In this document: one piece after another, positions 1-64,000 of the stretch
Layout of the letters: the number at the start of each line of letters is the position of its first letter
Position numbering within the stretch: the first letter of the stretch is position 1
Assembly (NCBI GenBank): GCA_900319005.1
Contig: ONMV01000001.1
Span: forward strand, 227,489-291,488
Direction: 5' to 3'
Origin: an uncultured Bacteroidales bacterium
GTDB lineage: Bacteria; Bacteroidota; Bacteroidia; Bacteroidales; Paludibacteraceae
Length of the DNA stretch: 64,000 nt
The notes under the pieces: model-generated
Databases searched by the model: none
What the model was told of the DNA's origin: nothing
Seen by the model: only the letters and a program-made list of their open reading frames with translations
Program-made: the position numbers and the translations under genes

Positions 1-3000
1 GTAACTTATAACCGCTATTATACGCTGACATACGATGCCAATTATTACACATCAGGAACAGGGGGAACTGCGCCATCGGCATCAAGTTATGTTAGTGGAT
101 CTAATGTGACTGTTGTAGGTAAAGGTGATTTAACCATGACGAATTATACCTTCAGTGGATGGAATACGGATCCACATATTACCGGAACAAATTATGCAGA
201 GGGTGCAAATATTGAAATGACCGGTAATATCACCCTATATGGTGTATGGAAACGTACTATCCCATTCGAACTGGAAGACGCTGATCCTGAATTTGTAATG
301 GCAACCGTATATGGTACTTATAACTGCACTACCTTAACCGATTACGATAATCCTACCAAAGATGGTTATACGTTCGGTGGCTGGTGGACTAATATAGCTG
401 GTGGTGATAATTATGTGATAAGTCCGGAAAAGGAGTTACAACCTGGTGTATATCACTGGACTAATTACGATAATAAAACTAACGAATTTATGCGTTACCC
501 GACCAGTAAATCTTCACTTTATGCCAAGTGGACGCAGACGGTTACGCTGAATCCAAATCTAGCTAATCATGGTTCGGGTGATAACACATCGGCTACTATT
601 GTATATAAGGCGACGGGAAAAACAAGCATTACGCATTGTACTCCTGCTGCCGGTTATCATCTTGTAGGTTACTATACCGCAGCAACGGATGGCGTGAAAG
701 TGCTGAATGCAGATGGATCATTTGCAGCCGCTACTGTAACGGACTATATCACCGACAGTAAGTGGACTAAAGCAGGTGCAACTACGCTTTTCGCACATTA
801 TGAGCCGAATACCTATGATGTTATTCTGGACGTCAATGGTGCTACAACAGGAAGCAACCAAACTGTAACTGCTACGTATGATGCAAATATGCCGACTACG
901 CAGAAGGGCGGTTCGACACCGATTAGTGCTCCAAGCAAAACCGGTTACACGTTTGGCGGCTATTGGACGAACGCAGCCGGTACAGGTACACAATATTATA
1001 CCAGCGGGTTAGCAAGCAATCATGTATGGGATGTCGCGACCAATAATACAACTATCTACGCTAAATGGACGGCTAATCCATACACTGTTGTTTTGGACAA
1101 GCAGACAGGTGTAACGGGATATGGAGGAAATGCAGGAACGGTAGCAAATCAGACGGTTACGTTTGATGCAACACCGGCTACCGTTTCCGGCACTATGCCA
1201 AGTGCGGCAGACGGTTATGCTTTCATGGGATTCTATAGCGCAACCGGCGGAAACGGCAGATGTTTCATTGATCCTTCGGGTAATTGGGTAACCAGCGCAG
1301 GTGATACCATCAGCGGAGGCAACTGGGTTAAACCGGCAGGAATCACCCTCTACGCTTACTACAAGCAAGCCGAGATCACGGAAGTTACATTATCAACAGG
1401 CAGTACCGTTGCACCGAGTACAACAGGTATTACGGCAACAGCAACTCTTGCACCAGCTTCTGCAGGAACAACTCATATTGACTGGAGAATTCTTTATAGC
1501 AACGACAACCCGTTGGCAATACAACCAAGTTTCGGTACCGGTACAACAACCAATTCTTTTACCGCACCGGAAACAAGTGGCACATACAAATTAGAGGCCA
1601 CACTGCGCACGGGAAGTACAGCTAATAGTGGTACTCTCCTTGACAGTTACGTCCTCGCTTTCCAAGTAGCGGGCGACCATACCGTCACTGTACAATACAA
1701 GTGCGGCGATGTGACCTTGCAGGGTGCCAAGTCTATCTCCGCTCGTCCGTTAGTTTGGTCAGACGAGATTATACCTGATGAGATCTTCGGATATTCCTTT
1801 GAAAAATGGGTAGCCGGAGACGGTGTAACCATGACCATGGATGATGGGGTAACAACAATAGAGACAGGCGGTGAAACGACCGGTAAAGCAACTACGCACG
1901 CAGTCCGAATCAAAGCTATCTACGATGGTAAACTGATAGCCAAATACACCAAGAAGAATATTATTTACTTCAAGAACACTTTGGGTTGGAGCGAGGTGTA
2001 TGTGAACCTTTATCCATATGCATGGTGGAACTCTTCAAAGGGAGCAGGTAACAATACCTTGGCAGATGATAATAGAAACAAACAAATGACCCAACTCGGT
2101 GAAACCGATATCTGGTATTACGAATATGGAAACACCGCAACAACGGCTTATGTTTCTTTCACGGATAGAACTCAGAATAACTATGAAGGTTTTGCAGGAA
2201 CCAGCGGATCAGACAAGGTACAAGTATCTTATCCTACAAGACCAGATGCGACAAAAGCCGAAAATGCAAATTACGGTTTCAATGCCGGTACTCCGATGTT
2301 CGTTCCGACAGCCGGACAAACTGCCCAGCCATGGAATAAGAGCGGAAGTGACGACCTTGCAGAATACTACAACAAAGGCTACTGGCGGAAGTACGATCCA
2401 ATCCAAGGAGAGACGGGTTATACCCTCAAGGTGTATAACAAGACAGAAGATAGCGGACGAACGGAACTCAAATCCATCAAATTTGTTGAGTCGGATGTTC
2501 CCGGTCAGCTCTTCAAAGCCGTGGCGGACTTAGAGGCAGCCGGAGGTTACGGAATCAAGTTTGAGCGTGACAATAGTATGCTTTATACAAATGCTGTAGG
2601 CCACCTCCAGCACACAGGCGATGTAGTAATCACAGACAAGCAAGACGACAATTATGCCGCTATCTGGATTAAGGCAACTGCGGCGGGCGACTACACCTTT
2701 GCCATCACCATCAACGGAGATGGAAAGCTCTGCATTCAGGCGGAGTTCCCTGTTGCGGAAAATGACTATCGCGTTATTTATACTGACAACGACACATGGA
2801 CAAAAGCTCACACAGCGTGTACTTGGGTTCACCCGTCACGTATCATTAGTGCCGAGGAGAACGCAGTAGATACTATCTCGTTCTTCGTCAGCAAAGGTCA
2901 CTCACCGGAATTCAAGATCCAACGAGTGAACTCTATCGACGAGGAAACCGGCGCTATTACCTGGACGGATGTTACTTCATGGACCTCATGCAACGACGTA

Positions 3001-5265
3001 GATGCCAGCGGTGTATATAACTTCATCTTCACCCAAGACGGTTCTAAAAACATCAGTTTCACCAAGAAAGAGCCGTACACCGGTAATTTCTATATCCGAA
3101 CGGATGCAGCCGGTTCAACCAAATGGGACAATTACCGCGCGGCGGATCACCTGATGACCTATTCCGAGTACTCTGAGACCTATAGTGACTTTACACACTA
3201 CTTTGTAGCACACGTAGAAAGCACAAATAACGTCAAATTCGTAGTAGCCAATGACTATAGCCCGTGTATCTCGGATACGTTGGAAATATCGACCTATCGC
3301 GGCGGAGACGCTGCTCATATCAATTCAGGAGGATACATCAAGGCCAATGCGAATGTGCGCTTTATGTGGGATAGGCGGAAGAATGCCGTTTACCGGGCTT
3401 ATCTGGATGAAGCCAAATCAGACGGTTCCAGGTTCCTTGTACTCCGCGCTAACAGTAGTGATGATTTGATGGATGAGAATGGAAATCCGCTAACAAGCAG
3501 CAATAATCACGGAGCACCGGACAATAGTATCCAGTTCGTGGATAATGAGAACTGGATATATGAGACCAATGTCATGGTTAAACCGGGCGCATATGTCAAA
3601 CTCTACGGCCATTTCAATAGTCAAGACTTCTACTTCAAGGGAGAAAGCGGTGATGACTTTAACGACGAAGACGGAGATGGTGACGGAATAGCAAATGCTA
3701 TCCAGCTGATGACAGGAGACGGAGAAGCGCAGAAAGTTCGCGTTATCTATGACTTCAAGACTGACCGTCTGTTGGCTGCATGGATGCCGAGCGGCGAGAT
3801 TGACGGCGAACATAAGATTAATGCAGATGTGATGTTCGTACGTGAGGGACAGGGTGATATTAACCAATTAGTTTTCGTTGATAGAGATCTAGATGACAGA
3901 TATGGTTCTATCACTGCCATCAAATCCGCGTACGGCGTAATGCGTTTCAATAAATGGACGCTGAACAACAAAGAGAAGACCGGAAGTCATGGCGTATTAA
4001 GCAGTCCGGCATCCATCTATGAGCGTTCGCTATTCTGGATCAGTTTCCCGTTCCGTGTCAAGTTGAGCGATGTATTCGGATTTGGCACGTACGGTGTCGA
4101 TTGGGCTATCCAACGCTATGACGGTGCAGAGCGTGCAGAAAAAGGCTTCTGGGCAGAAAGCAGCGGTTTCTGGAAGTGGATGGACCGCAACACCGAATAT
4201 CTGGAGCCGGACCAAGGTTATCTTCTGGCGATTGACCTTGATTTGTTGGGCGAAAGTGCTTCTGTTTGGAATAATGGCGTGGAGCAGATAGAGCTCTATT
4301 TCCCGTCGTACGGAACCATGCCGGGTATTACAAGTGCAGCAGTAGAACATACCCTCCCGTCTCACGCATGCGAGATTGACTGGAGCGGACGTTCCAACGG
4401 AAACGGCGGAACACTTGGTTCAGCATATAACCGCACCATCAAAGACAGTCACTGGAACGTGATGAGTGTACCGACGTATGTAAACACGAGCAATATCGCC
4501 TTCGCCAATACAACATGGACAAATACAATCGGTCCGAACTTCCTCTATACATGGAACGCGAGCGACAACACGCTGACCCCGACCGCCGGTGAAGGCTACC
4601 ACTACCACGCTATGCACGCATACATGGTTCAGTATCATGGAGATGTAACATGGACAGCTTCCAGCGGTTCGCCTTATCCGATTGTAGCTCGCCGTACCTA
4701 TGCTGAGCAACCGAAGAAAGTGAACTTCTGTCTGGAAATTCAACAAAACGAGAAGATGCTTGACCGTACGTTTGTTCAGATGAGCGATGATGAAGAGGTA
4801 AGCGCAGAATTTAGCTTCGGCGAAGATATGGGTAAGGAGTTCAACAGCCGCAAGGCGAATATCTACACCGTTATAGAGGGCTATCTGCAGGCAGCAGGAA
4901 ACACATTGCCGATGAGCGATCAGACTACTCTTGTCCCGGTTGGCGTGAAGACCACCGCGGCAGGTGAATACACCTTCGCAATGCCGGATGGTACCAACGG
5001 CGTGAGTGTAGTCCTTATAGATAATATCGCAGGCACGCGCACGAACCTCGCACTCTCTGACTACACTGTTGCACTCGGTAAGGGTGATTTGAGCGACCGC
5101 TTTATGTTAGAGATCGCACCGATCAAGCAGATGCCGACAGACGTAGAAAATGTACCAAGTGACGATGTACAAAGTACTAATGTGCGCAAAGTGATGGTAG
5201 ATGGAATCCTGTACATCGTTAAGGATGGAAAGGTATTTGATGCCCGCGGAGCGAAAGTGAAATAA
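1..5265 (+). CDS. Giant InlB B-repeat surface protein, 5' end outside window
   Basis: The frame is open from base 1, so the gene starts upstream; about 1,754 residues are visible. The N-terminal third carries several Listeria-Bacteroides (InlB B-type) repeats, seen as GYTFGGWWTN, GYTFGGYWTNAAGTG and the recurring LYAKWT ending, which form small beta-grasp modules on secreted proteins. The rest is beta-rich and unassigned, with an acidic DEDGDGDG stretch near base 3670 that could bind calcium. The last residues (VDGILYIVKDGKVFDARGAK) resemble C-terminal tails of secreted Bacteroidales proteins. An extracellular, cell-attached role is inferred; the ligand is unknown. A GTG at 106 is an internal codon, not a supported start. 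Confidence 0.85.
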   Translation, partial: VTYNRYYTLTYDANYYTSGTGGTAPSASSYVSGSNVTVVGKGDLTMTNYTFSGWNTDPHITGTNYAEGANIEMTGNITLYGVWKRTIPFELEDADPEFVMATVYGTYNCTTLTDYDNPTKDGYTFGGWWTNIAGGDNYVISPEKELQPGVYHWTNYDNKTNEFMRYPTSKSSLYAKWTQTVTLNPNLANHGSGDNTSATIVYKATGKTSITHCTPAAGYHLVGYYTAATDGVKVLNADGSFAAATVTDYITDSKWTKAGATTLFAHYEPNTYDVILDVNGATTGSNQTVTATYDANMPTTQKGGSTPISAPSKTGYTFGGYWTNAAGTGTQYYTSGLASNHVWDVATNNTTIYAKWTANPYTVVLDKQTGVTGYGGNAGTVANQTVTFDATPATVSGTMPSAADGYAFMGFYSATGGNGRCFIDPSGNWVTSAGDTISGGNWVKPAGITLYAYYKQAEITEVTLSTGSTVAPSTTGITATATLAPASAGTTHIDWRILYSNDNPLAIQPSFGTGTTTNSFTAPETSGTYKLEATLRTGSTANSGTLLDSYVLAFQVAGDHTVTVQYKCGDVTLQGAKSISARPLVWSDEIIPDEIFGYSFEKWVAGDGVTMTMDDGVTTIETGGETTGKATTHAVRIKAIYDGKLIAKYTKKNIIYFKNTLGWSEVYVNLYPYAWWNSSKGAGNNTLADDNRNKQMTQLGETDIWYYEYGNTATTAYVSFTDRTQNNYEGFAGTSGSDKVQVSYPTRPDATKAENANYGFNAGTPMFVPTAGQTAQPWNKSGSDDLAEYYNKGYWRKYDPIQGETGYTLKVYNKTEDSGRTELKSIKFVESDVPGQLFKAVADLEAAGGYGIKFERDNSMLYTNAVGHLQHTGDVVITDKQDDNYAAIWIKATAAGDYTFAITINGDGKLCIQAEFPVAENDYRVIYTDNDTWTKAHTACTWVHPSRIISAEENAVDTISFFVSKGHSPEFKIQRVNSIDEETGAITWTDVTSWTSCNDVDASGVYNFIFTQDGSKNISFTKKEPYTGNFYIRTDAAGSTKWDNYRAADHLMTYSEYSETYSDFTHYFVAHVESTNNVKFVVANDYSPCISDTLEISTYRGGDAAHINSGGYIKANANVRFMWDRRKNAVYRAYLDEAKSDGSRFLVLRANSSDDLMDENGNPLTSSNNHGAPDNSIQFVDNENWIYETNVMVKPGAYVKLYGHFNSQDFYFKGESGDDFNDEDGDGDGIANAIQLMTGDGEAQKVRVIYDFKTDRLLAAWMPSGEIDGEHKINADVMFVREGQGDINQLVFVDRDLDDRYGSITAIKSAYGVMRFNKWTLNNKEKTGSHGVLSSPASIYERSLFWISFPFRVKLSDVFGFGTYGVDWAIQRYDGAERAEKGFWAESSGFWKWMDRNTEYLEPDQGYLLAIDLDLLGESASVWNNGVEQIELYFPSYGTMPGITSAAVEHTLPSHACEIDWSGRSNGNGGTLGSAYNRTIKDSHWNVMSVPTYVNTSNIAFANTTWTNTIGPNFLYTWNASDNTLTPTAGEGYHYHAMHAYMVQYHGDVTWTASSGSPYPIVARRTYAEQPKKVNFCLEIQQNEKMLDRTFVQMSDDEEVSAEFSFGEDMGKEFNSRKANIYTVIEGYLQAAGNTLPMSDQTTLVPVGVKTTAAGEYTFAMPDGTNGVSVVLIDNIAGTRTNLALSDYTVALGKGDLSDRFMLEIAPIKQMPTDVENVPSDDVQSTNVRKVMVDGILYIVKDGKVFDARGAKVK

Positions 5266-5310
5266 CGAGTGAAAGAATGAAAGAATGAACGACTGAACGA
5301 ATGAAAGAAT
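5266..5310. repeat. Degenerate 8-base tandem repeat (GAATGAAA type)
   Basis: The spacer after the giant surface gene is made almost wholly of GAATGAAA/GAATGAAC/GACTGAAC units. It runs into the first possible ATG (5301) of the next gene, so that ATG may belong to the repeat rather than be the real start. Confidence 0.7.
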
Positions 5311-5321
5311 ATAAAGATATT

Positions 5322-5702
5322 ATGAAAAATTTAATTGAAATGAATCGTGCCATTGTGACTAAGAAAAAAGTTATGATGATTATCATGGCGGCGGCGCTTA
5401 TAGCGCTGCCGACCATGGCACAAGATTGGCAGTCCACATCGGCAATGCAAGGTTCAGGAAGTACCTACTCGTCGCAGGTGACCGAAGTGGGTGCTACATC
5501 CGTAGCCAGCGAAGCCACCACCACGGAGAGTTATTCTCCGGCTAAAGCACCGAGTGGTAGGAGAAAAACTTTAATTAATGGTCCGGAATCCGATCAGGGT
5601 CCTTCGCCTGTCGGTGATGCTGTGCTGCCTTTGATGCTGATGGCGCTTGCGTTTGGCGGCTATATAGCCATCAAGCGTAGAAAACTGACAGCTAACGACT
5701 GA
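5322..5702 (+). CDS. Small exported protein with C-terminal membrane tail
   Basis: Unrecognised family. It has a positively charged start (RAIVTKKK), a hydrophobic signal segment ending at MAQ, a Ser/Thr/Ala-rich middle of about 50 residues, and a C-terminal tail made of PVGD, a hydrophobic segment (AVLPLMLMALAFGGYIAI) and a basic KRRK. This is the layout of a sorting or anchor tail (motif, membrane segment, basic stop). It follows the giant surface protein by some 55 bases and ends before a strong terminator, so the two may be co-transcribed. ATGs at 5301, 5322 and 5340 are all in frame; 5322 was chosen because 5301 lies in the octamer repeat. Confidence 0.6.
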   Translation: MKNLIEMNRAIVTKKKVMMIIMAAALIALPTMAQDWQSTSAMQGSGSTYSSQVTEVGATSVASEATTTESYSPAKAPSGRRKTLINGPESDQGPSPVGDAVLPLMLMALAFGGYIAIKRRKLTAND

Positions 5703-5744
5703 TCAAGAACTCAGTCTCAAACGGGGCTTTGCCCCAAACAAACG

Positions 5745-5774
5745 AAAAATCGCTCAAATCGGGCGATTTTTCTA
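5745..5774 (+). terminator. Rho-independent terminator
   Basis: Stem AAAAATCGC/GCGATTTTT (5745-5753 with 5763-5771), ending in a T-rich run, after the small membrane-tailed protein. Confidence 0.8.
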
Positions 5775-5780
5775 TTTATA

Positions 5781-5812
5781 TTTGCATATGTGCAAAAAAA
5801 ATCGTACCTTTG
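5781..5812 (+). promoter_or_regulatory. Bacteroidota promoter for the sensor phosphatase
   Basis: TTTGCATATGTGCAAA at 5781 and TACCTTTG at 5805-5812, with exactly 20 bases between TTTG and TA. This is the standard form in this window. Confidence 0.85.
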
Positions 5813-5851
5813 CAGTCGAATAAAAAAGACCCATAGAGCGGATTGCTAAAA

Positions 5852-7477
5852 ATGAGACACCATACTTTGCCTATAGTGGCTATTCTTTTCATTGCTGCAG
5901 TAATGGTTGTTCAGTTTGTTATCTCCTTTACCCTTGAGAAAGAACATGTGGACGAGGTGGTGGAATACAAGATGCAGTTGGCGCAGAAAGACTTCTTCTA
6001 CGTCTTGTTGGGTTTTCATAATGCAGCAGACGAGATGCGGAAATATGTGTTGGAACATCCATGTGATGAGCGCGAGTTATTAGAGGCAATCCGTTCGGAG
6101 CTCAATCGATATCCGTACATTGACAATATTTTCGTCAAGTTCGCGCCGGGTGTCTATCATGACAAGGAGAACAATTTTTTTCCTCGTACGTACCGTTCTA
6201 ATGGAGAGACGATCACTACTGCACGTGGCTCGGATAGTTTGGATTACTATGTGCGCGACTGGTACACGGGTGCACTCCGATGCGATAGTAACGGCTATTG
6301 GTCGGAGCCGTATATAGGCGCCAGTGCGCAAACGTTGATTGCTTCCCATTCCATCAAAATAGAAGATAAACAGGGACGATTAATAGGTGTAGTGGGAAAC
6401 GATTTTTCGATAGAGTGGATTAAAGATATTCTCCGTGATATCAAGCCTTACGAAGAAGCGGTTTGTCTCATTTACGGAACCAAGGGCTCGCTTATCGCTT
6501 CATCGGACAATAGTACGCTGGAGAATGAGATGCATTACAAGAGCGATAAATGGCATTGGATGGTATATTCGCAGACGATGTATCCGATTAACATGGAGTT
6601 GATGATAGCCGTACCGAATCGTATCATTTGGCAGAGCATCCAAAAGAGATGTATTATCACTCTCTGCGTGCTGCTTATCGGTATAGCGGTCCTCTTTCTT
6701 CTTTTTCGACGGATTGTGAAGAACCAGAAAGCGTACCTCCAAGTGGAGAATGAGCACAAACTCATCCAGAACGAGATGGAGATAGCGAGGAATATCCAAC
6801 GGGGTATCTTGGTGCACGATTTCATCGACGATGACCAACTCTCTCTCCATGCCACGCTGGTACCTATGCAGAGCGTTGGGGGCGACCTGTATGATTTCTA
6901 CCGGGACGGTGATTATGTGACCTTCATTATCGGTGATGTCAGCGGCAAAGGTATGCCTGCGGCGATGTTCATGAGCTCTACCGTTACGCTTTTCCGCGCT
7001 ACTGTCAAGCACCATCTTTCTCCCAGTGTAATCATGGGAGAGATCAACTCCACGCTATCTTCGAATAATAGCCAGATGATGTTTGTCACCGCCTTTATCG
7101 GCCGTCTCCATCTGCCTACGGGACAATTGACATACTGCAACGCAGGGCATCTTCCTCCGCTGCTTGTCAAGGACGGACAATGCCGTTGGTTTGAGATGAA
7201 GGAGGTGAATGTCATCTTAGGTCTGGATGAAAAATACCATTTCACGGAGCAATCGACTACTCTTGCGCATGGCGAGCAGATGATCGTTTTCACCGATGGG
7301 GTAATCGAGGCGGAGAATGTTCGAAAAGAGTTATTGGGCTTTGATCATCTTATAGAACTCCTTCAAACTGTTCATCAGCCGATAGACGATCAGACGGTTT
7401 ATGATGTTGTATGTCAGTATAGCATCAATGCAGAACAATCTGATGACATCGCCATTATGAATATTATGAGAAAATAA
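5852..7477 (+). CDS. Membrane sensor with SpoIIE/PP2C phosphatase domain (RsbU-like)
   Basis: A 541-residue protein: membrane segment about residues 8-26, an extracytoplasmic Cache-like sensor domain of about 235 residues, a second membrane segment about 267-287, a coiled stretch, then a PP2C-type SpoIIE domain. The metal-binding motifs are visible as GGDLYD (about 343-348) and GDVSGKG (361-367), with a late FTDGV. Family members dephosphorylate anti-anti-sigma or partner-switch proteins, linking an outside signal to gene expression. No anti-sigma partner lies next to it. The ATG at 5852 was preferred to an upstream TTG at 5843; it is 40 bases from the -7 box. Confidence 0.88.
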   Translation: MRHHTLPIVAILFIAAVMVVQFVISFTLEKEHVDEVVEYKMQLAQKDFFYVLLGFHNAADEMRKYVLEHPCDERELLEAIRSELNRYPYIDNIFVKFAPGVYHDKENNFFPRTYRSNGETITTARGSDSLDYYVRDWYTGALRCDSNGYWSEPYIGASAQTLIASHSIKIEDKQGRLIGVVGNDFSIEWIKDILRDIKPYEEAVCLIYGTKGSLIASSDNSTLENEMHYKSDKWHWMVYSQTMYPINMELMIAVPNRIIWQSIQKRCIITLCVLLIGIAVLFLLFRRIVKNQKAYLQVENEHKLIQNEMEIARNIQRGILVHDFIDDDQLSLHATLVPMQSVGGDLYDFYRDGDYVTFIIGDVSGKGMPAAMFMSSTVTLFRATVKHHLSPSVIMGEINSTLSSNNSQMMFVTAFIGRLHLPTGQLTYCNAGHLPPLLVKDGQCRWFEMKEVNVILGLDEKYHFTEQSTTLAHGEQMIVFTDGVIEAENVRKELLGFDHLIELLQTVHQPIDDQTVYDVVCQYSINAEQSDDIAIMNIMRK

Positions 7478-7482
7478 TAAAA

Positions 7483-8190
7483 ATGAAGAACAACATGAGT
7501 ATGAAAAAGAGTTTTTTATTTTTAGTGGCAGCATTGCTGTTTTTCTCCTGCCGAAAGCAGGAAAGTAAGGCGCTTGAGTATGACAACAGCGATTTTGTAC
7601 GCGTTACGGATGTTATTCCTGATGCTATTCTGGAAATCCGATATTATAGTACCTATAATTTTGTGGGTGAACGGATTGACGGTTATGAGTTGCCGATTGC
7701 GCTGATGACGCGCGAAGCTGCGGATTCGCTCAAGGCGGTCAATGACGAGCTGAAGGCGAACGGGTACCGGATCAAGATATGGGATACCTATCGTCCACAG
7801 CGGGCAGTTAACCATTTTATCCGATGGGCGGAGAATATCTCAGATACCGCCATGAAGGCTGTTTTCTATCCGATGGTAGATAAAACATTGCTTTTCGAAC
7901 AAGGGTATATCTATGCGCGTTCCAGTCATAGCAGAGGTTCGACGGTGGACTTGACGCTCTTGGATGCCGCTAGCGGAAAGGAGTTGGATATGGGTTCGCC
8001 TTTCGACTGGTTCGGCGAGGAGAGCCATCCGGATTATCCTTGTCCGTTGTATCGTCAATCGGAGAACCGCAAGATCTTGCACAATGCGATGGTTCGTCAC
8101 GGCTTTGAAGGCATCGATTCCGAATGGTGGCATTTTACACTCCGCAACGAACCATATCCGGATACGTATTTTGATTTTCCGGTTCAGTAA
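7483..8190 (+). CDS. D-alanyl-D-alanine dipeptidase, VanX/DdpX type lipoprotein
   Basis: Peptidase family M15D. The motif SSHSRGSTVDLTL supplies zinc ligands H149 and D156; EWWH supplies the catalytic E214 and ligand H217; TYRP holds the conserved R104. The N-terminus is a lipoprotein signal with the lipobox LFFSC, so it is probably tethered in the periplasm. It would hydrolyse D-Ala-D-Ala for wall-peptide recycling; no vanA/vanH partners are present, so resistance is not implied. It begins 5 bases after the phosphatase gene and is probably in its operon. An inner ATG at 7501 is an equally good start. Confidence 0.9.
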   Translation: MKNNMSMKKSFLFLVAALLFFSCRKQESKALEYDNSDFVRVTDVIPDAILEIRYYSTYNFVGERIDGYELPIALMTREAADSLKAVNDELKANGYRIKIWDTYRPQRAVNHFIRWAENISDTAMKAVFYPMVDKTLLFEQGYIYARSSHSRGSTVDLTLLDAASGKELDMGSPFDWFGEESHPDYPCPLYRQSENRKILHNAMVRHGFEGIDSEWWHFTLRNEPYPDTYFDFPVQ

Positions 8191-8257
8191 GTGGTCGCGC
8201 AACGATGCAACAAAATGTACATTGGATACAATAAGAAAACCAGCAAAAGATAGACAT

Positions 8258-9649
8258 ATGACGGCAAAAGCGTATATCGAAGCGCATAGGGCGCGGTTTA
8301 TGGAGGAATGGGCGAGTCTCATTCGTATCCCAAGTGTGAGTTGTCAACCTGAGCACAAGGCGGACATGATGCGTTGTGCGGAGCGATGGAAAGAATTGCT
8401 GTTAGCCGCAGGATGCCAGAAGGCAGAGGTGATGCCTTCTGCCGGCAATCCCTTCGTCTATGCGGAGTATAAGGCTGATGTACGAAGGAACGATGTACGA
8501 TGTACGAAGGGTGTGCCGACGGTCCTGGTATATGCGCATTACGACGTGATGCCGGTGGAGCCTTTGGAGTTATGGCACTCCGATCCATGGGAGCCGCAGA
8601 TACGTGACGGACGGCTCTATGCGCGCGGCGCAGACGACGATAAAGGGCAGGCAATGATCCAAGCCAAAGCGTTTGAGTACATGGTACACGAGGGCTTGAT
8701 GGCATGTAATGTGAAGTTCATCTTTGAGGGGGAAGAAGAGATCGGTTCTCCGAGTTTGGAAGCATTTCTGGAGGACCATAAAGAGTTGCTGAAAGCGGAT
8801 ATTATCTTGGTGAGCGACACCTCGATGATCGGCAAAGAGACCCCGTCACTGACGACCGGATTGCGGGGCTTGGCATATTGGCAGATTGAGGTGGACGGTC
8901 CGAACAGAGACTTGCATAGTGGTCATTTCGGCGGAGCGGTGAAGAACCCTGTGAATGCTCTGTGTGAGATGATTGCGAAAGTGGTGGACAGCGAGGGACG
9001 AATCACTATCCCGGGTTTCTACGACGATGTGCTGCCTATTCCGGATGAGGAGAGGAAGATGATTGCGCAGATTCCATTTGACGAAGATGCGTATAAGCGC
9101 GCTATTGACGTAGATGAAGTGTTTGGCGAAAAAGGATATAGTACGCTTGAACGTAATTCCTGTCGTCCGTCGTTTGATGTATGCGGCATATGGGGTGGTT
9201 ATACGGGCGAAGGGAGCAAGACCGTTTTGCCGAGCAAGGCATTTGCGAAAGTGAGTTGTCGTCTGGTGGCGAACCAAGACCATGAGCAGATCTCTAAAGC
9301 TTTCATCGATTATATCGAGTCGATTGCGCCGAAGGGTGTGCGCGTCAAGGTGACTCCTATGCACGGCGGTCAGGGTTATGTGTGCCCGATTGACATTCCA
9401 GCGTATAAGGCTGCGGAGAAAGGGTTTGAAGCGGCGTTCGGTAAACGTCCGTTGGCGGCAAGACGAGGGGGTAGTATTCCTATCATTGCGGCTTTTGAAC
9501 AGATATTGGGTCGCAAAACCATCCTTATGGGTTTTGGATTGGAGCAAAATGCTATCCATTCGCCCAACGAGAGTATGGATATGGAGGTATGGGAGAAAGG
9601 CATTGTCGCTGTTAGCGAATTTTATAAGCAATTCGCTAACAGCATTTAA
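8258..9649 (+). CDS. M20 family dipeptidase
   Basis: A 463-residue metallopeptidase. The dizinc site is visible as YAHYDVMP (H94, D96), RGADDDKG (D127) and the GEEEIG pair (E160/E161). Family members hydrolyse small peptides in the cytosol; together with the VanX-like gene upstream this suggests dipeptide use. The start was placed at ATG 8258, where similarity begins, although the frame stays open upstream inside vanX. Residues 73-85 are an odd insert encoded by a GATGTACGA-type repeat between two conserved strands. The last codons contain a perfect 14-base inverted repeat. Confidence 0.88.
   Translation: MTAKAYIEAHRARFMEEWASLIRIPSVSCQPEHKADMMRCAERWKELLLAAGCQKAEVMPSAGNPFVYAEYKADVRRNDVRCTKGVPTVLVYAHYDVMPVEPLELWHSDPWEPQIRDGRLYARGADDDKGQAMIQAKAFEYMVHEGLMACNVKFIFEGEEEIGSPSLEAFLEDHKELLKADIILVSDTSMIGKETPSLTTGLRGLAYWQIEVDGPNRDLHSGHFGGAVKNPVNALCEMIAKVVDSEGRITIPGFYDDVLPIPDEERKMIAQIPFDEDAYKRAIDVDEVFGEKGYSTLERNSCRPSFDVCGIWGGYTGEGSKTVLPSKAFAKVSCRLVANQDHEQISKAFIDYIESIAPKGVRVKVTPMHGGQGYVCPIDIPAYKAAEKGFEAAFGKRPLAARRGGSIPIIAAFEQILGRKTILMGFGLEQNAIHSPNESMDMEVWEKGIVAVSEFYKQFANSI
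8473..8508. repeat. In-frame GATGTACGA repeat inside the M20 gene
   Basis: Four GATGTACGA/GATGTACGAAGG-like units in a row encode a charged 13-residue insert. Related units occur near 26395 and 27652. Confidence 0.65.
9608..9643. repeat. Perfect 14-base inverted repeat
   Basis: GCTGTTAGCGAATT and its exact complement are separated by 8 bases at the end of the M20 coding sequence. No T-run follows, so it is not a standard terminator. It could slow transcription or protect the 3' end before the next gene. Confidence 0.75.
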
Positions 9650-9676
9650 GATTTAAGATTGAAGATTTTAGATTTA
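9649..9676. repeat. Heptamer array (AGATTTA/AGATTGA) at gene junction
   Basis: Four consecutive 7-base units fill the whole spacer between the M20 gene and the next gene. The A of the next start codon is the last base of the fourth unit. Confidence 0.75.
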
Positions 9677-10488
9677 TGAGAATCGCAATTATTGGAGCGG
9701 GGAGTGTGGGCACCAATCTGCATCATGCTTTTGAATTGAAGGGTGTTCGAACCGAGCTCATCCATGCGCGCCCTTTGACCGCTGAGCACCCGGAGTTATT
9801 AGAGGATCCGAGAGTGTCGGACGAGGTCCTGAATAGTTTTGATGTGTATATCTACACAATTGCTGACCATGCGTTACGGGAGGTCGTGTCGAAAGTGAAT
9901 GCCCCCAAGGCATTGCATATGCATACCTCCGGTTCAATGCCGATTGAGGTCTTTGGAGTCGATAAGCCCCATGCAGGTATTATGTATTTCTTCCAGAGTT
10001 TCAGCCGCGAAAAACTGATTGATGACTGGAGTGGAATACCTTGTTTCTTAGAGGGTAGGAACATAGACGACATAGCGGCTATTTACTCGTTGGCGCAAAC
10101 TCTGACGAGCCGGATCTACGAGGCTTCACAGCACGACAGAGAACGGCTGCATATCGCCGGTGTGTTTGCCAATAACTATTCGAACCTCATGTACTGCATT
10201 GCGGCACAAGTGTTGGCAGATACGCAGATTCCTTTCGAAGCACTTCTTCCGCTGATTGACCAAACGGCAGCGAAAGTACACTCCATCCGACCTGTAGATG
10301 CCCAAACGGGCCCGGCTCAACGAGGGGATGAGGTGGTGATGAAGAAGCATATGGAGATTCTGAAAGAATTAAAAATTAAAAATTACGAATTAGGAATGAC
10401 GAATAATTCCGATTCGTTTAGCGGGGAAGAATTGTGCAAAGTTTATCAAGAACTCGCAGCGTTAATCGTGAAAGCGCATACTCATTGA
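9676..10488 (+). CDS. Rossmann-like and DUF2520 domain oxidoreductase
   Basis: A 270-residue protein with an N-terminal NAD(P)-binding fold (IAIIGAGSVGTNLHHAF) and a C-terminal DUF2520 helical domain (AGVFANNYSNLMY, then TGPAQRGD). The family resembles ketopantoate reductase and beta-hydroxyacid dehydrogenases; the substrate is unknown. Near the C-terminus 14 residues (including KIKNYEL) come from a heptamer array and look inserted in a helix. It overlaps the convergent mutY gene by 71 bases. The start codon is formed by the preceding heptamer array. Confidence 0.82.
   Translation: MRIAIIGAGSVGTNLHHAFELKGVRTELIHARPLTAEHPELLEDPRVSDEVLNSFDVYIYTIADHALREVVSKVNAPKALHMHTSGSMPIEVFGVDKPHAGIMYFFQSFSREKLIDDWSGIPCFLEGRNIDDIAAIYSLAQTLTSRIYEASQHDRERLHIAGVFANNYSNLMYCIAAQVLADTQIPFEALLPLIDQTAAKVHSIRPVDAQTGPAQRGDEVVMKKHMEILKELKIKNYELGMTNNSDSFSGEELCKVYQELAALIVKAHTH
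10367..10408. repeat. Six-unit AATTAAA/AATTACG heptamer array inside DUF2520 gene
   Basis: Six 7-base units make 42 bases, a multiple of three, so the frame is kept. The array ends 10 bases beyond the mutY stop codon on the other strand. Confidence 0.8.
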
Positions 10489-11449
10489 GATCTTCCCAAT
10501 GAATGAGCATAGTGCCGGGTATCTCCGGCATTTTTTGTACCTTATGTATTATATAACGCGCGTGAAGCTTTTGATGCGAGAGTACGTGGGTGAATTCGAA
10601 GGCCTCTTCGCTGTTAGATTCCTCGCACGGGAACTCATACAGGTGATACCAGATATCCTTGGGATTCTCACGTTTCCGGATTAATGTGTATATCTCTGAA
10701 GGCTGACCATTTACGCAAGTCTGACCCTGCTGCAAATAAATATGGTAAGTGAACCATCTTTCTCGTATTTTGGGACGTGGTTTGCGGACGGGGAGCAGTT
10801 CGGCTGTACCGTGCGCGTAACCGAGACACACGCTTTGCAGCGGACAGGTGAGACAGTTATCGCCGAGAGATGGCGTACAATGGAGAGCGCCGAACTCCAT
10901 GATAGCGGAGTTGAAGAGACGCGGGTGAGCATGGTCAAGGAGTGTCTCTATCTGCTGGTGAAAGAGTTTCTTGCCCGCAGTAGTGTCAAAGGGCTCGTCT
11001 ATATCCAGCAGACGTGCTACCACCCGATAGACATTCCCATCCATAGCCGGATAAGGTTGGTTATAGGCGAAAGAAGAAATAGCTCCCGCGGTATAATCAC
11101 CGATACCAGGCAGCGAGCGGATGTCCTCAAAACGGGTAGGGAAGGGTGCCCAACCGTTGGCAACAATCATTTGCGCGGCTTTATGCAGATTGCGCGCCCT
11201 TGAATAATAACCCAACCCCTGCCATTCACGGAGCACTTCCGCTTCGTCTGCTGCGGCTAAATCTTCCACACGGGGCCATCTTGCCACAAAACGCATATAG
11301 TAATCCAAGCCCTGAGCGACACGGGTCTGCTGTAAAATGACCTCGCTGAGCCAAATGAAATAGGCATCTTCGGTTTCTCGCCAAGGAAGGATTCGGCGAT
11401 TGGATTCATACCAACGATATAAATTACTATATACGAATGAATTGGGCAT
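10418..11449 (-). CDS. mutY: A/G-specific adenine DNA glycosylase
   Basis: Removes adenine mispaired with 8-oxoguanine. Visible motifs: SEVILQQT with catalytic E36, the helix-hairpin-helix LPGIGDYTAGA (about 113-123), MDGNV with catalytic D137, the four iron-sulphur cysteines (191, 199, 202, 208), and a C-terminal NUDIX-like 8-oxoG reader. The first cysteine gap is 7 residues, one more than the usual 6. The start at 11449 (MPNSF) was chosen because upstream in-frame codons overlap the promoter. The 3' end overlaps the convergent DUF2520 gene. Confidence 0.92.
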   Translation of the reverse strand: MPNSFVYSNLYRWYESNRRILPWRETEDAYFIWLSEVILQQTRVAQGLDYYMRFVARWPRVEDLAAADEAEVLREWQGLGYYSRARNLHKAAQMIVANGWAPFPTRFEDIRSLPGIGDYTAGAISSFAYNQPYPAMDGNVYRVVARLLDIDEPFDTTAGKKLFHQQIETLLDHAHPRLFNSAIMEFGALHCTPSLGDNCLTCPLQSVCLGYAHGTAELLPVRKPRPKIRERWFTYHIYLQQGQTCVNGQPSEIYTLIRKRENPKDIWYHLYEFPCEESNSEEAFEFTHVLSHQKLHARYIIHKVQKMPEIPGTMLIHWEDLNEYALSRLTLRVLDKLCTILPR

Positions 11450-11490
11450 AAAATTTGTGAATTTTGGACTAAAAATACCAAAATCGGGTG

Positions 11491-11522
11491 CAAAATTACA
11501 AAAAAATGCACAAATTTGCAAT
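11491..11522 (-). promoter_or_regulatory. Promoter for mutY
   Basis: On the minus strand TAATTTTG (11498-11491) and ATTGCAAATTTG upstream, with a 20-base gap. It lies just before the mutY ATG at 11449. Confidence 0.7.
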
Positions 11523-11539
11523 TTTTTTTGCGAAAAACT

Positions 11540-11570
11540 TTTGTATTTCAATAATTTATAGTAACTTTGC
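11540..11570 (+). promoter_or_regulatory. Promoter for the HU gene
   Basis: TTTG at 11540-11543 and TAACTTTG at 11563-11570 with a 19-base gap. It is divergent from, and close to, the mutY promoter. Confidence 0.7.
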
Positions 11571-11613
11571 AGAGTTTTTTGATTATTAACAAAAAAATAT
11601 AGGTATAATTGCT

Positions 11614-11898
11614 ATGACTAAAGCAGAATTAGTAAACGACATTGCGATCGCTACCGGTTATGACAAGACTTCCATCGGAGTGATTGTTGAGTCCTTCATG
11701 GACAACATTAAAAAGAATGTTACCAAGGGTGAGAATGTATATCTCCGTGGTTTCGGTAGTTTTGTATCCAAGACGCGTAAAGCAAAGATAGCCCGCAATA
11801 TTTCGCAGAGCACATCCATCCGCGTTCCGGAGCATCAAATCGCTGCATTCAAACCGGCAGCAGAGTTCGCACAGGCGATGCGTGACAAGAAAAAATAA
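11614..11898 (+). CDS. HU/IHF family DNA-binding protein
   Basis: A 94-residue nucleoid protein. It has the dimerisation helices (TKAELVNDIAIATGYDK), the core strand YLRGFGSFVSKTRKAK, and a DNA-arm region IRVPEHQIAAFKP in which proline is the usual intercalating tip. It bends DNA as a dimer. Full length for the family. It is followed by a tiny basic protein gene and then, past a terminator, by the RNase G gene. Confidence 0.93.
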   Translation: MTKAELVNDIAIATGYDKTSIGVIVESFMDNIKKNVTKGENVYLRGFGSFVSKTRKAKIARNISQSTSIRVPEHQIAAFKPAAEFAQAMRDKKK

Positions 11899-11936
11899 TA
11901 AATATATTCAGTATAACATTTTAATAACTAACCATT

Positions 11937-12026
11937 ATGCCAAACGGAAAGAAGCATAAGAGACATAAGATGTCAACGCACAAACGTAAAAAACGTCTGC
12001 GTAAGAATCGTCATAAGCATAAGTAA
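11937..12026 (+). CDS. 29-residue Lys/Arg/His-rich protein
   Basis: The frame from ATG 11937 encodes 29 residues, of which 20 are Lys, Arg or His, starting MPNGKKHKRHK and ending KNRHKHK. A tiny, highly basic protein between HU and an RNase G gene, with its own stop just before a strong terminator, fits a ribosome- or RNA-bound peptide. I believe similar peptides occur at this place in other Bacteroidales but cannot confirm it here. A ribosomal protein (for example bL38-like or Thx-like) is only a suggestion. Confidence 0.65.
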   Translation: MPNGKKHKRHKMSTHKRKKRLRKNRHKHK

Positions 12027-12042
12027 TTGACGATGTTTTTTC

Positions 12043-12097
12043 AGCTTTGTGGTGTATGACTTGCCCAAGTGAGGGTAAGTTGCCACAAGGCTTTTTT
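12043..12097 (+). terminator. Long-stem terminator after the HU unit
   Basis: AGCTTTGTGG (12043-12052) pairs with CCACAAGGCT (12083-12092), with an inner stem ACTTGCCC/GGGTAAGT, followed by a run of T. Confidence 0.8.
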
Positions 12098-12125
12098 ATT
12101 TATTGTTTAATTAATCCTTTCAAGT

Positions 12126-14024
12126 ATGAAAAGCGAATTGATTGTGGACGTACAGCCTCAAGAGATCGCAATTGCGCTAACGGAGGATGACCGCTTGCAG
12201 GAAGTGGCGCGTGAGAAACGTGACCAAGACAACTTCTCTGTGGGGAATATCTATTACGGTCGTGTCAAGAAAGTTATGCCTGCGCTTAATGCCGTCTTTG
12301 TGGATGTAGGTCATGAGAAAGAAGCTTTTCTGCATTATTTGGATTTAGGTTCTCAGTTTCGTACGCTGCAAACGTATGTTACCAAAGCCGTTTCGGACAG
12401 ACGTCATGTGCCATTAATTACGAAGACACAACGTAAACCGGAGGTAGGCAAAGAGGGGCAGATCTCGGATGTTCTCAAGGTGGGCGACCCTATTTTAGTG
12501 CAGGTTTCCAAAGAGCCGATAAACACAAAGGGGCCTCGTCTGACCGCAGAGATTTCGATAGCAGGACGTAATATCGTCCTGATGCCTTTTGCCGACGGCG
12601 TTATGGTATCTCAGAAGATTAAACGCGAGGCGGAACGTCAACGTCTCAAACAACTGATGCTTTCCATCAAGCCTGCGGGTTTCGGAATCATCGTGCGTAC
12701 TGTAGCAGAAGACAAGCGAGTGGCTGAGTTGGACAATGAATTGCGATTACTGGTAGAGCGCTGGGAGCAGACTGTGAAAAGTCTCCAGCAGAAAGAACCC
12801 GTAAGTCTCGTGAGTGAAGAGATGGGACGGACGCTCGGTATTATCCGGGATGTGCTCAATCCTGATTTTACCTCTATTCAGATCAATGACAAAGACACCT
12901 ATGATGATGTTCGTCATTATTTAGAGTTGATTGCTCCCGAGAGCGCAAAGATTGTCAAACTCTATCAAGGCACACAGCCTATCTTTGACCATTTCGACAT
13001 CACCCGTCAGATGAAAACGGGACTCGGTAGGACGGTCGGTTTTAAACATGGGGGATACCTCATTATTGATAGAACCGAAGCACTGTTCTCCATTGATGTC
13101 AATTCCGGCAGCAAGAAGATCTATGAGGACCAAGAGGAGAATGCGTTCCAATTCAACATGTTGGCGGCGGATGAGTTGGTTCACCAACTTCGTTTGCGCG
13201 ATATTGGCGGTATCATCATTGTGGATTTCATCGACATGGATGACAAAGGCCACCAGCAGGAGTTGTACGATTATGTACGCAAACTGATGGAACGCGACCG
13301 CGCTAAGCACAATGTGCTTCCGCTCAGTAAGTTCGGCCTTATGCAAATCACGCGTCAGCGCGTTCGTCCGGCGGTAGAGGTTGAGGTGATGGAGACTTGT
13401 CCTACCTGTATGGGAAAGGGAAAAATCCAGCCGTCTATTCTCTTTACCGACCAGATAGCAGAGATGTGCGAACATATGCATGAGCAGTATGGACGGGGAT
13501 TGAAGTTGCATCTGCACCCCTATGTCTATGCCTATGTCAGCCGCGGATGGTTATTCTCTCTCAAAGCCAAATGGCAACTTCAGTATGGTGTGAAAGTGGT
13601 GGAAAACCAATCACTGGGCATGCTGGAGATGCGTTTCTTGGATGCAAAAGGTCAAATCGTGCAGCATAAGCATGAAGAGCCGAAGGAGGAGAAAAAAGAT
13701 GATCCGAAACCGGAACCGAAGGAAGAACAACCCAAACAGGTGGAACAGCCTAAATCGGTTGAGAAACCCAAACAGGTAGAACAACCTAAACCGGTTGAGA
13801 AGCCCAAGGTAGAGCAACCAAAGCCGGTAGAGCTGCCGCAAGAAGAGGAGACTCCGAAGAAAAAGACAGCGCGGCGAAGCGCTAAGAAAGCGGCTAAACC
13901 TGCGCCTGTTGAACCGGCAGAGAAATCTCCTGCAGAGACCAAAGCACCTACTGCGGTTAAGAAACGCGCGCGTAGAAAGAAAGCTGAAAATGCAGAAAGC
14001 AAACAAAAAACAGAGACCGCATAA
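12126..14024 (+). CDS. rng: Ribonuclease E/G family endoribonuclease
   Basis: A 632-residue enzyme that cuts single-stranded 5' regions of rRNA precursors and mRNA. An S1 RNA-binding domain comes first (NAVFVDVGHEKEAFLHYLD), then the DNase I-like catalytic part with metal-binding aspartates in SIDVNSGS (D324) and IVDFIDMD (D367). The zinc-link CPTCMGKG (C425, C428) joins the dimer. After residue about 515 comes a tail of Lys/Glu/Pro-rich repeats (EQPKPVEKPK) ending in a basic RRSAKKAAK section, probably disordered and RNA- or partner-binding. This tail is much longer than in plain RNase G. Confidence 0.92.
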   Translation: MKSELIVDVQPQEIAIALTEDDRLQEVAREKRDQDNFSVGNIYYGRVKKVMPALNAVFVDVGHEKEAFLHYLDLGSQFRTLQTYVTKAVSDRRHVPLITKTQRKPEVGKEGQISDVLKVGDPILVQVSKEPINTKGPRLTAEISIAGRNIVLMPFADGVMVSQKIKREAERQRLKQLMLSIKPAGFGIIVRTVAEDKRVAELDNELRLLVERWEQTVKSLQQKEPVSLVSEEMGRTLGIIRDVLNPDFTSIQINDKDTYDDVRHYLELIAPESAKIVKLYQGTQPIFDHFDITRQMKTGLGRTVGFKHGGYLIIDRTEALFSIDVNSGSKKIYEDQEENAFQFNMLAADELVHQLRLRDIGGIIIVDFIDMDDKGHQQELYDYVRKLMERDRAKHNVLPLSKFGLMQITRQRVRPAVEVEVMETCPTCMGKGKIQPSILFTDQIAEMCEHMHEQYGRGLKLHLHPYVYAYVSRGWLFSLKAKWQLQYGVKVVENQSLGMLEMRFLDAKGQIVQHKHEEPKEEKKDDPKPEPKEEQPKQVEQPKSVEKPKQVEQPKPVEKPKVEQPKPVELPQEEETPKKKTARRSAKKAAKPAPVEPAEKSPAETKAPTAVKKRARRKKAENAESKQKTETA

Positions 14025-14040
14025 GTCTCTGTTTTTTGTT
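14002..14040. terminator. Bidirectional terminator
   Basis: AACAAAAAACAGAGAC and its exact complement enclose the stop codon of the RNase G gene. It has T-runs on both strands and separates two convergent genes. Confidence 0.85.
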
Positions 14041-14043
14041 TAT

Positions 14044-14550
14044 TCATTCACTCACTTCTTCGCTCTCAGCCTCTTCCTCTATGTTAGCTCCCGGAACGTA
14101 TTTTTTGAGCACGCGTGCCACGCCGGTGGTCCATGAGTTGATAGAATCGCTATCCATCTGCAGACCACTAATCATCTTTACAGCTTGGTCGATAGGCATG
14201 CCGTATCGGAGGACACCGGAGATAAGGCGGGCGTAGTTCCAGAACTCGCGGTCGAACTTATAACTGAGTCCTTCTACCGTTGTTTTGAAACCGCGCGTGT
14301 TGACAAACTGGAAGTCATAACGTTTCGAGCCGTCTTCTTGTACTACCTTGATAATCTTACCTTTTGTAACTGATTTAGGCAATGCGATGCCCATCTCATC
14401 ATCGGCTAAACCAGTGAAGATCTCGTATGGACGACCGTCTTTGAGACCAACGAAGGCAATCCATTTGTCTTTTTGGTTTTGGAAGCGAACGACGTCACAT
14501 TCCAGTTCTGCGGGGCGCTTCAAGAGCGTTGAGTTATCTTGTGTTTCCAT
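14044..14550 (-). CDS. Stand-alone NrdJ C-terminal-like protein
   Basis: A 168-residue protein resembling the part of B12-dependent ribonucleotide reductase (NrdJ) that follows the barrel: KRPAELECDVVRF, WIAFVGLKDGRPYEIFTG, FWNYARLISGVLRYGMP. In full NrdJ this region is followed by a cysteine-rich redox tail; here the protein ends in an acidic EEEAESEEVSE with no CxxC. It therefore cannot act as the usual dithiol shuttle. A regulatory or structural partner of a reductase encoded elsewhere is possible. It lies 11 bases after the thioesterase gene, likely one unit. Confidence 0.65.
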   Translation of the reverse strand: METQDNSTLLKRPAELECDVVRFQNQKDKWIAFVGLKDGRPYEIFTGLADDEMGIALPKSVTKGKIIKVVQEDGSKRYDFQFVNTRGFKTTVEGLSYKFDREFWNYARLISGVLRYGMPIDQAVKMISGLQMDSDSINSWTTGVARVLKKYVPGANIEEEAESEEVSE

Positions 14551-14561
14551 ATGCTAATGGG

Positions 14562-15278
14562 TTAATCGCTAATCGTAATTTTAGCGGAACAACTGGTTTC
14601 GTTATTTTCGTTTTTCATCTGATATTGAACACCATCTTCACTAACGAGATAATAGGTTTGTAAACTATCACCAAGCATGGCTTCCTTGGAATAGTTGATG
14701 TCCAGCCGTACTTTTTTCCCGTAATAATCAGGAAGATAGGCGTCTGTCATGGCCTGGAGGTAACGGCAGCTATTACAATGTCCGTTATAATCGATGTCCG
14801 AATAGACGATTGTATGCTGCGCACATCCCGTCGGTTCAGGGATGGTGGTCATGCGTACACGGGGCATATCAATCACTTCTCCGTCCACGGCATCATTGAA
14901 CATCGGGTCGTCGAAGATATTGACAATCTCGCGTTTCTGCAGATCCAACACAGCCCAAACGGATTTGCATTGACCGATAAGTTTGTCTCCGCTGTAGATG
15001 CGGAAATTACGGGTGCTGAGCATATGGGCGTTGGACTCGATCCATGTCTCGAACCGTACTTTCTGGCAATGCGTAGGCAGTTCGTACATCTCTACGGAGA
15101 GCCGCGTCAGGATCCATGTCAGCCCTCTCGGATGGAGGTTGGCGATACCGAATCCCAGTTCATCCGCCACTGTTCCCGCTACTTCCAGCAGGTAGTTCTC
15201 CAAGTTGAAGAGGCGGAGTTTTTTCTCGCCGTCCACCTCCTGGTATTTAATCTCGTATTCGTAATTATATTTCGCCAT
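14562..15278 (-). CDS. Acyl-ACP thioesterase family protein
   Basis: A 238-residue double hot-dog protein of the FatA/FatB type. The first half has LPTHCQKVRFETWI and a conserved hot-dog helix. The second holds the catalytic-type YSDIDYNGHCNSCRYL, with Asp, Asn and His in the expected D-x-N-x-H arrangement. It would release fatty acids from acyl carrier protein. Full length. It precedes the NrdJ-tail gene and follows the S9 peptidase gene across a short T-rich spacer. Confidence 0.88.
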   Translation of the reverse strand: MAKYNYEYEIKYQEVDGEKKLRLFNLENYLLEVAGTVADELGFGIANLHPRGLTWILTRLSVEMYELPTHCQKVRFETWIESNAHMLSTRNFRIYSGDKLIGQCKSVWAVLDLQKREIVNIFDDPMFNDAVDGEVIDMPRVRMTTIPEPTGCAQHTIVYSDIDYNGHCNSCRYLQAMTDAYLPDYYGKKVRLDINYSKEAMLGDSLQTYYLVSEDGVQYQMKNENNETSCSAKITISD

Positions 15279-15322
15279 TTTCGGATTTTCTTATTTACTC
15301 ATTTGCTTATTTTTGCATTCTC

Positions 15323-17494
15323 TTATCTTAACCAGCGGTCGAGCCAGTTGCGGAACTCGCGTTGCCAGAGGATGCCGTTCTGGGGTTTGAGGACCCAGTG
15401 GTTCTCGTCCGGGAAGATGAGGAGTTCGGCAGGTACGCCGCGCATCTTGGCGGCATCGAAGGCTGCCATGGCTTGGTTAGCAAGGATACGGTAGTCTTTC
15501 TCTCCATGGATGCAGAGAATAGGGGTGTCCCATTTGTCCACGAACCGATGCGGACTGTTAGCAAAGGTACGCTGTGCAATTTGGTTGTTTTTGTCCCAAT
15601 ACGCACCGCCCATATCCCAGTTGGCGAACCATTTTTCCTCGGTTTCAAGGTATTGCATCTCCATGTTGAAGATACCATCGTGTGCGATGAACGCCTTAAA
15701 GCGTCCGTCGTGGTGACCTGCGATCCAATAGACACTGAAGCCACCAAAAGAAGCACCCACACAGCCCAGATGGTCTTTGTCCACATAAGGCTCTTTGCAG
15801 AACTCGTCAATAGCCGTGAAATAATCCTTCATACACTGACCACCATAGTCACCGGAGATCTCTTCGTTCCATGCTTTGCCGAATCCCGGCAGGCCGCGTC
15901 TGTTCGGAGCGACGATGATATAATCGCCGGCAGACATCATCATAAAGTTCCAACGGAAAGACCAGAACTGCGAAACAGGACTTTGCGGACCACCTTCACA
16001 ATAGAGGATCGTCGGGTATTTCTTAGACGGGTCGAAATGCGGCGGATAGATGATCCAAGTCAACATCTGCTTTCCGTCCGTCGTCTTCTGCCAACGAGGC
16101 TCTACGGTCGAACGCTCGATTTGGTTATAAATATTGTCGTTCTCGCTCGTCAACTTATCCAACAACTGATTATAGGTGTCAAAAGGTTGGTCGTACCATA
16201 CCTCCGTGTGAGCCATTTTCTCGCTATCCTTGTGTAACCATTCCGCTACATCGAGACGGTAAATCTCGTTTGCCTGACGCATGGAGTGACCCAAGACAAA
16301 AGCATAATGGTCGCTCACATCGCCTAAACCAAGGTCAAATTGACCGTCCGTCAGTTTGTTGACCTGTCCGTCTAAAGTCACACGGTAGAGTTGCACGGTA
16401 GCATGCCAACAGGCGGTGAAGAGGATGGATGAGTCGTTGTACCACGCGTATTCATCTACGTTGGTGTCCATCGTGCGGCTGAGGAAGCGTTTCTCGCCGG
16501 TCGTCAGGTTCATCACCATCAACCGATTTTCGTCGCTCTCATAACCGTCTCGTTCCATCGACTGCCATGCGATCCACTTGCCGTCCGGAGAATACGACGG
16601 ATTGGTGTCATAACCTTTGTTGACCGCTGTGATGTTTTTCTCCTCGCGCGTGCGTACATTATATAAATAGATGTCGCTATTGGTTGAAACGGCATAATCC
16701 AAGCCCGTTTTCTTGCGGCAGGTATAGGCTATTTCCTCGTTGTTCGGGTTCCAAGCCAACTGCTCAATTCCGCCGAATGGTTTCATCGGGCTCTCAAAAG
16801 CCGTCCCCTCAAGGATGTTTTGACATCCGCCAAGTTTGGCGGATTTGATTCGCTCACCCTCACCGTAGTACTCAATCTGCAGGTCGCAAACGAAGGGTTG
16901 TGGAGCTGTCTCGGTCCACTCGTCCCAGTGCTTGTACATCAGGTCCTCATGCATATGCCCGGTAGCCAGAGGCAGATCCGGATATTTGTCTGCGGTTGAC
17001 TGAACAGTCTTCACTTGTTTGATAAGGATGATTTTATCGCGCATCGGAGAGAGCAGGAAGCCCTCAATGTCATTTACCATTGGGTCATTTGGCATGACCT
17101 CCACTTCCTCTTTGTCGCGACGAAGGTATAGTTTGCCTCCCTTGAGGTACGCGAGACATCCGCTGTTGCCGAACCATGCGGGCTCGTTACCCACGAACTC
17201 ATCCACTACCTGCATATTTTCATACGGATTGCAAATCCGAATCCACGTCGTACTCCGGTTCTCCTCGACGGAATAATAACTCACTGTGTATGCGAGCAGA
17301 CCTGTCTCGATATCACTTTTTACACTACCGATGCGACCCATCGCCCATAATCCTTCCGGAGTCAGGCGACCGCCTTCGATCGTAATTTGAGGTTTGGTGA
17401 TTGGCGTTTTGCCCTCCTCTGCCTTTTGGCAGCTTACGCCCATTAAAGCCACTACTGCCATGATAAAGATGCGTATTTGTTTCATTGTTTTCAT
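15323..17494 (-). CDS. S9 prolyl oligopeptidase-type lipoprotein
   Basis: A 723-residue serine peptidase of the DPP4/DPP5 group. The lipobox VALMGVSC marks it as a lipoprotein facing the periplasm or outside. A beta-propeller (about 40-440; TNPSYSPDGKWIAW is a typical blade) precedes an alpha/beta hydrolase domain. The catalytic triad is Ser in GASFGGFS (about 582), Asp in GEKDYRI (about 666) and His in DENHWVL (about 697). It removes short peptides from the N-terminus of proteins. A -7 box on the minus strand (17512-17505) has only a weak -33 partner. Confidence 0.9.
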   Translation of the reverse strand: MKTMKQIRIFIMAVVALMGVSCQKAEEGKTPITKPQITIEGGRLTPEGLWAMGRIGSVKSDIETGLLAYTVSYYSVEENRSTTWIRICNPYENMQVVDEFVGNEPAWFGNSGCLAYLKGGKLYLRRDKEEVEVMPNDPMVNDIEGFLLSPMRDKIILIKQVKTVQSTADKYPDLPLATGHMHEDLMYKHWDEWTETAPQPFVCDLQIEYYGEGERIKSAKLGGCQNILEGTAFESPMKPFGGIEQLAWNPNNEEIAYTCRKKTGLDYAVSTNSDIYLYNVRTREEKNITAVNKGYDTNPSYSPDGKWIAWQSMERDGYESDENRLMVMNLTTGEKRFLSRTMDTNVDEYAWYNDSSILFTACWHATVQLYRVTLDGQVNKLTDGQFDLGLGDVSDHYAFVLGHSMRQANEIYRLDVAEWLHKDSEKMAHTEVWYDQPFDTYNQLLDKLTSENDNIYNQIERSTVEPRWQKTTDGKQMLTWIIYPPHFDPSKKYPTILYCEGGPQSPVSQFWSFRWNFMMMSAGDYIIVAPNRRGLPGFGKAWNEEISGDYGGQCMKDYFTAIDEFCKEPYVDKDHLGCVGASFGGFSVYWIAGHHDGRFKAFIAHDGIFNMEMQYLETEEKWFANWDMGGAYWDKNNQIAQRTFANSPHRFVDKWDTPILCIHGEKDYRILANQAMAAFDAAKMRGVPAELLIFPDENHWVLKPQNGILWQREFRNWLDRWLR

Positions 17495-17521
17495 AAAAAA
17501 TCGTGCAAAGGTACTAAAAAT

Positions 17522-17555
17522 AATTGAAAATTGAAAATTTAAAAATGAAAATTTT
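17522..17555. repeat. AATTGAA heptamer array between divergent genes
   Basis: About five AATTGAA/AATTTAA-like units fill the spacer between the S9 peptidase and korA promoters. Confidence 0.55.
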
Positions 17556-17584
17556 GTTTTTTTTAAAAAAAAGTAGTACCTTTG
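17553..17584 (+). promoter_or_regulatory. Promoter for korAB
   Basis: TTTG at 17553-17556 and TACCTTTG at 17577-17584, 20 bases apart, 20 bases before the korA ATG. Confidence 0.8.
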
Positions 17585-17603
17585 CAGAAAATTTCTCTAT
17601 ATC

Positions 17604-19442
17604 ATGAAAAATATTGTAGTTCGTTTTTGTGGCGATTCGGGAGACGGCATGCAGCTCACGGGTAATATGTTTGCCCAACTTGGCGCCGAGATGGGGCATG
17701 AGATCTCCACGCTTCCGGATTTTCCAGCCGAGATTAGAGCACCGCAAGGTACGATTGGTGGTGTCAGTGGTTTTCAGGTTCAGTTGGGCAGCGGCGTCTA
17801 TACGCCTGGTGACAAAGCAGACGTGATTGTGGCGATGAATGCCGCGGCTTTGAAAGTGAGCGCGATTAACAAGCATTACCATGATCATGCGATCATCATT
17901 GTCGATACGGATGCGTTGAGCGCAAAGGATCTGGAGAAAGCGCAGTATAAAACGGATAACCCGTTTACGGAGCTGGGTATTCCGGAGACCGTTAAGATTG
18001 TTCCTGTAGCCCTGACGACACTGACCAAAGAGGCGCTCAAGGAATCGGAGATGGATAATAAGGCGGTTCTCAAATGTCGTAATATGTTCGCGTTGGGACT
18101 GATCTATTGGCTTTTTGACGAGCCGATGGACAAAGCGATTCGTCTCTTGGAAGATAAGTTCAAGAAGAAACCTGCGTTGGTAGCTCCGAATACGAAAGTG
18201 ATGGTGGATGGTTATAACTATGGTCAGAACCTTGCCATTAGTCAATTAATAATTGATAATGAACAATTAACATCTCGTGAAGCGGGTAGTCAATTAATAA
18301 TTAATAATGAACAATTAACATCTCGCTTCACTTCCATCGCGGGTAACAAAGCGACAGCTTGGGGTTTGATTGCCGCGGCTCAGAAGGCAGGCAAACATCT
18401 TTTCCTAGGCTCTTATCCTATTACTCCCGCTACGGATATCCTGCATGAGTTGGCAGCGCGTAAGGACCAGAACGTGATGGCTATTCAGGCGGAAGACGAG
18501 ATATCCGGTGTATGTACGGCTATCGGGGCTGCTTTTGCGGGCGATCTGGCTTGTACGACTACCAGCGGTCCCGGTCTGAGTCTCAAATCCGAGGCTATCG
18601 GTTTGGCTGTCATGGCGGAATTGCCGCTGGTGGTTGTGGATGTTCAGCGTGGTGGACCGAGCACGGGTCTGCCTACCAAGACAGAGCAGACCGACCTCCT
18701 GCAAGCTCTCTACGGGCGTAACGGAGAGTGTCCGGCAGTAGTCCTTGCGGCTTCAAGCAGTGCCAATTGTTTTGATTTTGCCTACGAAGCATGTAAGATT
18801 GCTTTGGAGAATATGACCCCCGTTATTTTGTTGACCGATACTTATCTGGCGAACGGAACGGCATTATGGCGAATCCCCAAGTTGGCAGAGCTGCCGGATA
18901 TCAAGCCGCAGAGCGTTCCCGAAGAACTGAAGGGACATTATAATCCTGCGCTGCGGGATGAGAGGGGTGTGCGTTATTGGGCGTTCCCCGGGATGGAAGG
19001 TTTTGAGCACCGCAACATCGGTTTGGAGCGTGATGCAGTTCGCGGTACAATCTCCACAAGCCCTGAGAACCACGAGCAGATGGTTCTTACCCGTAAGCAC
19101 AAAATCGAGCAGATAGCCAATTCGATTCCGGAGTTGCAGGTGCAAGGCAATGCTCATAGTGATCTCCTCTTGGTAGGATGGGGTAGTACGGAGGGTCACC
19201 TGCATGCCGCTGCCGATGAGCTGAATTGTGCTTTGGCGCAGTTCAATTATATCTCTCCGCTGCCGAAAAACACTCGCGAGGTGCTTAGTCAATATAAGCG
19301 AATTATCGTTTGTGAGTTGAATACGGGTCAGTTCGCGGCTTATCTTCGCAGCCAACTGCCGGGTATAGAAATCGAACAATTTAATGAAATTCAAGGACAG
19401 CCGTTTGCTGTAGAAAGGATCGTGAATTATGCAAGCAAGTGA
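17604..19442 (+). CDS. korA: 2-oxoacid:ferredoxin oxidoreductase, fused gamma-alpha subunit
   Basis: A 612-residue subunit. The N-terminal gamma domain (about 1-190, GDSGDGMQLTGNMFAQ) is joined by a linker to the alpha/pyrimidine-binding domain (from about 250: YPITPATDILHEL, QAEDEISGVCTAIGAAFAG). With KorB it oxidises 2-oxoglutarate or a similar 2-oxoacid with CoA and reduces ferredoxin. The linker (about 213-244) contains two near-identical 16-residue units starting SQLII, encoded by a tandem repeat. It overlaps korB by 14 bases. Confidence 0.93.
   Translation: MKNIVVRFCGDSGDGMQLTGNMFAQLGAEMGHEISTLPDFPAEIRAPQGTIGGVSGFQVQLGSGVYTPGDKADVIVAMNAAALKVSAINKHYHDHAIIIVDTDALSAKDLEKAQYKTDNPFTELGIPETVKIVPVALTTLTKEALKESEMDNKAVLKCRNMFALGLIYWLFDEPMDKAIRLLEDKFKKKPALVAPNTKVMVDGYNYGQNLAISQLIIDNEQLTSREAGSQLIINNEQLTSRFTSIAGNKATAWGLIAAAQKAGKHLFLGSYPITPATDILHELAARKDQNVMAIQAEDEISGVCTAIGAAFAGDLACTTTSGPGLSLKSEAIGLAVMAELPLVVVDVQRGGPSTGLPTKTEQTDLLQALYGRNGECPAVVLAASSSANCFDFAYEACKIALENMTPVILLTDTYLANGTALWRIPKLAELPDIKPQSVPEELKGHYNPALRDERGVRYWAFPGMEGFEHRNIGLERDAVRGTISTSPENHEQMVLTRKHKIEQIANSIPELQVQGNAHSDLLLVGWGSTEGHLHAAADELNCALAQFNYISPLPKNTREVLSQYKRIIVCELNTGQFAAYLRSQLPGIEIEQFNEIQGQPFAVERIVNYASK
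18240..18325. repeat. Tandem 38-base repeat, 48-base period, inside korA
   Basis: Two copies (18240-18277 and 18288-18325) differ at one base, G or A. Each is built of CAATTAA/TAATTGA-like heptamers. The 48-base period keeps the frame. Confidence 0.9.
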
Positions 19443-20430
19443 TTTTAAATCAGATCAATACGTACGTTTCTGCCCGGGGTGTGGTGATCATGCAATCTGC
19501 ATGGCTTTGCAGAAAGCGATGGCGCAGATAGGCGTTCCGACTCATCAGGTAGCTGTTATTTCCGGTATCGGTTGTTCAAGCCGTATGCCGCATTATCTGA
19601 ATACGTATGGTTTTAATACGATTCATGGTCGCGGCGGTGCGATAGCTACGGGCGTGAAGACGAGTCATCCGGAGTTGACCGTTTGGCAGATGAGCGGCGA
19701 TGGAGACTGTCTGGCGATTGGCGGAAACCATTTCATTCATGAGATTCGTCGAAATGTGGACTTGAATGTCTGCTTGTTTAATAACCGCATCTATGGTTTG
19801 ACCAAGGGTCAGTACTCGCCAACGAGCCCGAAGGGCTTTGTCTCCAAGTCTTCTCCGTTCGGTACCGTGGAGCGTCCTTTCGTACCCGCACAGTTGGTGT
19901 TGGGAGCGGGTGGTACGTTCTTTGCCCGCACGCTGGATGTGGACATGCCGACGACCGTTGATTGCTTTGTTGAGGCGCAGAAACATAAGGGTTGCTCCAT
20001 CGTTGAGTGCCTTGTGAACTGCGTTATTTTCAATAACGGAACGCATGCTTGGATAGCTGACCGCGAACAACGCGCGGAGCATTCCATCATTCTCAAGCAT
20101 GGCGAGAAAATGATTTTCGGTAAGGACAAAGACAAAGGTATAGCTGTAGAGATTGACCCGGCTACTTTTGTGCCGAAGATTGTGGTGGTGTCTGCTGACG
20201 ATCCGAGGGTGCTGACCCATGATGCCGCTCAATCCGATCCGACGCTGCATCGTCTCTTGGCGCTTATGGGCGAGGAGAACGGACTGCCGGTAGCATTGGG
20301 TGTTATCCGCAATGTAGAAGCGGAGACTTATGACCAAGCGGTGAATAAGCAGATTGCGGACGTACGCGAGAAAGCGAAAGCGAAGACCTTCGATGAGTTG
20401 ACCGCTACGTTGGATAGTTGGCAGATGTGA
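19429..20430 (+). CDS. korB: 2-oxoacid:ferredoxin oxidoreductase, beta subunit
   Basis: A 333-residue thiamine-diphosphate subunit. It has the Cys motif RFCPGCGDH, GIGCSSR, and the TPP/Mg signature GDGDCLAIGGNHFIHEIRRN followed by LFNNRIYGLTKGQYSPTS. It forms the catalytic core with KorA and transfers electrons to ferredoxin. Its start lies inside korA (14-base overlap), so translation is coupled. Its stop abuts the stop of the convergent glycosyltransferase with no spacer. Confidence 0.95.
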   Translation: MQASDFKSDQYVRFCPGCGDHAICMALQKAMAQIGVPTHQVAVISGIGCSSRMPHYLNTYGFNTIHGRGGAIATGVKTSHPELTVWQMSGDGDCLAIGGNHFIHEIRRNVDLNVCLFNNRIYGLTKGQYSPTSPKGFVSKSSPFGTVERPFVPAQLVLGAGGTFFARTLDVDMPTTVDCFVEAQKHKGCSIVECLVNCVIFNNGTHAWIADREQRAEHSIILKHGEKMIFGKDKDKGIAVEIDPATFVPKIVVVSADDPRVLTHDAAQSDPTLHRLLALMGEENGLPVALGVIRNVEAETYDQAVNKQIADVREKAKAKTFDELTATLDSWQM

Positions 20431-21321
20431 TTAGCGGTAGGCACGACGCATGCGGTGATAATCCCGTCGTGCCTGAAAGACCGCTTTGAAAGCTCCCCAT
20501 CGTCCCTGCAGCAGATAGAAGAACGCTGCAGCATAATCCAAGAAGAAACGAGCAATGAGCACCCCATACGGGTGCTTTTTGTTTTTATAGATCATCAGCA
20601 GGTTGTTGCGATGATTGAGATATGCCTTACGGGGATTATCATAACTGAGCGCACCTCCGCCGAGATGATAGACCGTACTGTCCGGCACACAAGCGAGACG
20701 CCAACCTTTATTGCGTATTCGCCAGCAGAGGTCAATCTCTTCCATATGGGCAAAGAAAGCAGCATCCAGTCCGCCGCACGCTTTATAGACTTGTGTGCGA
20801 ACACACATACAGGCACCGGATGTCCAATCGACCTCTATCGGCGTATTGTATTGACCATGATCTTCCTCCACTTTCCATAGCACTCTTCCGCGACAATAAG
20901 GATAACCGAGCGCATTGACGAAACCGCCGGCTGCTCCGGCATGCTCAAAGAACGCACGCTGACGGTCACTGCGGATCTTCGGCTGTACAGCGGCTACGTC
21001 CGGATGCTGCTCCAGATAATCCAAAAGGGAATCTAACCAATTGTCCGTCACCTCTACATCCGAGTTGAGCAGCACCACGTACTCGCTGTCTATGAGGTCA
21101 ATAGCGCGGTTATACCCCTCCGCAAATCCGTAGTTCTTGTCGAGAACGATGGTACGAACGGTCGGGAACTCCTGGGCTAATACCTTCAGACTGTCGTCCG
21201 TACTTCCGTTGTCCGCGACGATGATCTCTGCTTTCGGGGTATGAGCCACTACGGAGGGCAGATACTTCCTAAGTATCCGTGCCCCGTTCCAGTTCAATAT
21301 GATTACGCTGGTTTTGTCCAT
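20431..21321 (-). CDS. Family 2 glycosyltransferase
   Basis: A 296-residue GT-A enzyme. It begins SVIILNWNGARILRKYL with ADNGSTDDS, has the DxD-type LLNSDVEV, and the acceptor-side MEEIDLCWRIRNKGWRL. This form is common in rhamnosyl- or similar transferases for cell-surface glycans. A hydrophobic C-terminal segment (LIARFFLDYAAAFFYLL) may sit on the membrane. It overlaps the acyltransferase gene upstream by 19 bases, in an operon with cdsA. Confidence 0.88.
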   Translation of the reverse strand: MDKTSVIILNWNGARILRKYLPSVVAHTPKAEIIVADNGSTDDSLKVLAQEFPTVRTIVLDKNYGFAEGYNRAIDLIDSEYVVLLNSDVEVTDNWLDSLLDYLEQHPDVAAVQPKIRSDRQRAFFEHAGAAGGFVNALGYPYCRGRVLWKVEEDHGQYNTPIEVDWTSGACMCVRTQVYKACGGLDAAFFAHMEEIDLCWRIRNKGWRLACVPDSTVYHLGGGALSYDNPRKAYLNHRNNLLMIYKNKKHPYGVLIARFFLDYAAAFFYLLQGRWGAFKAVFQARRDYHRMRRAYR

Positions 21322-22172
21322 TTGAAACGATTATGAGTCCACAACCATAACTCGGGTTGAGTACGAATATTCTCTTCGAGTGCTTTGACATACGCGGCGG
21401 TTATCTCACCTTCGGAGGTGGTTTTCGGATCCGCTGCCAAAATACGTACCTCCCCTTTGTAGTACCCGCGTGCGGTGCGGGTGAGGAAGACATAGAAGAC
21501 CGGATAACCGAACTTGCGTGCCAGTACTTCGGCACCATCCAGGAATCCTGTCTCCTGATGCAGGAAAGGTAACCATACGCGTGTTACTTCCGGACGGGGT
21601 TTTTGGTCACTGAGCAGACCGACGATCACGGGTTGTTTCTCATTCCGATACCGTATCATCTCCCTCAATATACGCTGTTTCTCTACGCACACTCCGCCCC
21701 GTTGTGCACGGAGCGCTAACATGATCCGGTCGGTCTGTGCGTTCTTCAGACGCCGATATACATTGATCTCTTTCACTCCGGGACTGACCCAGTTCTGCAT
21801 GGTCGCCATCCATTCCCAGTTACCCATGTGTGCGAGAGTGAAGAGACCTCCGCCGGCTGCATCGATCAGGCGGTTCACCTCCTCCATATTCTCGAATATC
21901 ATGTGCGACCGCAGTTGTTCATTGCTTTGATGCCAGCCGTACAGACTCTCAACGATCGTATCACAGAACTGATGGTAAAACGCTTTGGCAATCTCTTGGC
22001 GCCCGGCTTCCGTCTTGTCGGGAAAAGCCATCCGGAGGTTTTTTGCTACCATACGACGCCGATAACGTATAACATGATACATTACCGGATAAAGAAGCCA
22101 ATCTGCACACCGATACAGTGCTTTCAGGGACAGACGACTCAGAGCAGCGGCGCAATGAAATAGCATAACCAA
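21303..22172 (-). CDS. Lipid A biosynthesis (LpxL/HtrB-like) acyltransferase
   Basis: A 289-residue protein with an N-terminal membrane-proximal helix and the H-x4-E catalytic motif in LAHMGNWEW (H115, E120). Also visible are VYRRLKNAQTDRIM and the late FLDGAEVLARKFGYPVF block. It would add a secondary acyl chain to lipid A or a related lipid. It overlaps both neighbours (34 bases with cdsA, 19 with the glycosyltransferase), which points to a tightly coupled envelope operon. GTG 22172 or ATG 22166 may be the start. Confidence 0.88.
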   Translation of the reverse strand: MVMLFHCAAALSRLSLKALYRCADWLLYPVMYHVIRYRRRMVAKNLRMAFPDKTEAGRQEIAKAFYHQFCDTIVESLYGWHQSNEQLRSHMIFENMEEVNRLIDAAGGGLFTLAHMGNWEWMATMQNWVSPGVKEINVYRRLKNAQTDRIMLALRAQRGGVCVEKQRILREMIRYRNEKQPVIVGLLSDQKPRPEVTRVWLPFLHQETGFLDGAEVLARKFGYPVFYVFLTRTARGYYKGEVRILAADPKTTSEGEITAAYVKALEENIRTQPELWLWTHNRFKWTKPA

Positions 22173-22981
22173 CAGAATGCTGTCAATATAGGTGAAGCCA
22201 ATAAAAGACTGTCAAAACGATCCAGAATACCTCCGTGTCCGGGCATGAAATGTCCGCTATCTTTGACTCCTATAGAGCGTTTGAAAAGACTCTCCATCAA
22301 ATCTCCCATTGTTCCGAAGAGGCTGGTCAGGGCGGCAAAAATAAGGGCTACCAAGATATCGTGCTCATGGGCACTGATGGCATCGAACCATCCGCATTGC
22401 GCCAAAACATAAGCAGCTAAAAGACAGAAAACAATGCCTCCGATTAGCCCCTCCCAACTCTTCTTGGGACTGATATGCGGCGTCATCTTATGATTGCCCT
22501 GCGGTCTCTTGGCGGTCAGCGTCCCTATGCAATAAGCACCCGTATCGTTTACCCATATCAGCACAAACAATGCCAAGAGCAGCCATTTATCCAAACTCTC
22601 TAACAGCAGCATCGTGCACAGCGGCATTGCTATCATGATCTGGGAAATCAGCATGTTTCCCCAGTTCTGCAGGGGCTTTCCCGAGAGATTCCATATTTCA
22701 TCTAACATGCAGACGATGAGCAAGGCAATGTAAGCCAACCCCAATGCAGGCATCCATGGATAAGTGTGAAACGCTGCAACCGACCATAGGAGCGAGGTGC
22801 TCAAAGCCGCGTATATACGCAGTGAACGTGGGGAACCGGTCAATCGGTGAAATTCATCCACCGCCAATAAACATACCACTAATATCAATCCTCCCAGTGC
22901 CCAGAAATGGCTGAGCACGCATGTTACGATGCAGCCCACAAATATAATCCCGCTTAGGGTGCGTTTGACGAATTCTGACAT
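22139..22981 (-). CDS. cdsA: Phosphatidate cytidylyltransferase
   Basis: A 280-residue integral membrane enzyme making CDP-diacylglycerol, the precursor of phosphatidylethanolamine and other phospholipids. About seven or eight hydrophobic segments are visible. The CTP_transf_1 signature GVKDSGHFMPGHGGILDRFD lies near the C-terminus, with HISPKKSWEG before it. First gene of a three-gene minus-strand operon, with a clear promoter at 23000-23031. Confidence 0.94.
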   Translation of the reverse strand: MSEFVKRTLSGIIFVGCIVTCVLSHFWALGGLILVVCLLAVDEFHRLTGSPRSLRIYAALSTSLLWSVAAFHTYPWMPALGLAYIALLIVCMLDEIWNLSGKPLQNWGNMLISQIMIAMPLCTMLLLESLDKWLLLALFVLIWVNDTGAYCIGTLTAKRPQGNHKMTPHISPKKSWEGLIGGIVFCLLAAYVLAQCGWFDAISAHEHDILVALIFAALTSLFGTMGDLMESLFKRSIGVKDSGHFMPGHGGILDRFDSLLLASPILTAFCWLCYFIAPLL

Positions 22982-22999
22982 AAATACTTAATTTGGCTG

Positions 23000-23031
23000 C
23001 AAATTTACTACAAATTTTGCAAATATGCAAG
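23000..23031 (-). promoter_or_regulatory. Promoter for the cdsA operon
   Basis: On the minus strand CTTGCATATTTG, 20 bases, TAAATTTG (23007-23000). Confidence 0.8.
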
Positions 23032-23070
23032 AAAAAAAGAGAAAAAGCGACTTTGTGTGTAGCTTTTTCC
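23031..23070 (-). terminator. Terminator of the methyltransferase operon
   Basis: GAAAAAGC (23041-23048) pairs with GCTTTTTC (23062-23069). On the minus strand a TCTTTTTTTC run follows. It lies directly upstream of the cdsA promoter. Confidence 0.75.
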
Positions 23071-23123
23071 TTTTTTCCCTGCATTTATCATCCGGAATTT
23101 CCATAGAATAGAACCCAACGTCA

Positions 23124-24308
23124 TTAATTCACGCGCTTGGCTATGAAGATGGTCGGTTTGCTGTTGACCCGACAACCGATGACATATGTGGAACCTCCGT
23201 CCTTGAGACGGAGTTTTTTCTTTAACTGCTCTGCCGTCAGCGGATAATTGCGAACAAGGACGTTCGCTTGCGAACCTACCTCCATGCCGCCCTTATAGAG
23301 CTGCGCTTCGAAGATTCGTCCGGGGAAATTCTCCACTAACGTCCCGGAAACATAGAGATGCGTGTTGATGTCTAATTTATGGAGATTAAACCGTTCAGCA
23401 ATCAGTTTATATGCCCCCGCTTTGAGAATCGCGGCGTTGGGCTCGTATAGATAAGCCCCCTCCATCTCCCCCTTAAGGAGGATAGAAGACGAACCGCACT
23501 CTTCCTCTTTGGTGAAAGTGAACGCCTTTTCCGGTTCAGCAAGGTCGATGGAAGTAATCTTTCCTTCGTACTTTGTACATTGTCCAGTTGTACATAATAA
23601 GACTTCTTTGACCTCATTCTTTACCGCGACGACGTGAATATCCCAAGAAAAGGGACAAAGGGACGAAGTACGATGTATAGAGGAGAGCTCTTTGACAGCC
23701 TGCGTGAGGTCGAGCATAGGGGATAACTTGAGCAGGATGTGTCCGTCCGGCGATAAATGTGATAGCAGGGCAGGAAGTAGTTCCACCACGTTCGGCGTGC
23801 AGTCTTCGAGCCGGAAGACCTTACCTCCGTGACTGTCCCGCCGCGCCGGGTCAAGGAAAATGAGGGAGTATTGATGGATTGATGGATTGGTGGATTGATG
23901 ATTGGTTAGAAACTCTTCCGCAGTGCAGTTATGGATTGCGATAGGCTTATCGGCAAAATTGTGTGTCGCGATGCGGCAGAGTTCGGCGTTCTGCTCCACG
24001 TAATCGGTGTGGTCGAAGAGTTCGCTCAGGAAATACGTGTCCACTCCGTACCCACCGGTGAGATCCAGGCATTTATCATTTGGGCATTTACCATTTACTA
24101 TTTGGGCTTTGTAGCGTGCGGTGAGTTCAGAGGAACACTGCTCGCAGCTCAGCCGCACAGGGTACCACCAATCCTCAATAGACGCAAAAAGAGGCAGCTT
24201 GTCTGCTGTCCGTTCACGCCCCTCAACCTGTTGGAGAAACCAACGCCATTCGTCGTCGGAGAGGTGTTTGTATTTTGAGCGTTGTAACGCTAAATCATTG
24301 ATCTTCAA
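23124..24308 (-). CDS. Class I SAM-dependent methyltransferase with THUMP-like tail
   Basis: A 394-residue protein. SAM motif I is CLDLTGGYGVDTYFLS; motif IV-like FLDPARRD and LLKLSPMLD follow. The C-terminal part (VENFPGRIFEAQLYKGG and NYPLTAEQLKKKLRLKDGG) is the THUMP-like tail seen in this family. An RNA base is a likely substrate, unproven. Two stretches, near residues 69-79 (QIVNGKCPNDK) and 135-145 (NHQSTNPSIHQ), come from short repeats placed in frame between conserved motifs. The start codon is TTG, overlapping the previous stop as TTGA. Confidence 0.82.
   Translation of the reverse strand: MKINDLALQRSKYKHLSDDEWRWFLQQVEGRERTADKLPLFASIEDWWYPVRLSCEQCSSELTARYKAQIVNGKCPNDKCLDLTGGYGVDTYFLSELFDHTDYVEQNAELCRIATHNFADKPIAIHNCTAEEFLTNHQSTNPSIHQYSLIFLDPARRDSHGGKVFRLEDCTPNVVELLPALLSHLSPDGHILLKLSPMLDLTQAVKELSSIHRTSSLCPFSWDIHVVAVKNEVKEVLLCTTGQCTKYEGKITSIDLAEPEKAFTFTKEEECGSSSILLKGEMEGAYLYEPNAAILKAGAYKLIAERFNLHKLDINTHLYVSGTLVENFPGRIFEAQLYKGGMEVGSQANVLVRNYPLTAEQLKKKLRLKDGGSTYVIGCRVNSKPTIFIAKRVN
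23871..23908. repeat. GGATTGAT octamer array inside methyltransferase gene
   Basis: Four to five GGATTGAT/GGATTGGT units; in frame they give NHQSTNPSIHQ. Confidence 0.65.
24070..24107. repeat. ATTTACC-type array inside methyltransferase gene
   Basis: Units such as CATTTATC, ATTTGGG, CATTTACC and ATTTACT lie just before SAM motif I. Confidence 0.65.
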
Positions 24309-24328
24309 TCTTTAATCTTCAATTGAGT
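24301..24328. repeat. ATCTTCA heptamer array at SpoIID/methyltransferase junction
   Basis: ATCTTCA, ATCTTTA, ATCTTCA, ATTGAGT. The stop codon of the SpoIID gene and the TTG start of the next gene both lie in it. Confidence 0.75.
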
Positions 24329-25405
24329 ATTATGATAATAATACGAAAGTATCTCTTCGTAACTCTTTCCTTCGGATGCCATCACCGCTGCTCCTATCTG
24401 GCACAAGCCTGCACCATGCCCCCAACCATGACCGATGAGTTGAAAGTTGAAAGTTGAAAGTTGAGAGTTGAAAGTTTTTTTCACTTCAAACCATGAACTA
24501 TAGAGACAAGTTTTCGATAACCATTGACGGATCTTCAATTCTTTTCCGATGATCTCCGTATGTTTGGTGCCGACTATTTTCAGTTCATAGATACGTCCCG
24601 ACAAACCTCGTTTGAGGGGAATAAGGTCGATGATTTCTCCAAAATCGATACCGGATTTAGTACGGATGATCTCGCTGAGCTCTTCTTGCGTATAACTCAC
24701 TTCCCAATCCCTAAAATCTTTCGTCTCCTGATCATAATCGTTGAGGACAAGACGCAAAATCTGGCGGCTGACGGCAGCCGGCTGACGGCTCATATCGCAC
24801 CAATCGCATTGCACCGACTGAATATACGGCACATCGATGTCCTCCCAGCAAGTCCTCCAAATCTCTGTACGCCCTCCGCAGCACTTATGGTAGCGGCAGT
24901 CACAAATGACATTTACCATTTGTTCATTTACGAGTACTTGTCCCGCTGTTTCACGAACGGCTTGTACGGCTCTCTCGTTCATACGCTTTAGTCCCTCGTA
25001 CCGCTGACAATGATCATCGGCACAGACATCAAAATCATTTACCATTTGACCATTTACCATTTGTTCATGCGGCTTATTGGAAATAGCCCTAATGGCCCAA
25101 CTACGGCTGATGACGGCGTGCGCTTTGAGGAGCTCCATCGGACTATTGGCTGACATCTCGGACGAGATAACCGAGCATAGATAGTCTTCGAGATCAATCG
25201 TGTTGATGGCAACCTGATAGGGTTCCCCGCCCTTTAGGGAGGGGTTAGGGATAGGCTTTATCTCCAAGGTCCCTGCGAACTCCTGATCTTCATATCGGTC
25301 CCAATGAAAACCGATACCAATCCGCACATTCTTCAACAAGAATGTGTTTTCCCGCAATTCATATTCAATATGCGGAGCCGTTAATATGCCTACTTTAATT
25401 TTCAA
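24305..25405 (-). CDS. SpoIID/LytB-domain protein
   Basis: A 366-residue protein of the SpoIID family, which act on denuded glycan strands of peptidoglycan. The core motif EDYLCSVISSEMSANSP with LLKAHAVISRSWAI is clear, as is the end IGHGWGHGAGLCQIGAA. No signal peptide is seen, which is odd for a wall enzyme. At least four in-frame repeats interrupt it: a palindrome giving IPNPSLKGGE, two ATTTACC arrays giving EQMVNGQMVN and NEQMVN, and a perfect heptamer run giving FNSQLSTFNFQ. It starts at TTG in a repeat; the next residues (KVGIL) fit the family's start. Confidence 0.82.
   Translation of the reverse strand: MKIKVGILTAPHIEYELRENTFLLKNVRIGIGFHWDRYEDQEFAGTLEIKPIPNPSLKGGEPYQVAINTIDLEDYLCSVISSEMSANSPMELLKAHAVISRSWAIRAISNKPHEQMVNGQMVNDFDVCADDHCQRYEGLKRMNERAVQAVRETAGQVLVNEQMVNVICDCRYHKCCGGRTEIWRTCWEDIDVPYIQSVQCDWCDMSRQPAAVSRQILRLVLNDYDQETKDFRDWEVSYTQEELSEIIRTKSGIDFGEIIDLIPLKRGLSGRIYELKIVGTKHTEIIGKELKIRQWLSKTCLYSSWFEVKKTFNSQLSTFNFQLIGHGWGHGAGLCQIGAAVMASEGKSYEEILSYYYHNTQLKIKD
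24438..24479. repeat. Six AGTTGAA heptamers inside the SpoIID gene
   Basis: Six 7-base units, nearly identical, 42 bases in all. They encode 14 residues between KK and the conserved IGHGWGHG motif. Confidence 0.85.
24905..24935. repeat. ATTTACC/ATTTGTTC array inside the SpoIID gene
   Basis: About four units that give NEQMVN in the protein, within an otherwise conserved region. Confidence 0.65.
25034..25068. repeat. ATTTACC/ATTTGAC array inside the SpoIID gene
   Basis: Four units that give HEQMVNGQMVN, just after the RSWAI motif. Confidence 0.7.
25223..25256. repeat. C-rich/G-rich palindrome inside the SpoIID gene
   Basis: CCCCGCCCT and AGGGAGGGG face each other, followed by TTAGGGATAGG. 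In frame it encodes IPNPSLKGGE. Related palindromes lie at 40657 and 49037. Confidence 0.7.
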
Positions 25406-25430
25406 TTCTCAATTCTCAATTTTCAATTCG
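25403..25430. repeat. Four CAATTCT heptamers at glycosyltransferase/SpoIID junction
   Basis: CAATTCT, CAATTCT, CAATTTT, CAATTCG. On the minus strand the array supplies the glycosyltransferase stop (TGA, 25418-25416) and the SpoIID start (TTG, 25405-25403). Confidence 0.8.
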
Positions 25431-26789
25431 TGCGAGGAGCTCGAAAGTGCGTAAACGATCCTTGTACCAGTTATTGCGGTTCATGGCAACGATGTCGCAG
25501 TTTGCGTCGGAGTTGTCCTCCCAACGGCGGCAGTTATAAACGACGTCATAGATACGCCCGATAGGGTAGTTACGACTAATCCGCAGACCAACCGCGTAGT
25601 CCTCGCCATACTTGGTGGTAGGATAATTGATGGTACGAAGGAGCGGTACATAGAACCCGCGTGGGGCACCTAATCCGTTGATACGCAGAGCATTATTGCG
25701 TCCGTTGTCATCTGTCCATTCGCGGTGATCAATAACTCCCGGAGGAAGAATCTCACCTGCCATGTTCGTCAATTGGTACGTACCAATCACCATACCATAA
25801 TGACATTTACCATTTTGACATTTACCATTTACCATTTCGAAGGCATCGATGAAACGCTGTACAGTGGTCTCGTCGAAATAGGTATCATCGCTGTCCAACT
25901 GAATAGCGTACTTACCGCAACGCGGGTCATGGATAGCTACGTTCCAGTTACCTCCTATAGCATGCCAAGTGGGGTCTTGATGAATCAAGATCAGTTTGTC
26001 GTCTTGGATTTCTTCTATGATTTGAGTGGTTCCGTCGGTGGAGTTATCGTCCACGACGATGACGTTGAAAGAGTAGGGGGCACGCACTTTCTGTTTCAGC
26101 GCGCTATGAATCGCGTCAGCTATCGTGCGCGCGCGGTTCTTACAAGGTATAATGACCGAGGCGGTGACAGGGTATGAGTCGTCCGCTTGAGGCAGGGGTT
26201 GATACACGCCCGGCTGAAGGTATGCACCGATATGCTTGAGATAGGCGGTGACGCATTGTTCCATCTCAATCTGCACCGCTCTATTACGCGGATCCACATA
26301 GTCAAAGAGTTTTTCTCCGGACTTACGGGTGTCCGTCTCTACTTCATAATAGAGGTACTCGGGAATATGAAGCAGATTTACGATTTGACGATTTACGATG
26401 TACGATTTTTCTTCCGTCGCGCGAAGACGAAGATCATACAAGCCTGCGAACTCATAGTCCGTGTCCATTTGGGCGACGAGTGCTTTGAGTTTTTTCGTGT
26501 TCCATAGCATAACGGCTCCGAAATCGAAGTCGTCACGCAAGGCTCCCATCTGATAATCAATCACCGGTGCTTCAGAAACACGATCGTTGGTCTTGGCAAA
26601 ATGGTCGGCGTACACCATCGTAGCGCCAGTCATCTCCATGACTTGGACCATTCGCTCTTGTCCCAAATAGACCCATTCGATGTCGGGTTTGAGACAAATC
26701 ATCGTGAATCTCTCGGCCGCTTTCTCTGCGATTTCCTTAATCGCCTTCGTGGCGCACACCCGCCCCGGTAAATAAAAAGTTGGTATCAT
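25416..26789 (-). CDS. Glycosyltransferase family 2 protein with extra N-terminal domain
   Basis: A 457-residue protein. A GT-A catalytic domain starts about residue 207 ([29 protein letters not shown], and the DxD in [11 protein letters not shown]). The first 200 residues resemble a second, degenerate glycosyltransferase-like unit ([11 protein letters not shown]). Two stretches, [11 protein letters not shown] and [10 protein letters not shown], derive from in-frame repeats. It overlaps the kinase gene by four bases (ATGA). With a sugar kinase before and a SpoIID-like protein after, a role in wall or surface glycan handling is inferred. Confidence 0.82.
25798..25838. repeat. ATTTACC-type array inside the glycosyltransferase gene
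   Basis: About five units in frame, giving [10 protein letters not shown] near the end of the GT-A domain. Confidence 0.7.
26374..26410. repeat. GATTTAC/GATTTGAC array inside the glycosyltransferase gene
   Basis: Five units in frame, giving [11 protein letters not shown] between two conserved blocks. Confidence 0.7.
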
Positions 26790-27649
26790 TCGGTGGTTGG
26801 AATAATTACATCTTTATGGTATTCTTTCAATCCCTCAATAGGATCTTTCAAAATCGTACCCATCGGTAGCCCTTCGGCCTTCATGGCTTCTTCCAAAACA
26901 GGCTTGTAATAATAGGCAATCGAACCCACAAATCCGATCGGCGCGGAAGCCTTGTACTGCACTAAGTTGCGGCGGATGAATTGGACGAAATGGTCATAGA
27001 CGAGGTTATGGATACGCGGGTCGTCTATGTGGTCGGCACAGAACTTGGATAGTTTGGCAAGGAAACGGTTCGGGAAAGGTTGACGGTACACTTTCTCGAT
27101 AATATCTGCCATGGAGGTGTTGTATTCCTCAAAGAAGAATTCTTTGAGGTCATCACCTAACTGATTTTTGAGGAGGTCTCCTACGAGCCGTTTTCCGAGG
27201 ACGGCAGCCGAACCTTCATCGCCGAGGATATAACCGAGGGAAGGAACGCACCAATCGATCTTTTCGCCGTCATAGAAACAGCTGCCGGAACCGGTGCCTA
27301 AGATACAGGCTACGCCCGGTGTGTGACCCAGTAGTCCGCGGGCAGCACCGAGCATGTCTGACTCAACACTCACTTCCGCTTTCTTGAAAACAGCTTCCAA
27401 GGCTTTTTGCACGTACACTTTCTTCTCCGGCGTACATCCCGCACCATAGAAGAAGACATGCGTGAGTGTGCCTGCCCAGAGGAGTTGGGAAATCTTCGGC
27501 AAGAGTTGGTTACAAATACTGTTACGCATCGCGTCAGATGTTTGGAACAAGGGGTTGATCCCATCGGTGAAGACGTCAGAGTACTGACCGCTGGCGGTGA
27601 CGAGGCACCAATGCACTTTTGTGCTTCCACTGTCGGCAAGAAGAACCAT
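26786..27649 (-). CDS. BadF/BadG-family sugar kinase (N-acetylglucosamine kinase-like)
   Basis: A 287-residue ASKHA-fold ATPase. Phosphate-1 motif [12 protein letters not shown] is at the very N-terminus; [11 protein letters not shown] and [12 protein letters not shown] follow, typical of BadF-type GlcNAc/GlcN kinases. It likely phosphorylates an amino sugar from wall recycling. The start at 27649 was chosen because the motif must be N-terminal; upstream in-frame codons are in a repeat and the promoter. First gene of the operon with the glycosyltransferase, SpoIID protein and methyltransferase. Confidence 0.86.
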
Positions 27650-27690
27650 AATGATGTACGATTTAAAGATGTACGAGGTACGATTTTTAT
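27650..27690. repeat. GATGTACGA-type array in the kinase leader
   Basis: Units GATGTACGA, TTTAAAGA, GTACGAGGTACGA fill the leader between the promoter and the kinase ATG. Confidence 0.6.
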
Positions 27691-27700
27691 TTTTTCGGCG

Positions 27701-27732
27701 CAAAATTACAAAAAAATTTGCATATGTGCAAG
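27701..27732 (-). promoter_or_regulatory. Promoter for the kinase operon
   Basis: On the minus strand CTTGCACATATG, 20 bases, TAATTTTG (27708-27701). Its -33 region is the same DNA as that of the divergent promoter. Confidence 0.8.
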
Positions 27733-27748
27733 AAAAAGTGTATCTTTG
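27717..27748 (+). promoter_or_regulatory. Promoter for the DUF4301 gene
   Basis: TTTGCATATGTG at 27717 and TATCTTTG at 27741-27748, 20-base gap. It shares the near-palindromic -33 box with the minus-strand promoter. Confidence 0.8.
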
Positions 27749-27790
27749 CGCTGTTTTTTTACAAATAGTCTATCGTAAATTTAAATAACC

Positions 27791-29152
27791 ATGAACAATT
27801 TCAGTGCACAAGACCTCGAGCAGTTACAGTCTCGCGGCATTTCAGTAGAGAAAGCGGAAGCCCAATTGGCGTGCTTCCGAAACGGTTTTCCTGAGTTGGA
27901 TATTGTGTCCCCGGCATCGACGAAAAATGGTATCTTGGCTCCGAAGCGCGCTGAGCAGGAGGAGTATATCGCTGCTTGGCAGAATTACCTAGCGGAAGGA
28001 CATAAGATTCTCAAGTTCGTTCCAGCTTCCGGTGCAGCCAGCCGTATGTTCAAGAACCTGTTCCAGTATCTGGAGGACGGCATTGAGACACCTTTCATTC
28101 AGGAATTTCTGGCGCATAAAGACTGTTTTGCTTTTGGTCCGGCGTTGGCAGGCAAAGAGGGTCAGGAAGCGGTGCGTTATCTGCTGAACGACATGCACTA
28201 CGGTGAGCTGCCGAAGGGTTTGCTCCTTTTCCATAAATATCGCGACGGTGCGCGTACGCCCGCGTTGGAGCATTTAGTAGAGGGTGCGCAATATTGCGTT
28301 GCACCGGCTAAGGACGGTGAGAAACCGACTGTGTATCTGCATTTTACGGTGAGTCATGACCATCTGCCGCTTTTCCGTCAGCACATCGCGGATAATCTGA
28401 AGAAGTTTGAGGACAAGTATAATGTCAAGTATGATGTCACTTTCTCGGAGCAGTTACCTTCGACAGACACGATAGCCGCTAATCCGGACGGTACACCGTT
28501 CCGCACGAAAGACGGCAAGCTGCTTTTCCGTCCGGGCGGTCACGGCGCGCTCATTGAGAACCTGAACCAACAGGATGCCGACATCGTTTTCATCAAGAAC
28601 ATCGACAATGTAGTGCCGGACAGGCTCAAGAAAGATACGATTCGTTACAAACAGATCCTTGCCGGTGTGCTTGTGACTGAGCAGAAAAGGGTCTTCGAGG
28701 CACTCAAGAACCCTGATTTGTCCGATGAAGAGCGGGCTAAACTGAATCGTCCTATCCGTGTATGCGGCGTGGTGAAGAACACGGGTGAGCCCGGCGGCGG
28801 TCCGTTCCTCGTACGCGAGGCGGATGGGTCTATCTCCTATCAGATCTTAGAGTCCACCCAGATCAGCGATCCGGAACTGATGGCTAAGAGTACCCATTTT
28901 AATCCGGTGGATCTCGTTTGTGCCATCCGCGATTATGAGGGCAAACCGTTTGATCTGCCGAAATACGTGGATCCTCAGACCGGATTCATCTCCAATAAAT
29001 CGAAAGACGGAAAAGAGTTGTTGGCATTAGAGTTGCCGGGTCTGTGGAACGGCGCGATGAGCCGTTGGAACACGATCTTCGTGGAAGTGCCGGTGAGCAC
29101 CTTCAATCCGGTGAAGACGGTCAATGACCTCCTCCGCGAGCAACACCAATAA
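27791..29152 (+). CDS. DUF4301 family protein
   Basis: A 453-residue protein of a family I know from Bacteroidota; function not established. The first part has KFVPASGAASRMFKNLF, similar in shape to a nucleotide-sugar-binding loop. Later conserved blocks are FRPGGHGALIENLN, IVFIKNIDNVVPD and CGVVKNTGEPGGGPF, which look like the sugar-nucleotidyltransferase fold. That is a visual guess. No membrane segment or signal. Single gene with its own promoter and a strong terminator. Confidence 0.85.
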   Translation: MNNFSAQDLEQLQSRGISVEKAEAQLACFRNGFPELDIVSPASTKNGILAPKRAEQEEYIAAWQNYLAEGHKILKFVPASGAASRMFKNLFQYLEDGIETPFIQEFLAHKDCFAFGPALAGKEGQEAVRYLLNDMHYGELPKGLLLFHKYRDGARTPALEHLVEGAQYCVAPAKDGEKPTVYLHFTVSHDHLPLFRQHIADNLKKFEDKYNVKYDVTFSEQLPSTDTIAANPDGTPFRTKDGKLLFRPGGHGALIENLNQQDADIVFIKNIDNVVPDRLKKDTIRYKQILAGVLVTEQKRVFEALKNPDLSDEERAKLNRPIRVCGVVKNTGEPGGGPFLVREADGSISYQILESTQISDPELMAKSTHFNPVDLVCAIRDYEGKPFDLPKYVDPQTGFISNKSKDGKELLALELPGLWNGAMSRWNTIFVEVPVSTFNPVKTVNDLLREQHQ

Positions 29153-29187
29153 AATAAAAGCCACCTCACAAGGGTGGCTTTTATTTT
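29151..29187. terminator. Bidirectional terminator
   Basis: AAAATAAAAGCCACC pairs exactly with GGTGGCTTTTATTTT (29173-29187), with a 7-base loop. Confidence 0.9.
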
Positions 29188-29237
29188 AGTTGGAAAATGA
29201 AAGGACGAAGGAGATGGCTAATGTTCCTGCAAAGAGA

Positions 29238-30434
29238 CTAATCGAAAATGCTAACAGGCATGCCGAGAGCATTATACGCTTTGCCATTTTTGATAATGAT
29301 TAGTTGTCCATGATACATTGTTTTGAGGGCTTTTTTGTCCTCCTTGATATCTTCCAACGCGCTGGGTACGGGGGCTGTAATACTGATGTTTTGGCTCACA
29401 TTCCGAATGGTCAACCGCCCTGTTTCTTTGTCGTACGAGGAGGTTGCCCCCGAGACGGTGACGCTCTCAGGTCGGTTCTCTTTGTCTCCTAAATAGGCGA
29501 TGAACCCGTCTTTGGTGGTCAAGGAATAAGCCGGCCAGATGGTTACTCCGGTGGTAGTAACCGAATAAGTGGTTACGCCGTTGGCAGCTTTGAGCATCAG
29601 GATTGCCAACTCCGGGTAGTCGATGAAGGGATTACGGTTTCCTTGGTACGTGTGAGCTCCGTCGTTCCGTACCATCTCGGTCAGCGAGACAGGGTCGTTC
29701 ATGTGCCATTTGAGGAGCACGGGGATCGATTCAAAGACACCGTTGGTGCCTAATTTACTGAGAAGCTGCGCGTTGCCGAGATAGAGTTCGTTCTTGTATC
29801 CTCCGGCTTCGCCGTACACGACATAATCATAGAGGATCACACGCGCGCAATCACCGCGGTAGGAACCGAGATTGGAGGGAACGTACCACGAGTTGTTGAT
29901 GGCTACTTCATCGGGGTCGTAATAAGCTCCGTGTTCGCCGTACGGGGTGTTGCCGCGGTCACCGTTAATGGCGGTATTTGCAGGTCGCACGGACTGCATG
30001 TCGTGTCCCATTGGAGTACCTGAATTTGCTCCCTTCGACTGCGGCCAAGTGTGCTCGCGGTTATATGTCTTGCCGCTATCCCACGTGCCATTCATGGAGC
30101 TGCCGTCATAATAGCCGATGATGTTTCCGGGGACGTTCAGGTCTTTATCCACGTTGACATACTGGGTGCGTAGGGAGTTGTAAGTGAAGGACGAATTGCC
30201 GATCAGAGTGGTATTTCCCATGAGGGTGTTGAGCGCGCCGAAGAGCTCGTTGCCACTCATCGCCCGCAGTTTATCGGGGGCATTATCACCCCTGTAGTAC
30301 TTCTTTTGTTTGGCTATATATGCCGTGTATGCCTCTTGCGCTTCTTTCGTACCCAAGTGTGCTTGCATATCCACCGCACTCGTCCCTGCAAGGACGAGGA
30401 AAGGCAATGCTAATGATGTAAAAAATCGTTTCAT
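29238..30434 (-). CDS. Secreted endonuclease I family nuclease
   Basis: A 398-residue protein with a signal peptide (LALPFLVLAGTSAVDMQA). The nuclease core shows the beta-beta-alpha metal motif YNREHTWPQSKG and the later HDMQSVRPANTAINGDRGN, as in extracellular endonuclease I/ribonuclease. A beta-rich domain follows. The last residues (MYHGQLIIIKNGKAYNALG) resemble the tail of the giant protein at 1-5265 and may serve secretion or anchoring. It likely degrades extracellular DNA or RNA for nutrients. Confidence 0.88.
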   Translation of the reverse strand: MKRFFTSLALPFLVLAGTSAVDMQAHLGTKEAQEAYTAYIAKQKKYYRGDNAPDKLRAMSGNELFGALNTLMGNTTLIGNSSFTYNSLRTQYVNVDKDLNVPGNIIGYYDGSSMNGTWDSGKTYNREHTWPQSKGANSGTPMGHDMQSVRPANTAINGDRGNTPYGEHGAYYDPDEVAINNSWYVPSNLGSYRGDCARVILYDYVVYGEAGGYKNELYLGNAQLLSKLGTNGVFESIPVLLKWHMNDPVSLTEMVRNDGAHTYQGNRNPFIDYPELAILMLKAANGVTTYSVTTTGVTIWPAYSLTTKDGFIAYLGDKENRPESVTVSGATSSYDKETGRLTIRNVSQNISITAPVPSALEDIKEDKKALKTMYHGQLIIIKNGKAYNALGMPVSIFD

Positions 30435-30449
30435 GATATATTTGTTATT

Positions 30450-31391
30450 TTATATTGAGCCCATCGCCAAACAAATCAATCCTGCCAATACGCCGCTCAT
30501 ACACAGCACTTTGCGCCAAACTTCCGGTTCTTTGAGGAACATAATTCCATAGGCAAACCCGATGATGGTACCTCCCCTTCGGATAGTACTGACTACCGCT
30601 ATCAGCGAGTCCGGATCACGCAGCGCCAACATGTACACGTTATCCGAGATGATGAGGAAGAGGCTGATGAGGACAATGACGCCGAGATGGTTGACGGAAT
30701 GATGAGTGAAGATTGAAGATTTGTGATTAAAGATTGAAGATTTACGATTGAATGCCACCCAAACGATAATCATCATAAGCGCCTGATAGAGTGTATAATA
30801 GACCTGCACGGCATTGTGGTTGTATGACCGCATAAGGTATTTGTCATACAAACCGGAACACGCGCCGATGAGAATCGCTAAGGCGAGGCAGATATAATAG
30901 AGACGATTCTGACCTTTTTGATAGTTGGGGTCTTTCCGATGTCTCCGATGACTCTTAAAAGAGAATATAAAAATACTTCCTATCGCCAGCAAGACGCCTA
31001 TCCACTGCCATCCGTTGAGGTGCTCCTGAAAAATCAGTAATGCGCCGATTAGCGTCCACATCGGGCGTGTTGCTTGCATCGGGCTGACCACAGATATAGG
31101 CAGATGTTTGAGCGATATATACGCGAAGATCCAACTGCTCAGCACAATCACGGATTTGAGGAGCGTGAATAAATGTGCCTCCATATCCATCTCCGGCACG
31201 TAAGCGTAAGTGCCACTCATCGCCTCGGGAAAAAGACGTGAGAGAAGGAGCGGAACGGACAGAAAAAGTGCGGATACACCAACGCTGATGGTCAGCACAT
31301 CCACTACCCGGTTTTTCTCCAGTGCGATTTTCTTGGAGACATCATAAAACCCCAAACAAACCGCAGATATAAACGCTAAAACGACCCACAT
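30450..31391 (-). CDS. EamA/DMT family membrane transporter
   Basis: A 313-residue membrane protein with about ten hydrophobic helices in two halves. The EamA mark is visible as ISVVSPMQATRPMWTLIGALLIFQE, where the proline-containing helix precedes a short acidic turn. The substrate is unknown. The loop near residues 214-226 (RKSSIFNHKSSIF) comes from an in-frame heptamer array. The start at 31391 was chosen because longer frames run through the promoter. Confidence 0.86.
   Translation of the reverse strand: MWVVLAFISAVCLGFYDVSKKIALEKNRVVDVLTISVGVSALFLSVPLLLSRLFPEAMSGTYAYVPEMDMEAHLFTLLKSVIVLSSWIFAYISLKHLPISVVSPMQATRPMWTLIGALLIFQEHLNGWQWIGVLLAIGSIFIFSFKSHRRHRKDPNYQKGQNRLYYICLALAILIGACSGLYDKYLMRSYNHNAVQVYYTLYQALMMIIVWVAFNRKSSIFNHKSSIFTHHSVNHLGVIVLISLFLIISDNVYMLALRDPDSLIAVVSTIRRGGTIIGFAYGIMFLKEPEVWRKVLCMSGVLAGLICLAMGSI
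30706..30753. repeat. AAGATTG-type array inside the EamA gene
   Basis: About six units, in frame, in a predicted loop between membrane helices; they encode RKSSIFNHKSSIF. Confidence 0.75.
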
Positions 31392-31406
31392 AAATAAAAT
31401 CCGCTG

Positions 31407-31438
31407 CAAAATTAGTGAAAAATTTGCATATCTGCAAA
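31407..31438 (-). promoter_or_regulatory. Promoter for the EamA gene
   Basis: On the minus strand TTTGCAGATATG, 20 bases, TAATTTTG (31414-31407). It shares its -33 box with the divergent promoter. Confidence 0.8.
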
Positions 31439-31454
31439 AAAAAGTGTACCTTTG
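31423..31454 (+). promoter_or_regulatory. Promoter for the EF-hand-like gene
   Basis: TTTGCATATCTG at 31423 and TACCTTTG at 31447-31454, 20-base gap. Confidence 0.85.
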
Positions 31455-31521
31455 CACGATTTTTGTACAAATTGTGCAGGAAAAAGCTAAAATGCTAAAT
31501 GTTTAAACAATAAATACTTTT

Positions 31522-33174
31522 ATGGCTAAGTACAATTGGAGTTTTGCGAATGTGGGTGGTGTAACCCGCGTACGTATTCAATCGGCAGAGGATATCCGGC
31601 ACCTTGGTGAGTTGGATAAGAAGATGTGGACGGTGCTCTCTTGCCCTGTGAATGGTTTGGAGATTAGTTCCGAATCGCTCAGTCTGATGGACCAAGACGG
31701 AGACGGTAAGTTGCGTATCAAAGAGGTGATAGCTACCGCAGATTATCTGTGTTCAGCACTCAAGAACCCTCAGAGTCTGTTTGAGAAGAGCGACACTCTT
31801 GCGCTCGATAATATAGCCGATGAAGGCATCCATTCGGTTGCTGAGAAACTGGCGGAGGACGGTAAGGTGAGCCTTGCGGCAGTAGAGGCAGCGATCGCGG
31901 CGGTAAGTATCGAGGAACAGCCCGTTCCGGCGGCTCCGTTAGAGGCGGATGTGATGGCGGCATATAAAGCGAAGCAGGCAGAGTATGCGGCTTATTTTGA
32001 GCAGGAGAAACTGCAGAAGTTAGGACTCGCAGTTATTCCTGAAGATACTCCGAAGCCCGGTATGACGGAGAAGAAGTTCCTCGAGATGGGAAAACAGATC
32101 GCTGATTATGAGGCGGCTAAGACTGCGGCGGAGACCGCTAATTCGGAAGCCTTAGAGGCAGCCAAATCGGTGTATGCTCCTTTACGCAAACTGTTACTGC
32201 TGCACCGTGATTTCTACAGGCTGCTCCGTAACTTCGTGACCTTGGAGGATTTCTATGACAACGACCAAACGACCATTGCATCCTTCGAGACAGGTACACT
32301 TATAGATCAGCGCGCGTGTCACTTATGCGTGCGCGTAGCCGACCTGCCGAAACATGATTCGCAGGCTCCGTTGAGCGGTATGTATCTGCTTTATTGTAAC
32401 TGCGTGAACCAGAAAACAGGCAAGTCCATGCAGATCGTAGCTGCCATGACGCAAGGTGAGATCAAGAACCTCAGTGTAGGAAAGAACGCTATTTTCTATG
32501 ATAACGACGGGCTCGATTATGATGCGTCGGTTTTCAAGATCATCGAAAACCCAATCTCTATCATGCAGGCTTTCTGGACACCTTACCGCAAGCTCTCCAA
32601 ATGGATTGAAGACAAGATCAATAAGTCTGCTTCGGAGAAAGATGCAGAGGTAATGGGCGACATGACCTCGAAAGCAGAAAACGTGAAAGTGGAGGAAATA
32701 GGTAAAGTTGCAGATGCTAAGGCGCAGACTTTCGATATCGCTAAGTTCGCCGGTATTTTCGCAGCCATCGGTATGGCGTTAGGTATGATCGGAACGATGC
32801 TCGTCAGTGTTGCCGCAGGGTGGGTTGCGCTCACTTGGTGGCAGCAGATACTGGTGTTCTGCGGAATTCTGCTGATTATCAGCGGACCGAGCATGGTGAT
32901 GGCATGGCTCAAACTGCGTCGTCGTAACTTGGCTCCGGTGCTCAATGCGAACGGTTGGGCAGTGAACGCGGATGCGATGATCTCTGTTCCTTTTGGTCGC
33001 AAACTGACCGAACAAGTGTCTTTCCCCTTCGTGAAGGCTCCGAAAATTAAAGGCGGTTTGGCTGCTTGGAAGAAGTGGCTTATCGCTATTTGTATCATCC
33101 TTGTAATCGTCGGAATAACATGCGTAGTATTGCATCTTTGTGGCTTTTGCTTCTCCTGTTTGCACTTCCATTAA
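31522..33174 (+). CDS. Membrane protein with EF-hand-like loop, function unknown
   Basis: A 550-residue protein, not assigned to a named family. It shows a loop [15 protein letters not shown] (about residues 57-71) that matches a calcium-binding EF-hand, an Ala/Glu-rich helical middle (about 90-230), a mixed domain with [16 protein letters not shown], and two long hydrophobic helices about 413-460. A final membrane helix ends in a Cys/His-rich tip ([14 protein letters not shown]). It lacks a signal peptide, so the EF-hand would be cytoplasmic. The end overlaps the next gene's start by 55 bases. Confidence 0.75.
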
Positions 33175-34139
33175 GTGCGCAGAACATACCAGCTGTAGTC
33201 AATACGCCATTGGATAGTGCAGCGGTAGATAGTGAAGGCGACGAATTGGAGGAATTGGACGATATAGATATCCGTGCCAATGAGTTGCCGGAGTGTCTGG
33301 CGGGACTTTTTGCACACGACACTCTCATCTTAGGTTGCGGTATGGAGGTGTTGCCCAACAGAATCATCGTCCGTACCAAAGATGGCGATGTAGTCTATAA
33401 GATTGCTCCGCAGTTCATGCTGGATACGACGCTCATTAATCATCACCCTGCGGACAGTATCTATCGTTTCTTATGGACCGACGAGCGTGTCAATCCGTAC
33501 GGCACGATGTTCGACAGTCTCAAGGAAGATGTACATATCCCGATGGCGGGTTTTGTCCTTCCTGCGCCGGGTTATGTGACCAGCCCGTATGGTTGGCGCC
33601 GTAACCGTATGCACAAAGGTACCGACATCAAAGTGCAGGTAGGTGACTCCATCCGTTCGGCATGGCCCGGACAAGTACGTATAGTAGGATGGGATCCGCG
33701 CGGGTACGGCTATTTCGTGGTGGTTCGTCATGAGAATGGTCTGGAGACTGTTTATGGCCACCTCAGCCGACCGCTCGTGGATGAGTATGAGCCTGTGAAA
33801 GCCGGTTATGTGCTTGGCTTGGGAGGTAATACGGGCCGTTCTACAGGTAGTCACCTCCACCTCGAGATCCGCTATTTGGGCGAGGCTATCAACCCTGCAA
33901 ACGTGATAGATTTCTCAACGGGACAGCTCAAGAACAAAGAAGAATACGTCATAGGCATCAAGGCAATGAAGCAGGCTCGTGCAGAGCAGGCTGCGATGAA
34001 GTACCATAAGGTGCGTCAGGGTGACACCCTCTCCGGCATCGCAAGAAAATACGGTACGTCCGTCAGAGCGCTTTGCCGACTCAATAACATCAAGGAAACC
34101 AAACTCCTTCAAATAGGACAGAAACTGAGAGTAAAGTGA
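33120..34139 (+). CDS. M23 peptidoglycan endopeptidase with LysM domain
   Basis: A 339-residue secreted protein. A signal peptide ([17 protein letters not shown]) is followed by an acidic linker. The M23 (LytM) domain has HKGTD, VYGHLS and GSHLHLEI as zinc and catalytic motifs. A C-terminal LysM domain ([18 protein letters not shown]) binds glycan chains. It cuts peptide cross-links in peptidoglycan or activates other hydrolases. The start at 33120 was chosen because the signal peptide begins there; it overlaps the previous gene, hinting at coupling. Confidence 0.92.
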
Positions 34140-34193
34140 TGTACGAAGGATTTATGAAGGAACAAAAGTAAATTAGTTGAGGAAATCGTCCAT

Positions 34194-34664
34194 CTATTCA
34201 TGGTGATATGGTTCTCCTTTCAAAATGGTCATCGCGCGGTAAATCTGCTCGATGACCATTATTCGTATCATCTGGTGGGAAAAGGTCATCTGGCTCATGG
34301 ATATTTTGCCGTTGGCTCGTTCGTATACCGCTTTGCTGAAACCATAAGGACCGCCGATTATTAGGGTCAGGTCTCTTCCGCTACCCATTTTCTTTTGCAA
34401 CCAAGCAGCGTATTCAACCGACCGAAATTCGCGACCATGTTCATCCAATAAGACTACATCCATTGATGGCGTCACATACCGCAGAATAGCTTCGCCTTCA
34501 GCCGTTTTTACTTGTTCCTCGCTCAGTGCTTTAGCGTTTTTCAGATCCGGCAAAACCGCCAGTTCAAACGGCACATAATGAGTCAGCCGCTCTTTGTATT
34601 CCTCAATGAGCGAACTTATCCGTGCGTCATTCGTCTTTCCTACAACTAATAATGTAATCTTCAT
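34194..34664 (-). CDS. rlmH: 23S rRNA (pseudouridine1915-N3)-methyltransferase
   Basis: A 156-residue SPOUT methyltransferase acting on helix 69 of 23S rRNA. It begins MKITLLVVGKTND and has the SAM-knot block LTLIIGGPYGFSKAVYERA and the closing MTFSHQMIRIMVIEQIYRAM with PYHHE at the very end, all typical. Full length. The start at 34664 was chosen because longer frames pass through the promoter. Confidence 0.95.
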   Translation of the reverse strand: MKITLLVVGKTNDARISSLIEEYKERLTHYVPFELAVLPDLKNAKALSEEQVKTAEGEAILRYVTPSMDVVLLDEHGREFRSVEYAAWLQKKMGSGRDLTLIIGGPYGFSKAVYERANGKISMSQMTFSHQMIRIMVIEQIYRAMTILKGEPYHHE

Positions 34665-34672
34665 ATCTGCCG

Positions 34673-34704
34673 CAAAGGTACGCTTTTTTTTTGACATATG
34701 CAAG
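34673..34704 (-). promoter_or_regulatory. Promoter for rlmH
   Basis: On the minus strand CTTGCATATGTC, 20 bases, TACCTTTG (34680-34673). Confidence 0.85.
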
Positions 34705-34739
34705 CATTTTGCACTTTTGTCGCATATTTGCGGCAATTT

Positions 34740-35025
34740 ATTTGCATCTGCTTCCGATGAGCTCGGGCATAGGCGGTTTAGCCCTCGCCTGGCGCTCCCT
34801 CCCTTTAACCCTCCGCTGCGCCATTTATTCGCCCCTCGCGTCCGTTGCGTCGTCTATTGTCCCTAATGTCATTCGGGCCTAGCCGACCGCGCCGCCCCAC
34901 CCGCGAGGTGCTCAATGCGGTCGTAGCCCATGCGGAGTGTAGCGTTCCTTTCCTCTTCGGGATTCCGATATTCCGCTATTCCGGGATGCCGTTTTCATTA
35001 AAAGTACAGATTTTTTGTATATTTA
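34740..35025. other. GC-rich gene-free stretch
   Basis: About 290 bases with no convincing gene, much richer in G+C than other spacers here. It contains CTCCCTCCCTTTAACCCTCC (34787-34820 region), whose complement has several G-runs that could form a quadruplex, and a tandem ATTCCG unit near 34966-34984. Short frames exist but none has recognisable protein features. Confidence 0.5.
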
Positions 35026-35057
35026 TTTGCATATATCATTTTTTCTTCGTACCTTTG
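35026..35057 (+). promoter_or_regulatory. Promoter for tRNA-Ala
   Basis: TTTGCATATATC at 35026 and TACCTTTG at 35050-35057, 20-base gap. ACCTTTGC of the -7 box faces its exact complement GCAAAGGT (35063-35070), so a small hairpin overlaps it. Confidence 0.85.
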
Positions 35058-35076
35058 CAGCCGCAAAGGTTTGCAC

Positions 35077-35150
35077 GGGGTATTAGCTCATCTGGCTAGA
35101 GCGCGACACTGGCAGTGTCGAGGTGAGCGGTTCGAGTCCGCTATACTCCA
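35077..35150 (+). tRNA. tRNA-Ala (anticodon GGC)
   Basis: Full cloverleaf: acceptor GGGGTAT with ATACTCC, including the G3-U70 pair that identifies alanine tRNA; D arm GCTC/GAGC; anticodon stem CGACA/TGTCG with loop CTGGCAG (anticodon GGC); T arm AGCGG/CCGCT with TTCGAGT. CCA is not encoded. It lies 12 bases before the CsgG-like gene with no terminator or promoter between them. Confidence 0.96.
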
Positions 35151-35162
35151 CAATATTAACTA

Positions 35163-36083
35163 ATGTTTAAAACCATGATTATCAAAATGAGACAAAGAAC
35201 TTTTTTAACTTCAGTAGTTTTCAAGACGCTACTACTATTTTTCTTTTGCAATTTTTGTGCTACATCTTATGCACAAGAGAGAACTATCAAACGGATTGTT
35301 GCTATCGGCAGATTTTCCAACGAAACGCAGTATGGTAAAGGTCTCTTTTACGATAGAGAGAATGATCCTATGCGCAAACAAGCAATGGATATCCTTTCTG
35401 CAAAATTGGCTTCTAGTGGAAAATTCATTCTGTTGGAAAAAGATGACTTGGATGTATTAGTATCAGAAGGTAGCGATAGTCTAAATACTATCAAAGCTGA
35501 TTATATCATTCTCGGCTCTATTACACAGTTTGGACGAAAGACAGAGGGGCAACAAAGGGTTTTTTCATCGACCAAAACACAAACAGTAGAAGCTGGAGTT
35601 AGCATACGTTTGGTTGAAGTTGCCACACGGTTAACCATATATGCCGATGAGGCTATGGGATACGCAGAAACCTCATCAAAAACGACATTAGGTGTAGGTG
35701 GTACTGCCGGATTTGATGCAACGTTATCAGACAAGGCTATCTCTGCTGCATTGAGTCAATTAGTGGAGAATGTTATCAACAAATGTATGGATAAACCATG
35801 GCGTGGTTATATATTAGCACAGGAATCTGACCAATTTATTATATCAGGAGGAGCCTCTCAAGGTATTAATACCGGTGATGTTTTCCGTGTATATGAGAAA
35901 GGTAAAAAAGTGCGAAACCCTCAATCCGGAATGATGGTGGAGTTGCCTGGTAAAAAGATAGGGCAGATGACAATTCTCATGTCTGTAGGAGACATCCCGG
36001 AAAATGAAATCTCTTTTTGCTCATATGAAGGAGAACCTATTGACATTAATAAATTAGATAGTTATTATGTATCAGATAAATAA
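35163..36083 (+). CDS. CsgG-family outer-membrane protein
   Basis: A 306-residue protein with a signal peptide ending SYAQ. It resembles the CsgG/curli secretion-channel family: VAIGRFSNETQYG, SGKFILLEKDDLD, ADYIILGSITQFG, and a repeated alanine/valine-rich strand region. It has a C-terminal extension (GGASQGINTGDVFRVYEKGKK). Not a true lipoprotein here: no lipobox cysteine is seen at the cleavage site, unlike classical CsgG. The cassette that follows is known from other bacteria as a lipoprotein complex of unknown task. AT-rich compared with its neighbours. Confidence 0.82.
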   Translation: MFKTMIIKMRQRTFLTSVVFKTLLLFFFCNFCATSYAQERTIKRIVAIGRFSNETQYGKGLFYDRENDPMRKQAMDILSAKLASSGKFILLEKDDLDVLVSEGSDSLNTIKADYIILGSITQFGRKTEGQQRVFSSTKTQTVEAGVSIRLVEVATRLTIYADEAMGYAETSSKTTLGVGGTAGFDATLSDKAISAALSQLVENVINKCMDKPWRGYILAQESDQFIISGGASQGINTGDVFRVYEKGKKVRNPQSGMMVELPGKKIGQMTILMSVGDIPENEISFCSYEGEPIDINKLDSYYVSDK

Positions 36084-36090
36084 TGTTATT

Positions 36091-36435
36091 ATGAAGAAGG
36101 TTTTAATTGCAAGCATCTGCTCCTTATTGTTCTTCTTGACTAGTTGCGGGGGCGTTTACACGGTTAGTGGAGGAAAAGCGGACAATGCCGAGATCTCATT
36201 TGTAGCAAACAATAGTTCGGCTATTACTGTTATGGTTGATGAACTCGAGTATAAAGTCTTCACCGTTAAGGAAAAAACATATAGAAGAGATAGAAAATTC
36301 AAGAAGAAAGCAGAAAATACTATCGTCTTGAAGCCTGGACAGCATAAAGTAGTTGTTACTAATGATCAAGGAGCGACTATATATAATCATGTTGTCTTCA
36401 TTAGTGCTAATGAGCATAAAATCGTTCAATTATGA
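36091..36435 (+). CDS. Small lipoprotein of the CsgG cassette
   Basis: A 114-residue protein with a lipoprotein signal (LLFFLTSCGG). The mature part is a short beta-rich domain with basic stretches (KEKTYRRDRKFKKKAEN) and ends in LKPGQHKVVVTNDQG, a PEGA-like pattern. Function unknown. It is 7 bases from the CsgG-like gene and overlaps the DUF4810 gene by 4 bases, so it is surely co-expressed. The start at 36091 begins the signal peptide; an upstream frame start is inside csgG. Confidence 0.75.
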   Translation: MKKVLIASICSLLFFLTSCGGVYTVSGGKADNAEISFVANNSSAITVMVDELEYKVFTVKEKTYRRDRKFKKKAENTIVLKPGQHKVVVTNDQGATIYNHVVFISANEHKIVQL

Positions 36436-36878
36436 GAAAAATAGTATCTAAGTTTATACTTGTTACTACAATTTTTGTAACAAGTTGTTCTGCCCCATCA
36501 TCTTTATATTATTGGGGCGGCGCTCAAAATGGTGCTTCAAAATACGAAGAAATGGCATATGGCTTGTATAAAAAACAAACACCAGAGGCCATGTGCGCTA
36601 TGATTTGCGTGTTCGAGGATATGGTCAGCAACCCTGGAGGAACCCGGCAAGTACCGCCTCCTGGAATATGCGCGGAATATGCTTATTATCTAAGTATGCC
36701 GGAAACGGCAGATGCATTTGCCAATGCTGCAACAAAGCGCCAACAAAAAATGTTTGAGAGAAGTGATTATGCATCGTTTTTTCCTCAATATGCGAAGCAA
36801 CTGCTAGAACGCGAAATTACGCTCTATCCCGAGTCTGCTACTTTTGTTAAACCACTAATGGAGAAACTACTGCAATGA
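36432..36878 (+). CDS. DUF4810 lipoprotein
   Basis: A 148-residue lipoprotein (lipobox IFVTSC). It has the family's YYWGGAQNGASKYEEMAYG start and the proline-rich VPPPGICAEYAYYL helix-loop. DUF4810 proteins usually travel with CsgG-like and DUF799 genes, as here, and are thought to form an outer-membrane assembly. It overlaps both neighbours by four bases (ATGA-type). Confidence 0.85.
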   Translation: MRKIVSKFILVTTIFVTSCSAPSSLYYWGGAQNGASKYEEMAYGLYKKQTPEAMCAMICVFEDMVSNPGGTRQVPPPGICAEYAYYLSMPETADAFANAATKRQQKMFERSDYASFFPQYAKQLLEREITLYPESATFVKPLMEKLLQ

Positions 36879-37570
36879 AAACACGTATATCATTTTTAGG
36901 ATACATACTTGTATCCGTGCTCTTTTTAACAAGTTGCTCTACGTACACCAAGATATCGAGAGGAGAACAATATGCAAAAATGTATGAAGCCAAACCATTG
37001 GTTTTCTTAGTCATGCCTCCAATTAATAATTCAACTAACGTGGACGCAAAAGACTATCTATATACGAGCATCTCTAAACCTCTTATCGAAAAAGGATATT
37101 ATGTTTTGTCTCCCTTATTAACGATGGAGGTGCTGAAACATGAGAGTGCATATGATGCGGAATTATTTATTAATAGTTCTCTAGCCGCATTTCAGAAATA
37201 TTTTGGAGCAGATGCTGTTGTGTTCACAGAAATCAATAGTTGGACTAAAAAGGGATTTGGAATAGAGACGAATATCCATTTTATAGTGAAATCTGCATAC
37301 AATAGCGATATCCTGTTTGAGAGAAGTTGTGATCTGTATTTAGACTTAAGTGTGCAGAATAGTGGAGGAGGCGGTTTCGGCGCAGTATTTGCGCTAGTCG
37401 CATCTGCAATAAATACTGCTGTAACAGAACATATTCAAGCAGCGAGAATGGCAAATGGCTATATCTTACGAGATATACCTCGCGGGAAATATAGTTCTGA
37501 ATACATGCAAGACCAAGATGTGGCATCAGAAAAGAAAGACGTTAAAATGACTGTAAAAGAGTATTACTAG
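36875..37570 (+). CDS. DUF799 (GNA1162-like) lipoprotein
   Basis: A 231-residue lipoprotein (lipobox LFLTSC). It matches the DUF799 family, known from the Neisseria lipoprotein GNA1162: PLVFLVMPPINNSTNVDAKD, then PLIEKGYYVLSPLLTMEVLK and FGADAVVFTEINSW, a fold related to TolB/CsgG-like alpha-beta domains. It ends the four-gene cassette before a strong terminator. Confidence 0.87.
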   Translation: MKTRISFLGYILVSVLFLTSCSTYTKISRGEQYAKMYEAKPLVFLVMPPINNSTNVDAKDYLYTSISKPLIEKGYYVLSPLLTMEVLKHESAYDAELFINSSLAAFQKYFGADAVVFTEINSWTKKGFGIETNIHFIVKSAYNSDILFERSCDLYLDLSVQNSGGGGFGAVFALVASAINTAVTEHIQAARMANGYILRDIPRGKYSSEYMQDQDVASEKKDVKMTVKEYY

Positions 37571-37589
37571 TCTATCTATTGATACGTCC

Positions 37590-37627
37590 AGCGCGAGACC
37601 AGCAAGTCCCGCGCTTTCTTTTTTCTT
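37590..37627 (+). terminator. Terminator of the CsgG cassette
   Basis: AGCGCGAGAC pairs with GTCCCGCGCT (37606-37615), then a T-rich run. Confidence 0.8.
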
Positions 37628-37671
37628 TGAATTTCGGCGATTATCAATCGGCATAACACGTCGTCCGTTTC

Positions 37672-37690
37672 GTCGGAATGTCATTCCGAC
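37672..37690. repeat. REP-like hairpin GTCGGAATGTCATTCCGAC
   Basis: Perfect palindrome preceded by a GTCGTCC block, as in the copies at 60287 and 61235. Member of the variable-stem hairpin family. Confidence 0.7.
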
Positions 37691-37775
37691 ATTTTTCTCA
37701 TCTTCGTACTTCTCGATTAAATCAGCAAGTTACGCGGTTTTCGCCCCAAAACTATACATTTTCGATGCCCAAAAA

Positions 37776-37807
37776 TTTGCATATATCAAAAATTTTTTGT
37801 ACCTTTG
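37776..37807 (+). promoter_or_regulatory. Promoter for a short transcript with 11-base repeats
   Basis: TTTGCATATATC at 37776 and TACCTTTG at 37800-37807, 20-base gap. The predicted start is near 37814. No convincing gene follows; a hairpin GGCGT/ACGCC (37824-37840) and the 11-base array do. Confidence 0.8.
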
Positions 37808-37886
37808 CACTCGATTTCTAAAAGGCGTGATGAAGACGCCAGTTCTTAAGAGATTCTTGCAATTAGATTATAGTAACGTTGGGGGG

Positions 37887-37974
37887 AGCATCCATTCAGC
37901 ACCCATTGAGCATCCATTGAGCATCCATTGGGACCAGGTGGAGAACAGGTGGATAATAGGCGGAGAACAGGTGA
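37887..37974. repeat. Two sets of four 11-base tandem units
   Basis: Four AGCATCCATTG-type units (37887-37930) are followed without a gap by four AGAACAGGTGG-type units (37931-37974). The 11-base period is close to one DNA turn. The 37571-38022 stretch otherwise holds the terminator, hairpin and promoter listed, and no supported gene. Confidence 0.85.
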
Positions 37975-38022
37975 TTACCTTGCTTTAGCCGCAAGGGCAG
38001 GATTATTTTTTTTGTTCAAATA

Positions 38023-38054
38023 TTTGCATATATGCGAAAAAAGCAGTAATTTTG
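38023..38054 (+). promoter_or_regulatory. Promoter for nadC
   Basis: TTTGCATATATG at 38023 and TAATTTTG at 38047-38054, 20-base gap, 21 bases before the nadC ATG. Confidence 0.85.
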
Positions 38055-38075
38055 CAGCGCAAAATGTGATTTATT

Positions 38076-38942
38076 ATGAAAAAAGAAGAACTTCGCAAGT
38101 TAATTGCAATCTGGTTTGAGGAAGATATCCGCGATGGTGATCATACATCGCTCAGTTGTATACCGCCCACCCAGATGGGTTGTCAGCAGTTGATAATCAA
38201 GGATACCGGTGTGTTAGCCGGTGTGGAAGTAGCGAAAGAGATTGTCAATTATTTTGATCCCGAGTGCCGCTTTGAGCAGTTCTTGCACGATGGCGATCAC
38301 GTCAAACCAGGCGACATCGCTTTCAAGGTGTACGGCAAAGAGTTGAGTCTGCTCCAGATCGAGCGCACGATGCTCAATATCATGCAACGCATGTCGGGTG
38401 TAGCAACTACAGCGCATACGTATCAATCGCTCATAGCTGACACGGGATGTCACGTGCTTGACACCCGAAAGACTACGCCGGGCTTGCGGTATCTTGAGAA
38501 AGAAGCGGTAGCGCTTGGCGGCGGTATGAATCACCGTATCGGGCTTTTCGATATGATCCTCTTGAAGGATAATCATGTGGACTTTGCCGGCGGTATCACC
38601 AATGCCCTCACTCGTGCGCGTGATTATTGTAAGGATAAGGGGAAGAACCTTAAGATTGAGATCGAGGTGCGTAACTTTGATGAGATCAACGAGGCTTTAT
38701 CCACGAATATCCCCGATCGTATCATGCTGGATAACTTCACTCCTGCGAAGACCAAAGAGGCGGTGGATCTCATCCGCGCGTGGGAGAAGACAGCCGGCAG
38801 ACACATGGAGATCGAGTCAAGCGGCGGTATCACCATCGATACCTTGCGCGATTATGCGCTTCAGGGCGTGGATTTCGTGTCCGTCGGAGCATTGACGCAC
38901 AGCTATAAATCGCTTGATATGTCGTTCAAGGCGGTGAAATAA
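38076..38942 (+). CDS. nadC: Nicotinate-nucleotide diphosphorylase (carboxylating)
   Basis: A 288-residue enzyme converting quinolinate and PRPP to nicotinate mononucleotide in NAD synthesis. Motifs: EEDIRDGDHTS at the start, LNIMQRMSGVAT, the substrate-binding LDTRKTTPGLRYLEKEAV, KDNHVDFAGG, and ESSGGITIDTLRDYA near the end. Full length. It is followed within about 20 bases by queE, apparently one transcript. Confidence 0.96.
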   Translation: MKKEELRKLIAIWFEEDIRDGDHTSLSCIPPTQMGCQQLIIKDTGVLAGVEVAKEIVNYFDPECRFEQFLHDGDHVKPGDIAFKVYGKELSLLQIERTMLNIMQRMSGVATTAHTYQSLIADTGCHVLDTRKTTPGLRYLEKEAVALGGGMNHRIGLFDMILLKDNHVDFAGGITNALTRARDYCKDKGKNLKIEIEVRNFDEINEALSTNIPDRIMLDNFTPAKTKEAVDLIRAWEKTAGRHMEIESSGGITIDTLRDYALQGVDFVSVGALTHSYKSLDMSFKAVK

Positions 38943-38965
38943 AGGTGTGCAGGGTAGGGTGTACG

Positions 38966-39589
38966 GTGTATAAAGTTCACGAAATATTCTATACTTTACA
39001 AGGCGAGGGTGCCCATAGCGGCATCCCTGCCGTCTTTGTCCGCTTCAGTGGGTGTAATCTCCGTTGCCCTTGGTGCGATACGGAGTTTGAGGGGTATAAG
39101 GAGATGACTGCCGAGCAGATTGTTTCGGAGATACAGAACCTCTACGACATCCCTAATGTGCGGCGCAAAATGTGCATACTCACGGGTGGCGAACCAACTC
39201 TACAGGTGGATAAACAGCTCATCGATGCTATTCATGCTGCGGGTTTTTATATCGGCATCGAGACAAATGGTACACGTCCTATTCCGGACGGTATCGATTG
39301 GATCACTTGTTCGCCCAAAGAGGGGACGAAACTGGCTTTAAAGCAAGTGAATGAAGTGAAAGTGGTCTTTACCGGCACATATGATCCGGAGGTTTGGCGA
39401 ACCCAATTAAAGGCTGAACATTGGTTGTTACAGCCTTTACGTTATACCGGTGAATGGCTCATGATGAGCGGTGTCGATGAGTGGGAAGATGACGCGAATG
39501 ATAATCTTGACGAGACAGTTCGCTATATTCTCGCGCATCCATTCTGGCGCCTTAGTGTGCAGTTACACAAGATTGTGGGACTCCGTTAA
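38966..39589 (+). CDS. queE: 7-carboxy-7-deazaguanine synthase
   Basis: A radical SAM enzyme of about 207 residues making 7-carboxy-7-deazaguanine in queuosine synthesis. The cluster motif is SGCNLRCPWCDTEF (C-x3-C-x2-C) after EIFYTLQGEGAHSG; LTGGEPTLQ is also clear. Only GTG or similar starts are available: GTG 38966 (YKVHEIFY) fits the family's N-terminus better than GTG 38945. It converges on queD with a 4-base overlap. Confidence 0.94.
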   Translation: MYKVHEIFYTLQGEGAHSGIPAVFVRFSGCNLRCPWCDTEFEGYKEMTAEQIVSEIQNLYDIPNVRRKMCILTGGEPTLQVDKQLIDAIHAAGFYIGIETNGTRPIPDGIDWITCSPKEGTKLALKQVNEVKVVFTGTYDPEVWRTQLKAEHWLLQPLRYTGEWLMMSGVDEWEDDANDNLDETVRYILAHPFWRLSVQLHKIVGLR

Positions 39590-39918
39590 TCGCGTTCGTA
39601 GATGGCGGTGTTGCCTTCGGATTCCTGCACGGACACTTTATAGCAGTTCTCCACATGGTCGCATATCCACTTGGCGATATTCTCTGCTGAGGGATTGACA
39701 TCCAGCACCTCATTGATATATTTATGGTCGAAGGAATCTTTGACCACTTTTTTTATGTGTGTGAAGTCCGTCACCATGCCGTCTTGGTTCAGCTCTTTCG
39801 CCTTGCAATAGACGACGATGATCCAATTATGTCCATGCAGGTTCTCGCATTTGCTCTCATATGAGAGCATCAGGTTATGTGCTGCGGAAATCTCTATTCG
39901 TTTTTCTACGTAATACAT
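39586..39918 (-). CDS. queD: 6-carboxy-tetrahydropterin synthase
   Basis: A 110-residue enzyme making 6-carboxytetrahydropterin from dihydroneopterin triphosphate. Zinc ligands are in SAAHNL and HGHNW, and the catalytic Asp/His block is DFDHKY-like (SFDHKYIN). The PSAENIAKWI motif is typical. Its leader is separated from queC by a heptamer array. Confidence 0.95.
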   Translation of the reverse strand: MYYVEKRIEISAAHNLMLSYESKCENLHGHNWIIVVYCKAKELNQDGMVTDFTHIKKVVKDSFDHKYINEVLDVNPSAENIAKWICDHVENCYKVSVQESEGNTAIYERD

Positions 39919-39924
39919 GGCAGT

Positions 39925-39987
39925 AATTACGAATTAAAAATTAAAAATTACGAATTACAAATTACGAATTACAAATTACAAATTAGT
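39925..39987. repeat. Nine AATTACG/AATTACA heptamers between queD and queC
   Basis: Nine consecutive 7-base units fill the whole spacer. The queC stop codon (39985-39983, minus strand) lies inside the last unit. Confidence 0.88.
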
Positions 39988-40636
39988 TATCGTAAATGGT
40001 GTTATCTTCAATGCCGGCTTGGGCGAGCGCTTCTTTTCGCTCGCGGCAGGTACCACATACTCCGCAATGATGTTCTCCGCCTTTATAGCAGCTCCAAGTC
40101 TCGCTGTAATCGAGGTTGAGCTTTTTGCCTTTGGAAGCAATCTCTGCCTTGGTGAGATGGGTGTACGGAGTGAGTAACTGCACGCCGTTCCACGTGCCAT
40201 AATGAATGGCGTTATTCATCGCTTCCACAAACTCCGGACGGCAGTCGGGATAGATGGTATGGTCTCCGGCATGGTTTGCCAGCATAACATACTGCAACCG
40301 GTTATTCTCCGCGATGCCGGCAGCTATGGAGAGCATGATACCGTTACGGAATGGTACAACGGTCGATTTCATGTTCTTTTCATCGTAGTTGCCTTCAGGA
40401 ATAGCTTCCGCTCCTTCCAAAAGCGAGGATTTGAAGAACTGTTTGATGAATGGCAGACGAATTACCATATGGGGAATACCGAGCCGCTCGCAATGCAATT
40501 TGGCAAACTCCAGTTCACGGTCGTTATGGTTACTTCCATAATGGAAGGAAAGAGCCATACTGATACGATATTGATACTCATAGAGCATCGTTGTTGAGTC
40601 TAATCCTCCTGAAAGTACAATTAAAGAATCTTTCAT
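39983..40636 (-). CDS. queC: 7-cyano-7-deazaguanine synthase
   Basis: A 217-residue ATP-dependent enzyme making preQ0. PP-loop SGGLDSTTMLYE is at the N-terminus, PFRNGIMLSIAAGIAE in the centre, and the zinc site in SCYKGGEHHCGVCGTCRER. Full length. Its stop codon is provided by the heptamer array to its 3' side. Same direction as queD and queF. Confidence 0.96.
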   Translation of the reverse strand: MKDSLIVLSGGLDSTTMLYEYQYRISMALSFHYGSNHNDRELEFAKLHCERLGIPHMVIRLPFIKQFFKSSLLEGAEAIPEGNYDEKNMKSTVVPFRNGIMLSIAAGIAENNRLQYVMLANHAGDHTIYPDCRPEFVEAMNNAIHYGTWNGVQLLTPYTHLTKAEIASKGKKLNLDYSETWSCYKGGEHHCGVCGTCRERKEALAQAGIEDNTIYDN

Positions 40637-40656
40637 ATTTAAAAGCCTAACCCCAA

Positions 40657-40676
40657 CCCTTCCCTAAAGGGAAGGG
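40657..40676. repeat. C-rich/G-rich palindrome between queF and queC
   Basis: CCCTTCCCT and AGGGAAGGG, perfect arms with a 2-base loop, flanked by CCTAACCCCAA and GATAGGGTTA. Same family as the in-gene copies at 25223 and 49037. Confidence 0.75.
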
Positions 40677-40687
40677 AGAAGATAGGG

Positions 40688-41173
40688 TTAATTAGTTTTG
40701 TAATTAATATTTTGAGTCAATTGTTCCTTTAAACGCTGGGCTTTGAGTTCCTGGTGGTCCGAATCGGCGTAGTTAGCGAAGGGGTAGATACTGATTCCCC
40801 CGCGGGGTAGGAAATAGCCTGTTACCTCTAAGTATTTGGGATCCATCAGTTTTACCAGATCCTTCATGATGATATTCACGCAGTCCTCATGGAAATCACC
40901 GTGGTTGCGGAAGGAGAAGAGATAAAGCTTGAGGCTCTTGCTCTCCACCATCCGTTCGCGCGGGATATAACTGATGTAAAGATGTCCGAAATCAGGTTGC
41001 CCTGTTTTAGGGCAAAGGGTAGTAAACTCCGGACAATTGAAGGTTACCAAATACTCATTCTCGGGGTGCTTGTTAGGAAAAGTCTCCAGCACTCCCGGGT
41101 TGTAGTTATCGCTATATCGTACGCCTTGATTACCTAACAAGGTAACTCCTTCCAACTCTTTCTCCGTTCTCAT
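40688..41173 (-). CDS. queF: NADPH-dependent 7-cyano-7-deazaguanine reductase
   Basis: A 161-residue T-fold enzyme reducing preQ0 to preQ1. The catalytic Cys is in [15 protein letters not shown], the NADPH/substrate block in [22 protein letters not shown]. Length fits the short (unimodular) type. The ATG (41173-41171) overlaps the TGA of the upstream surface-protein gene by one base, so expression may be coupled to it. With queC, queD and queE it makes preQ1 for tRNA queuosine; folE, tgt and queA are not here. Confidence 0.95.
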
Positions 41174-44100
41174 CAGCGCATGATTTTGAGAGTTTGACCA
41201 TTCTCCGTCACCACGATGTACATGCCATGCGGCAGAGCCATCGAATAGATATCCTCGTTCGTGGTAGCCACTTTGCGACCATAGATGTCGAATATATTCA
41301 CCCATTCGCCTGCGCTATAAACCTCCTCGATACCTTCTGGGGAGTAGATATTGACTACAATGGTGTATGTGCGCTGACCTACATGGTCGGTTACGGTGTA
41401 ATAAACAGGGATCCATTTGGTCCACTCCAGATCAACGGGTTCATTCTCGTCAGGTACGAGGAACGTGTTATTCGGGTCGGCTAATGTGACGGTCGGTACA
41501 ACCGATGAGAGGTCAATTTCAGGATACTCCGAGCGGTTAATATTGATGGTGATCGTATTCGTAGCCTCATCAATATCACCTACCAAATCGCCGATTCTGA
41601 AGTCTGTGATCTGCAACGTCGGCGGAAGTACTGTCTGTTCGTCGCTCAGGAGATAGCTAATCACTGCCTCTAAGAGTTTTTTACCGTCCGAAGTCAGTTT
41701 TTTGCTACTACTTATTCCAATCGGCATACAAATATATTTGTATCCGCCGCGCATGGATGCCGGTATTTCGTGGAGGAAAGTAGCAGGTTCTCCGTCTGCA
41801 AAGTAATCTTCGATATCACCTTTGAGGGCGGTTGCGAGACAGAGTGTACCGTTCAGATGTACATCAATCGGCATCAGACCTCTGCGGATAACGGTATCCA
41901 GCACCATGATTCTATCGCCTTGTTTCTTATGCAGCGCTTGGAAAATCGGGTGGTCTCCTCGAGTGACAGTGATGAATCTGCCCTCATCGCTGACACTACC
42001 TTTGTTGGGCTCTCCCCAATCAAGACGTCCCGGTGCGTATGAGAACGATTTCATATTCAGGACAGGGCGGTTAGCTCCTTCGCGAGTGACAGCAAGCACC
42101 TCTCCGTTATCTGCGTCTGCATCTTCGGAAATGAGGATCCAGTTATACATCGCATATTGTTCTGGTTTGCGCAAACCGCTTTGCGCTACACGTGGTATGA
42201 GGTTATAACCATTGTTGTTGAGATATGCGTAAATACCGTCTTGTTTATAGGCATCGCGATCGCTTTGCAAATATAGAACAGGGTTGTCACCCAAGTTCAA
42301 TTCCAGAACAATCAGTTGACCTTTGATCGTGTTGCCTCCGGCTACGCTGAGGGTGTAGTTAAATGTGCCGACTGTCTGCGGTGTGCCTCGAAGACTATAG
42401 CGCCCGTTTGCGCCCGTGCCGGTAATGCCGACCGGTGCATTTCCTCCCCAATCGAGGGTAATATCGTCAACGCTGTTAGCATAGTAAGAGAATAGGATAG
42501 GATCCATCTCCTCGCTTTGGTATACTTCGAGCGTGGTATCCGCCAGATTCATGAAACTGATCTGTGTCTTGACGGTAAACTTACCGGCTATACTGGTGGT
42601 CTTAATACCCGCAGAAGTGAAACTCTCCACGCGGTAGTGATACTCTCCGGCGGGACAAGCAGCTGTTCCTTTCAATATAAGTGTGTCGCCAATCTCGTCT
42701 GATCCCGCTTTCGTGAGAGAGATACCGGTTGCTTCAGCCCCTTCCCATGTCAGCAGGGTTTGACCCATATTATTGTATTTCGTGAAGTACGTAACCGGTT
42801 TCAAATCTCTGCCTGCCCAGACGGCTTGCGTACTATCGTTACCGTCTATGTATTTGACACGCGGTTCTTGCGCTACGCGGAGGGAGAAAGCGTACATGGC
42901 ACTCTTGTCTCCTCCATGGTGAATAATACGAATTACGTGTCTTGATGATGTAACTTCATACCGGCGGACAGAGGGATTAGAATTGAATTGGCGCGGCTGG
43001 AGTACATCATCGATATACACCTCAAGATATTTGTTATCATCCGGTTTGGTTTGTCCGGAGGATGTGTCTTGTTTCTTATCGCGTGCTACTATAGCAAATT
43101 GGTCGAATCCGGAGATATACATGGTGAACTCGCATGAGTTGTCCATGTCTAATCGGCGTGCCATCGTGCCGAATTCGCCTCCCATCGCGTCGGAAGAACT
43201 GCTCCATCCTGTTGCGGAGAATTTGAACCAACCGTCATTGGCCTTGCAAGCGTAGTCTCCGGAAGTACGCGTAGTGATGCCGATGGTCTTGTCTGCGTTG
43301 GTGGTGGCGATACAGAATTCGCTCTCACCATCGCGTGTCATATAATACACCTCAAATTCGCGACCATCTACAACCTTCAATGTGCCTCCATAGCCACCTT
43401 CTGACTCGCTGGCGTTATACACTTCCGGTTCGTGGAGTGTCAGATCGGTCTGTGGAACGGGAGGGCCTGCCGTGACGGTTACCGAACAGGTTGCCGTCTT
43501 GCTTCCATCCGTTGTGGTGACGGTGATTGTTGCCGTTCCGGCTGCAATGGTCGTTACATGACCATTATTTACGGTAGCTACTGAAGTATTGCTACTTGAC
43601 CATGAGACGCTTTTATCCGTTGCATTTGCTGGTAAGATAGTGTACGTGAGATCTGTACTGCCTCCGATTTGGAGATTTGCAGATGTGGGATTGATGCTCA
43701 CACCTGTTACTGCTACGGCTTGTACCGCGACTGCACAAGAGGCTGTGATAGAAGCATCTGTTGTTGATGTAGCAGTGATAGTAGCCGAACCAGCGGCTAT
43801 ACCGGTTACTTTTCCGGAGTTATCTACAGTTGCAACGCTTGTGTTGCTACTGGTCCAAGTTACTGCTTTGCCTGTGTTGGCATCTGCAGGGGTGTAATTG
43901 ATTGTTAATGTTTCCGAATCCCCGATAGCAATGTTTGCTGTGGATTTATTGAGTGCGATGGCAGTTACGGGAATCGGAGCAGCAGGAGCATTTACAGTCA
44001 CGGAGCAAGTTCCGGATTTGGTATTGTCTAAATTCGAGGTCGCCGTAATGGTGGCTGTACCTTGTGCTACAGCCGTTACCAAACCGCTTTCGCTGACGGT

Positions 44101-44814
44101 AGCTACACTTGGATTGCTACTTGTCCATGTAACACTCTTGTCTGCGGAAGCAGGAGTTGCATCGACCGTCACCGATAACTGTTTCGTATCGTTAGGATTC
44201 AATGTGGCAGAAGAAGGATTAATGGTGACACTGGAGACGGTAGGAGTTACGGGAGTACTACTTTCTCCAACGATGAGTTGGGTGAAATAGGTGTTGGAAC
44301 CGGTACCTGTACATGTCATAAAATAGTATCCTGCGGGCATAGCAGGGAAGGTTTCTTGGAAATCACCTTTCTTGTCAATGACAACAGTTTTAGTCTCATA
44401 CTCCGAGGAAGTGAAAGTGACAGTAGTATTATTTTCGATTCCTGTAAAGAATTTATCATAATCACTATCACTAATTTTCTTTAGGTGAGCATCAACATTG
44501 GCGAAATTCTTAGAAGCGTCAAATTTGATAGTAATAGTAATATCTGCTGAGTTAGCAAGATAAAAGACCACACCAGAATTGGAATTTTGTGTTTTTATTC
44601 CTTTCCCATTGCTGTATGACCACGCTGCTCCACGATAGATGTATGCGCCATCTTTAAATTTTGCAAACCTGCTTCCGGCACCCGGTGCTTTCGAAATAGT
44701 TCCTATTTCAATAGTGCCGGCAGCAACTCCGATGTGGTCATACGCGGATGAATACAAGAAACCTCCAATTAATAGAGCTACAACCAATAAACTTTTTCTA
44801 AAAATGCTTTTCAT
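41173..44814 (-). CDS. Large secreted surface protein with Big_2 domains and sorting tail
   Basis: A 1,213-residue protein. Signal peptide [16 protein letters not shown]; an N-terminal beta domain; then three bacterial Ig-like (Big_2) domains of about 80 residues ([11 protein letters not shown] with [13 protein letters not shown], and two relatives), followed by a carbohydrate-binding-like region and beta modules. The end ([15 protein letters not shown] with [18 protein letters not shown]) matches a type IX secretion C-terminal sorting domain. It is probably an adhesin or surface enzyme of unknown target. The three Big_2 domains are a recent-looking duplication. Confidence 0.85.
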
Positions 44815-44980
44815 ATTTATTTTTGTGTTAAATGTTCTTGTTTTTCAACGGACGCAATGCCCGATATTAATTCACGCTGCAAAATTACTGCTTTTTTTGC
44901 ATATGAGTGTGCAGATATTAGAAAAAAATGTGTAAAAATTGATATATTTGGCAAAAAAAGCCGCGCGCGTACATTATTTA

Positions 44981-45012
44981 TTTGCGTATATGAGATTTTT
45001 TTTGTACCTTTG
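44981..45012 (+). promoter_or_regulatory. Promoter for the DUF3078 gene
   Basis: TTTGCGTATATG at 44981 and TACCTTTG at 45005-45012, 20-base gap. Confidence 0.85.
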
Positions 45013-45069
45013 TGCGGTTTTTTGAGAAACCAATAAAAATTCGTGTAACAAACAATTAAGAATAGAATT

Positions 45070-46290
45070 ATGAGAAAATCAATTTTATCTTTATCGCTTT
45101 GCCTTTTTGGCACCATGATGATGACTGCGCAGGAAGTGGACAAAGCCGTAGTAACGGGTAATGCAGAAGCGGCTGCAAAAGCGGGCGCAGACTTGCAGAA
45201 AATAGAAGAAGGAGAGAAAGCTTGGAAGTTTGACGGAACGGTGGGTTTGAACGCTGCCGCTACCGGTTTGGTGAACTGGGCTGCCGGCGGTAAGAACAAC
45301 GTTAACGGCATTGCTTATGCGAAGCTTCATTTGCTGTATCATAAGGGTGGATTAGCTTGGGAGACCAATTTTGACACCGATTTCGGACTGACATGGATTG
45401 ATCAGGATGAGGATTCTTTCCAAAAATCCAGCGATAATATCAAACTCGCTACCAAGTTTGGTTGGGAGTTTAAGAAAAACTGGTATCTGACCGTGTTGGG
45501 TGGTTTCCAGAGTCAGTATGCTCCGGGTCGTAATTATAAAACGGGTTATAACAACCTGATCTCCAAATGGCTCGCTCCTTCATATACCGATATTTCTGTC
45601 GGTATTGACTACAAGTATAATTATAAAGGAGCGGATTTCTCGCTCTATATCTCTCCGATCGCGGGTCGTATCACAACGGCTTATATTGGTAATAGTTGGA
45701 ATGAGAGATATACGAAAGATGCATGGTTGGCAGGAGAGGTTGATGGTACTGCTCATGCTGAGGCTGATTGGAATGAAACCGTTTACCAGAGTTTGATGGA
45801 TAATAATAAGGATGTCCGCAGTGACCTGCAACGTTCGATAGGTACTACATATTATGGAGCTGACGGTATGGAGCATTATCGTAATTTCCGTGCCGAGTTC
45901 GGTTTCAGCCTCAAGGGTGCAATCGCTTATACCTATAAGGATTTCAAGTTAAGCACCACACTTGCCCTCTTTACTCCGTATCAGGGCAAAGGATTCAATG
46001 TGAAGGATGCATGGATGGCGGCTGCTCCGACCCGTACAGAGGCGGATTGGGATGCGCTACCAGCAGCAGATCGCTATTTTACCTATTCCAATAAGAATCG
46101 TTTCACAGGAATGTTCGATGTAGACTGGGATGTAGCGTTGAGCTATCAGTTCCTCAAATGTCTGCAAGTGACGCTGCAAACGAGCCTCAAATACTACCCG
46201 GGTACGCTCATTGCCAATAAAAATGGCGATGTGGCTGAGCGTTGCCAATTCAAGGGTGTAATTGGTATCGGTGTGGGATATAGCTTCTAA
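45070..46290 (+). CDS. DUF3078 outer-membrane beta-barrel protein
   Basis: A 406-residue protein with a signal peptide (LSLCLFGTMMMTAQE). The family mark VNWAAGGKNNVNGIAYAK follows; alternating hydrophobic strands with terminal aromatics run to the last residue (GVIGIGVGYSF), as expected for a barrel inserted by the BAM machine. Function unknown; single gene with its own promoter. Confidence 0.86.
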   Translation: MRKSILSLSLCLFGTMMMTAQEVDKAVVTGNAEAAAKAGADLQKIEEGEKAWKFDGTVGLNAAATGLVNWAAGGKNNVNGIAYAKLHLLYHKGGLAWETNFDTDFGLTWIDQDEDSFQKSSDNIKLATKFGWEFKKNWYLTVLGGFQSQYAPGRNYKTGYNNLISKWLAPSYTDISVGIDYKYNYKGADFSLYISPIAGRITTAYIGNSWNERYTKDAWLAGEVDGTAHAEADWNETVYQSLMDNNKDVRSDLQRSIGTTYYGADGMEHYRNFRAEFGFSLKGAIAYTYKDFKLSTTLALFTPYQGKGFNVKDAWMAAAPTRTEADWDALPAADRYFTYSNKNRFTGMFDVDWDVALSYQFLKCLQVTLQTSLKYYPGTLIANKNGDVAERCQFKGVIGIGVGYSF

Positions 46291-46322
46291 TTTGTACCTC
46301 ATACATTTATCCTTCTTACATA

Positions 46323-46598
46323 ATGCAGTCGCTTGACAATCTATCGCAAAATGTGCATCTCTTGTTGGACCGCTATGCGGCGTTACAACAGGAGAATGAG
46401 GCTTTGCGGGAGGATGTAGAGCGGCAGCGTCAGGAGTTGATCCGGACGCATAGCGAGTTGCTGCAAATCCAGCAGCAGAACCGACGTCTTGCTACTGCAA
46501 ATGCGCTCACGGCGACGGAGACAAGCGAAGAAGCTACGAAACGAATCAATGCCCTTATTGCGCAGGTCGATCGTGCGATAGCAGTATTGAAAAAGTAA
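46323..46598 (+). CDS. ZapB-like coiled-coil protein
   Basis: A 91-residue protein that is almost wholly a coiled coil (LQQENEALREDVERQRQELIRTHSELLQ). It lies 12 bases before zapA and shares its operon, which suggests a ZapB-like or cell-division accessory role. Sequence similarity alone does not prove this. Confidence 0.7.
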   Translation: MQSLDNLSQNVHLLLDRYAALQQENEALREDVERQRQELIRTHSELLQIQQQNRRLATANALTATETSEEATKRINALIAQVDRAIAVLKK

Positions 46599-46610
46599 AA
46601 TACGGCGTAT

Positions 46611-46901
46611 ATGGTAAATGACAAGCAGCATATCAATCTTCATCTGGATGCCCATACGGTAGGTCTCGATGTGCCGCGTGAACAGGAGCCTGACTATCGC
46701 AAAGCGGCGGAATTGCTCAACAGACGCTTTCAGTACTACCTCAAGTTGCGCCCCAACGCATCGGCGGAGCAACTTTGGATGTACACGGCGCTCGAAGTGG
46801 CAGTTGCTCTTCATTCCGATGCACGCGAAAAGAGCTTGGTGCCGGTGGAGAAGGAATTAAACAAACTAAATGCATTAATAATTGAAAAACTGAATCAATG
46901 A
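46611..46901 (+). CDS. zapA: Cell division protein ZapA
   Basis: A 96-residue ZapA. The N-terminal globular part ([20 protein letters not shown], then [15 protein letters not shown]) and a C-terminal helix ([18 protein letters not shown]) are typical. It bundles FtsZ filaments. It overlaps rny by four bases; the 6S RNA I expected in this spacer is absent. Confidence 0.88.
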
Positions 46902-48430
46902 ACACAGCAATCTTACTAATTATCGCGGCAGTAGTCGGACTCCTGTTGGGAGCCGGTATCTACTACCTCATCTCTCGTTTTGCTGCTACCAACCTGCTCA
47001 AGAAAGCAGAGGAAGAAGCCGAGGTGATGAAAAAGAACAAGATTGTTGAGGCGAAAGAGAAATTCATTGCCCTGAAGTTAGAGCACGACAATACCGTTCG
47101 TGAGCAAGACAAACGTCTGCAGCAACAAGAGCAGCGTTTGAATCAGCGTGAACAACAGCTCAATCAGCGGCAAGGAGATATCCAACGCAGCCTCAACGAA
47201 GTGAATCAAAAAACGCAAGCGGTAGAGCAACGCCAACAAGCGCTGGACTATAAACAGCAGGAGGTCGAGAAACTCCACCAACAGGCGGAGAAACAGCTTG
47301 AGCAACTGAGTGGAATGTCTGCCGAGGAAGCGAAGAAACAACTCATCGAAGCCCTCAAGGACGAAGCCAAAACAGCTGCTATGTCCTATATCAACGAGAT
47401 CATGGACAATGCGCGTCTCGAGGCAAATAAAGAGGCGAAGAAAATTATTATCCAGACTATTCAGCGTGTTGCTTCTGAAACCGCAGCCGAGTCCACCGTT
47501 TCAGTCTTCCATATTGAGAATGACGAAGTGAAGGGTCGTATCATCGGTCGTGAGGGACGTAATATCCGTGCGCTCGAGGCGGCTACAGGTGTGGAAATCG
47601 TTGTGGACGACACCCCCGAAGCAATCACCCTTTCTGCTTTTGATCCCGTGCGCCGCGAGATAGCGCGCCTCTCGTTGCATCAACTTGTGCAAGATGGACG
47701 TATTCACCCCGCGCGCATCGAAGAGGTGGTAGCGAAAGTGACCAAGCAAGTGGAGGAAGAGATTATCGAAACGGGTAAGCGTACAACGATTGATCTGGGT
47801 ATTCATGGTCTCCATCCGGAATTGATTCGTCTGGTCGGAAAAATGAAATATCGTTCGTCTTATGGTCAGAACTTATTACAGCATAGTCGTGAAACAGCAA
47901 ACCTCTGCGCTGCGATGGCGGGTGAATTGGGCTTGAACGTCAAAGCGGCTAAGCGTGCCGGACTCCTTCATGATATCGGTAAAGTGGCAGATGATGATGT
48001 CGAACTGCCGCACGCAGAACTCGGTATGAAACTCTGCGAGAAATATGGAGAGAAACCCGATATCTGCAATGCTGTGGGTGCGCACCACGACGAATGTGAG
48101 ATGACTACTATCATTGCGCCTATCGTGCAAGCCTGCGATGCTATCTCCGGTGCCCGTCCGGGAGCACGTCGTGAGATCGTTGAGTCGTATGTGAAACGTC
48201 TTAACGACTTGGAGAATCTTGCTATGTCCTTCCCCGGTGTGGTGAAGACTTATGCCCTCCAAGCTGGACGTGAACTGCGTGTCATTGTGGGAGCGGATAA
48301 GATTTCCGATAAGGACACCGAACTCCTCTCCTTCGATCTTGCAAAACGTATCCAGGATGAGATGACCTATCCGGGGCAGGTCAAAGTGACTGTCATCCGC
48401 GAGGTGCGTGCTGTCAACGTCGCAAAATAA
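46898..48430 (+). CDS. rny: Ribonuclease Y
   Basis: A 510-residue membrane-anchored endoribonuclease starting mRNA decay. N-terminal membrane helix ([18 protein letters not shown]), a long Gln/Glu-rich coiled coil, KH domain ([21 protein letters not shown]) and HD domain ([25 protein letters not shown] with the HD pair). Full length. Confidence 0.96.
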
Positions 48431-48449
48431 TCAGCCAATCTTGGCTGAT
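48430..48449. repeat. Palindrome with CCAATCTTGG core
   Basis: ATCAGCCAA and TTGGCTGAT pair around TC. The same core with different outer bases occurs at 56762. Confidence 0.7.
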
Positions 48450-48452
48450 ACG

Positions 48453-48487
48453 CAAAGGACTTCTGCCTCACAGGTAGAAGTCCTTTG
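48453..48487. terminator. Convergent terminator between rny and trmN6
   Basis: CAAAGGACTTCT pairs with AGAAGTCCTTTG (12 bp). It overlaps the end of the minus-strand methyltransferase gene. Confidence 0.75.
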
Positions 48488-49169
48488 TTAATTCCTGGTA
48501 TTCCGCCGATCGTCCGCCTGTCTCGTTTTCGAGAATCAGAGAATCGGTCGTGATCTCGTAACCTTGTGATTTCGTAATCTCGAAAAGAAGCAACACTCTT
48601 CTTGCCGGTTTAGACACCTTACTATATACGCGCGTAGCGCGCGCGAGAGACAAGCCCTCCCCTGCTGCCATTTGCCGTATCTCGTCCTCCGCTTCTGCGG
48701 GCAGAATAAGCGCTAATTGACCGCCCTCTTTCAATAACCGCGCGCTGTGTCTCATTAGCTCCTCATAACTCAGAGTATCAGTATGCCGCGCCGTCTGACG
48801 ACCTTTGTCGGGATTCTTTAAACTGTTTTGAAAATAGGGTGGGTTAGATACAATCAGGTCGTACGTACTGTGCCATTCTTGCAGACTGGAGACAAATGCT
48901 TTTACGCCATTCTCTCTCGCTTGTTCCACAGCCGCTACGTCAATATCAATCCCCTCTACTTCAGCCTCAGGAAACCGCTGCATCAACATTCGCGCAATAA
49001 GTCCGGAACCTGTGCCGATATCGAGAATCCTTATTCCCCTCCCTTGCGGGGAGGGATAGGATGGAGTTGTTGCCCAACATCCTAACAACACACCGTCCGT
49101 CCCAACTTTCATCGCGCAATGATCATGACGGATGTAAAACTGCTTAAACTGAAAACCTTCCGATGCCAC
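48468..49169 (-). CDS. trmN6: tRNA1(Val) (adenine(37)-N6)-methyltransferase-like
   Basis: A class I methyltransferase of about 233 residues. FQFKQFYIRHDHCAMKVGTDG is the usual TrmN6 start; SAM motif ILDIGTGSGLIARML and the N6-adenine motif SNPPYFQ are clear. It modifies A37 of tRNA-Val. An in-frame palindrome gives SYPSPQGRG just before the SAM motif. Two starts are possible: TTG 49193, overlapping the previous stop as TTGA, or GTG 49169 used here because residues before it come from a heptamer array. Confidence 0.86.
   Translation of the reverse strand: MASEGFQFKQFYIRHDHCAMKVGTDGVLLGCWATTPSYPSPQGRGIRILDIGTGSGLIARMLMQRFPEAEVEGIDIDVAAVEQARENGVKAFVSSLQEWHSTYDLIVSNPPYFQNSLKNPDKGRQTARHTDTLSYEELMRHSARLLKEGGQLALILPAEAEDEIRQMAAGEGLSLARATRVYSKVSKPARRVLLLFEITKSQGYEITTDSLILENETGGRSAEYQELTKDFYL
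49037..49055. repeat. C-rich/G-rich palindrome inside trmN6
   Basis: CCCTCCCT and GGGGAGGG; in frame it encodes SYPSPQGRG before the SAM motif. Confidence 0.7.
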
Positions 49170-49180
49170 CTGATTATTAC

Positions 49181-49215
49181 TATCAATTATCAATTGTCAA
49201 TTCTCAATTCACAAT
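49181..49215. repeat. Five TATCAAT/TCTCAAT heptamers at ArsG-like/trmN6 junction
   Basis: TATCAAT, TATCAAT, TGTCAAT, TCTCAAT, TCACAAT. It encodes the C-terminal ELRIDN of the permease and the first residues of the trmN6 frame. Confidence 0.82.
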
Positions 49216-49918
49216 GGTTGCATCCATTGTGATTGTGCTCGTGGTATTCAATCACGCAATGAATCGTCAGATACACGCCTAACACAAGGAACAGCACTGC
49301 GCATATATGGCGGAACCATTTTTCGAACGCTCCCATCTTGCTGGTGAGGTTTCCTATGTTCACTGCGCTGTAACTTACCAGCCATGCAATCAGCATAATA
49401 GGAACGCCCGTTCCCAAACCGAATACCATCGGCATAATCCAACTCCATGTGTTCGGAAGTGTCAGCATGATATCAATCATCGTCAGGAAATAAACCAATC
49501 GGTGCGGGCAGAAAGCAATCGCGAAGAAAATGCCCAAAATAAACGACCAAAGCCAACTCTCCTTGCTGTCCGTCTCTTTCAACCACTTGCTGATACCGTG
49601 ATCATGTTTGTGATGATGATGACCGCTATAAAGCAGCACTACGCCGCAAACTAACATGAATCCGGCGAGGATCGGTTCACCGTAATGACCCAGCACGTGC
49701 TGGATACCCTCTGTTTGTGCGCCCATCAAAAACGGAATACTCAGCAGAACGTAGGTCGCTAACTTACCTAAAACGAACATCAACCCGTTGGTCAGCACCA
49801 ACCGTTTGTTGTTGATCTCTTTATCAATATATCCGATCGCTGTGATACTTGTCATGAGTGTGCACGGATCGAGGATTGTAAGCAATCCAAGCAGCAAAGC
49901 AGTAAAAATTTGTACCAT
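49190..49918 (-). CDS. ArsG/DsbD-like membrane permease
   Basis: A 242-residue membrane protein with six helices. LTILDPCTLMTSITAIGYID is the DsbD-like CxxT-type motif found in the ArsG (aromatic arsenical efflux) group; AIAFCPHRLVYF is the partner half. A cytoplasmic loop is very His-rich (YSGHHHHKHDHG), and the C-terminus has HEHNHNGCNHC, which suggests metal binding. The substrate could be a thiol reductant, metal or arsenical. The start at 49918 lies just after its promoter. Confidence 0.8.
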   Translation of the reverse strand: MVQIFTALLLGLLTILDPCTLMTSITAIGYIDKEINNKRLVLTNGLMFVLGKLATYVLLSIPFLMGAQTEGIQHVLGHYGEPILAGFMLVCGVVLLYSGHHHHKHDHGISKWLKETDSKESWLWSFILGIFFAIAFCPHRLVYFLTMIDIMLTLPNTWSWIMPMVFGLGTGVPIMLIAWLVSYSAVNIGNLTSKMGAFEKWFRHICAVLFLVLGVYLTIHCVIEYHEHNHNGCNHCELRIDN

Positions 49919-49941
49919 TTTGTTATTTTTTTTAAAAAAAG

Positions 49942-49973
49942 TTTGCAAAGGTACGAAATTTGTTGTAATTTTG
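49942..49973 (+). promoter_or_regulatory. Promoter for the NtrY-like kinase
   Basis: TTTG at 49942-49945 and TAATTTTG at 49966-49973, 20-base gap. The minus-strand -7 box lies inside this gap. Confidence 0.8.
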
Positions 49974-49977
49974 CAAG
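49946..49977 (-). promoter_or_regulatory. Promoter for the ArsG/DsbD-like permease
   Basis: On the minus strand CTTG (49977-49974), 20 bases, TACCTTTG (49953-49946). It interlocks with the plus-strand promoter. Confidence 0.8.
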
Positions 49978-49982
49978 CGAAA

Positions 49983-51968
49983 ATGAAAAATATACAAAAA
50001 ATAGTGCATTTTATGCTCCTTGTAGGCGTACTGACGCTCTTTTCTGCGTGTCATTCGGCTTCTTCGGAGCAGATTTGGCAGGAGAAGGCGGAAGAGCAGA
50101 CGGCGTTGCTTTGCAATGCCTTGGAGAATAACGCCTCGATGGACTCGATCCGTACCATCGCCGAACAGAACGAGCAGATCCTTTTTTATGTCTTTGACGC
50201 CCGCCAATTGGTCTATTGGTCTTCTAACCGGATTGCCTCCGATGCGGTGTACCTTACCGTTTATGACACATGGCGAGACATGAATTTCTCGAATGCCCGT
50301 GCTAAAATACGGTGGACAAAAGCTGGCATCTATAATGTGCTGACGGTCATCCCCTTGGAATATACCAAACTCGATGATTATACGGATATATCTTCTGTGG
50401 CATCGCAGACTTTCTCTTTCCGCGAACTGCTTGCGTATGACAAGAAACCCTATACCGCTTCGCGTTTCTATTTTATCTTGTGCCATGTTCTCTTCGGTTT
50501 GGTTATTTTGCTTGGTATTTTGGGGCTTATTCGAAACCATGGTATCCGGAATATGCGTCTCTCTACGCGGATCATGTATATCATCCTCACCCCCGTGTTG
50601 GCGGTGTTCATATATATCTTTTTCATGTCCATCGGTTATGTTCATCGCAATTATGAGCAGCACCAACGGCATGATCTGCAAGTCCGCTCCGAATATATCC
50701 AGTCCTATCTCCGTTCCCTCTATTATTGGGATGTGACCCTCTCGTCGGCGCAAGCTCCCGGTTTGGCGGTTGACTTGCATGATTTGGGCTATGATATGAA
50801 CCAGGATATCCATGTTTATTCTCTTTCCGGCGAACTGATTGCCTCTTCTTCACCGGCGCTGTTCGATAGCGGTATCCTCTCGCGTCGCATGGCGCCGGAG
50901 GCCCTTTTTACGGACCGTCATGCCCTCATTTGTTACGAGCAGATAGCCGCGCAGCCCTATCTCGTTTCGTATATCCCCTTCCATAACGGCTCTTTCGTCA
51001 CGATTGGTTATATAGCCGTTCCCTCTTTCTTGAGCGAACAGACCCGGAATGAACAAGTGGACGCACTCCTCGTACGCCTTCTTCCGCCTTATATGATTGT
51101 GCTCGTCTTGGCGCTCTTCTTCGCTTTTGGAGCGGCTAAAAGCATGACAGCCCCCATCTCTATGCTTACCGATAAAATGAGGCGGTTTGAGATAGGTGGT
51201 GCCGATAATCACATCAATTATCCCTATCATGACGAACTCGGAGCACTCGTTGAACGCTATAATATTCTTGTGGATAGGGTGGAGGAATCGGCTGAAAAAC
51301 TGGCAAATGCAGAGCGTGAGGGGGCTTGGCGGACGATGGCAAGGCAGATTGCCCATGAGATCAACAACCCGCTTACCCCGATGAAACTGTCCGTCCAGAA
51401 ACTGCAACTCAAGCGCGGGACTGACCAGTTTGACGCTTATTTTGACAAGACCACCAAGATGCTGATATCCGAGATTGACAACCTCGCCCATATAGCGCAG
51501 TCTTTCTCTGCTTTTGCCAAACAACCCGAGGTGGTCACCACCGAAGTGGACATTGCTGAGAAACTGTCTAATGTCATTACCCTCCAGCGGGCCAACGACG
51601 AGCAGATACCTATCCGTTACGTTGGAGCGGACTCCGGCGTCATGGCGCTCGCGGACCAGGAGCAGATTTCCCAAGTCTTTGTGAACATCATCCGAAATGC
51701 ACTTCAGGCATCCCCTACGGACATCATCGTTGTTCTCAATGCCGCTCATTCGGATCGTGAAATACAAATCTCCATCTCAGATGACGGTACCGGCATACCG
51801 GCGGATATTCAACCCTCTATCTTCCGGCCGAACTTCACTACCAAATCCAACGGAAACGGACTCGGGTTGGCAATTTCCAAACATATAGTGGAGGGATCTG
51901 GGGGACATATTTCATTTGAAACTTCCGAAAAAGGTACCACTTTTTATGTTTATTTGAGAAAAAAATAG
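49983..51968 (+). CDS. NtrY-like sensor histidine kinase
   Basis: A 662-residue membrane kinase. It begins with a lipobox-like segment (VLTLFSACHSA), then two membrane helices about 150-210, an extracytoplasmic region of about 190 residues, a third helix (YMIVLVLALFFAFGAA), a HAMP-like linker, the H-box TMARQIAHEINNPLTPMKLS (His about 458), and an ATPase domain (DDGTGIPADIQPS, GNGLGLAISKHIV). It most resembles NtrY, which partners a sigma-54 activator. No response regulator is adjacent. Confidence 0.9.
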   Translation: MKNIQKIVHFMLLVGVLTLFSACHSASSEQIWQEKAEEQTALLCNALENNASMDSIRTIAEQNEQILFYVFDARQLVYWSSNRIASDAVYLTVYDTWRDMNFSNARAKIRWTKAGIYNVLTVIPLEYTKLDDYTDISSVASQTFSFRELLAYDKKPYTASRFYFILCHVLFGLVILLGILGLIRNHGIRNMRLSTRIMYIILTPVLAVFIYIFFMSIGYVHRNYEQHQRHDLQVRSEYIQSYLRSLYYWDVTLSSAQAPGLAVDLHDLGYDMNQDIHVYSLSGELIASSSPALFDSGILSRRMAPEALFTDRHALICYEQIAAQPYLVSYIPFHNGSFVTIGYIAVPSFLSEQTRNEQVDALLVRLLPPYMIVLVLALFFAFGAAKSMTAPISMLTDKMRRFEIGGADNHINYPYHDELGALVERYNILVDRVEESAEKLANAEREGAWRTMARQIAHEINNPLTPMKLSVQKLQLKRGTDQFDAYFDKTTKMLISEIDNLAHIAQSFSAFAKQPEVVTTEVDIAEKLSNVITLQRANDEQIPIRYVGADSGVMALADQEQISQVFVNIIRNALQASPTDIIVVLNAAHSDREIQISISDDGTGIPADIQPSIFRPNFTTKSNGNGLGLAISKHIVEGSGGHISFETSEKGTTFYVYLRKK

Positions 51969-51986
51969 ATAAAAGTGGCATACACT

Positions 51987-52018
51987 ATTGTGTATGTCAT
52001 TTTTTTTGTGTAACTTTG
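51987..52018 (+). promoter_or_regulatory. Promoter for gdhA
   Basis: ATTG at 51987-51990 followed by a TGTATGTC block, and TAACTTTG at 52011-52018, 20-base gap. Confidence 0.8.
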
Positions 52019-52052
52019 CAGTCGCTAAGACAAATCCATAAAACACACTATA

Positions 52053-53396
52053 ATGAAAGTACAATCTATCATGCAGCAACTTGCTGCGAAGCATCCGGGC
52101 GAGGCAGAGTATCTGCAGGCCGTTCAAGAGGTTCTCGAATCTATTGAAGAGGTGTATAACCAGCACCCCGAGTTTGAACAAGCGAAGATCGTGGAGCGTA
52201 TGGTCGAGCCTGACCGTATCTTCACTTTCCGTGTCACTTGGATTGATGACCAGGGAGAAGTCCAGACGAACCTTGGTTACCGTGTTCAGTTCAACAGCGC
52301 CATCGGCCCGTACAAAGGCGGACTGCGTTTCCATCGCGCTGTGACGCCCTCAATGCTGAAGTTCCTGGGCTTTGAGCAGACTTTCAAAAATGCGCTGACG
52401 ACCCTGCCTATGGGAGGTGCTAAAGGTGGCTCGGACTTTGATCCGGTCGGCAAATCAGACGCAGAGATCATGCGTTTCTGTCAGGCGTTCATGCTTGAAT
52501 TGTGGCGTTGCATAGGTCCCGATCAGGATATCCCTGCCGGTGACGTCGGCGTCGGTGGGCGCGAGATCGGTTTCCTCAATGGAATGTACCAGAAACTCGC
52601 GCGCGAATATCATACAGGTGTCCTTACCGGAAAAGGTATGACTTGGGGCGGCTCGATCCTCCGTCCGGAAGCTACCGGTTTCGGTGCTCTCTATTTCACC
52701 CAGCATCTTCTCCATACGGCGGGCAAAGATATCAAAGGCAAGAAAGTAGCGCTCTCCGGCTTCGGAAACGTAGCTTGGGGCGCAGCGAAAAAAGCCGTTG
52801 AACTCGGCGCCAAAGTAGTGGCAATCTCCGGTCCGGACGGAGTAGTGGCTATCCCGAATGGTATCACGCCGGAAATGATTGATTACATGTTGGTTATGCG
52901 CGCGTCGAACCGTAATAAGGTGCAAGATATGGCGGATAAATTCCCGTCCCTCTGCTCCTTCACCGCTGGTAAGAAAGCTTGGTCTGTGCCTTGCGACATT
53001 GCTCTGCCTTGTGCTTTCCAGAACGAACTCTCCGAAGACGACGCGAAGGAACTCAAAGCCAACGGTTGCTGGTGTTGTTGCGAAGTGTCGAATATGGGCT
53101 GCCAGCCGGGTGCGATCCATTTCTTCCAACATAACGGCATCCTCTTTGCTCCAGGCAAGGCTGTCAACGCGGGTGGTGTAGCTACTTCCGGTCTCGAAAT
53201 GACACAGAACGCAGAGCACCTCTCTTGGAAAGCCGAAGAGGTTGATGAGCGTCTCCATCATATCATGGAGTCTATCCATGAGCAGTGTGTCCGTTATGGC
53301 ACACAGCCGGATGGCACAATCGACTACGTCAAGGGCGCTAACATCGCCGGCTTCATGAAGGTTGCGACAGCTATGCTTGAACAGGGCATCATCTGA
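52053..53396 (+). CDS. gdhA: NADP-type glutamate dehydrogenase
   Basis: A 447-residue hexameric dehydrogenase making glutamate from 2-oxoglutarate and ammonia. GPYKGGLRFH and TLPMGGAKGGSDFDP include the catalytic lysines; the Rossmann loop is LSGFGNVAWGAAKKA. A cluster CWCCCEVSNMG and NAGGVATSGLEM is typical of the class. It has its own promoter; the next two genes handle threonine. Confidence 0.96.
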   Translation: MKVQSIMQQLAAKHPGEAEYLQAVQEVLESIEEVYNQHPEFEQAKIVERMVEPDRIFTFRVTWIDDQGEVQTNLGYRVQFNSAIGPYKGGLRFHRAVTPSMLKFLGFEQTFKNALTTLPMGGAKGGSDFDPVGKSDAEIMRFCQAFMLELWRCIGPDQDIPAGDVGVGGREIGFLNGMYQKLAREYHTGVLTGKGMTWGGSILRPEATGFGALYFTQHLLHTAGKDIKGKKVALSGFGNVAWGAAKKAVELGAKVVAISGPDGVVAIPNGITPEMIDYMLVMRASNRNKVQDMADKFPSLCSFTAGKKAWSVPCDIALPCAFQNELSEDDAKELKANGCWCCCEVSNMGCQPGAIHFFQHNGILFAPGKAVNAGGVATSGLEMTQNAEHLSWKAEEVDERLHHIMESIHEQCVRYGTQPDGTIDYVKGANIAGFMKVATAMLEQGII

Positions 53397-53400
53397 ATGC

Positions 53401-53457
53401 AAAATGGTTCAATGACCAAATAAATGAACAAATGGTAAATGACCAAATGGTAAATTA
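53401..53457. repeat. AAATGGT/AAATGACC array before kbl
   Basis: About seven units of 7-8 bases fill the gdhA-kbl spacer. The copy at 55810 is almost the same sequence. Confidence 0.75.
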
Positions 53458-53461
53458 GTTT

Positions 53462-54649
53462 ATGTATCAAGACTTTCAACAACACCTGCAAAAAACGCTG
53501 AATGAGATCCGCGAAGCAGGTCTCTATAAGAACGAGCGGGTGATCATCACCCCGCAGTCATCGGGTATCGCGGTCGAAGGTGGTCAACAAGTGATCAATT
53601 TCTGCGCGAATAACTACCTCGGCCTCGCCGACAACCCCGAACTCATTCAGGCGGCAAAGGACCGCATGGATGAACGTGGTTACGGTATGGCGTCTGTACG
53701 TTTCATCTGCGGAACCCAAGACACCCATAAACAACTTGAGCGTGTCATCTCGGATTTCTTCGGAACGGAAGATACCATCCTCTATGCCGCATGTTTTGAC
53801 GCGAACGGAGGACTCTTCGAACCGCTCTTAACCGAAGAAGATGCTATCATCTCCGACGCCCTCAACCATGCGTCCATCATAGACGGCGTCCGTCTCTGCA
53901 AAGCCGTGCGTTACCGCTACGCCAACGGCGATATGGCGGACCTCGAGGAGCAACTCAAGAAAGCACAAGCACAGCGTTTCCGTATCATCGCTACCGATGG
54001 TGTCTTCTCTATGGACGGTAATGTCTGCCCCCTGGATAAGATCTACGAACTCGCACAGAAATACAACGCCCTCGTCATGGTGGACGAATCGCACTCTGCC
54101 GGAGTTGTCGGTAAGACCGGACACGGTGTGACCGAGCTCTATAACATGCGCGGTAAGATTGAGATCATCACCGGCACGCTCGGTAAAGCCTTCGGCGGTT
54201 CGGTCGGCGGTTTCACAACGGGTAAGAAAGAGATCATCGACCTCCTGCGTCAACGTAGCCGTCCTTATCTCTTCTCGAACTCTATCCCCCCGATGATAGC
54301 GGCCGCAGGTATCAAGACCTTCGAGATCCTCACGCGCTCCAACGAACTGCAAGACCGGCTCCACGAGAACACGGCTTACTTCATCGATCGCATGAAAGCC
54401 GCTGGCTTCGACATCAAACCTACGCAGTCTGCTATCTGTGCAGTCATGCTCTACGATGCCGTTCTCAGCCAGACTTTTGCCGCTGCCCTCCAGAAAGAAG
54501 GCATCTACGTCACCGGCTTCTATTATCCCGTCGTTCCCAAAGGTCAAGCGCGTATCCGCGTACAGGTTTCTGCTGCGCACACACGCGAACAATTGGATAA
54601 ATGCATCGCCGCCTTTACCAAAATCGGCAAAGAACTCAGCGTGTTGTAA
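53462..54649 (+). CDS. kbl: Glycine C-acetyltransferase (2-amino-3-ketobutyrate CoA ligase)
   Basis: A 395-residue PLP enzyme. FCANNYLGLADNPEL, FICGTQDTHKQLE, VDESHSAGVVG (cofactor Asp/His) and the Lys in TGTLGKAFGGSVGG are clear. It splits 2-amino-3-ketobutyrate to glycine and acetyl-CoA, following Tdh. The two genes form a threonine-degrading pair although a repeat-filled 134-base spacer separates them. Confidence 0.95.
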   Translation: MYQDFQQHLQKTLNEIREAGLYKNERVIITPQSSGIAVEGGQQVINFCANNYLGLADNPELIQAAKDRMDERGYGMASVRFICGTQDTHKQLERVISDFFGTEDTILYAACFDANGGLFEPLLTEEDAIISDALNHASIIDGVRLCKAVRYRYANGDMADLEEQLKKAQAQRFRIIATDGVFSMDGNVCPLDKIYELAQKYNALVMVDESHSAGVVGKTGHGVTELYNMRGKIEIITGTLGKAFGGSVGGFTTGKKEIIDLLRQRSRPYLFSNSIPPMIAAAGIKTFEILTRSNELQDRLHENTAYFIDRMKAAGFDIKPTQSAICAVMLYDAVLSQTFAAALQKEGIYVTGFYYPVVPKGQARIRVQVSAAHTREQLDKCIAAFTKIGKELSVL

Positions 54650-54783
54650 TAATTGACGATTGGACGATTGACGAGGTACGATTGATTTACGATTGAAAAA
54701 GATTGTACAATTGTTCTCGGAAAATCGTCAATTAAACAAAATCGTCAATAAATCGTAAATCGTAAATTTGTAAATCGTCAATT
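54650..54783. repeat. Long CGATTGA/CGTCAAT-type array between kbl and tdh
   Basis: Most of the spacer is built of ATTGACG, ATTTACG, AAATCGT and GTCAATT units, on both sides of a short unlike block. No promoter is seen in it. Confidence 0.75.
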
Positions 54784-55809
54784 ATGAAAGCTCTCGTCAA
54801 GAGATTTCCCGAGCCTGGCATTTGGATGGAAGATGTACCGATGCCGGAGGTGGGGGTGAATGATGTCCTTATTAAGGTCAAGAAAGCCGCTATCTGTGGT
54901 ACTGACCTCCATATGTATAAATGGGACGCTTGGTCACAGGCGCACTGCAAACCGCCTTATACGATGGGCCATGAGTTCGTCGGCGTCGTGGCGGAAGTAG
55001 GAGCCGGTGTCCGGCATTTCCAGATCGGCGAACGCGTCACCGCGGAGGGTCACATCGTTTGTGGACACTGCCGTAACTGCCGAAGGGGAATGGGACACGT
55101 CTGTGAAAACACTATCTCTGTCGGTATCATGGGCAAGGATGGCTGTTTTGCCGAATATGTCACCATACCCGAATCGAACGTCGTCAAGCTCCGTCCGGAG
55201 ATACCCGATGACTTCGCTGCTATCATGGACCCGTTCGGCAACGCTACCCACACTGCCCTCGCTTTCCCCCTTCTCGGCGAAGATGTACTCATTACCGGAG
55301 CTGGACTCATCGGTACGATGGCGGCTGGTATTTGCCGTTATGCCGGAGCGAAGAATATCGTCGTTACGGATATTAACCCGCTTCGTCTGGAGATCGCCAA
55401 AAAAATGGGGGCGACCCTCACCGTCGATGGCTCAAAAGGTGAAACTGTACAGGACGCAATGAATCAACTCGGTATCCGCGGATTTGATGTGGGACTGGAG
55501 ATGTCTGGGGCTCCTGCTGCCTTCAATGAGATGATCGAGCATATGTACAAAGGTGCCAACATCGCCCAATTGGGAATCCTGCCTTCCGACACCCAGGTCA
55601 ACTGGTCGGATGTTATCTTCAATGCCCTCACTATCAAAGGAATAACAGGTCGTCGCATGTGGGAGACTTGGTACCAGATGGAGCAAATGCTCCTCGGTGG
55701 ACTTGATCTCTCGCCGGTGATTACTCACCGTTTCGCCTTTGATGATTTCCAAAAAGGCTTCGACGTCATGGTCTCCGGCCAATGTGGCAAAGTCCTCCTT
55801 GAATGGTAA
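54784..55809 (+). CDS. tdh: L-threonine 3-dehydrogenase
   Basis: A 341-residue zinc-dependent dehydrogenase (MDR type). Catalytic zinc site CGTDLHMYKWD and HEFVG; structural zinc CGHCRNCRRGMGHVC; NAD loop ITGAGLIGTMAAGICR. It makes 2-amino-3-ketobutyrate, the substrate of Kbl. Full length. Confidence 0.95.
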   Translation: MKALVKRFPEPGIWMEDVPMPEVGVNDVLIKVKKAAICGTDLHMYKWDAWSQAHCKPPYTMGHEFVGVVAEVGAGVRHFQIGERVTAEGHIVCGHCRNCRRGMGHVCENTISVGIMGKDGCFAEYVTIPESNVVKLRPEIPDDFAAIMDPFGNATHTALAFPLLGEDVLITGAGLIGTMAAGICRYAGAKNIVVTDINPLRLEIAKKMGATLTVDGSKGETVQDAMNQLGIRGFDVGLEMSGAPAAFNEMIEHMYKGANIAQLGILPSDTQVNWSDVIFNALTIKGITGRRMWETWYQMEQMLLGGLDLSPVITHRFAFDDFQKGFDVMVSGQCGKVLLEW

Positions 55810-55868
55810 AATGTTTCAATGAATAAATGACCAAATAAATGACCAAATGGTAAATGAACAAATGGTAC
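55810..55868. repeat. AAATGACC/AAATGGT array at the start of era
   Basis: About eight units; the last ones run into the era reading frame and give MVNEQMV. Confidence 0.75.
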
Positions 55869-56755
55869 ATCGCAGTGGGTTTGTAAATATCGTCGGTAAC
55901 CCCAACGTCGGCAAATCGACCCTCATGAACGCCTTGGTCGGCGAACGTCTTTCGATTATCACGTCGAAAGCCCAAACAACACGCCATCGTATCATGGGAA
56001 TCGTTAACGGCGAAGACTTCCAGATGGTCTATTCAGACACACCGGGTGTCCTCTCGCCGAACTACCAACTCCAGCGTCAGATGCTCGAGTTTTCCCGTTC
56101 GGCCCTCGTCGATGCCGATGTCCTGCTATACGTCACCGAACCCCAAGACACCATCGACCGCAATCCCGACTTCATCGAGAAAGTAAAGAAGATGTCTTCA
56201 GCAGGCTCGAGCGTGTTCCTTATAATAAATAAGATTGATCTGACATCGCAAGATACCTTGGAACGATTAGTGGAATTTTGGCACACCCAGCTTCCCGAAG
56301 CTACCATCTTCCCCATTTCGGCACAAGAACGTTTCGGCGTTTCGCAGCTTTTCGATGCTATCAAAGATGCACTGCCTGTCGGTCCGCCGTTCTTTCCCAA
56401 AGACCAGCTGACCGACAAGCCCGCACGCTTCTTTGTCAACGAGATCATCCGAGAGAAGATCTTGCTCAATTACGACAAAGAGATCCCGTACTCCGTCGAA
56501 GTCGAAGTAGAATCCTTCAAGGAAGAGGACAAGTTAATCTCTATTTCCGCCGTCATTTATTGCGAACGCGATTCCCAAAAAGGCATCATCATCGGCAAAG
56601 CCGGTTCTGCACTCAAACGCGTCGGTTCGCAAGCCCGCAAGGACATCGAGGAATTCTTCCAAAAAAAGGTCTTCCTCCAGCTCTTCGTCAAAGTGGACAA
56701 AGATTGGCGTTCCAACACCAACCGTCTCAAGCACTACGGCTACGATCTCTCTTAA
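55847..56755 (+). CDS. era: GTPase Era
   Basis: A 302-residue GTPase needed for 30S ribosome assembly. G1 GNPNVGKST, G2 TTRHRI, G3 DTPG, G4 NKID, and a C-terminal KH domain (IIIGKAGSALKRVGSQARK). The first residues MVNEQMVHRSG come from the preceding repeat; ATG 55862 (VHRSGFVNIVG) may be the true start. Terminator at 56762. Confidence 0.95.
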   Translation: MVNEQMVHRSGFVNIVGNPNVGKSTLMNALVGERLSIITSKAQTTRHRIMGIVNGEDFQMVYSDTPGVLSPNYQLQRQMLEFSRSALVDADVLLYVTEPQDTIDRNPDFIEKVKKMSSAGSSVFLIINKIDLTSQDTLERLVEFWHTQLPEATIFPISAQERFGVSQLFDAIKDALPVGPPFFPKDQLTDKPARFFVNEIIREKILLNYDKEIPYSVEVEVESFKEEDKLISISAVIYCERDSQKGIIIGKAGSALKRVGSQARKDIEEFFQKKVFLQLFVKVDKDWRSNTNRLKHYGYDLS

Positions 56756-56761
56756 TAATCT

Positions 56762-56788
56762 ATCCGCCAATCTTGGCGGATTTTTTTT
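56762..56788 (+). terminator. Terminator of era
   Basis: ATCCGCCAA pairs with TTGGCGGAT around TC, then eight T. It has the same CCAATCTTGG core as the palindrome at 48430. Confidence 0.85.
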
Positions 56789-56799
56789 ATGTCCTGTTC

Positions 56800-56817
56800 C
56801 CGGCGGTATTCCGCCGG
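56800..56817. repeat. REP-like hairpin CCGGCGGTATTCCGCCGG
   Basis: Perfect palindrome with loop TATT, just after the era terminator. Confidence 0.6.
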
Positions 56818-56843
56818 ATATATGTCATTTTCACTTTCCCCTT

Positions 56844-56896
56844 CTGCCATTTTGTCAGCCTTTTTCTGCCAAATCCCCTTTGGCACGCCTTTTGTC
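56844..56896 (+). promoter_or_regulatory. Possible sigma-54-type promoter region of dnaK
   Basis: CTGCCATTTTGTCAG at 56844-56858 is an imperfect inverted repeat. TTGGCACG (56880-56887) with TTGT at 56892-56895 resembles a -24/-12 sigma-54 promoter, one base off the consensus TTGC. No standard TTTG...TAnnTTTG promoter is visible before dnaK. Tentative. Confidence 0.35.
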
Positions 56897-56912
56897 ATTA
56901 TTTGGGTGACTC

Positions 56913-56984
56913 GGTCTAACAGCGCAGCGGTCTGTCAGTGAAACGGTCTGTCAGCGCAGCGGTCTATCAGTCCGCAAGACGGTC
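56913..56984. repeat. 16-base tandem array in the dnaK leader
   Basis: Three 16-base GGTCTGTCAGCGCAGC-type units (56913, 56929, 56945), a 20-base variant and a partial GGTC. They lie in the dnaK leader. Confidence 0.8.
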
Positions 56985-57022
56985 ATAAAAATCGAAAATT
57001 AATTAAAGAAAGGAAAAATACT

Positions 57023-58904
57023 ATGTCTAAAATTATTGGAATTGACCTCGGTACTACAAACTCATGTGTAGCCGTAATGGAGGGTAACGAACCTATCGTA
57101 ATCGCTAACGCTGAAGGTAAACGTACTACGCCTTCTGTAGTCGGATTCATCGATGGCGGTGAGCGTAAAGTGGGTGACCCTGCTAAACGTCAAGCAATCA
57201 CAAACCCGACCAAAACTATCTATTCTATCAAACGTTTTATGGGCGAAACCTATGATCGTCTGCAATCTGAGATCGCGCGTGTTCCTTATAAGGTAGTGAA
57301 AGGCGATAACAACACCCCGCGTGTGGACATCGACGGACGTCTCTACACCCCGCAGGAGATCTCGGCTATCATCCTCCAGAAGATGAAGAAAACCGCTGAG
57401 GACTACCTCGGACAAGAGGTTACCGAAGCTACGTCAGGCTACCAAGGAAGCCGGTGAGATCGCAGGTCTGAACGTACGCCGTATTGTCAACGAGCCGACC
57501 GCAGCTGCCTTGGCTTATGGTCTCGACAAGTCCAACAAGGATATGAAGATTGTGGTCTTCGACTGCGGTGGTGGTACACACGATGTGTCCGTGCTCGAAC
57601 TCGGTGACGGTGTCTTCGAGGTAAAAGCAACCGATGGTGATACACACCTTGGTGGTGACGATTTCGATCATCGTATTATCGATTGGCTCGTTCAGGAGTT
57701 CAAGAACGAGAACGGTGGAGCGGACCTCTCCAAAGACCCGATGGCTATGCAGCGTCTGAAAGAGGCTGCCGAGAAAGCAAAAATCGAGCTTTCCTCCTCT
57801 ACCTCTACGGAAATCAACCTGCCGTATATCATGCCGGTCAACGGTGTTCCTGCTCACCTCGTAAAGACCCTGACACGTGCTAAATTCGAGCAGCTTATCG
57901 ACGATCTGATCCAGCGTACCATCGCTCCGTGCCGCACGGCCCTCGAGCACGCCGGATTGAAGACCTCCGATATCGACGAAATCATCTTGGTTGGTGGTTC
58001 GACTCGTATCCCGGCTATCCAGGATGCCGTACAGAAATTCTTCGGCAAAGCTCCGTCGAAGGGCGTTAACCCGGATGAGGTAGTAGCAGTAGGTGCAGCC
58101 ATCCAAGGTGGTGTCCTCACAGGTGACGTCAAGGATGTCCTCCTGCTCGATGTAACCCCGCTGAGCCTTGGTATCGAGACCATGGGCGGTGTCATGACTA
58201 AGATGATCGAAGCCAACACCACCATCCCGACCAAGAAGACCGAGACCTTCACCACCGCTGTCGATAACCAGCCTTCTGTAGAGATCAAAGTCCTCCAAGG
58301 AGAGCGTCCGATGGCAGCTCAGAACAAGCAAATCGGTATCTTCCACCTCGATGGTATCATGCCGGCTCGTCGTGGCGAACCGCAGATCGAAGTAACCTTC
58401 GATATCGATGCCAACGGTATCTTGAACGTCACCGCGAAGGACAAAGCTACCGGTAAGGAGCAAAAGATCCGTATCGAAGCATCCTCCGGTCTGTCTGACG
58501 AAGAGATCAAGCGTATGAAAGCCGAAGCAGAAGCCAACGCTGAGGCCGACAAGAAGGCGAAAGAGCAGGCTGATAAACTCAACAAAGCCGACGCTACGAT
58601 CTTCCAGACCGAGAAGCAACTCGCTGAACTCGGCGACAAGATCCCTGCTGACAAGAAGGCGCCGATCGAGGAAGCGCTCAAGAAACTCAAAGAGGCGTAC
58701 GAGAAACGCGACGCCGACGAGTGCGAGAAGTACAACAACGAGTTGATGTCCGCTTTCCAGGCCGCTTCCGCAGAGATGTACGCTGCCCAACAGCAAGCCG
58801 GCCAACAGGCCGGAGGCCCGCAACAAGGCTCGACAAACGGTTCTACCGACAACGGCTCCAACGGTCCCACCGCTGAGGATGTCGACTTCGAAGAGGTGAA
58901 GTAA
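57023..58904 (+). pseudogene. dnaK: Chaperone DnaK, frameshifted by a 35-base deletion
   Basis: Two adjacent frames encode DnaK: residues 1-136 (57023-57430; [17 protein letters not shown]) and the rest from 57432 in the next frame ([20 protein letters not shown] to the C-terminal EDVDFEEVK). Between them DnaK normally has the strand and loop ITVPAYFND with flanking residues; these 12 codons are replaced by one base. The frame therefore breaks and the first part stops at 57457. The remainder, including the ATPase second half and substrate domain, is intact. Either the gene is truly broken (surprising for a main chaperone) or the assembly is wrong here. Confidence 0.9.
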
Positions 58905-58939
58905 AAAATGACTTAATTCAGAAAAAAATGACATGCGCG

Positions 58940-58971
58940 CTTGCGTATGTCATTTTTTTGTAGTACCTTTG
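58940..58971 (+). promoter_or_regulatory. Promoter for the acyltransferase gene
   Basis: CTTGCGTATGTC at 58940 and TACCTTTG at 58964-58971, 20-base gap. Confidence 0.85.
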
Positions 58972-58992
58972 CGCCCTATTCTGTCAGCAATA

Positions 58993-60063
58993 ATGGAGAA
59001 CCGTGATAGGCATATTGATATAGCTCGTTCCGTGGCTATCATTTTGGTGGTTTTGGGGCATATTGGTGTAGTCCCCGGCTGTGAGTGGCTGGAAGCACAT
59101 TTCCCGATTTATAGTTACCACATGGCTTTGTTCCTGTGCATCAGCGGCTATCTGTTCCGCGATATGGACTGGAGTTCGTTCCCTACTTTCCTTAAGAAAA
59201 AGTCGCTTGGGTTGTTACTCCCTCTTATTGGCTGGAATATAGCGTACGCTGCGATAGTTACTCTTTTCAATCATTGGCAATTAGTCCATTACCTCCCGCC
59301 TACTGAAAAAGTATGGACTTTTTACAATTTGTTTATAGCACCTTTTATGGGCTGCGACCAATATTTTTTCAATCATGCCACATGGTTTGTCGGAATGTTG
59401 TACCCCGCGCTACTTGTTTACGCACTTATCTTTCTGATAAGCAGGAGGTTACCTGAGTGGAGTATACTTGTCTTGTATTTCTGTATTGCTATTACAGCGA
59501 TGTGTGTCGCGCGGTTTTGCGATTTCCCACAATGGGCATTGTTACCTTTGCATATCGCCTATGCCCTCTTCTTTTTGCAGGTCGGCCGATGCTGGAGAAT
59601 ATGGATAGAACCCCTGTTGAATAGAATCAATATATGGTTCGTTATGATCGGAGTGCTTGTCGTGTGGTTTGTTGTGCAACTGTTCGGTGGCCATACTTGT
59701 GTGGTAGCATGGATGAATTTCGGCGGGTATATCCTGATTCCATTGTTAACGGGAGTCTTGGGCAGTGTAAGCTGGATTCTAATCAGCATGGTCTTCTCGC
59801 AATACATAAGGGCGAATAGGTTAGAAACGCTGATTGGAACAAACACTTGGTCCATCATGGCTCACCATCTTACGGTACGCTTTGTGGTTTGCTATCTGTT
59901 TGTACGGTTCACGCATGACACCGCAGCCATGGCGTCTTTGCAGGATAATTTTTGGTACCGCTCGCACGATATTAATTATTGGGTCTATGTCGCTGCAATG
60001 ATTATTCTTCCCATCCTATGGCAGCTCCTCTTTAATCGTCTTAAATCGCTTTTCGTTCATTAG
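58993..60063 (+). CDS. Acyltransferase family 3 (OafA-like) membrane protein
   Basis: A 356-residue integral membrane protein of about ten helices. It begins RHIDIARSVAIILVVLGHIG, the family's catalytic-His motif, and continues HMALFLCISGYLFR. Such enzymes O-acylate surface sugars or similar. The start at 58993 was chosen because the promoter lies upstream, within a longer open frame. Confidence 0.85.
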   Translation: MENRDRHIDIARSVAIILVVLGHIGVVPGCEWLEAHFPIYSYHMALFLCISGYLFRDMDWSSFPTFLKKKSLGLLLPLIGWNIAYAAIVTLFNHWQLVHYLPPTEKVWTFYNLFIAPFMGCDQYFFNHATWFVGMLYPALLVYALIFLISRRLPEWSILVLYFCIAITAMCVARFCDFPQWALLPLHIAYALFFLQVGRCWRIWIEPLLNRINIWFVMIGVLVVWFVVQLFGGHTCVVAWMNFGGYILIPLLTGVLGSVSWILISMVFSQYIRANRLETLIGTNTWSIMAHHLTVRFVVCYLFVRFTHDTAAMASLQDNFWYRSHDINYWVYVAAMIILPILWQLLFNRLKSLFVH

Positions 60064-60138
60064 TCAGGAATTGTATCCCGACTCGGATTACGTCTCCGAC
60101 AAGGAGCGAAAGCTCCGCTTAAGGACTTCGTCTCTTAC

Positions 60139-60155
60139 GTCGGATACTATCCGAC
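60139..60155. repeat. REP-like hairpin GTCGGATACTATCCGAC
   Basis: Perfect palindrome; first of the cluster 60139-60305. Confidence 0.7.
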
Positions 60156-60213
60156 ATCCCAAATCCCCTGCTCAATAGAGTAGGGGATTTTCTTTTTCTC
60201 TCCGTCCATTTCT

Positions 60214-60230
60214 CCGGCATTGTATGCCGG
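60214..60230. repeat. REP-like hairpin CCGGCATTGTATGCCGG
   Basis: Perfect palindrome; preceded by CTCCGTCCATTTC, which recurs at 61259. Confidence 0.7.
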
Positions 60231-60253
60231 CATTTTTTTGTATGTTCATTCCA

Positions 60254-60268
60254 CCGGATCTGATCCGG
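60254..60268. repeat. REP-like hairpin CCGGATCTGATCCGG
   Basis: Perfect palindrome; preceded by GTATGTTCATTCC, which recurs near 61298. Confidence 0.7.
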
Positions 60269-60305
60269 CATGTCGTCGTCCATTCTGCCGGATGTCATCC
60301 GGCGT
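60263..60305. repeat. 43-base direct repeat, left copy
   Basis: Identical to 61211-61253. Contains hairpin GCCGGATGTCATCCGGC (60287-60303). The two copies flank the RNA plus lipoprotein cassette. Confidence 0.9.
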
Positions 60306-60404
60306 GTCCCTCTCATCTTACCCCCTTCTCCTCTCTTTCTTTTTTGCTGTTTATCTGCGATTTCCTCTATTTATTTGTATTTTCTGTATTTTTCTACATT
60401 TTTA

Positions 60405-60436
60405 TTTGCACATATCAAAAAATAGTTGTACCTTTG
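60405..60436 (+). promoter_or_regulatory. Promoter for the candidate structured RNA
   Basis: TTTGCACATATC at 60405 and TACCTTTG at 60429-60436, 20-base gap. The predicted start is near 60443. Confidence 0.85.
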
Positions 60437-60442
60437 CACCGT

Positions 60443-60661
60443 CTTTTGTAGATAGCTGGCTCCGACAGCCTAAAAAAGCGGTGACATATTGATTATTTCG
60501 CGTTTGCGATTTATTGGAATCCTTGGAATGTAGGAAGTTTTAATGATTCACCAATAATAAGTCAGCAAGCGTCCATATTGTATATGGGCGTGACTTATCG
60601 GTGAATGGGCATTTCCTACAGCCTCAAGGATGATAAGGAAGCGCTCATATTTCTTTTTTTT
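60443..60661 (+). ncRNA. Candidate rod-shaped structured RNA
   Basis: No protein is seen, but the strand folds into one long hairpin. Stems: ATCCTTG/CAAGGAT (60519-60525, 60625-60631), TGTAGGAA/TTCCTACA (60529-60536, 60613-60620), ATTCACC/GGTGAAT (60546-60552, 60600-60606), ATAAGTCA/TGACTTAT (60557-60564, 60591-60598) and CGTCCATAT/ATATGGGCG (60570-60578, 60582-60590). An internal loop lies at 60537-60545 with 60607-60612. Outer parts pair weakly and a T-run (60653-60661) may end transcription. The rod shape recalls 6S RNA; a cis-acting leader of the lipoprotein gene is the other option. Confidence 0.5.
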
Positions 60662-60732
60662 ATATGAGGATTTACTTAATTTATTAATCTAAAAACCGAT
60701 GAGGCGATGGGATATAACCGCCAACAATTTTA

Positions 60733-61137
60733 ATGAAAAAATGTTTTACCTATTTAATGGCGGTGTTATTAGTTGGACTAATCTTTGCAAGTTGTAAGAG
60801 TAATGATAATGTAGATAGTAATCTTCTGGGTAAGTGGAGCGTTACTTCTATTGAGACTGTGGAAGATGGTGCGAATATAGAAATAAAAATGGATGGTAAT
60901 AATTATATGTTTTTTACTTTTTCAAGTGGGGGGAAGTATTTTCAAGATGTGAATGCCTATGAAGATAAATGGGATTTTAATGGTACCTGGGCATTGGAAT
61001 CAAATAAGTTAATCCTTGATAAAGGTTCGATGGATGAACAAGTTTATACTATTTTGGAACTAACTGGTAATAAACTCATTATAGAAACAAAGGTCGGCTC
61101 TCAACCCACTAAATACAATTTAACAAAGGTAAATTAA
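60733..61137 (+). CDS. Lipocalin-like lipoprotein
   Basis: A 134-residue lipoprotein (lipobox LIFASC). The mature part reads LLGKWSVTSIETVED, then WDFNGTWALESNKLILDKG and TILELTGNKLIIETK, the pattern of small lipocalin-like (DUF-type) domains of Bacteroidales that may bind a small ligand. Markedly AT-rich and unlike its neighbours. It has no promoter of its own that I can see and starts 71 bases after the RNA's T-run. Confidence 0.75.
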   Translation: MKKCFTYLMAVLLVGLIFASCKSNDNVDSNLLGKWSVTSIETVEDGANIEIKMDGNNYMFFTFSSGGKYFQDVNAYEDKWDFNGTWALESNKLILDKGSMDEQVYTILELTGNKLIIETKVGSQPTKYNLTKVN

Positions 61138-61160
61138 GAGAACTTTCTTTTTTCCTCTTT

Positions 61161-61187
61161 GCCCGAGCTAACCCCTCGGGCTTTTTC
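61161..61187 (+). terminator. Terminator of the lipoprotein gene
   Basis: GCCCGAG pairs with CTCGGGC (61175-61181), then T-rich sequence. Confidence 0.85.
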
Positions 61188-61200
61188 TTTCTTCTTTTCT

Positions 61201-61217
61201 GCCGGATTGTATCCGGC
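61201..61217. repeat. REP-like hairpin GCCGGATTGTATCCGGC
   Basis: Perfect palindrome that starts the right-hand cluster. Confidence 0.7.
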
Positions 61218-61253
61218 ATGTCGTCGTCCATTCTGCCGGATGTCATCCGGCGT
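61211..61253. repeat. 43-base direct repeat, right copy
   Basis: Identical to 60263-60305, in the same orientation, 948 bases apart. Contains hairpin 61235-61251. Confidence 0.9.
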
Positions 61254-61273
61254 ATTTCACTCCGTCCATTTCC

Positions 61274-61290
61274 CCGACATTTAATGTCGG
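61274..61290. repeat. REP-like hairpin CCGACATTTAATGTCGG
   Basis: Perfect palindrome. The 61138-61594 gap otherwise holds the terminators, hairpins, promoter and 11-base array listed, and no supported gene. Confidence 0.7.
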
Positions 61291-61367
61291 CTTCTCGTAT
61301 GTTCATTCCCCTAGAATTTTATTCCGGCATTTTTGACTAGTCCTTTTAACCTTTTAACTCTTTAACG

Positions 61368-61395
61368 AAAAAATCGTTTAAAAGAACGATTTTTT
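61368..61395. terminator. Terminator-like hairpin
   Basis: AAAAAATCGTT pairs with AACGATTTTTT; it would work on either strand. Confidence 0.7.
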
Positions 61396-61404
61396 CCTCT
61401 CCCT

Positions 61405-61436
61405 CTTGCATATATCAAAAATAATTACTAACTTTG
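61405..61436 (+). promoter_or_regulatory. Promoter for the 115-residue protein
   Basis: CTTGCATATATC at 61405 and TAACTTTG at 61429-61436, 20-base gap. Confidence 0.85.
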
Positions 61437-61457
61437 CACCCGCTTTACCTTATTTGA

Positions 61458-61490
61458 ACGACGGTCAAACGACGGTCAAGCGACAGTCAA
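61458..61490. repeat. Three 11-base tandem units
   Basis: ACGACGGTCAA-type units, directly after the predicted transcription start. They match in unit length, not sequence, the array at 37887. Confidence 0.8.
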
Positions 61491-61594
61491 GGCTTACGTT
61501 ACGCCCCTGTCGCCCCAGAAAAGCACCCCAAATTTATGTACAATTCTATATTATATATTAATATATAATATACATTTTAAAACCCCATCTTTTT

Positions 61595-61942
61595 ATGTCA
61601 GAAATTAAAACATCCTCAGGCATCGACGAGATTCGCGGCAAAACCAACGGCCGTGACAGTGGCTATTTCTACATGCGTAACGGCAAACAATTTTACCGTA
61701 CTCGCAAAGAATCTTACCAGCAAAACCAGTCTCCCCGCCAAAAGTGGAACTCTGCCGCTTTCAAGTACGCCAACTCGCAGCTCAAGCTCCTGACCACTCC
61801 GGAAGCCAAAGCTCAACTCGCAGCCGACTTTGAAGCCGCAAACCACATCGCCTCCAACGGTAAGACATACACCACTTCCCGTGCTTGGAAATTCAATTCC
61901 CTTATCCACGATTTTAAACAGATGCATCCCTTTAATTCGTAA
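61595..61942 (+). CDS. Conserved-looking 115-residue protein, unknown
   Basis: No family name is recognised. It has a Gly/Asn-rich start (IRGKTNGRDSGYFYMRNGKQFYR), a basic helix (RQKWNSAAFKYANSQLKLL) and a C-terminal helix ending HDFKQMHPF. No signal peptide or membrane segment. I believe similar proteins exist in other Bacteroidales. It has its own promoter, a long leader with an 11-base array, and is followed by a repeat-filled spacer before the SprT-like gene. Confidence 0.7.
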   Translation: MSEIKTSSGIDEIRGKTNGRDSGYFYMRNGKQFYRTRKESYQQNQSPRQKWNSAAFKYANSQLKLLTTPEAKAQLAADFEAANHIASNGKTYTTSRAWKFNSLIHDFKQMHPFNS

Positions 61943-61996
61943 ATTATTTCAATCGTCAATAAATCGTCCAATCGTCAATCGTTCAATCGTCAATCC
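61940..61996. repeat. AATCGTC/AATCGTT array before the SprT-like gene
   Basis: About seven 7-8-base units fill the whole spacer. No promoter is seen in it. Confidence 0.75.
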
Positions 61997-61998
61997 CC

Positions 61999-62664
61999 AT
62001 GACCCCCACTATCCCGTACATACAATCCCGCTTTGAAGACTTCAACGCCCGCTTTTTCGGCGGACAACTCCCTCCCGTCCCCATCCGCCTCTCCCACGCC
62101 AAAGGCTTCCTCGGCAAACTCACCTTTACCCGCCGCAAGCAAGGTCTCTTCGGCAAGTACCGCAATGAAGACTTCGTCCTCCGTATCAACGTCCGCATAG
62201 ACCTTCCCGAACCGCTCATCGAGGACACGATCCTCCATGAGATGATCCATTATTATATCGCTGTTAATCAACTACTTGACACCTCTGTTCACGGCCAACT
62301 CTTCCGCCGTGAGATGGCACGTATCAACGCCGAAGGAAACCGTCATATAACGATCTCTCATCGTTTCACGGACTCCCAGCGCGCGCAGTCGATTATTCAT
62401 AAAACCCGTGTTTTTGCGCTCGTCCGTTTCTCCGATGGTCAGCTCGGCATTAAGGTCGTGCCACGCCAAAAACAACATATACGGTATTGGCATAACGCCG
62501 CCCTCAGAACTTTTGCGATCCACCGGCCCTCCATCGAACATATTGATTGGTACCTCTCCGAGAACGATTATTTCGCGCGTTTCCCATCTTCCGTCGCCAT
62601 GAAGGTCTTCCTCATCGCTCAACCCGAGGAAATCCCGCTCCATGATGCAAAAAAAATCGCATAA
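61999..62664 (+). CDS. SprT-like zinc metalloprotease
   Basis: A 221-residue protein. The zinc site is HEMIHYYIAVNQ with a further His in SVHGQLF, as in the SprT/Spartan family. It begins like the family, with FEDFNARFFGGQLPPVPI. Such proteins may cleave DNA-protein crosslinks; this is unproven for the bacterial ones. The last third lacks recognisable zinc fingers. Confidence 0.82.
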   Translation: MTPTIPYIQSRFEDFNARFFGGQLPPVPIRLSHAKGFLGKLTFTRRKQGLFGKYRNEDFVLRINVRIDLPEPLIEDTILHEMIHYYIAVNQLLDTSVHGQLFRREMARINAEGNRHITISHRFTDSQRAQSIIHKTRVFALVRFSDGQLGIKVVPRQKQHIRYWHNAALRTFAIHRPSIEHIDWYLSENDYFARFPSSVAMKVFLIAQPEEIPLHDAKKIA

Positions 62665-62666
62665 AC

Positions 62667-62698
62667 CTTGCATATGTCGGAAAATTGTTGTAATTTTG
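62667..62698 (+). promoter_or_regulatory. Promoter for the small membrane protein
   Basis: CTTGCATATGTC at 62667 and TAATTTTG at 62691-62698, 20-base gap. The box overlaps the stop of the SprT-like gene. Confidence 0.85.
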
Positions 62699-62743
62699 CA
62701 ACCAAATAACACATTAACCATAACCCTTTAAACGAATTGTCTT

Positions 62744-63397
62744 ATGAATCAAAAACTCAACATCATTGCTACCATCAAGGATGGCGTAGCAATCGCCCTC
62801 GTTAATTATCTGAGCCTTGTCGTAACCGCAGCGCTCTATCTCTTAACGGTCTGGATCCCTTATCTCAACGTTGGTACCACCATCGCCATGTGCTCTCTAC
62901 CCGCTGAGATGGCGAAGGGAAATGTCCTCAACCCGCTCTTTATCTTTGATGGTAAGTACCGCAAAAACATGGGCGAGTTCTTCATCCTCATGGCCCTTAT
63001 GGGTGGTGCTATCATCGCAGGATTCCTTTTTGGAATCATCCCGGGCATTGTTATCTCGATCGCTTGGTCGTTCGCAACAGTACTTTTTGTAGATAAAAAC
63101 CTCAACGCACTGGAGGCGCTCCGCGAGTCTAATTCGCTTACTTATGGCAATAAATGGCGTATCTTCGGAGCCAAGTTCCTCGTGGTTATCTGTCTTGAGA
63201 TCGTTACTGCAATCATCAGTTTCATCTTTGGACTTGGTGAGATTGGCTGGCTCGAAACGATTGGTACGATCATCAATCTGGTGGTTATTATCTTCGCTGT
63301 TCCGGCTCTCTATGGTGTAGAAGCTTCTATTTATCGCCAACTCACCTCCGGCGAAATCATCGCAGTAGAGACTCCGGATTCTGAAAAATCAGAGTAA
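62744..63397 (+). CDS. Integral membrane protein, unknown
   Basis: A 217-residue protein with about five or six hydrophobic segments (LVNYLSLVVTAALYLLTVWI, FFILMALMGGAIIAGFLFG, IVISIAWSFATVLFV and two late ones). The layout resembles DUF975/glycerophosphodiesterase-membrane-domain proteins, but I cannot name a family. A conserved-looking ALEALRESNSLTYG lies between two segments. It has its own promoter and a terminator. Confidence 0.7.
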   Translation: MNQKLNIIATIKDGVAIALVNYLSLVVTAALYLLTVWIPYLNVGTTIAMCSLPAEMAKGNVLNPLFIFDGKYRKNMGEFFILMALMGGAIIAGFLFGIIPGIVISIAWSFATVLFVDKNLNALEALRESNSLTYGNKWRIFGAKFLVVICLEIVTAIISFIFGLGEIGWLETIGTIINLVVIIFAVPALYGVEASIYRQLTSGEIIAVETPDSEKSE

Positions 63398-63459
63398 TTC
63401 TCTCGCACGCGTGCGTATATGCGCACGCACCCGTTCCTTAATTATATTTAATTATAACA

Positions 63460-63489
63460 AGCTCCTTTCCATCGAAAGGGGCTTTTTTA
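63460..63489 (+). terminator. Terminator before the rRNA operon
   Basis: AGCTCCTTTC pairs with GAAAGGGGCT, then TTTTTT. Confidence 0.85.
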
Positions 63490-63603
63490 GTGCTTTTTGC
63501 CCAAAAGACAAAAAATACGCTAAAAACAACAAAATTTGCTATAGCTGATAATCAGCAAGTTACAAAGAAAGTGCACTTTTTTATGCATTTTTTTACTAAA
63601 ATA

Positions 63604-63635
63604 TTTGGTCATGTCAAAAATTTGTACTACCTTTG
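63604..63635 (+). promoter_or_regulatory. rRNA operon promoter
   Basis: TTTGGTCATGTC at 63604 and TACCTTTG at 63628-63635, 20-base gap. The -33 extension differs from the GCATAT form of most protein genes. The leader runs about 165 bases to 16S. Nothing else was found in 63490-63603. Confidence 0.85.
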
Positions 63636-63807
63636 CATCCGCTTTCGCTCAAAAATGGATCATCTCCTAAAGAGCCTAAGCAAAACAGTGATCTTTGAAA
63701 GAATGTCTATTCATAACAAGATGTAGTACAAGAACTGAAATAGGTTCCCTAAGATTTCTACACTTGATAAATTCGATTATTCTGAGCTAAGTTATAATTA
63801 TTCTTTT

Positions 63808-64000
63808 ACAACGAAGAGTTTGATCCTGGCTCAGGATGAACGCTAGCGACAGGCCTAACACATGCAAGTCGAGGGGCAGCGCGGGGAAAGCTTGCTTTTC
63901 CTGGCGGCGACCGGCGCACGGGTGCGTAACAGGTGTGCAATCTGTCCATAGTCGGGGAATAGCCCAGCGAAAGTTGGATTAAAGCTCCATGTGTCACGAA
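63808..64000 (+). rRNA. 16S ribosomal RNA, 5' part
   Basis: The universal AGAGTTTGATCCTGGCTCAG begins at 63815, followed by GATGAACGCTAGCG and ACACATGCAAGTCGAGGGGC, the form typical of Bacteroidales. The gene continues past the window. The exact 5' end is estimated from the usual offset. Confidence 0.97.

Follow-up and report, generated by a model that had tools for sequence, protein, structure and literature searches.

Dispersed heptamer arrays in a Paludibacteraceae genome and their possible origin as arms of IVS-like hairpin elements

The window, the whole stretch of 64,000 nucleotides analysed here, belongs to an uncultured gut bacterium of the Paludibacteraceae (Bacteroidales). The original prediction, made from the letters of the window alone, had reported dispersed arrays of 7- to 8-base units. 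Tandem Repeats Finder returned arrays at all eight places that it had named, and the unit differed from array to array, as it had stated. The scan gave 25 arrays of period 7, 8 or 15 (score of at least 36, overlapping rows merged). The features are as follows; only the hairpin element has a strand.

5264..5310, 8-mer array, junction 5265/5301
8477..8507, GATGTACGAAGG-type array in an M20 peptidase ORF
9644..9676, heptamer array extending into a start codon, gene junction 9649/9676
10364..10404, heptamer array in a DUF2520 gene, close to its 3' end
17522..17553, heptamer array between divergent genes
18244..18318, duplicated heptamer arrays in the POR gene (17604-19442)
23870..24103, stretch of a PG_1098-like gene with an 8-mer array (23870-23904) and 15/7-mer arrays (24068-24103)
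24293..24323, heptamer array where the PG_1098-like and SpoIID-like genes meet
24438..24476, in-frame array of AGTTGAA units, SpoIID-like gene (C-terminal site)
25036..25062, another in-frame array of this gene (EQMVNGQMVN)
25397..25429, heptamer array, SpoIID/glycosyltransferase junction; relatives have different units
25793..25837, array in the glycosyltransferase gene
26375..26408, GATTTAC array in the glycosyltransferase gene, with near-copies elsewhere in the genome
30707..30752, array in an EamA gene
39925..39985, heptamer array, junction of PTPS- and QueC-family genes; the longest in the window (8.7 units)
49183..49215, heptamer array, junction 49193/49190
53411..53455, 15-mer (7+8) array, junction 53396/53462
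54651..54782, plus strand, hairpin element; predicted fold, 34 core matches in the own genome, and relatives with a PF05635 gene (L273, L274, L275 and L318)
55822..55867, 15-mer (7+8) array, junction 55809/55847
61962..61995, AATCGTC array, junction 61942/61999; resembles the arms of the hairpin element

The arrays were non-random and mostly of 7-mers, as predicted. A strict lag test (threshold 18/21 matches) found eight segments at lag 7 in the window, and 30 dinucleotide-shuffled versions yielded no such segment. The own genome was sampled over 306 kb: 51 of 146 tandem arrays (score of at least 40) had period 7, and three dinucleotide shuffles of the sample produced 12 arrays, none of period 7 or 8. 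The predicted excess of period 7 over shuffled sequence was thus borne out. As a general rule of the sequence the period did not stand: global lag-7 autocorrelation was absent from the window (lag 7 scored 0.254 and lag 3, that of coding sequence, 0.279), and periods 8, 11, 14, 15 and 16 occurred besides 7.

The habit was shared by the genus. Period 7 accounted for 79 of 158 arrays in same-genus genomes and for 1 of 34 in order-level relatives (20 stretches from 20 genomes each). Three shuffles of the latter gave 42 arrays, or 14 a shuffle, none at period 7; the order-level relatives therefore exceeded their shuffles somewhat, but not at period 7. The pattern (CAATTNT)x3 plus CAATT was present in 18 of 395 genomes of the phylum, with the own genome at the top (54 overlapping matches).

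The units of the window, 7-8 nt long, stand head to tail without unique spacers, in agreement with the prediction that the arrays are not CRISPR. At gathering scores, the known RNA families in the window were solely a tRNA and part of a 16S rRNA. The predicted likeness in style to cyanobacterial heptamer repeats was upheld; the STRR and small dispersed repeats of cyanobacteria are comparable heptamer arrays in non-coding DNA.

Two arrays of the window, 54652-54685 and 54749-54782, proved to be the two arms of one dispersed hairpin element. An aminotransferase gene (53462-54649) precedes the element and an alcohol-dehydrogenase-type gene (54784-55809) follows it; we take these to be kbl-like and tdh-like, respectively. 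The left arm, starting at 54651, is made of ATTGACG-type heptads, and the right arm, ending at 54782, of TAAATCG/TCGTCAA-type heptads. The hairpin core had 34 matches in the own genome with up to 3 mismatches, 15 of them exact, and the reversed control had none. The predicted fold of 54646-54786 was at -41.4 kcal/mol (z -5.1). All 16 two-armed copies in the folding set, from which L013 and L209 were omitted though they have the right arm, had fold energies lower than the mean of their shuffles (z -1.7 to -6.4). Covariation was not seen: none of 21 pairs had changed on both sides.

Only 6 of 137 own-genome arrays had an inverted partner within 180 nt (score of at least 16; 1.5 expected), and four of the six were arms of two copies of the 54651-54782 element. 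This indicated that most arrays stand alone, and ruled out that all arrays are hairpins.

The window copy has no ORF. In L273, L274, L275 and L318 the same left-arm core is followed by a PF05635 gene and then by a right arm of the TAAATCG/CGTCAAT type. PF05635 is the family of the 23S rRNA intervening-sequence (S23/IVP) four-helix-bundle proteins. Its ORF was recognized by PF05635 matches in L271 and L273-L275, and the ORFs of the own genome and of G030 matched Pfam PF05635 at E 5e-15 and 3.3e-14, with TIGR02436 confirmed as well. In the own-genome element (L271) the arm unit is of the GATGTACGAAGG type, that of the array at 8477-8507. The full copies that were read adjoin protein genes, and the window element lies between two.

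The association extended through the Bacteroidota. Among 66 PF05635 loci (the best-scoring match per genome and not a random draw; 5 of 71 had been dropped as cut by contig ends), arrays lay within 250 nt of the gene in 49, against 17 of 132 shifted controls. Arrays at both ends were found in 19 loci and in none of the 132 controls. The inverted-flank score exceeded the 99th percentile of controls in 41 of the 66 loci, and the flanks were predicted to form an RNA duplex at z below -3 in 28, against 6 of 132 controls. In the set from other families, 3 of 11 loci came from genomes picked for a heptamer match. Set against foreign flanks, the own partner was the best in 14 of 40 loci; within the genus, the own-flank score exceeded the 99th percentile of mismatched pairs in 1 of 26, where the null is inflated by shared repeats. 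A complete element consists of a PF05635 gene within two inverted arms of degenerate 7- or 8-base units, and is seen at many loci across the phylum. The arms mostly vary from element to element, while those within an element tend to resemble each other.

Two further links between gene and arrays were rejected. Array density was uncorrelated with the number of PF05635 genes (Spearman 0.17, p 0.47, n=21; 0.09, p 0.64, n=30), so that a dose effect was discarded. Nor were units common to PF05635 arms and dispersed arrays beyond chance: within the genus, 4 of 17 flanking unit classes recurred exactly in the dispersed repertoire (composition null mean 3.5, p 0.48); with one change allowed, the count rose to 16 of 17 (null 14.5, p 0.25).

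Related species differed at the same sites. With flanks about 93-95% identical, sister species often had unrelated units, or none, at one site. Such a pattern suggests that arrays are inserted or replaced as blocks. Length differences, which had been proposed for comparison between close strains, were found between species and not strains, and the units themselves differed as well. At the C-terminal site of the SpoIID-like gene (24438-24476), relatives had other units or a plain 36-nt version; at 25036-25062, the array was present in 5 of 34 aligned proteins.

Two junctions were read in many genomes. In the kbl-tdh set, capped at 30 loci (57 genomes had a match), the genes were adjacent in 24 loci, of which 14 were plain (-4 to 4 nt), 8 had arrays by eye (7 reaching score 30) and 2 were other. 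In the topB set (30 loci from 61 genomes with a match), the upstream gene was common to 28. Full elements, arms included, stood at 3 of these and arrays recognized by eye at 6 (a Tandem Repeats Finder score of 30 was reached at 4); 17 junctions were plain, no longer than 21 nt, and 2 were other. Across related species, one and the same junction or in-frame site carried an array, none, or an array of another unit. Several named loci and genus genomes have contigs of equal length, so that the sets overlap and their counts were not added; L201 and L002 are one place. No target-site duplication was noticed on informal reading of the hairpin copies and kbl-tdh junctions.

The arrays concentrated at gene ends and junctions. 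Inside genes, length changes kept the frame in 76 of 79 cases, and outside genes in 10 of 30 (from 160 array sites, 2 of which fell in neither group). Putative permissive in-frame sites of the SpoIID-like protein were placed from the protein alignment. In the SpoIID set, the best 80 of 194 loci, the C-terminal cassettes kept the frame in 77 of 77 parsed, from many assemblies; 4 of 81 loci did not parse.

Forms of the 23S rRNA intervening sequence (IVS) without the PF05635 gene are known, and the window copy is alike. The resemblance extends to complementary ends that form a stem, seen here as predicted folds and duplexes without covariation, and to the PF05635 (S23) ORF of the complete forms, which the window copy itself lacks. 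The IVS is a PF05635 gene within complementary ends able to form a long stem, inserted where an extra hairpin is tolerated (PMC4990558). The elements here differ in lying between protein genes and not in an rRNA gene, and in their arms of degenerate heptads, mostly differing by element.

Other repeats resemble the arrays in part. The TAACTGA heptamer, previously reported in five Bacteroidetes (MacGregor 2015, PMC4679880), forms direct repeats near start codons in some Bacteroidetes including Paludibacter, and close relatives have shorter, repeat-free junctions. It is a single unit, whereas tens of units occur here, many in frame and swapped between sister species; TAACTGA itself gave no doublet and none of 182 period-7 arrays in the window, own-genome sample and genus sample. 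The GGGNATC repeats of Xanthomonas and Nostoc are likewise over-represented in non-coding DNA, with prominent arrays at different genes in related species, but they are of one G-rich kind, and those here are mostly AT-rich and of many kinds (PMC4692102). Rickettsia palindromic elements and other MITEs are small dispersed palindromes, many in frame in conserved genes, without the heptad-periodic arms seen here (PMC10969869). In the own genome one family, with its 34 matches, is made of dispersed palindromic copies; most other arrays have no inverted partner.

We interpreted some of the arrays to be complete, miniature or orphan arms of IVS-like hairpin elements outside rRNA, with a probability of about one half. 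The missing correlation of PF05635 number with array density, the chance overlap of units, the many solitary arrays, the absence of covariation and the comparisons with foreign flanks speak against it, and dispersed arrays had imperfect unit order in common only mildly more often than in a unit-permuted null (13 pairs against 2-6). The earlier interpretation was supported in part; it had not foreseen the in-frame arrays in genes, the pair of hairpin arms, the arrays flanking PF05635 genes or the TAACTGA precedent. The elements would move, and single arrays in general may be their orphan arms. RNase III would cut the hairpin in the transcript, as it does in rRNA. Selection would purge insertions, sparing those between a stop and a start codon and those at permissive in-frame sites; slippage may later alter the unit number. 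A reverse transcriptase as generator was rejected, since RVT_1 had no match in the own genome, with matches in 10 of 41 genus genomes. Y1 transposase (PF01797) matched in 17 of the 41, over the cut-off in 13, with two matches in the own genome.

Replication slippage and template switching of a generic sort, favouring period 7, could also have made the arrays, which would persist wherever they do no harm; PF05635 elements would then land in or acquire them, and the link would be secondary. This is a possibility to be taken seriously. Many bacterial genomes have an excess of heptameric repeats (PMC4692102), copy number changes were seen in close pairs, some arrays contain transitional units (L136), and both the missing dose effect and the chance overlap of unit repertoires fit. 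On the other hand, an element that had simply landed in an array should have flanks alike in direct orientation, and PF05635 flanks were more alike inverted than direct (mean 22.8 against 17.8, among the loci listed). The plain relatives of occupied kbl-tdh junctions have only -4 to 4 nt from stop to start, so that a seed sequence is not visible. Compared with a Markov null, which never gave fewer than 68 classes, the unit repertoire was narrower (42 classes among 85 arrays) and more common to several species, and a 25-nt imperfect sequence of the hairpin core had 15 exact copies in the own genome.

The swaps between sister species may instead be homologous-recombination imports of old alleles. 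Near-identical alleles at one site in distant species (the window and L111; L127 and L114/L118) and a gene tree of 77 rows with 36 allele changes speak for this, and flanks were slightly more diverged at swapped sites (0.087 against a background of 0.078) and more so at 9 intermediate sites (0.105 against 0.084). The excess at swapped sites was small, however, with kept sites at 0.069 against 0.068, and import accounts for spread, not origin. We consider it rather unlikely, and as the sole cause of swaps it was rejected, since flank divergence supports it weakly; it can act together with hairpin elements. That the arrays are selected regulatory sites, e.g. for translation control upstream of starts as proposed for TAACTGA, appeared improbable. 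With genes called as simple ORFs, starts were within 20 nt of the array in 36 of 56 cases and two-armed hairpins mostly end shortly before ATG, but stops were approached as closely (54 of 70), co-directional junctions (53 of 73) were not clearly in excess of the 65% expected, 49 of 128 arrays lay inside genes, and unit and presence vary at one junction between related species. Chance low-complexity sequence or assembly error deserves almost no credence: the named relatives are metagenome assemblies, but the shuffles were free of period-7 arrays and the 77 cassettes kept their frame across many assemblies.

Beyond the reading of some arrays as arms of IVS-like elements, a wider proposal is tentative and rather doubtful. 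PF05635 genes may mark a superfamily of mobile hairpin elements that lie outside rRNA and range over the whole phylum, each with its own matched pair of degenerate heptad arms. They would insert in frame or between a stop and a start codon, and leave miniature and orphan arms behind. The four-helix-bundle protein would act on the arms, in their copying or in transcript cutting.

In the cited papers, earlier reports of bacterial heptamer arrays are piecemeal and without an agreed origin, and PF05635 (S23) proteins are described as without known function (PMC4990558). Among the titles and abstract openings listed, none linked PF05635 to tandem or heptamer arrays, in a search that most subscription papers lay outside. 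Inverted heptad arms at PF05635 genes join these two puzzles, the origin of the arrays and the function of PF05635, and raise the question of whether the protein binds, copies or processes heptad arms. The in-frame swaps show that conserved proteins of this Paludibacteraceae group can gain new stretches of sequence quickly.

Short tandem arrays were found at all eight places named by the original prediction of dispersed heptamer arrays. No period-7 signal was visible in the autocorrelation of the whole window. A 306-kb sample of the window's own genome (2.18 Mb in 41 contigs) held 146 arrays with scores of at least 40, of which 51 had period 7 and 12 had period 8. Three dinucleotide shuffles of this sample gave 12 arrays in total and none at period 7 or 8, which bore out the proposed excess of period 7 over shuffled sequence. 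Twenty stretches from the same genus yielded 158 arrays, half of them (79) at period 7, and 20 order-level stretches gave 34 (1 at period 7), with 14 per shuffle of their own. Density across the genus ranged from 0 to about 14 arrays per 10 kb. The named relatives of one window gene were from uncultured gut Paludibacteraceae or Bacteroidales assemblies.

Period-11 arrays formed a second class (19 of the 146 in the own sample, 0 in the three shuffles):

Window 37886-37973: period-11 array
Window 61457-61490: period-11 array
Locus L001, 14202: period-11 array
Locus L010, 11032: period-11 array

The repeated 20-mers also included AT-rich stretches ending in TTTGCA (window 37772-37818 and many loci), which we take to resemble a Bacteroidota promoter type. 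The window and its contig end within a 16S rRNA gene (63808-64000).

Of 128 arrays, simple ORF calls placed 49 inside genes, 50 at gene edges and 29 between genes; random stretches fell inside genes in 78% of draws. The distance from array to stop was at most 20 nt in 54 of 70 cases, and that from array to start in 36 of 56.

Turnover was followed at 160 array sites in 19 pairs of related loci (background mismatch 3.7-11.4% for the 18 pairs with in-gene sites). Length differed at 79 of the 117 in-gene sites, and in 76 of these the difference was divisible by three; the corresponding counts for the 41 sites outside genes were 30 and 10. With less than 60% likeness taken as swapped, 79 in-gene sites were swapped, 9 intermediate and 29 kept. 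Between two loci about 95% identical where aligned (L127 and L136), 7 of 10 in-gene sites were swapped. Divergence of the flanks near swapped sites was only slightly in excess of background (0.087 versus 0.078).

The C-terminal site of the SpoIID-like gene was parsed in 77 of 81 loci, the relatives being the 80 best of 194. Its length was a multiple of three in all 77. Text rules assigned 22 sites to a plain class, 32 to five heptamer-type classes and 7 to two other classes, leaving 16 unclassed. The class changed at least 36 times on a gene tree built without the cassette. In four loci (L136, L098, L120 and L109), GC-rich palindromic pieces such as CCCTTCAGGGGAAGG stood at in-frame sites that also host heptamer arrays.

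One pair of arrays forms the arms of a hairpin element:

Window 54651-54782: hairpin element with inverted heptad arms, between two genes that we take to be kbl and tdh

This junction was compared in 30 of the loci from 57 genomes with a match, and kbl was directly upstream in 24. In 14 of these 24 the stop-to-start gap was -4 to 4 nt; most relatives thus leave no space for a seed at the position that the arrays occupy. Arrays were seen by eye in eight loci, seven with a TRF score of at least 30 and one (L218) below it. The own genome carries a 134-nt hairpin, and the other array-bearing loci have units such as TAACAATT, TAGGACCC, AAACTAGAA, CCTAGGAC, AAATGGT and AATTATC. Gaps of 14 nt (L232) and 197 nt (L231) contained no clear array.

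The 25-nt core from 54663 had 34 own-genome matches with up to three mismatches, 15 of them exact, and the reversed core had none. Matches occurred in 8 of 40 other genus genomes, chiefly G030 (12) and G021 (9). Inspection of 25 rows, representing 24 distinct places, provided 16 two-armed copies, a set that omits two loci (L013 and L209) also showing the right arm. The arms of all 16 were inverted and heptad-periodic. The window copy folded as RNA at -41.4 kcal/mol (z -5.1), and z ranged from -1.7 to -6.4 over the 16. No pair had changed on both sides among these copies, and the stem is thus predicted from complementarity. Some half copies, consisting of the left arm alone, lay within long ORFs (L197, L198 and L201).

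In three genomes (G030, G021 and G027), the left-arm core directly preceded a small ORF, and a TAAATCG / CGTCAAT-type right arm directly followed it. Profile matching identified this ORF as PF05635, the 23S rRNA-intervening-sequence protein. The assignment was confirmed for the G030 and own-genome ORFs, together with TIGR02436 (four helix bundle protein); PDB 2rld is a solved relative. The own-genome gene, on contig C21, has arms of another kind, GATGTACGAAGG and its complement, and the GATGTACGAAGG unit also lies inside an M20 ORF (window 8477-8507). In one G021 element (L274, contig C45) the left arm is present three times as a 74-bp tandem.

The gene downstream of the own-genome element is presumably topB. 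Among 30 of the loci from 61 genomes with a match, the same upstream gene was matched in 28. A full element was present in three. One is that of the own genome; those of G079 (L318) and G030 (L333) have arms of the ATTGACG / TAAATCG kind. An array alone was seen by eye in six loci (TRF score at least 30 in 4), and 17 were plain (at most 21 nt); of the remaining two, one had an array-free gap of 107 nt and the other parsed poorly. The PF05635 genes of L318 and L333 shared about 70% identity with the own-genome copy (L271/L317), yet their arm unit is unlike that of the own genome.

PF05635 matches were found in 48 of 61 genus genomes, 20 of 28 other selected genomes and 116 of 148 genomes sampled from the phylum, and in 0 of 14 control genomes. 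Flanks were examined at the best-scoring match per genome in 66 full loci (5 of 71, cut by contig ends, were left out), with 132 pseudo-genes shifted within the same loci as controls. Arrays were at most 250 nt from the gene in 49 of 66 loci versus 17 of 132 controls, and on both sides in 19 versus 0. By set, nearby arrays occurred in 19 of 26 genus loci, 19 of 29 phylum loci and 11 of 11 from other families, 3 of these 11 coming from genomes picked for a heptamer hit. All of the eight order-level loci not picked for heptamer content had nearby arrays, and seven had them at both ends. When the two flanks were compared in inverted orientation, 41 of 66 loci scored above the 99th percentile of the controls, and the RNA duplex z was below -3 in 28 of 66 versus 6 of 132. 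Outside the genus, the own partner flank was the best of all in 14 of 40 loci.

Units of 16 bases of the GGTCTGTCAGCGAAGC type flank some PF05635 genes, and in relatives they also make up arrays near SpoIID:

Window 56912-56970: 16-base units
Loci L099, L111, L137 and L254: 16-base units

An origin of most arrays from a PF05635 element is a proposal, because PF05635 number and array density were uncorrelated, units flanking PF05635 overlapped the dispersed repertoire at chance level, few own-genome arrays had an inverted partner, and upper-end scores of mismatched flank pairs in the genus set nearly equalled those of true pairs, since the flanks share repeats. Alternatively, arrays may come first and be used by PF05635 elements.

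Known systems share parts with these arrays and elements. IVS elements are described as parasitic hairpins of rRNA that RNase III cuts out, and some contain an S23 ORF (PMC4990558); the present elements instead adjoin protein genes. TAACTGA repeats are heptamers close to start codons, known from Beggiatoaceae, cyanobacteria and five Bacteroidetes (PMC4679880), but their unit is absent here. Rickettsia palindromic elements keep the reading frame on insertion (PMC10969869).

The 85 own period-7 arrays fell into 42 unit classes, and single changes connect nearly all of them. A first-order Markov null built from array sequence gave 76 classes on average and never fewer than 68. Forty-four own arrays were in classes also present in the genus sample, versus a null maximum of 28. 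The repertoire is therefore limited and shared with the genus sample.
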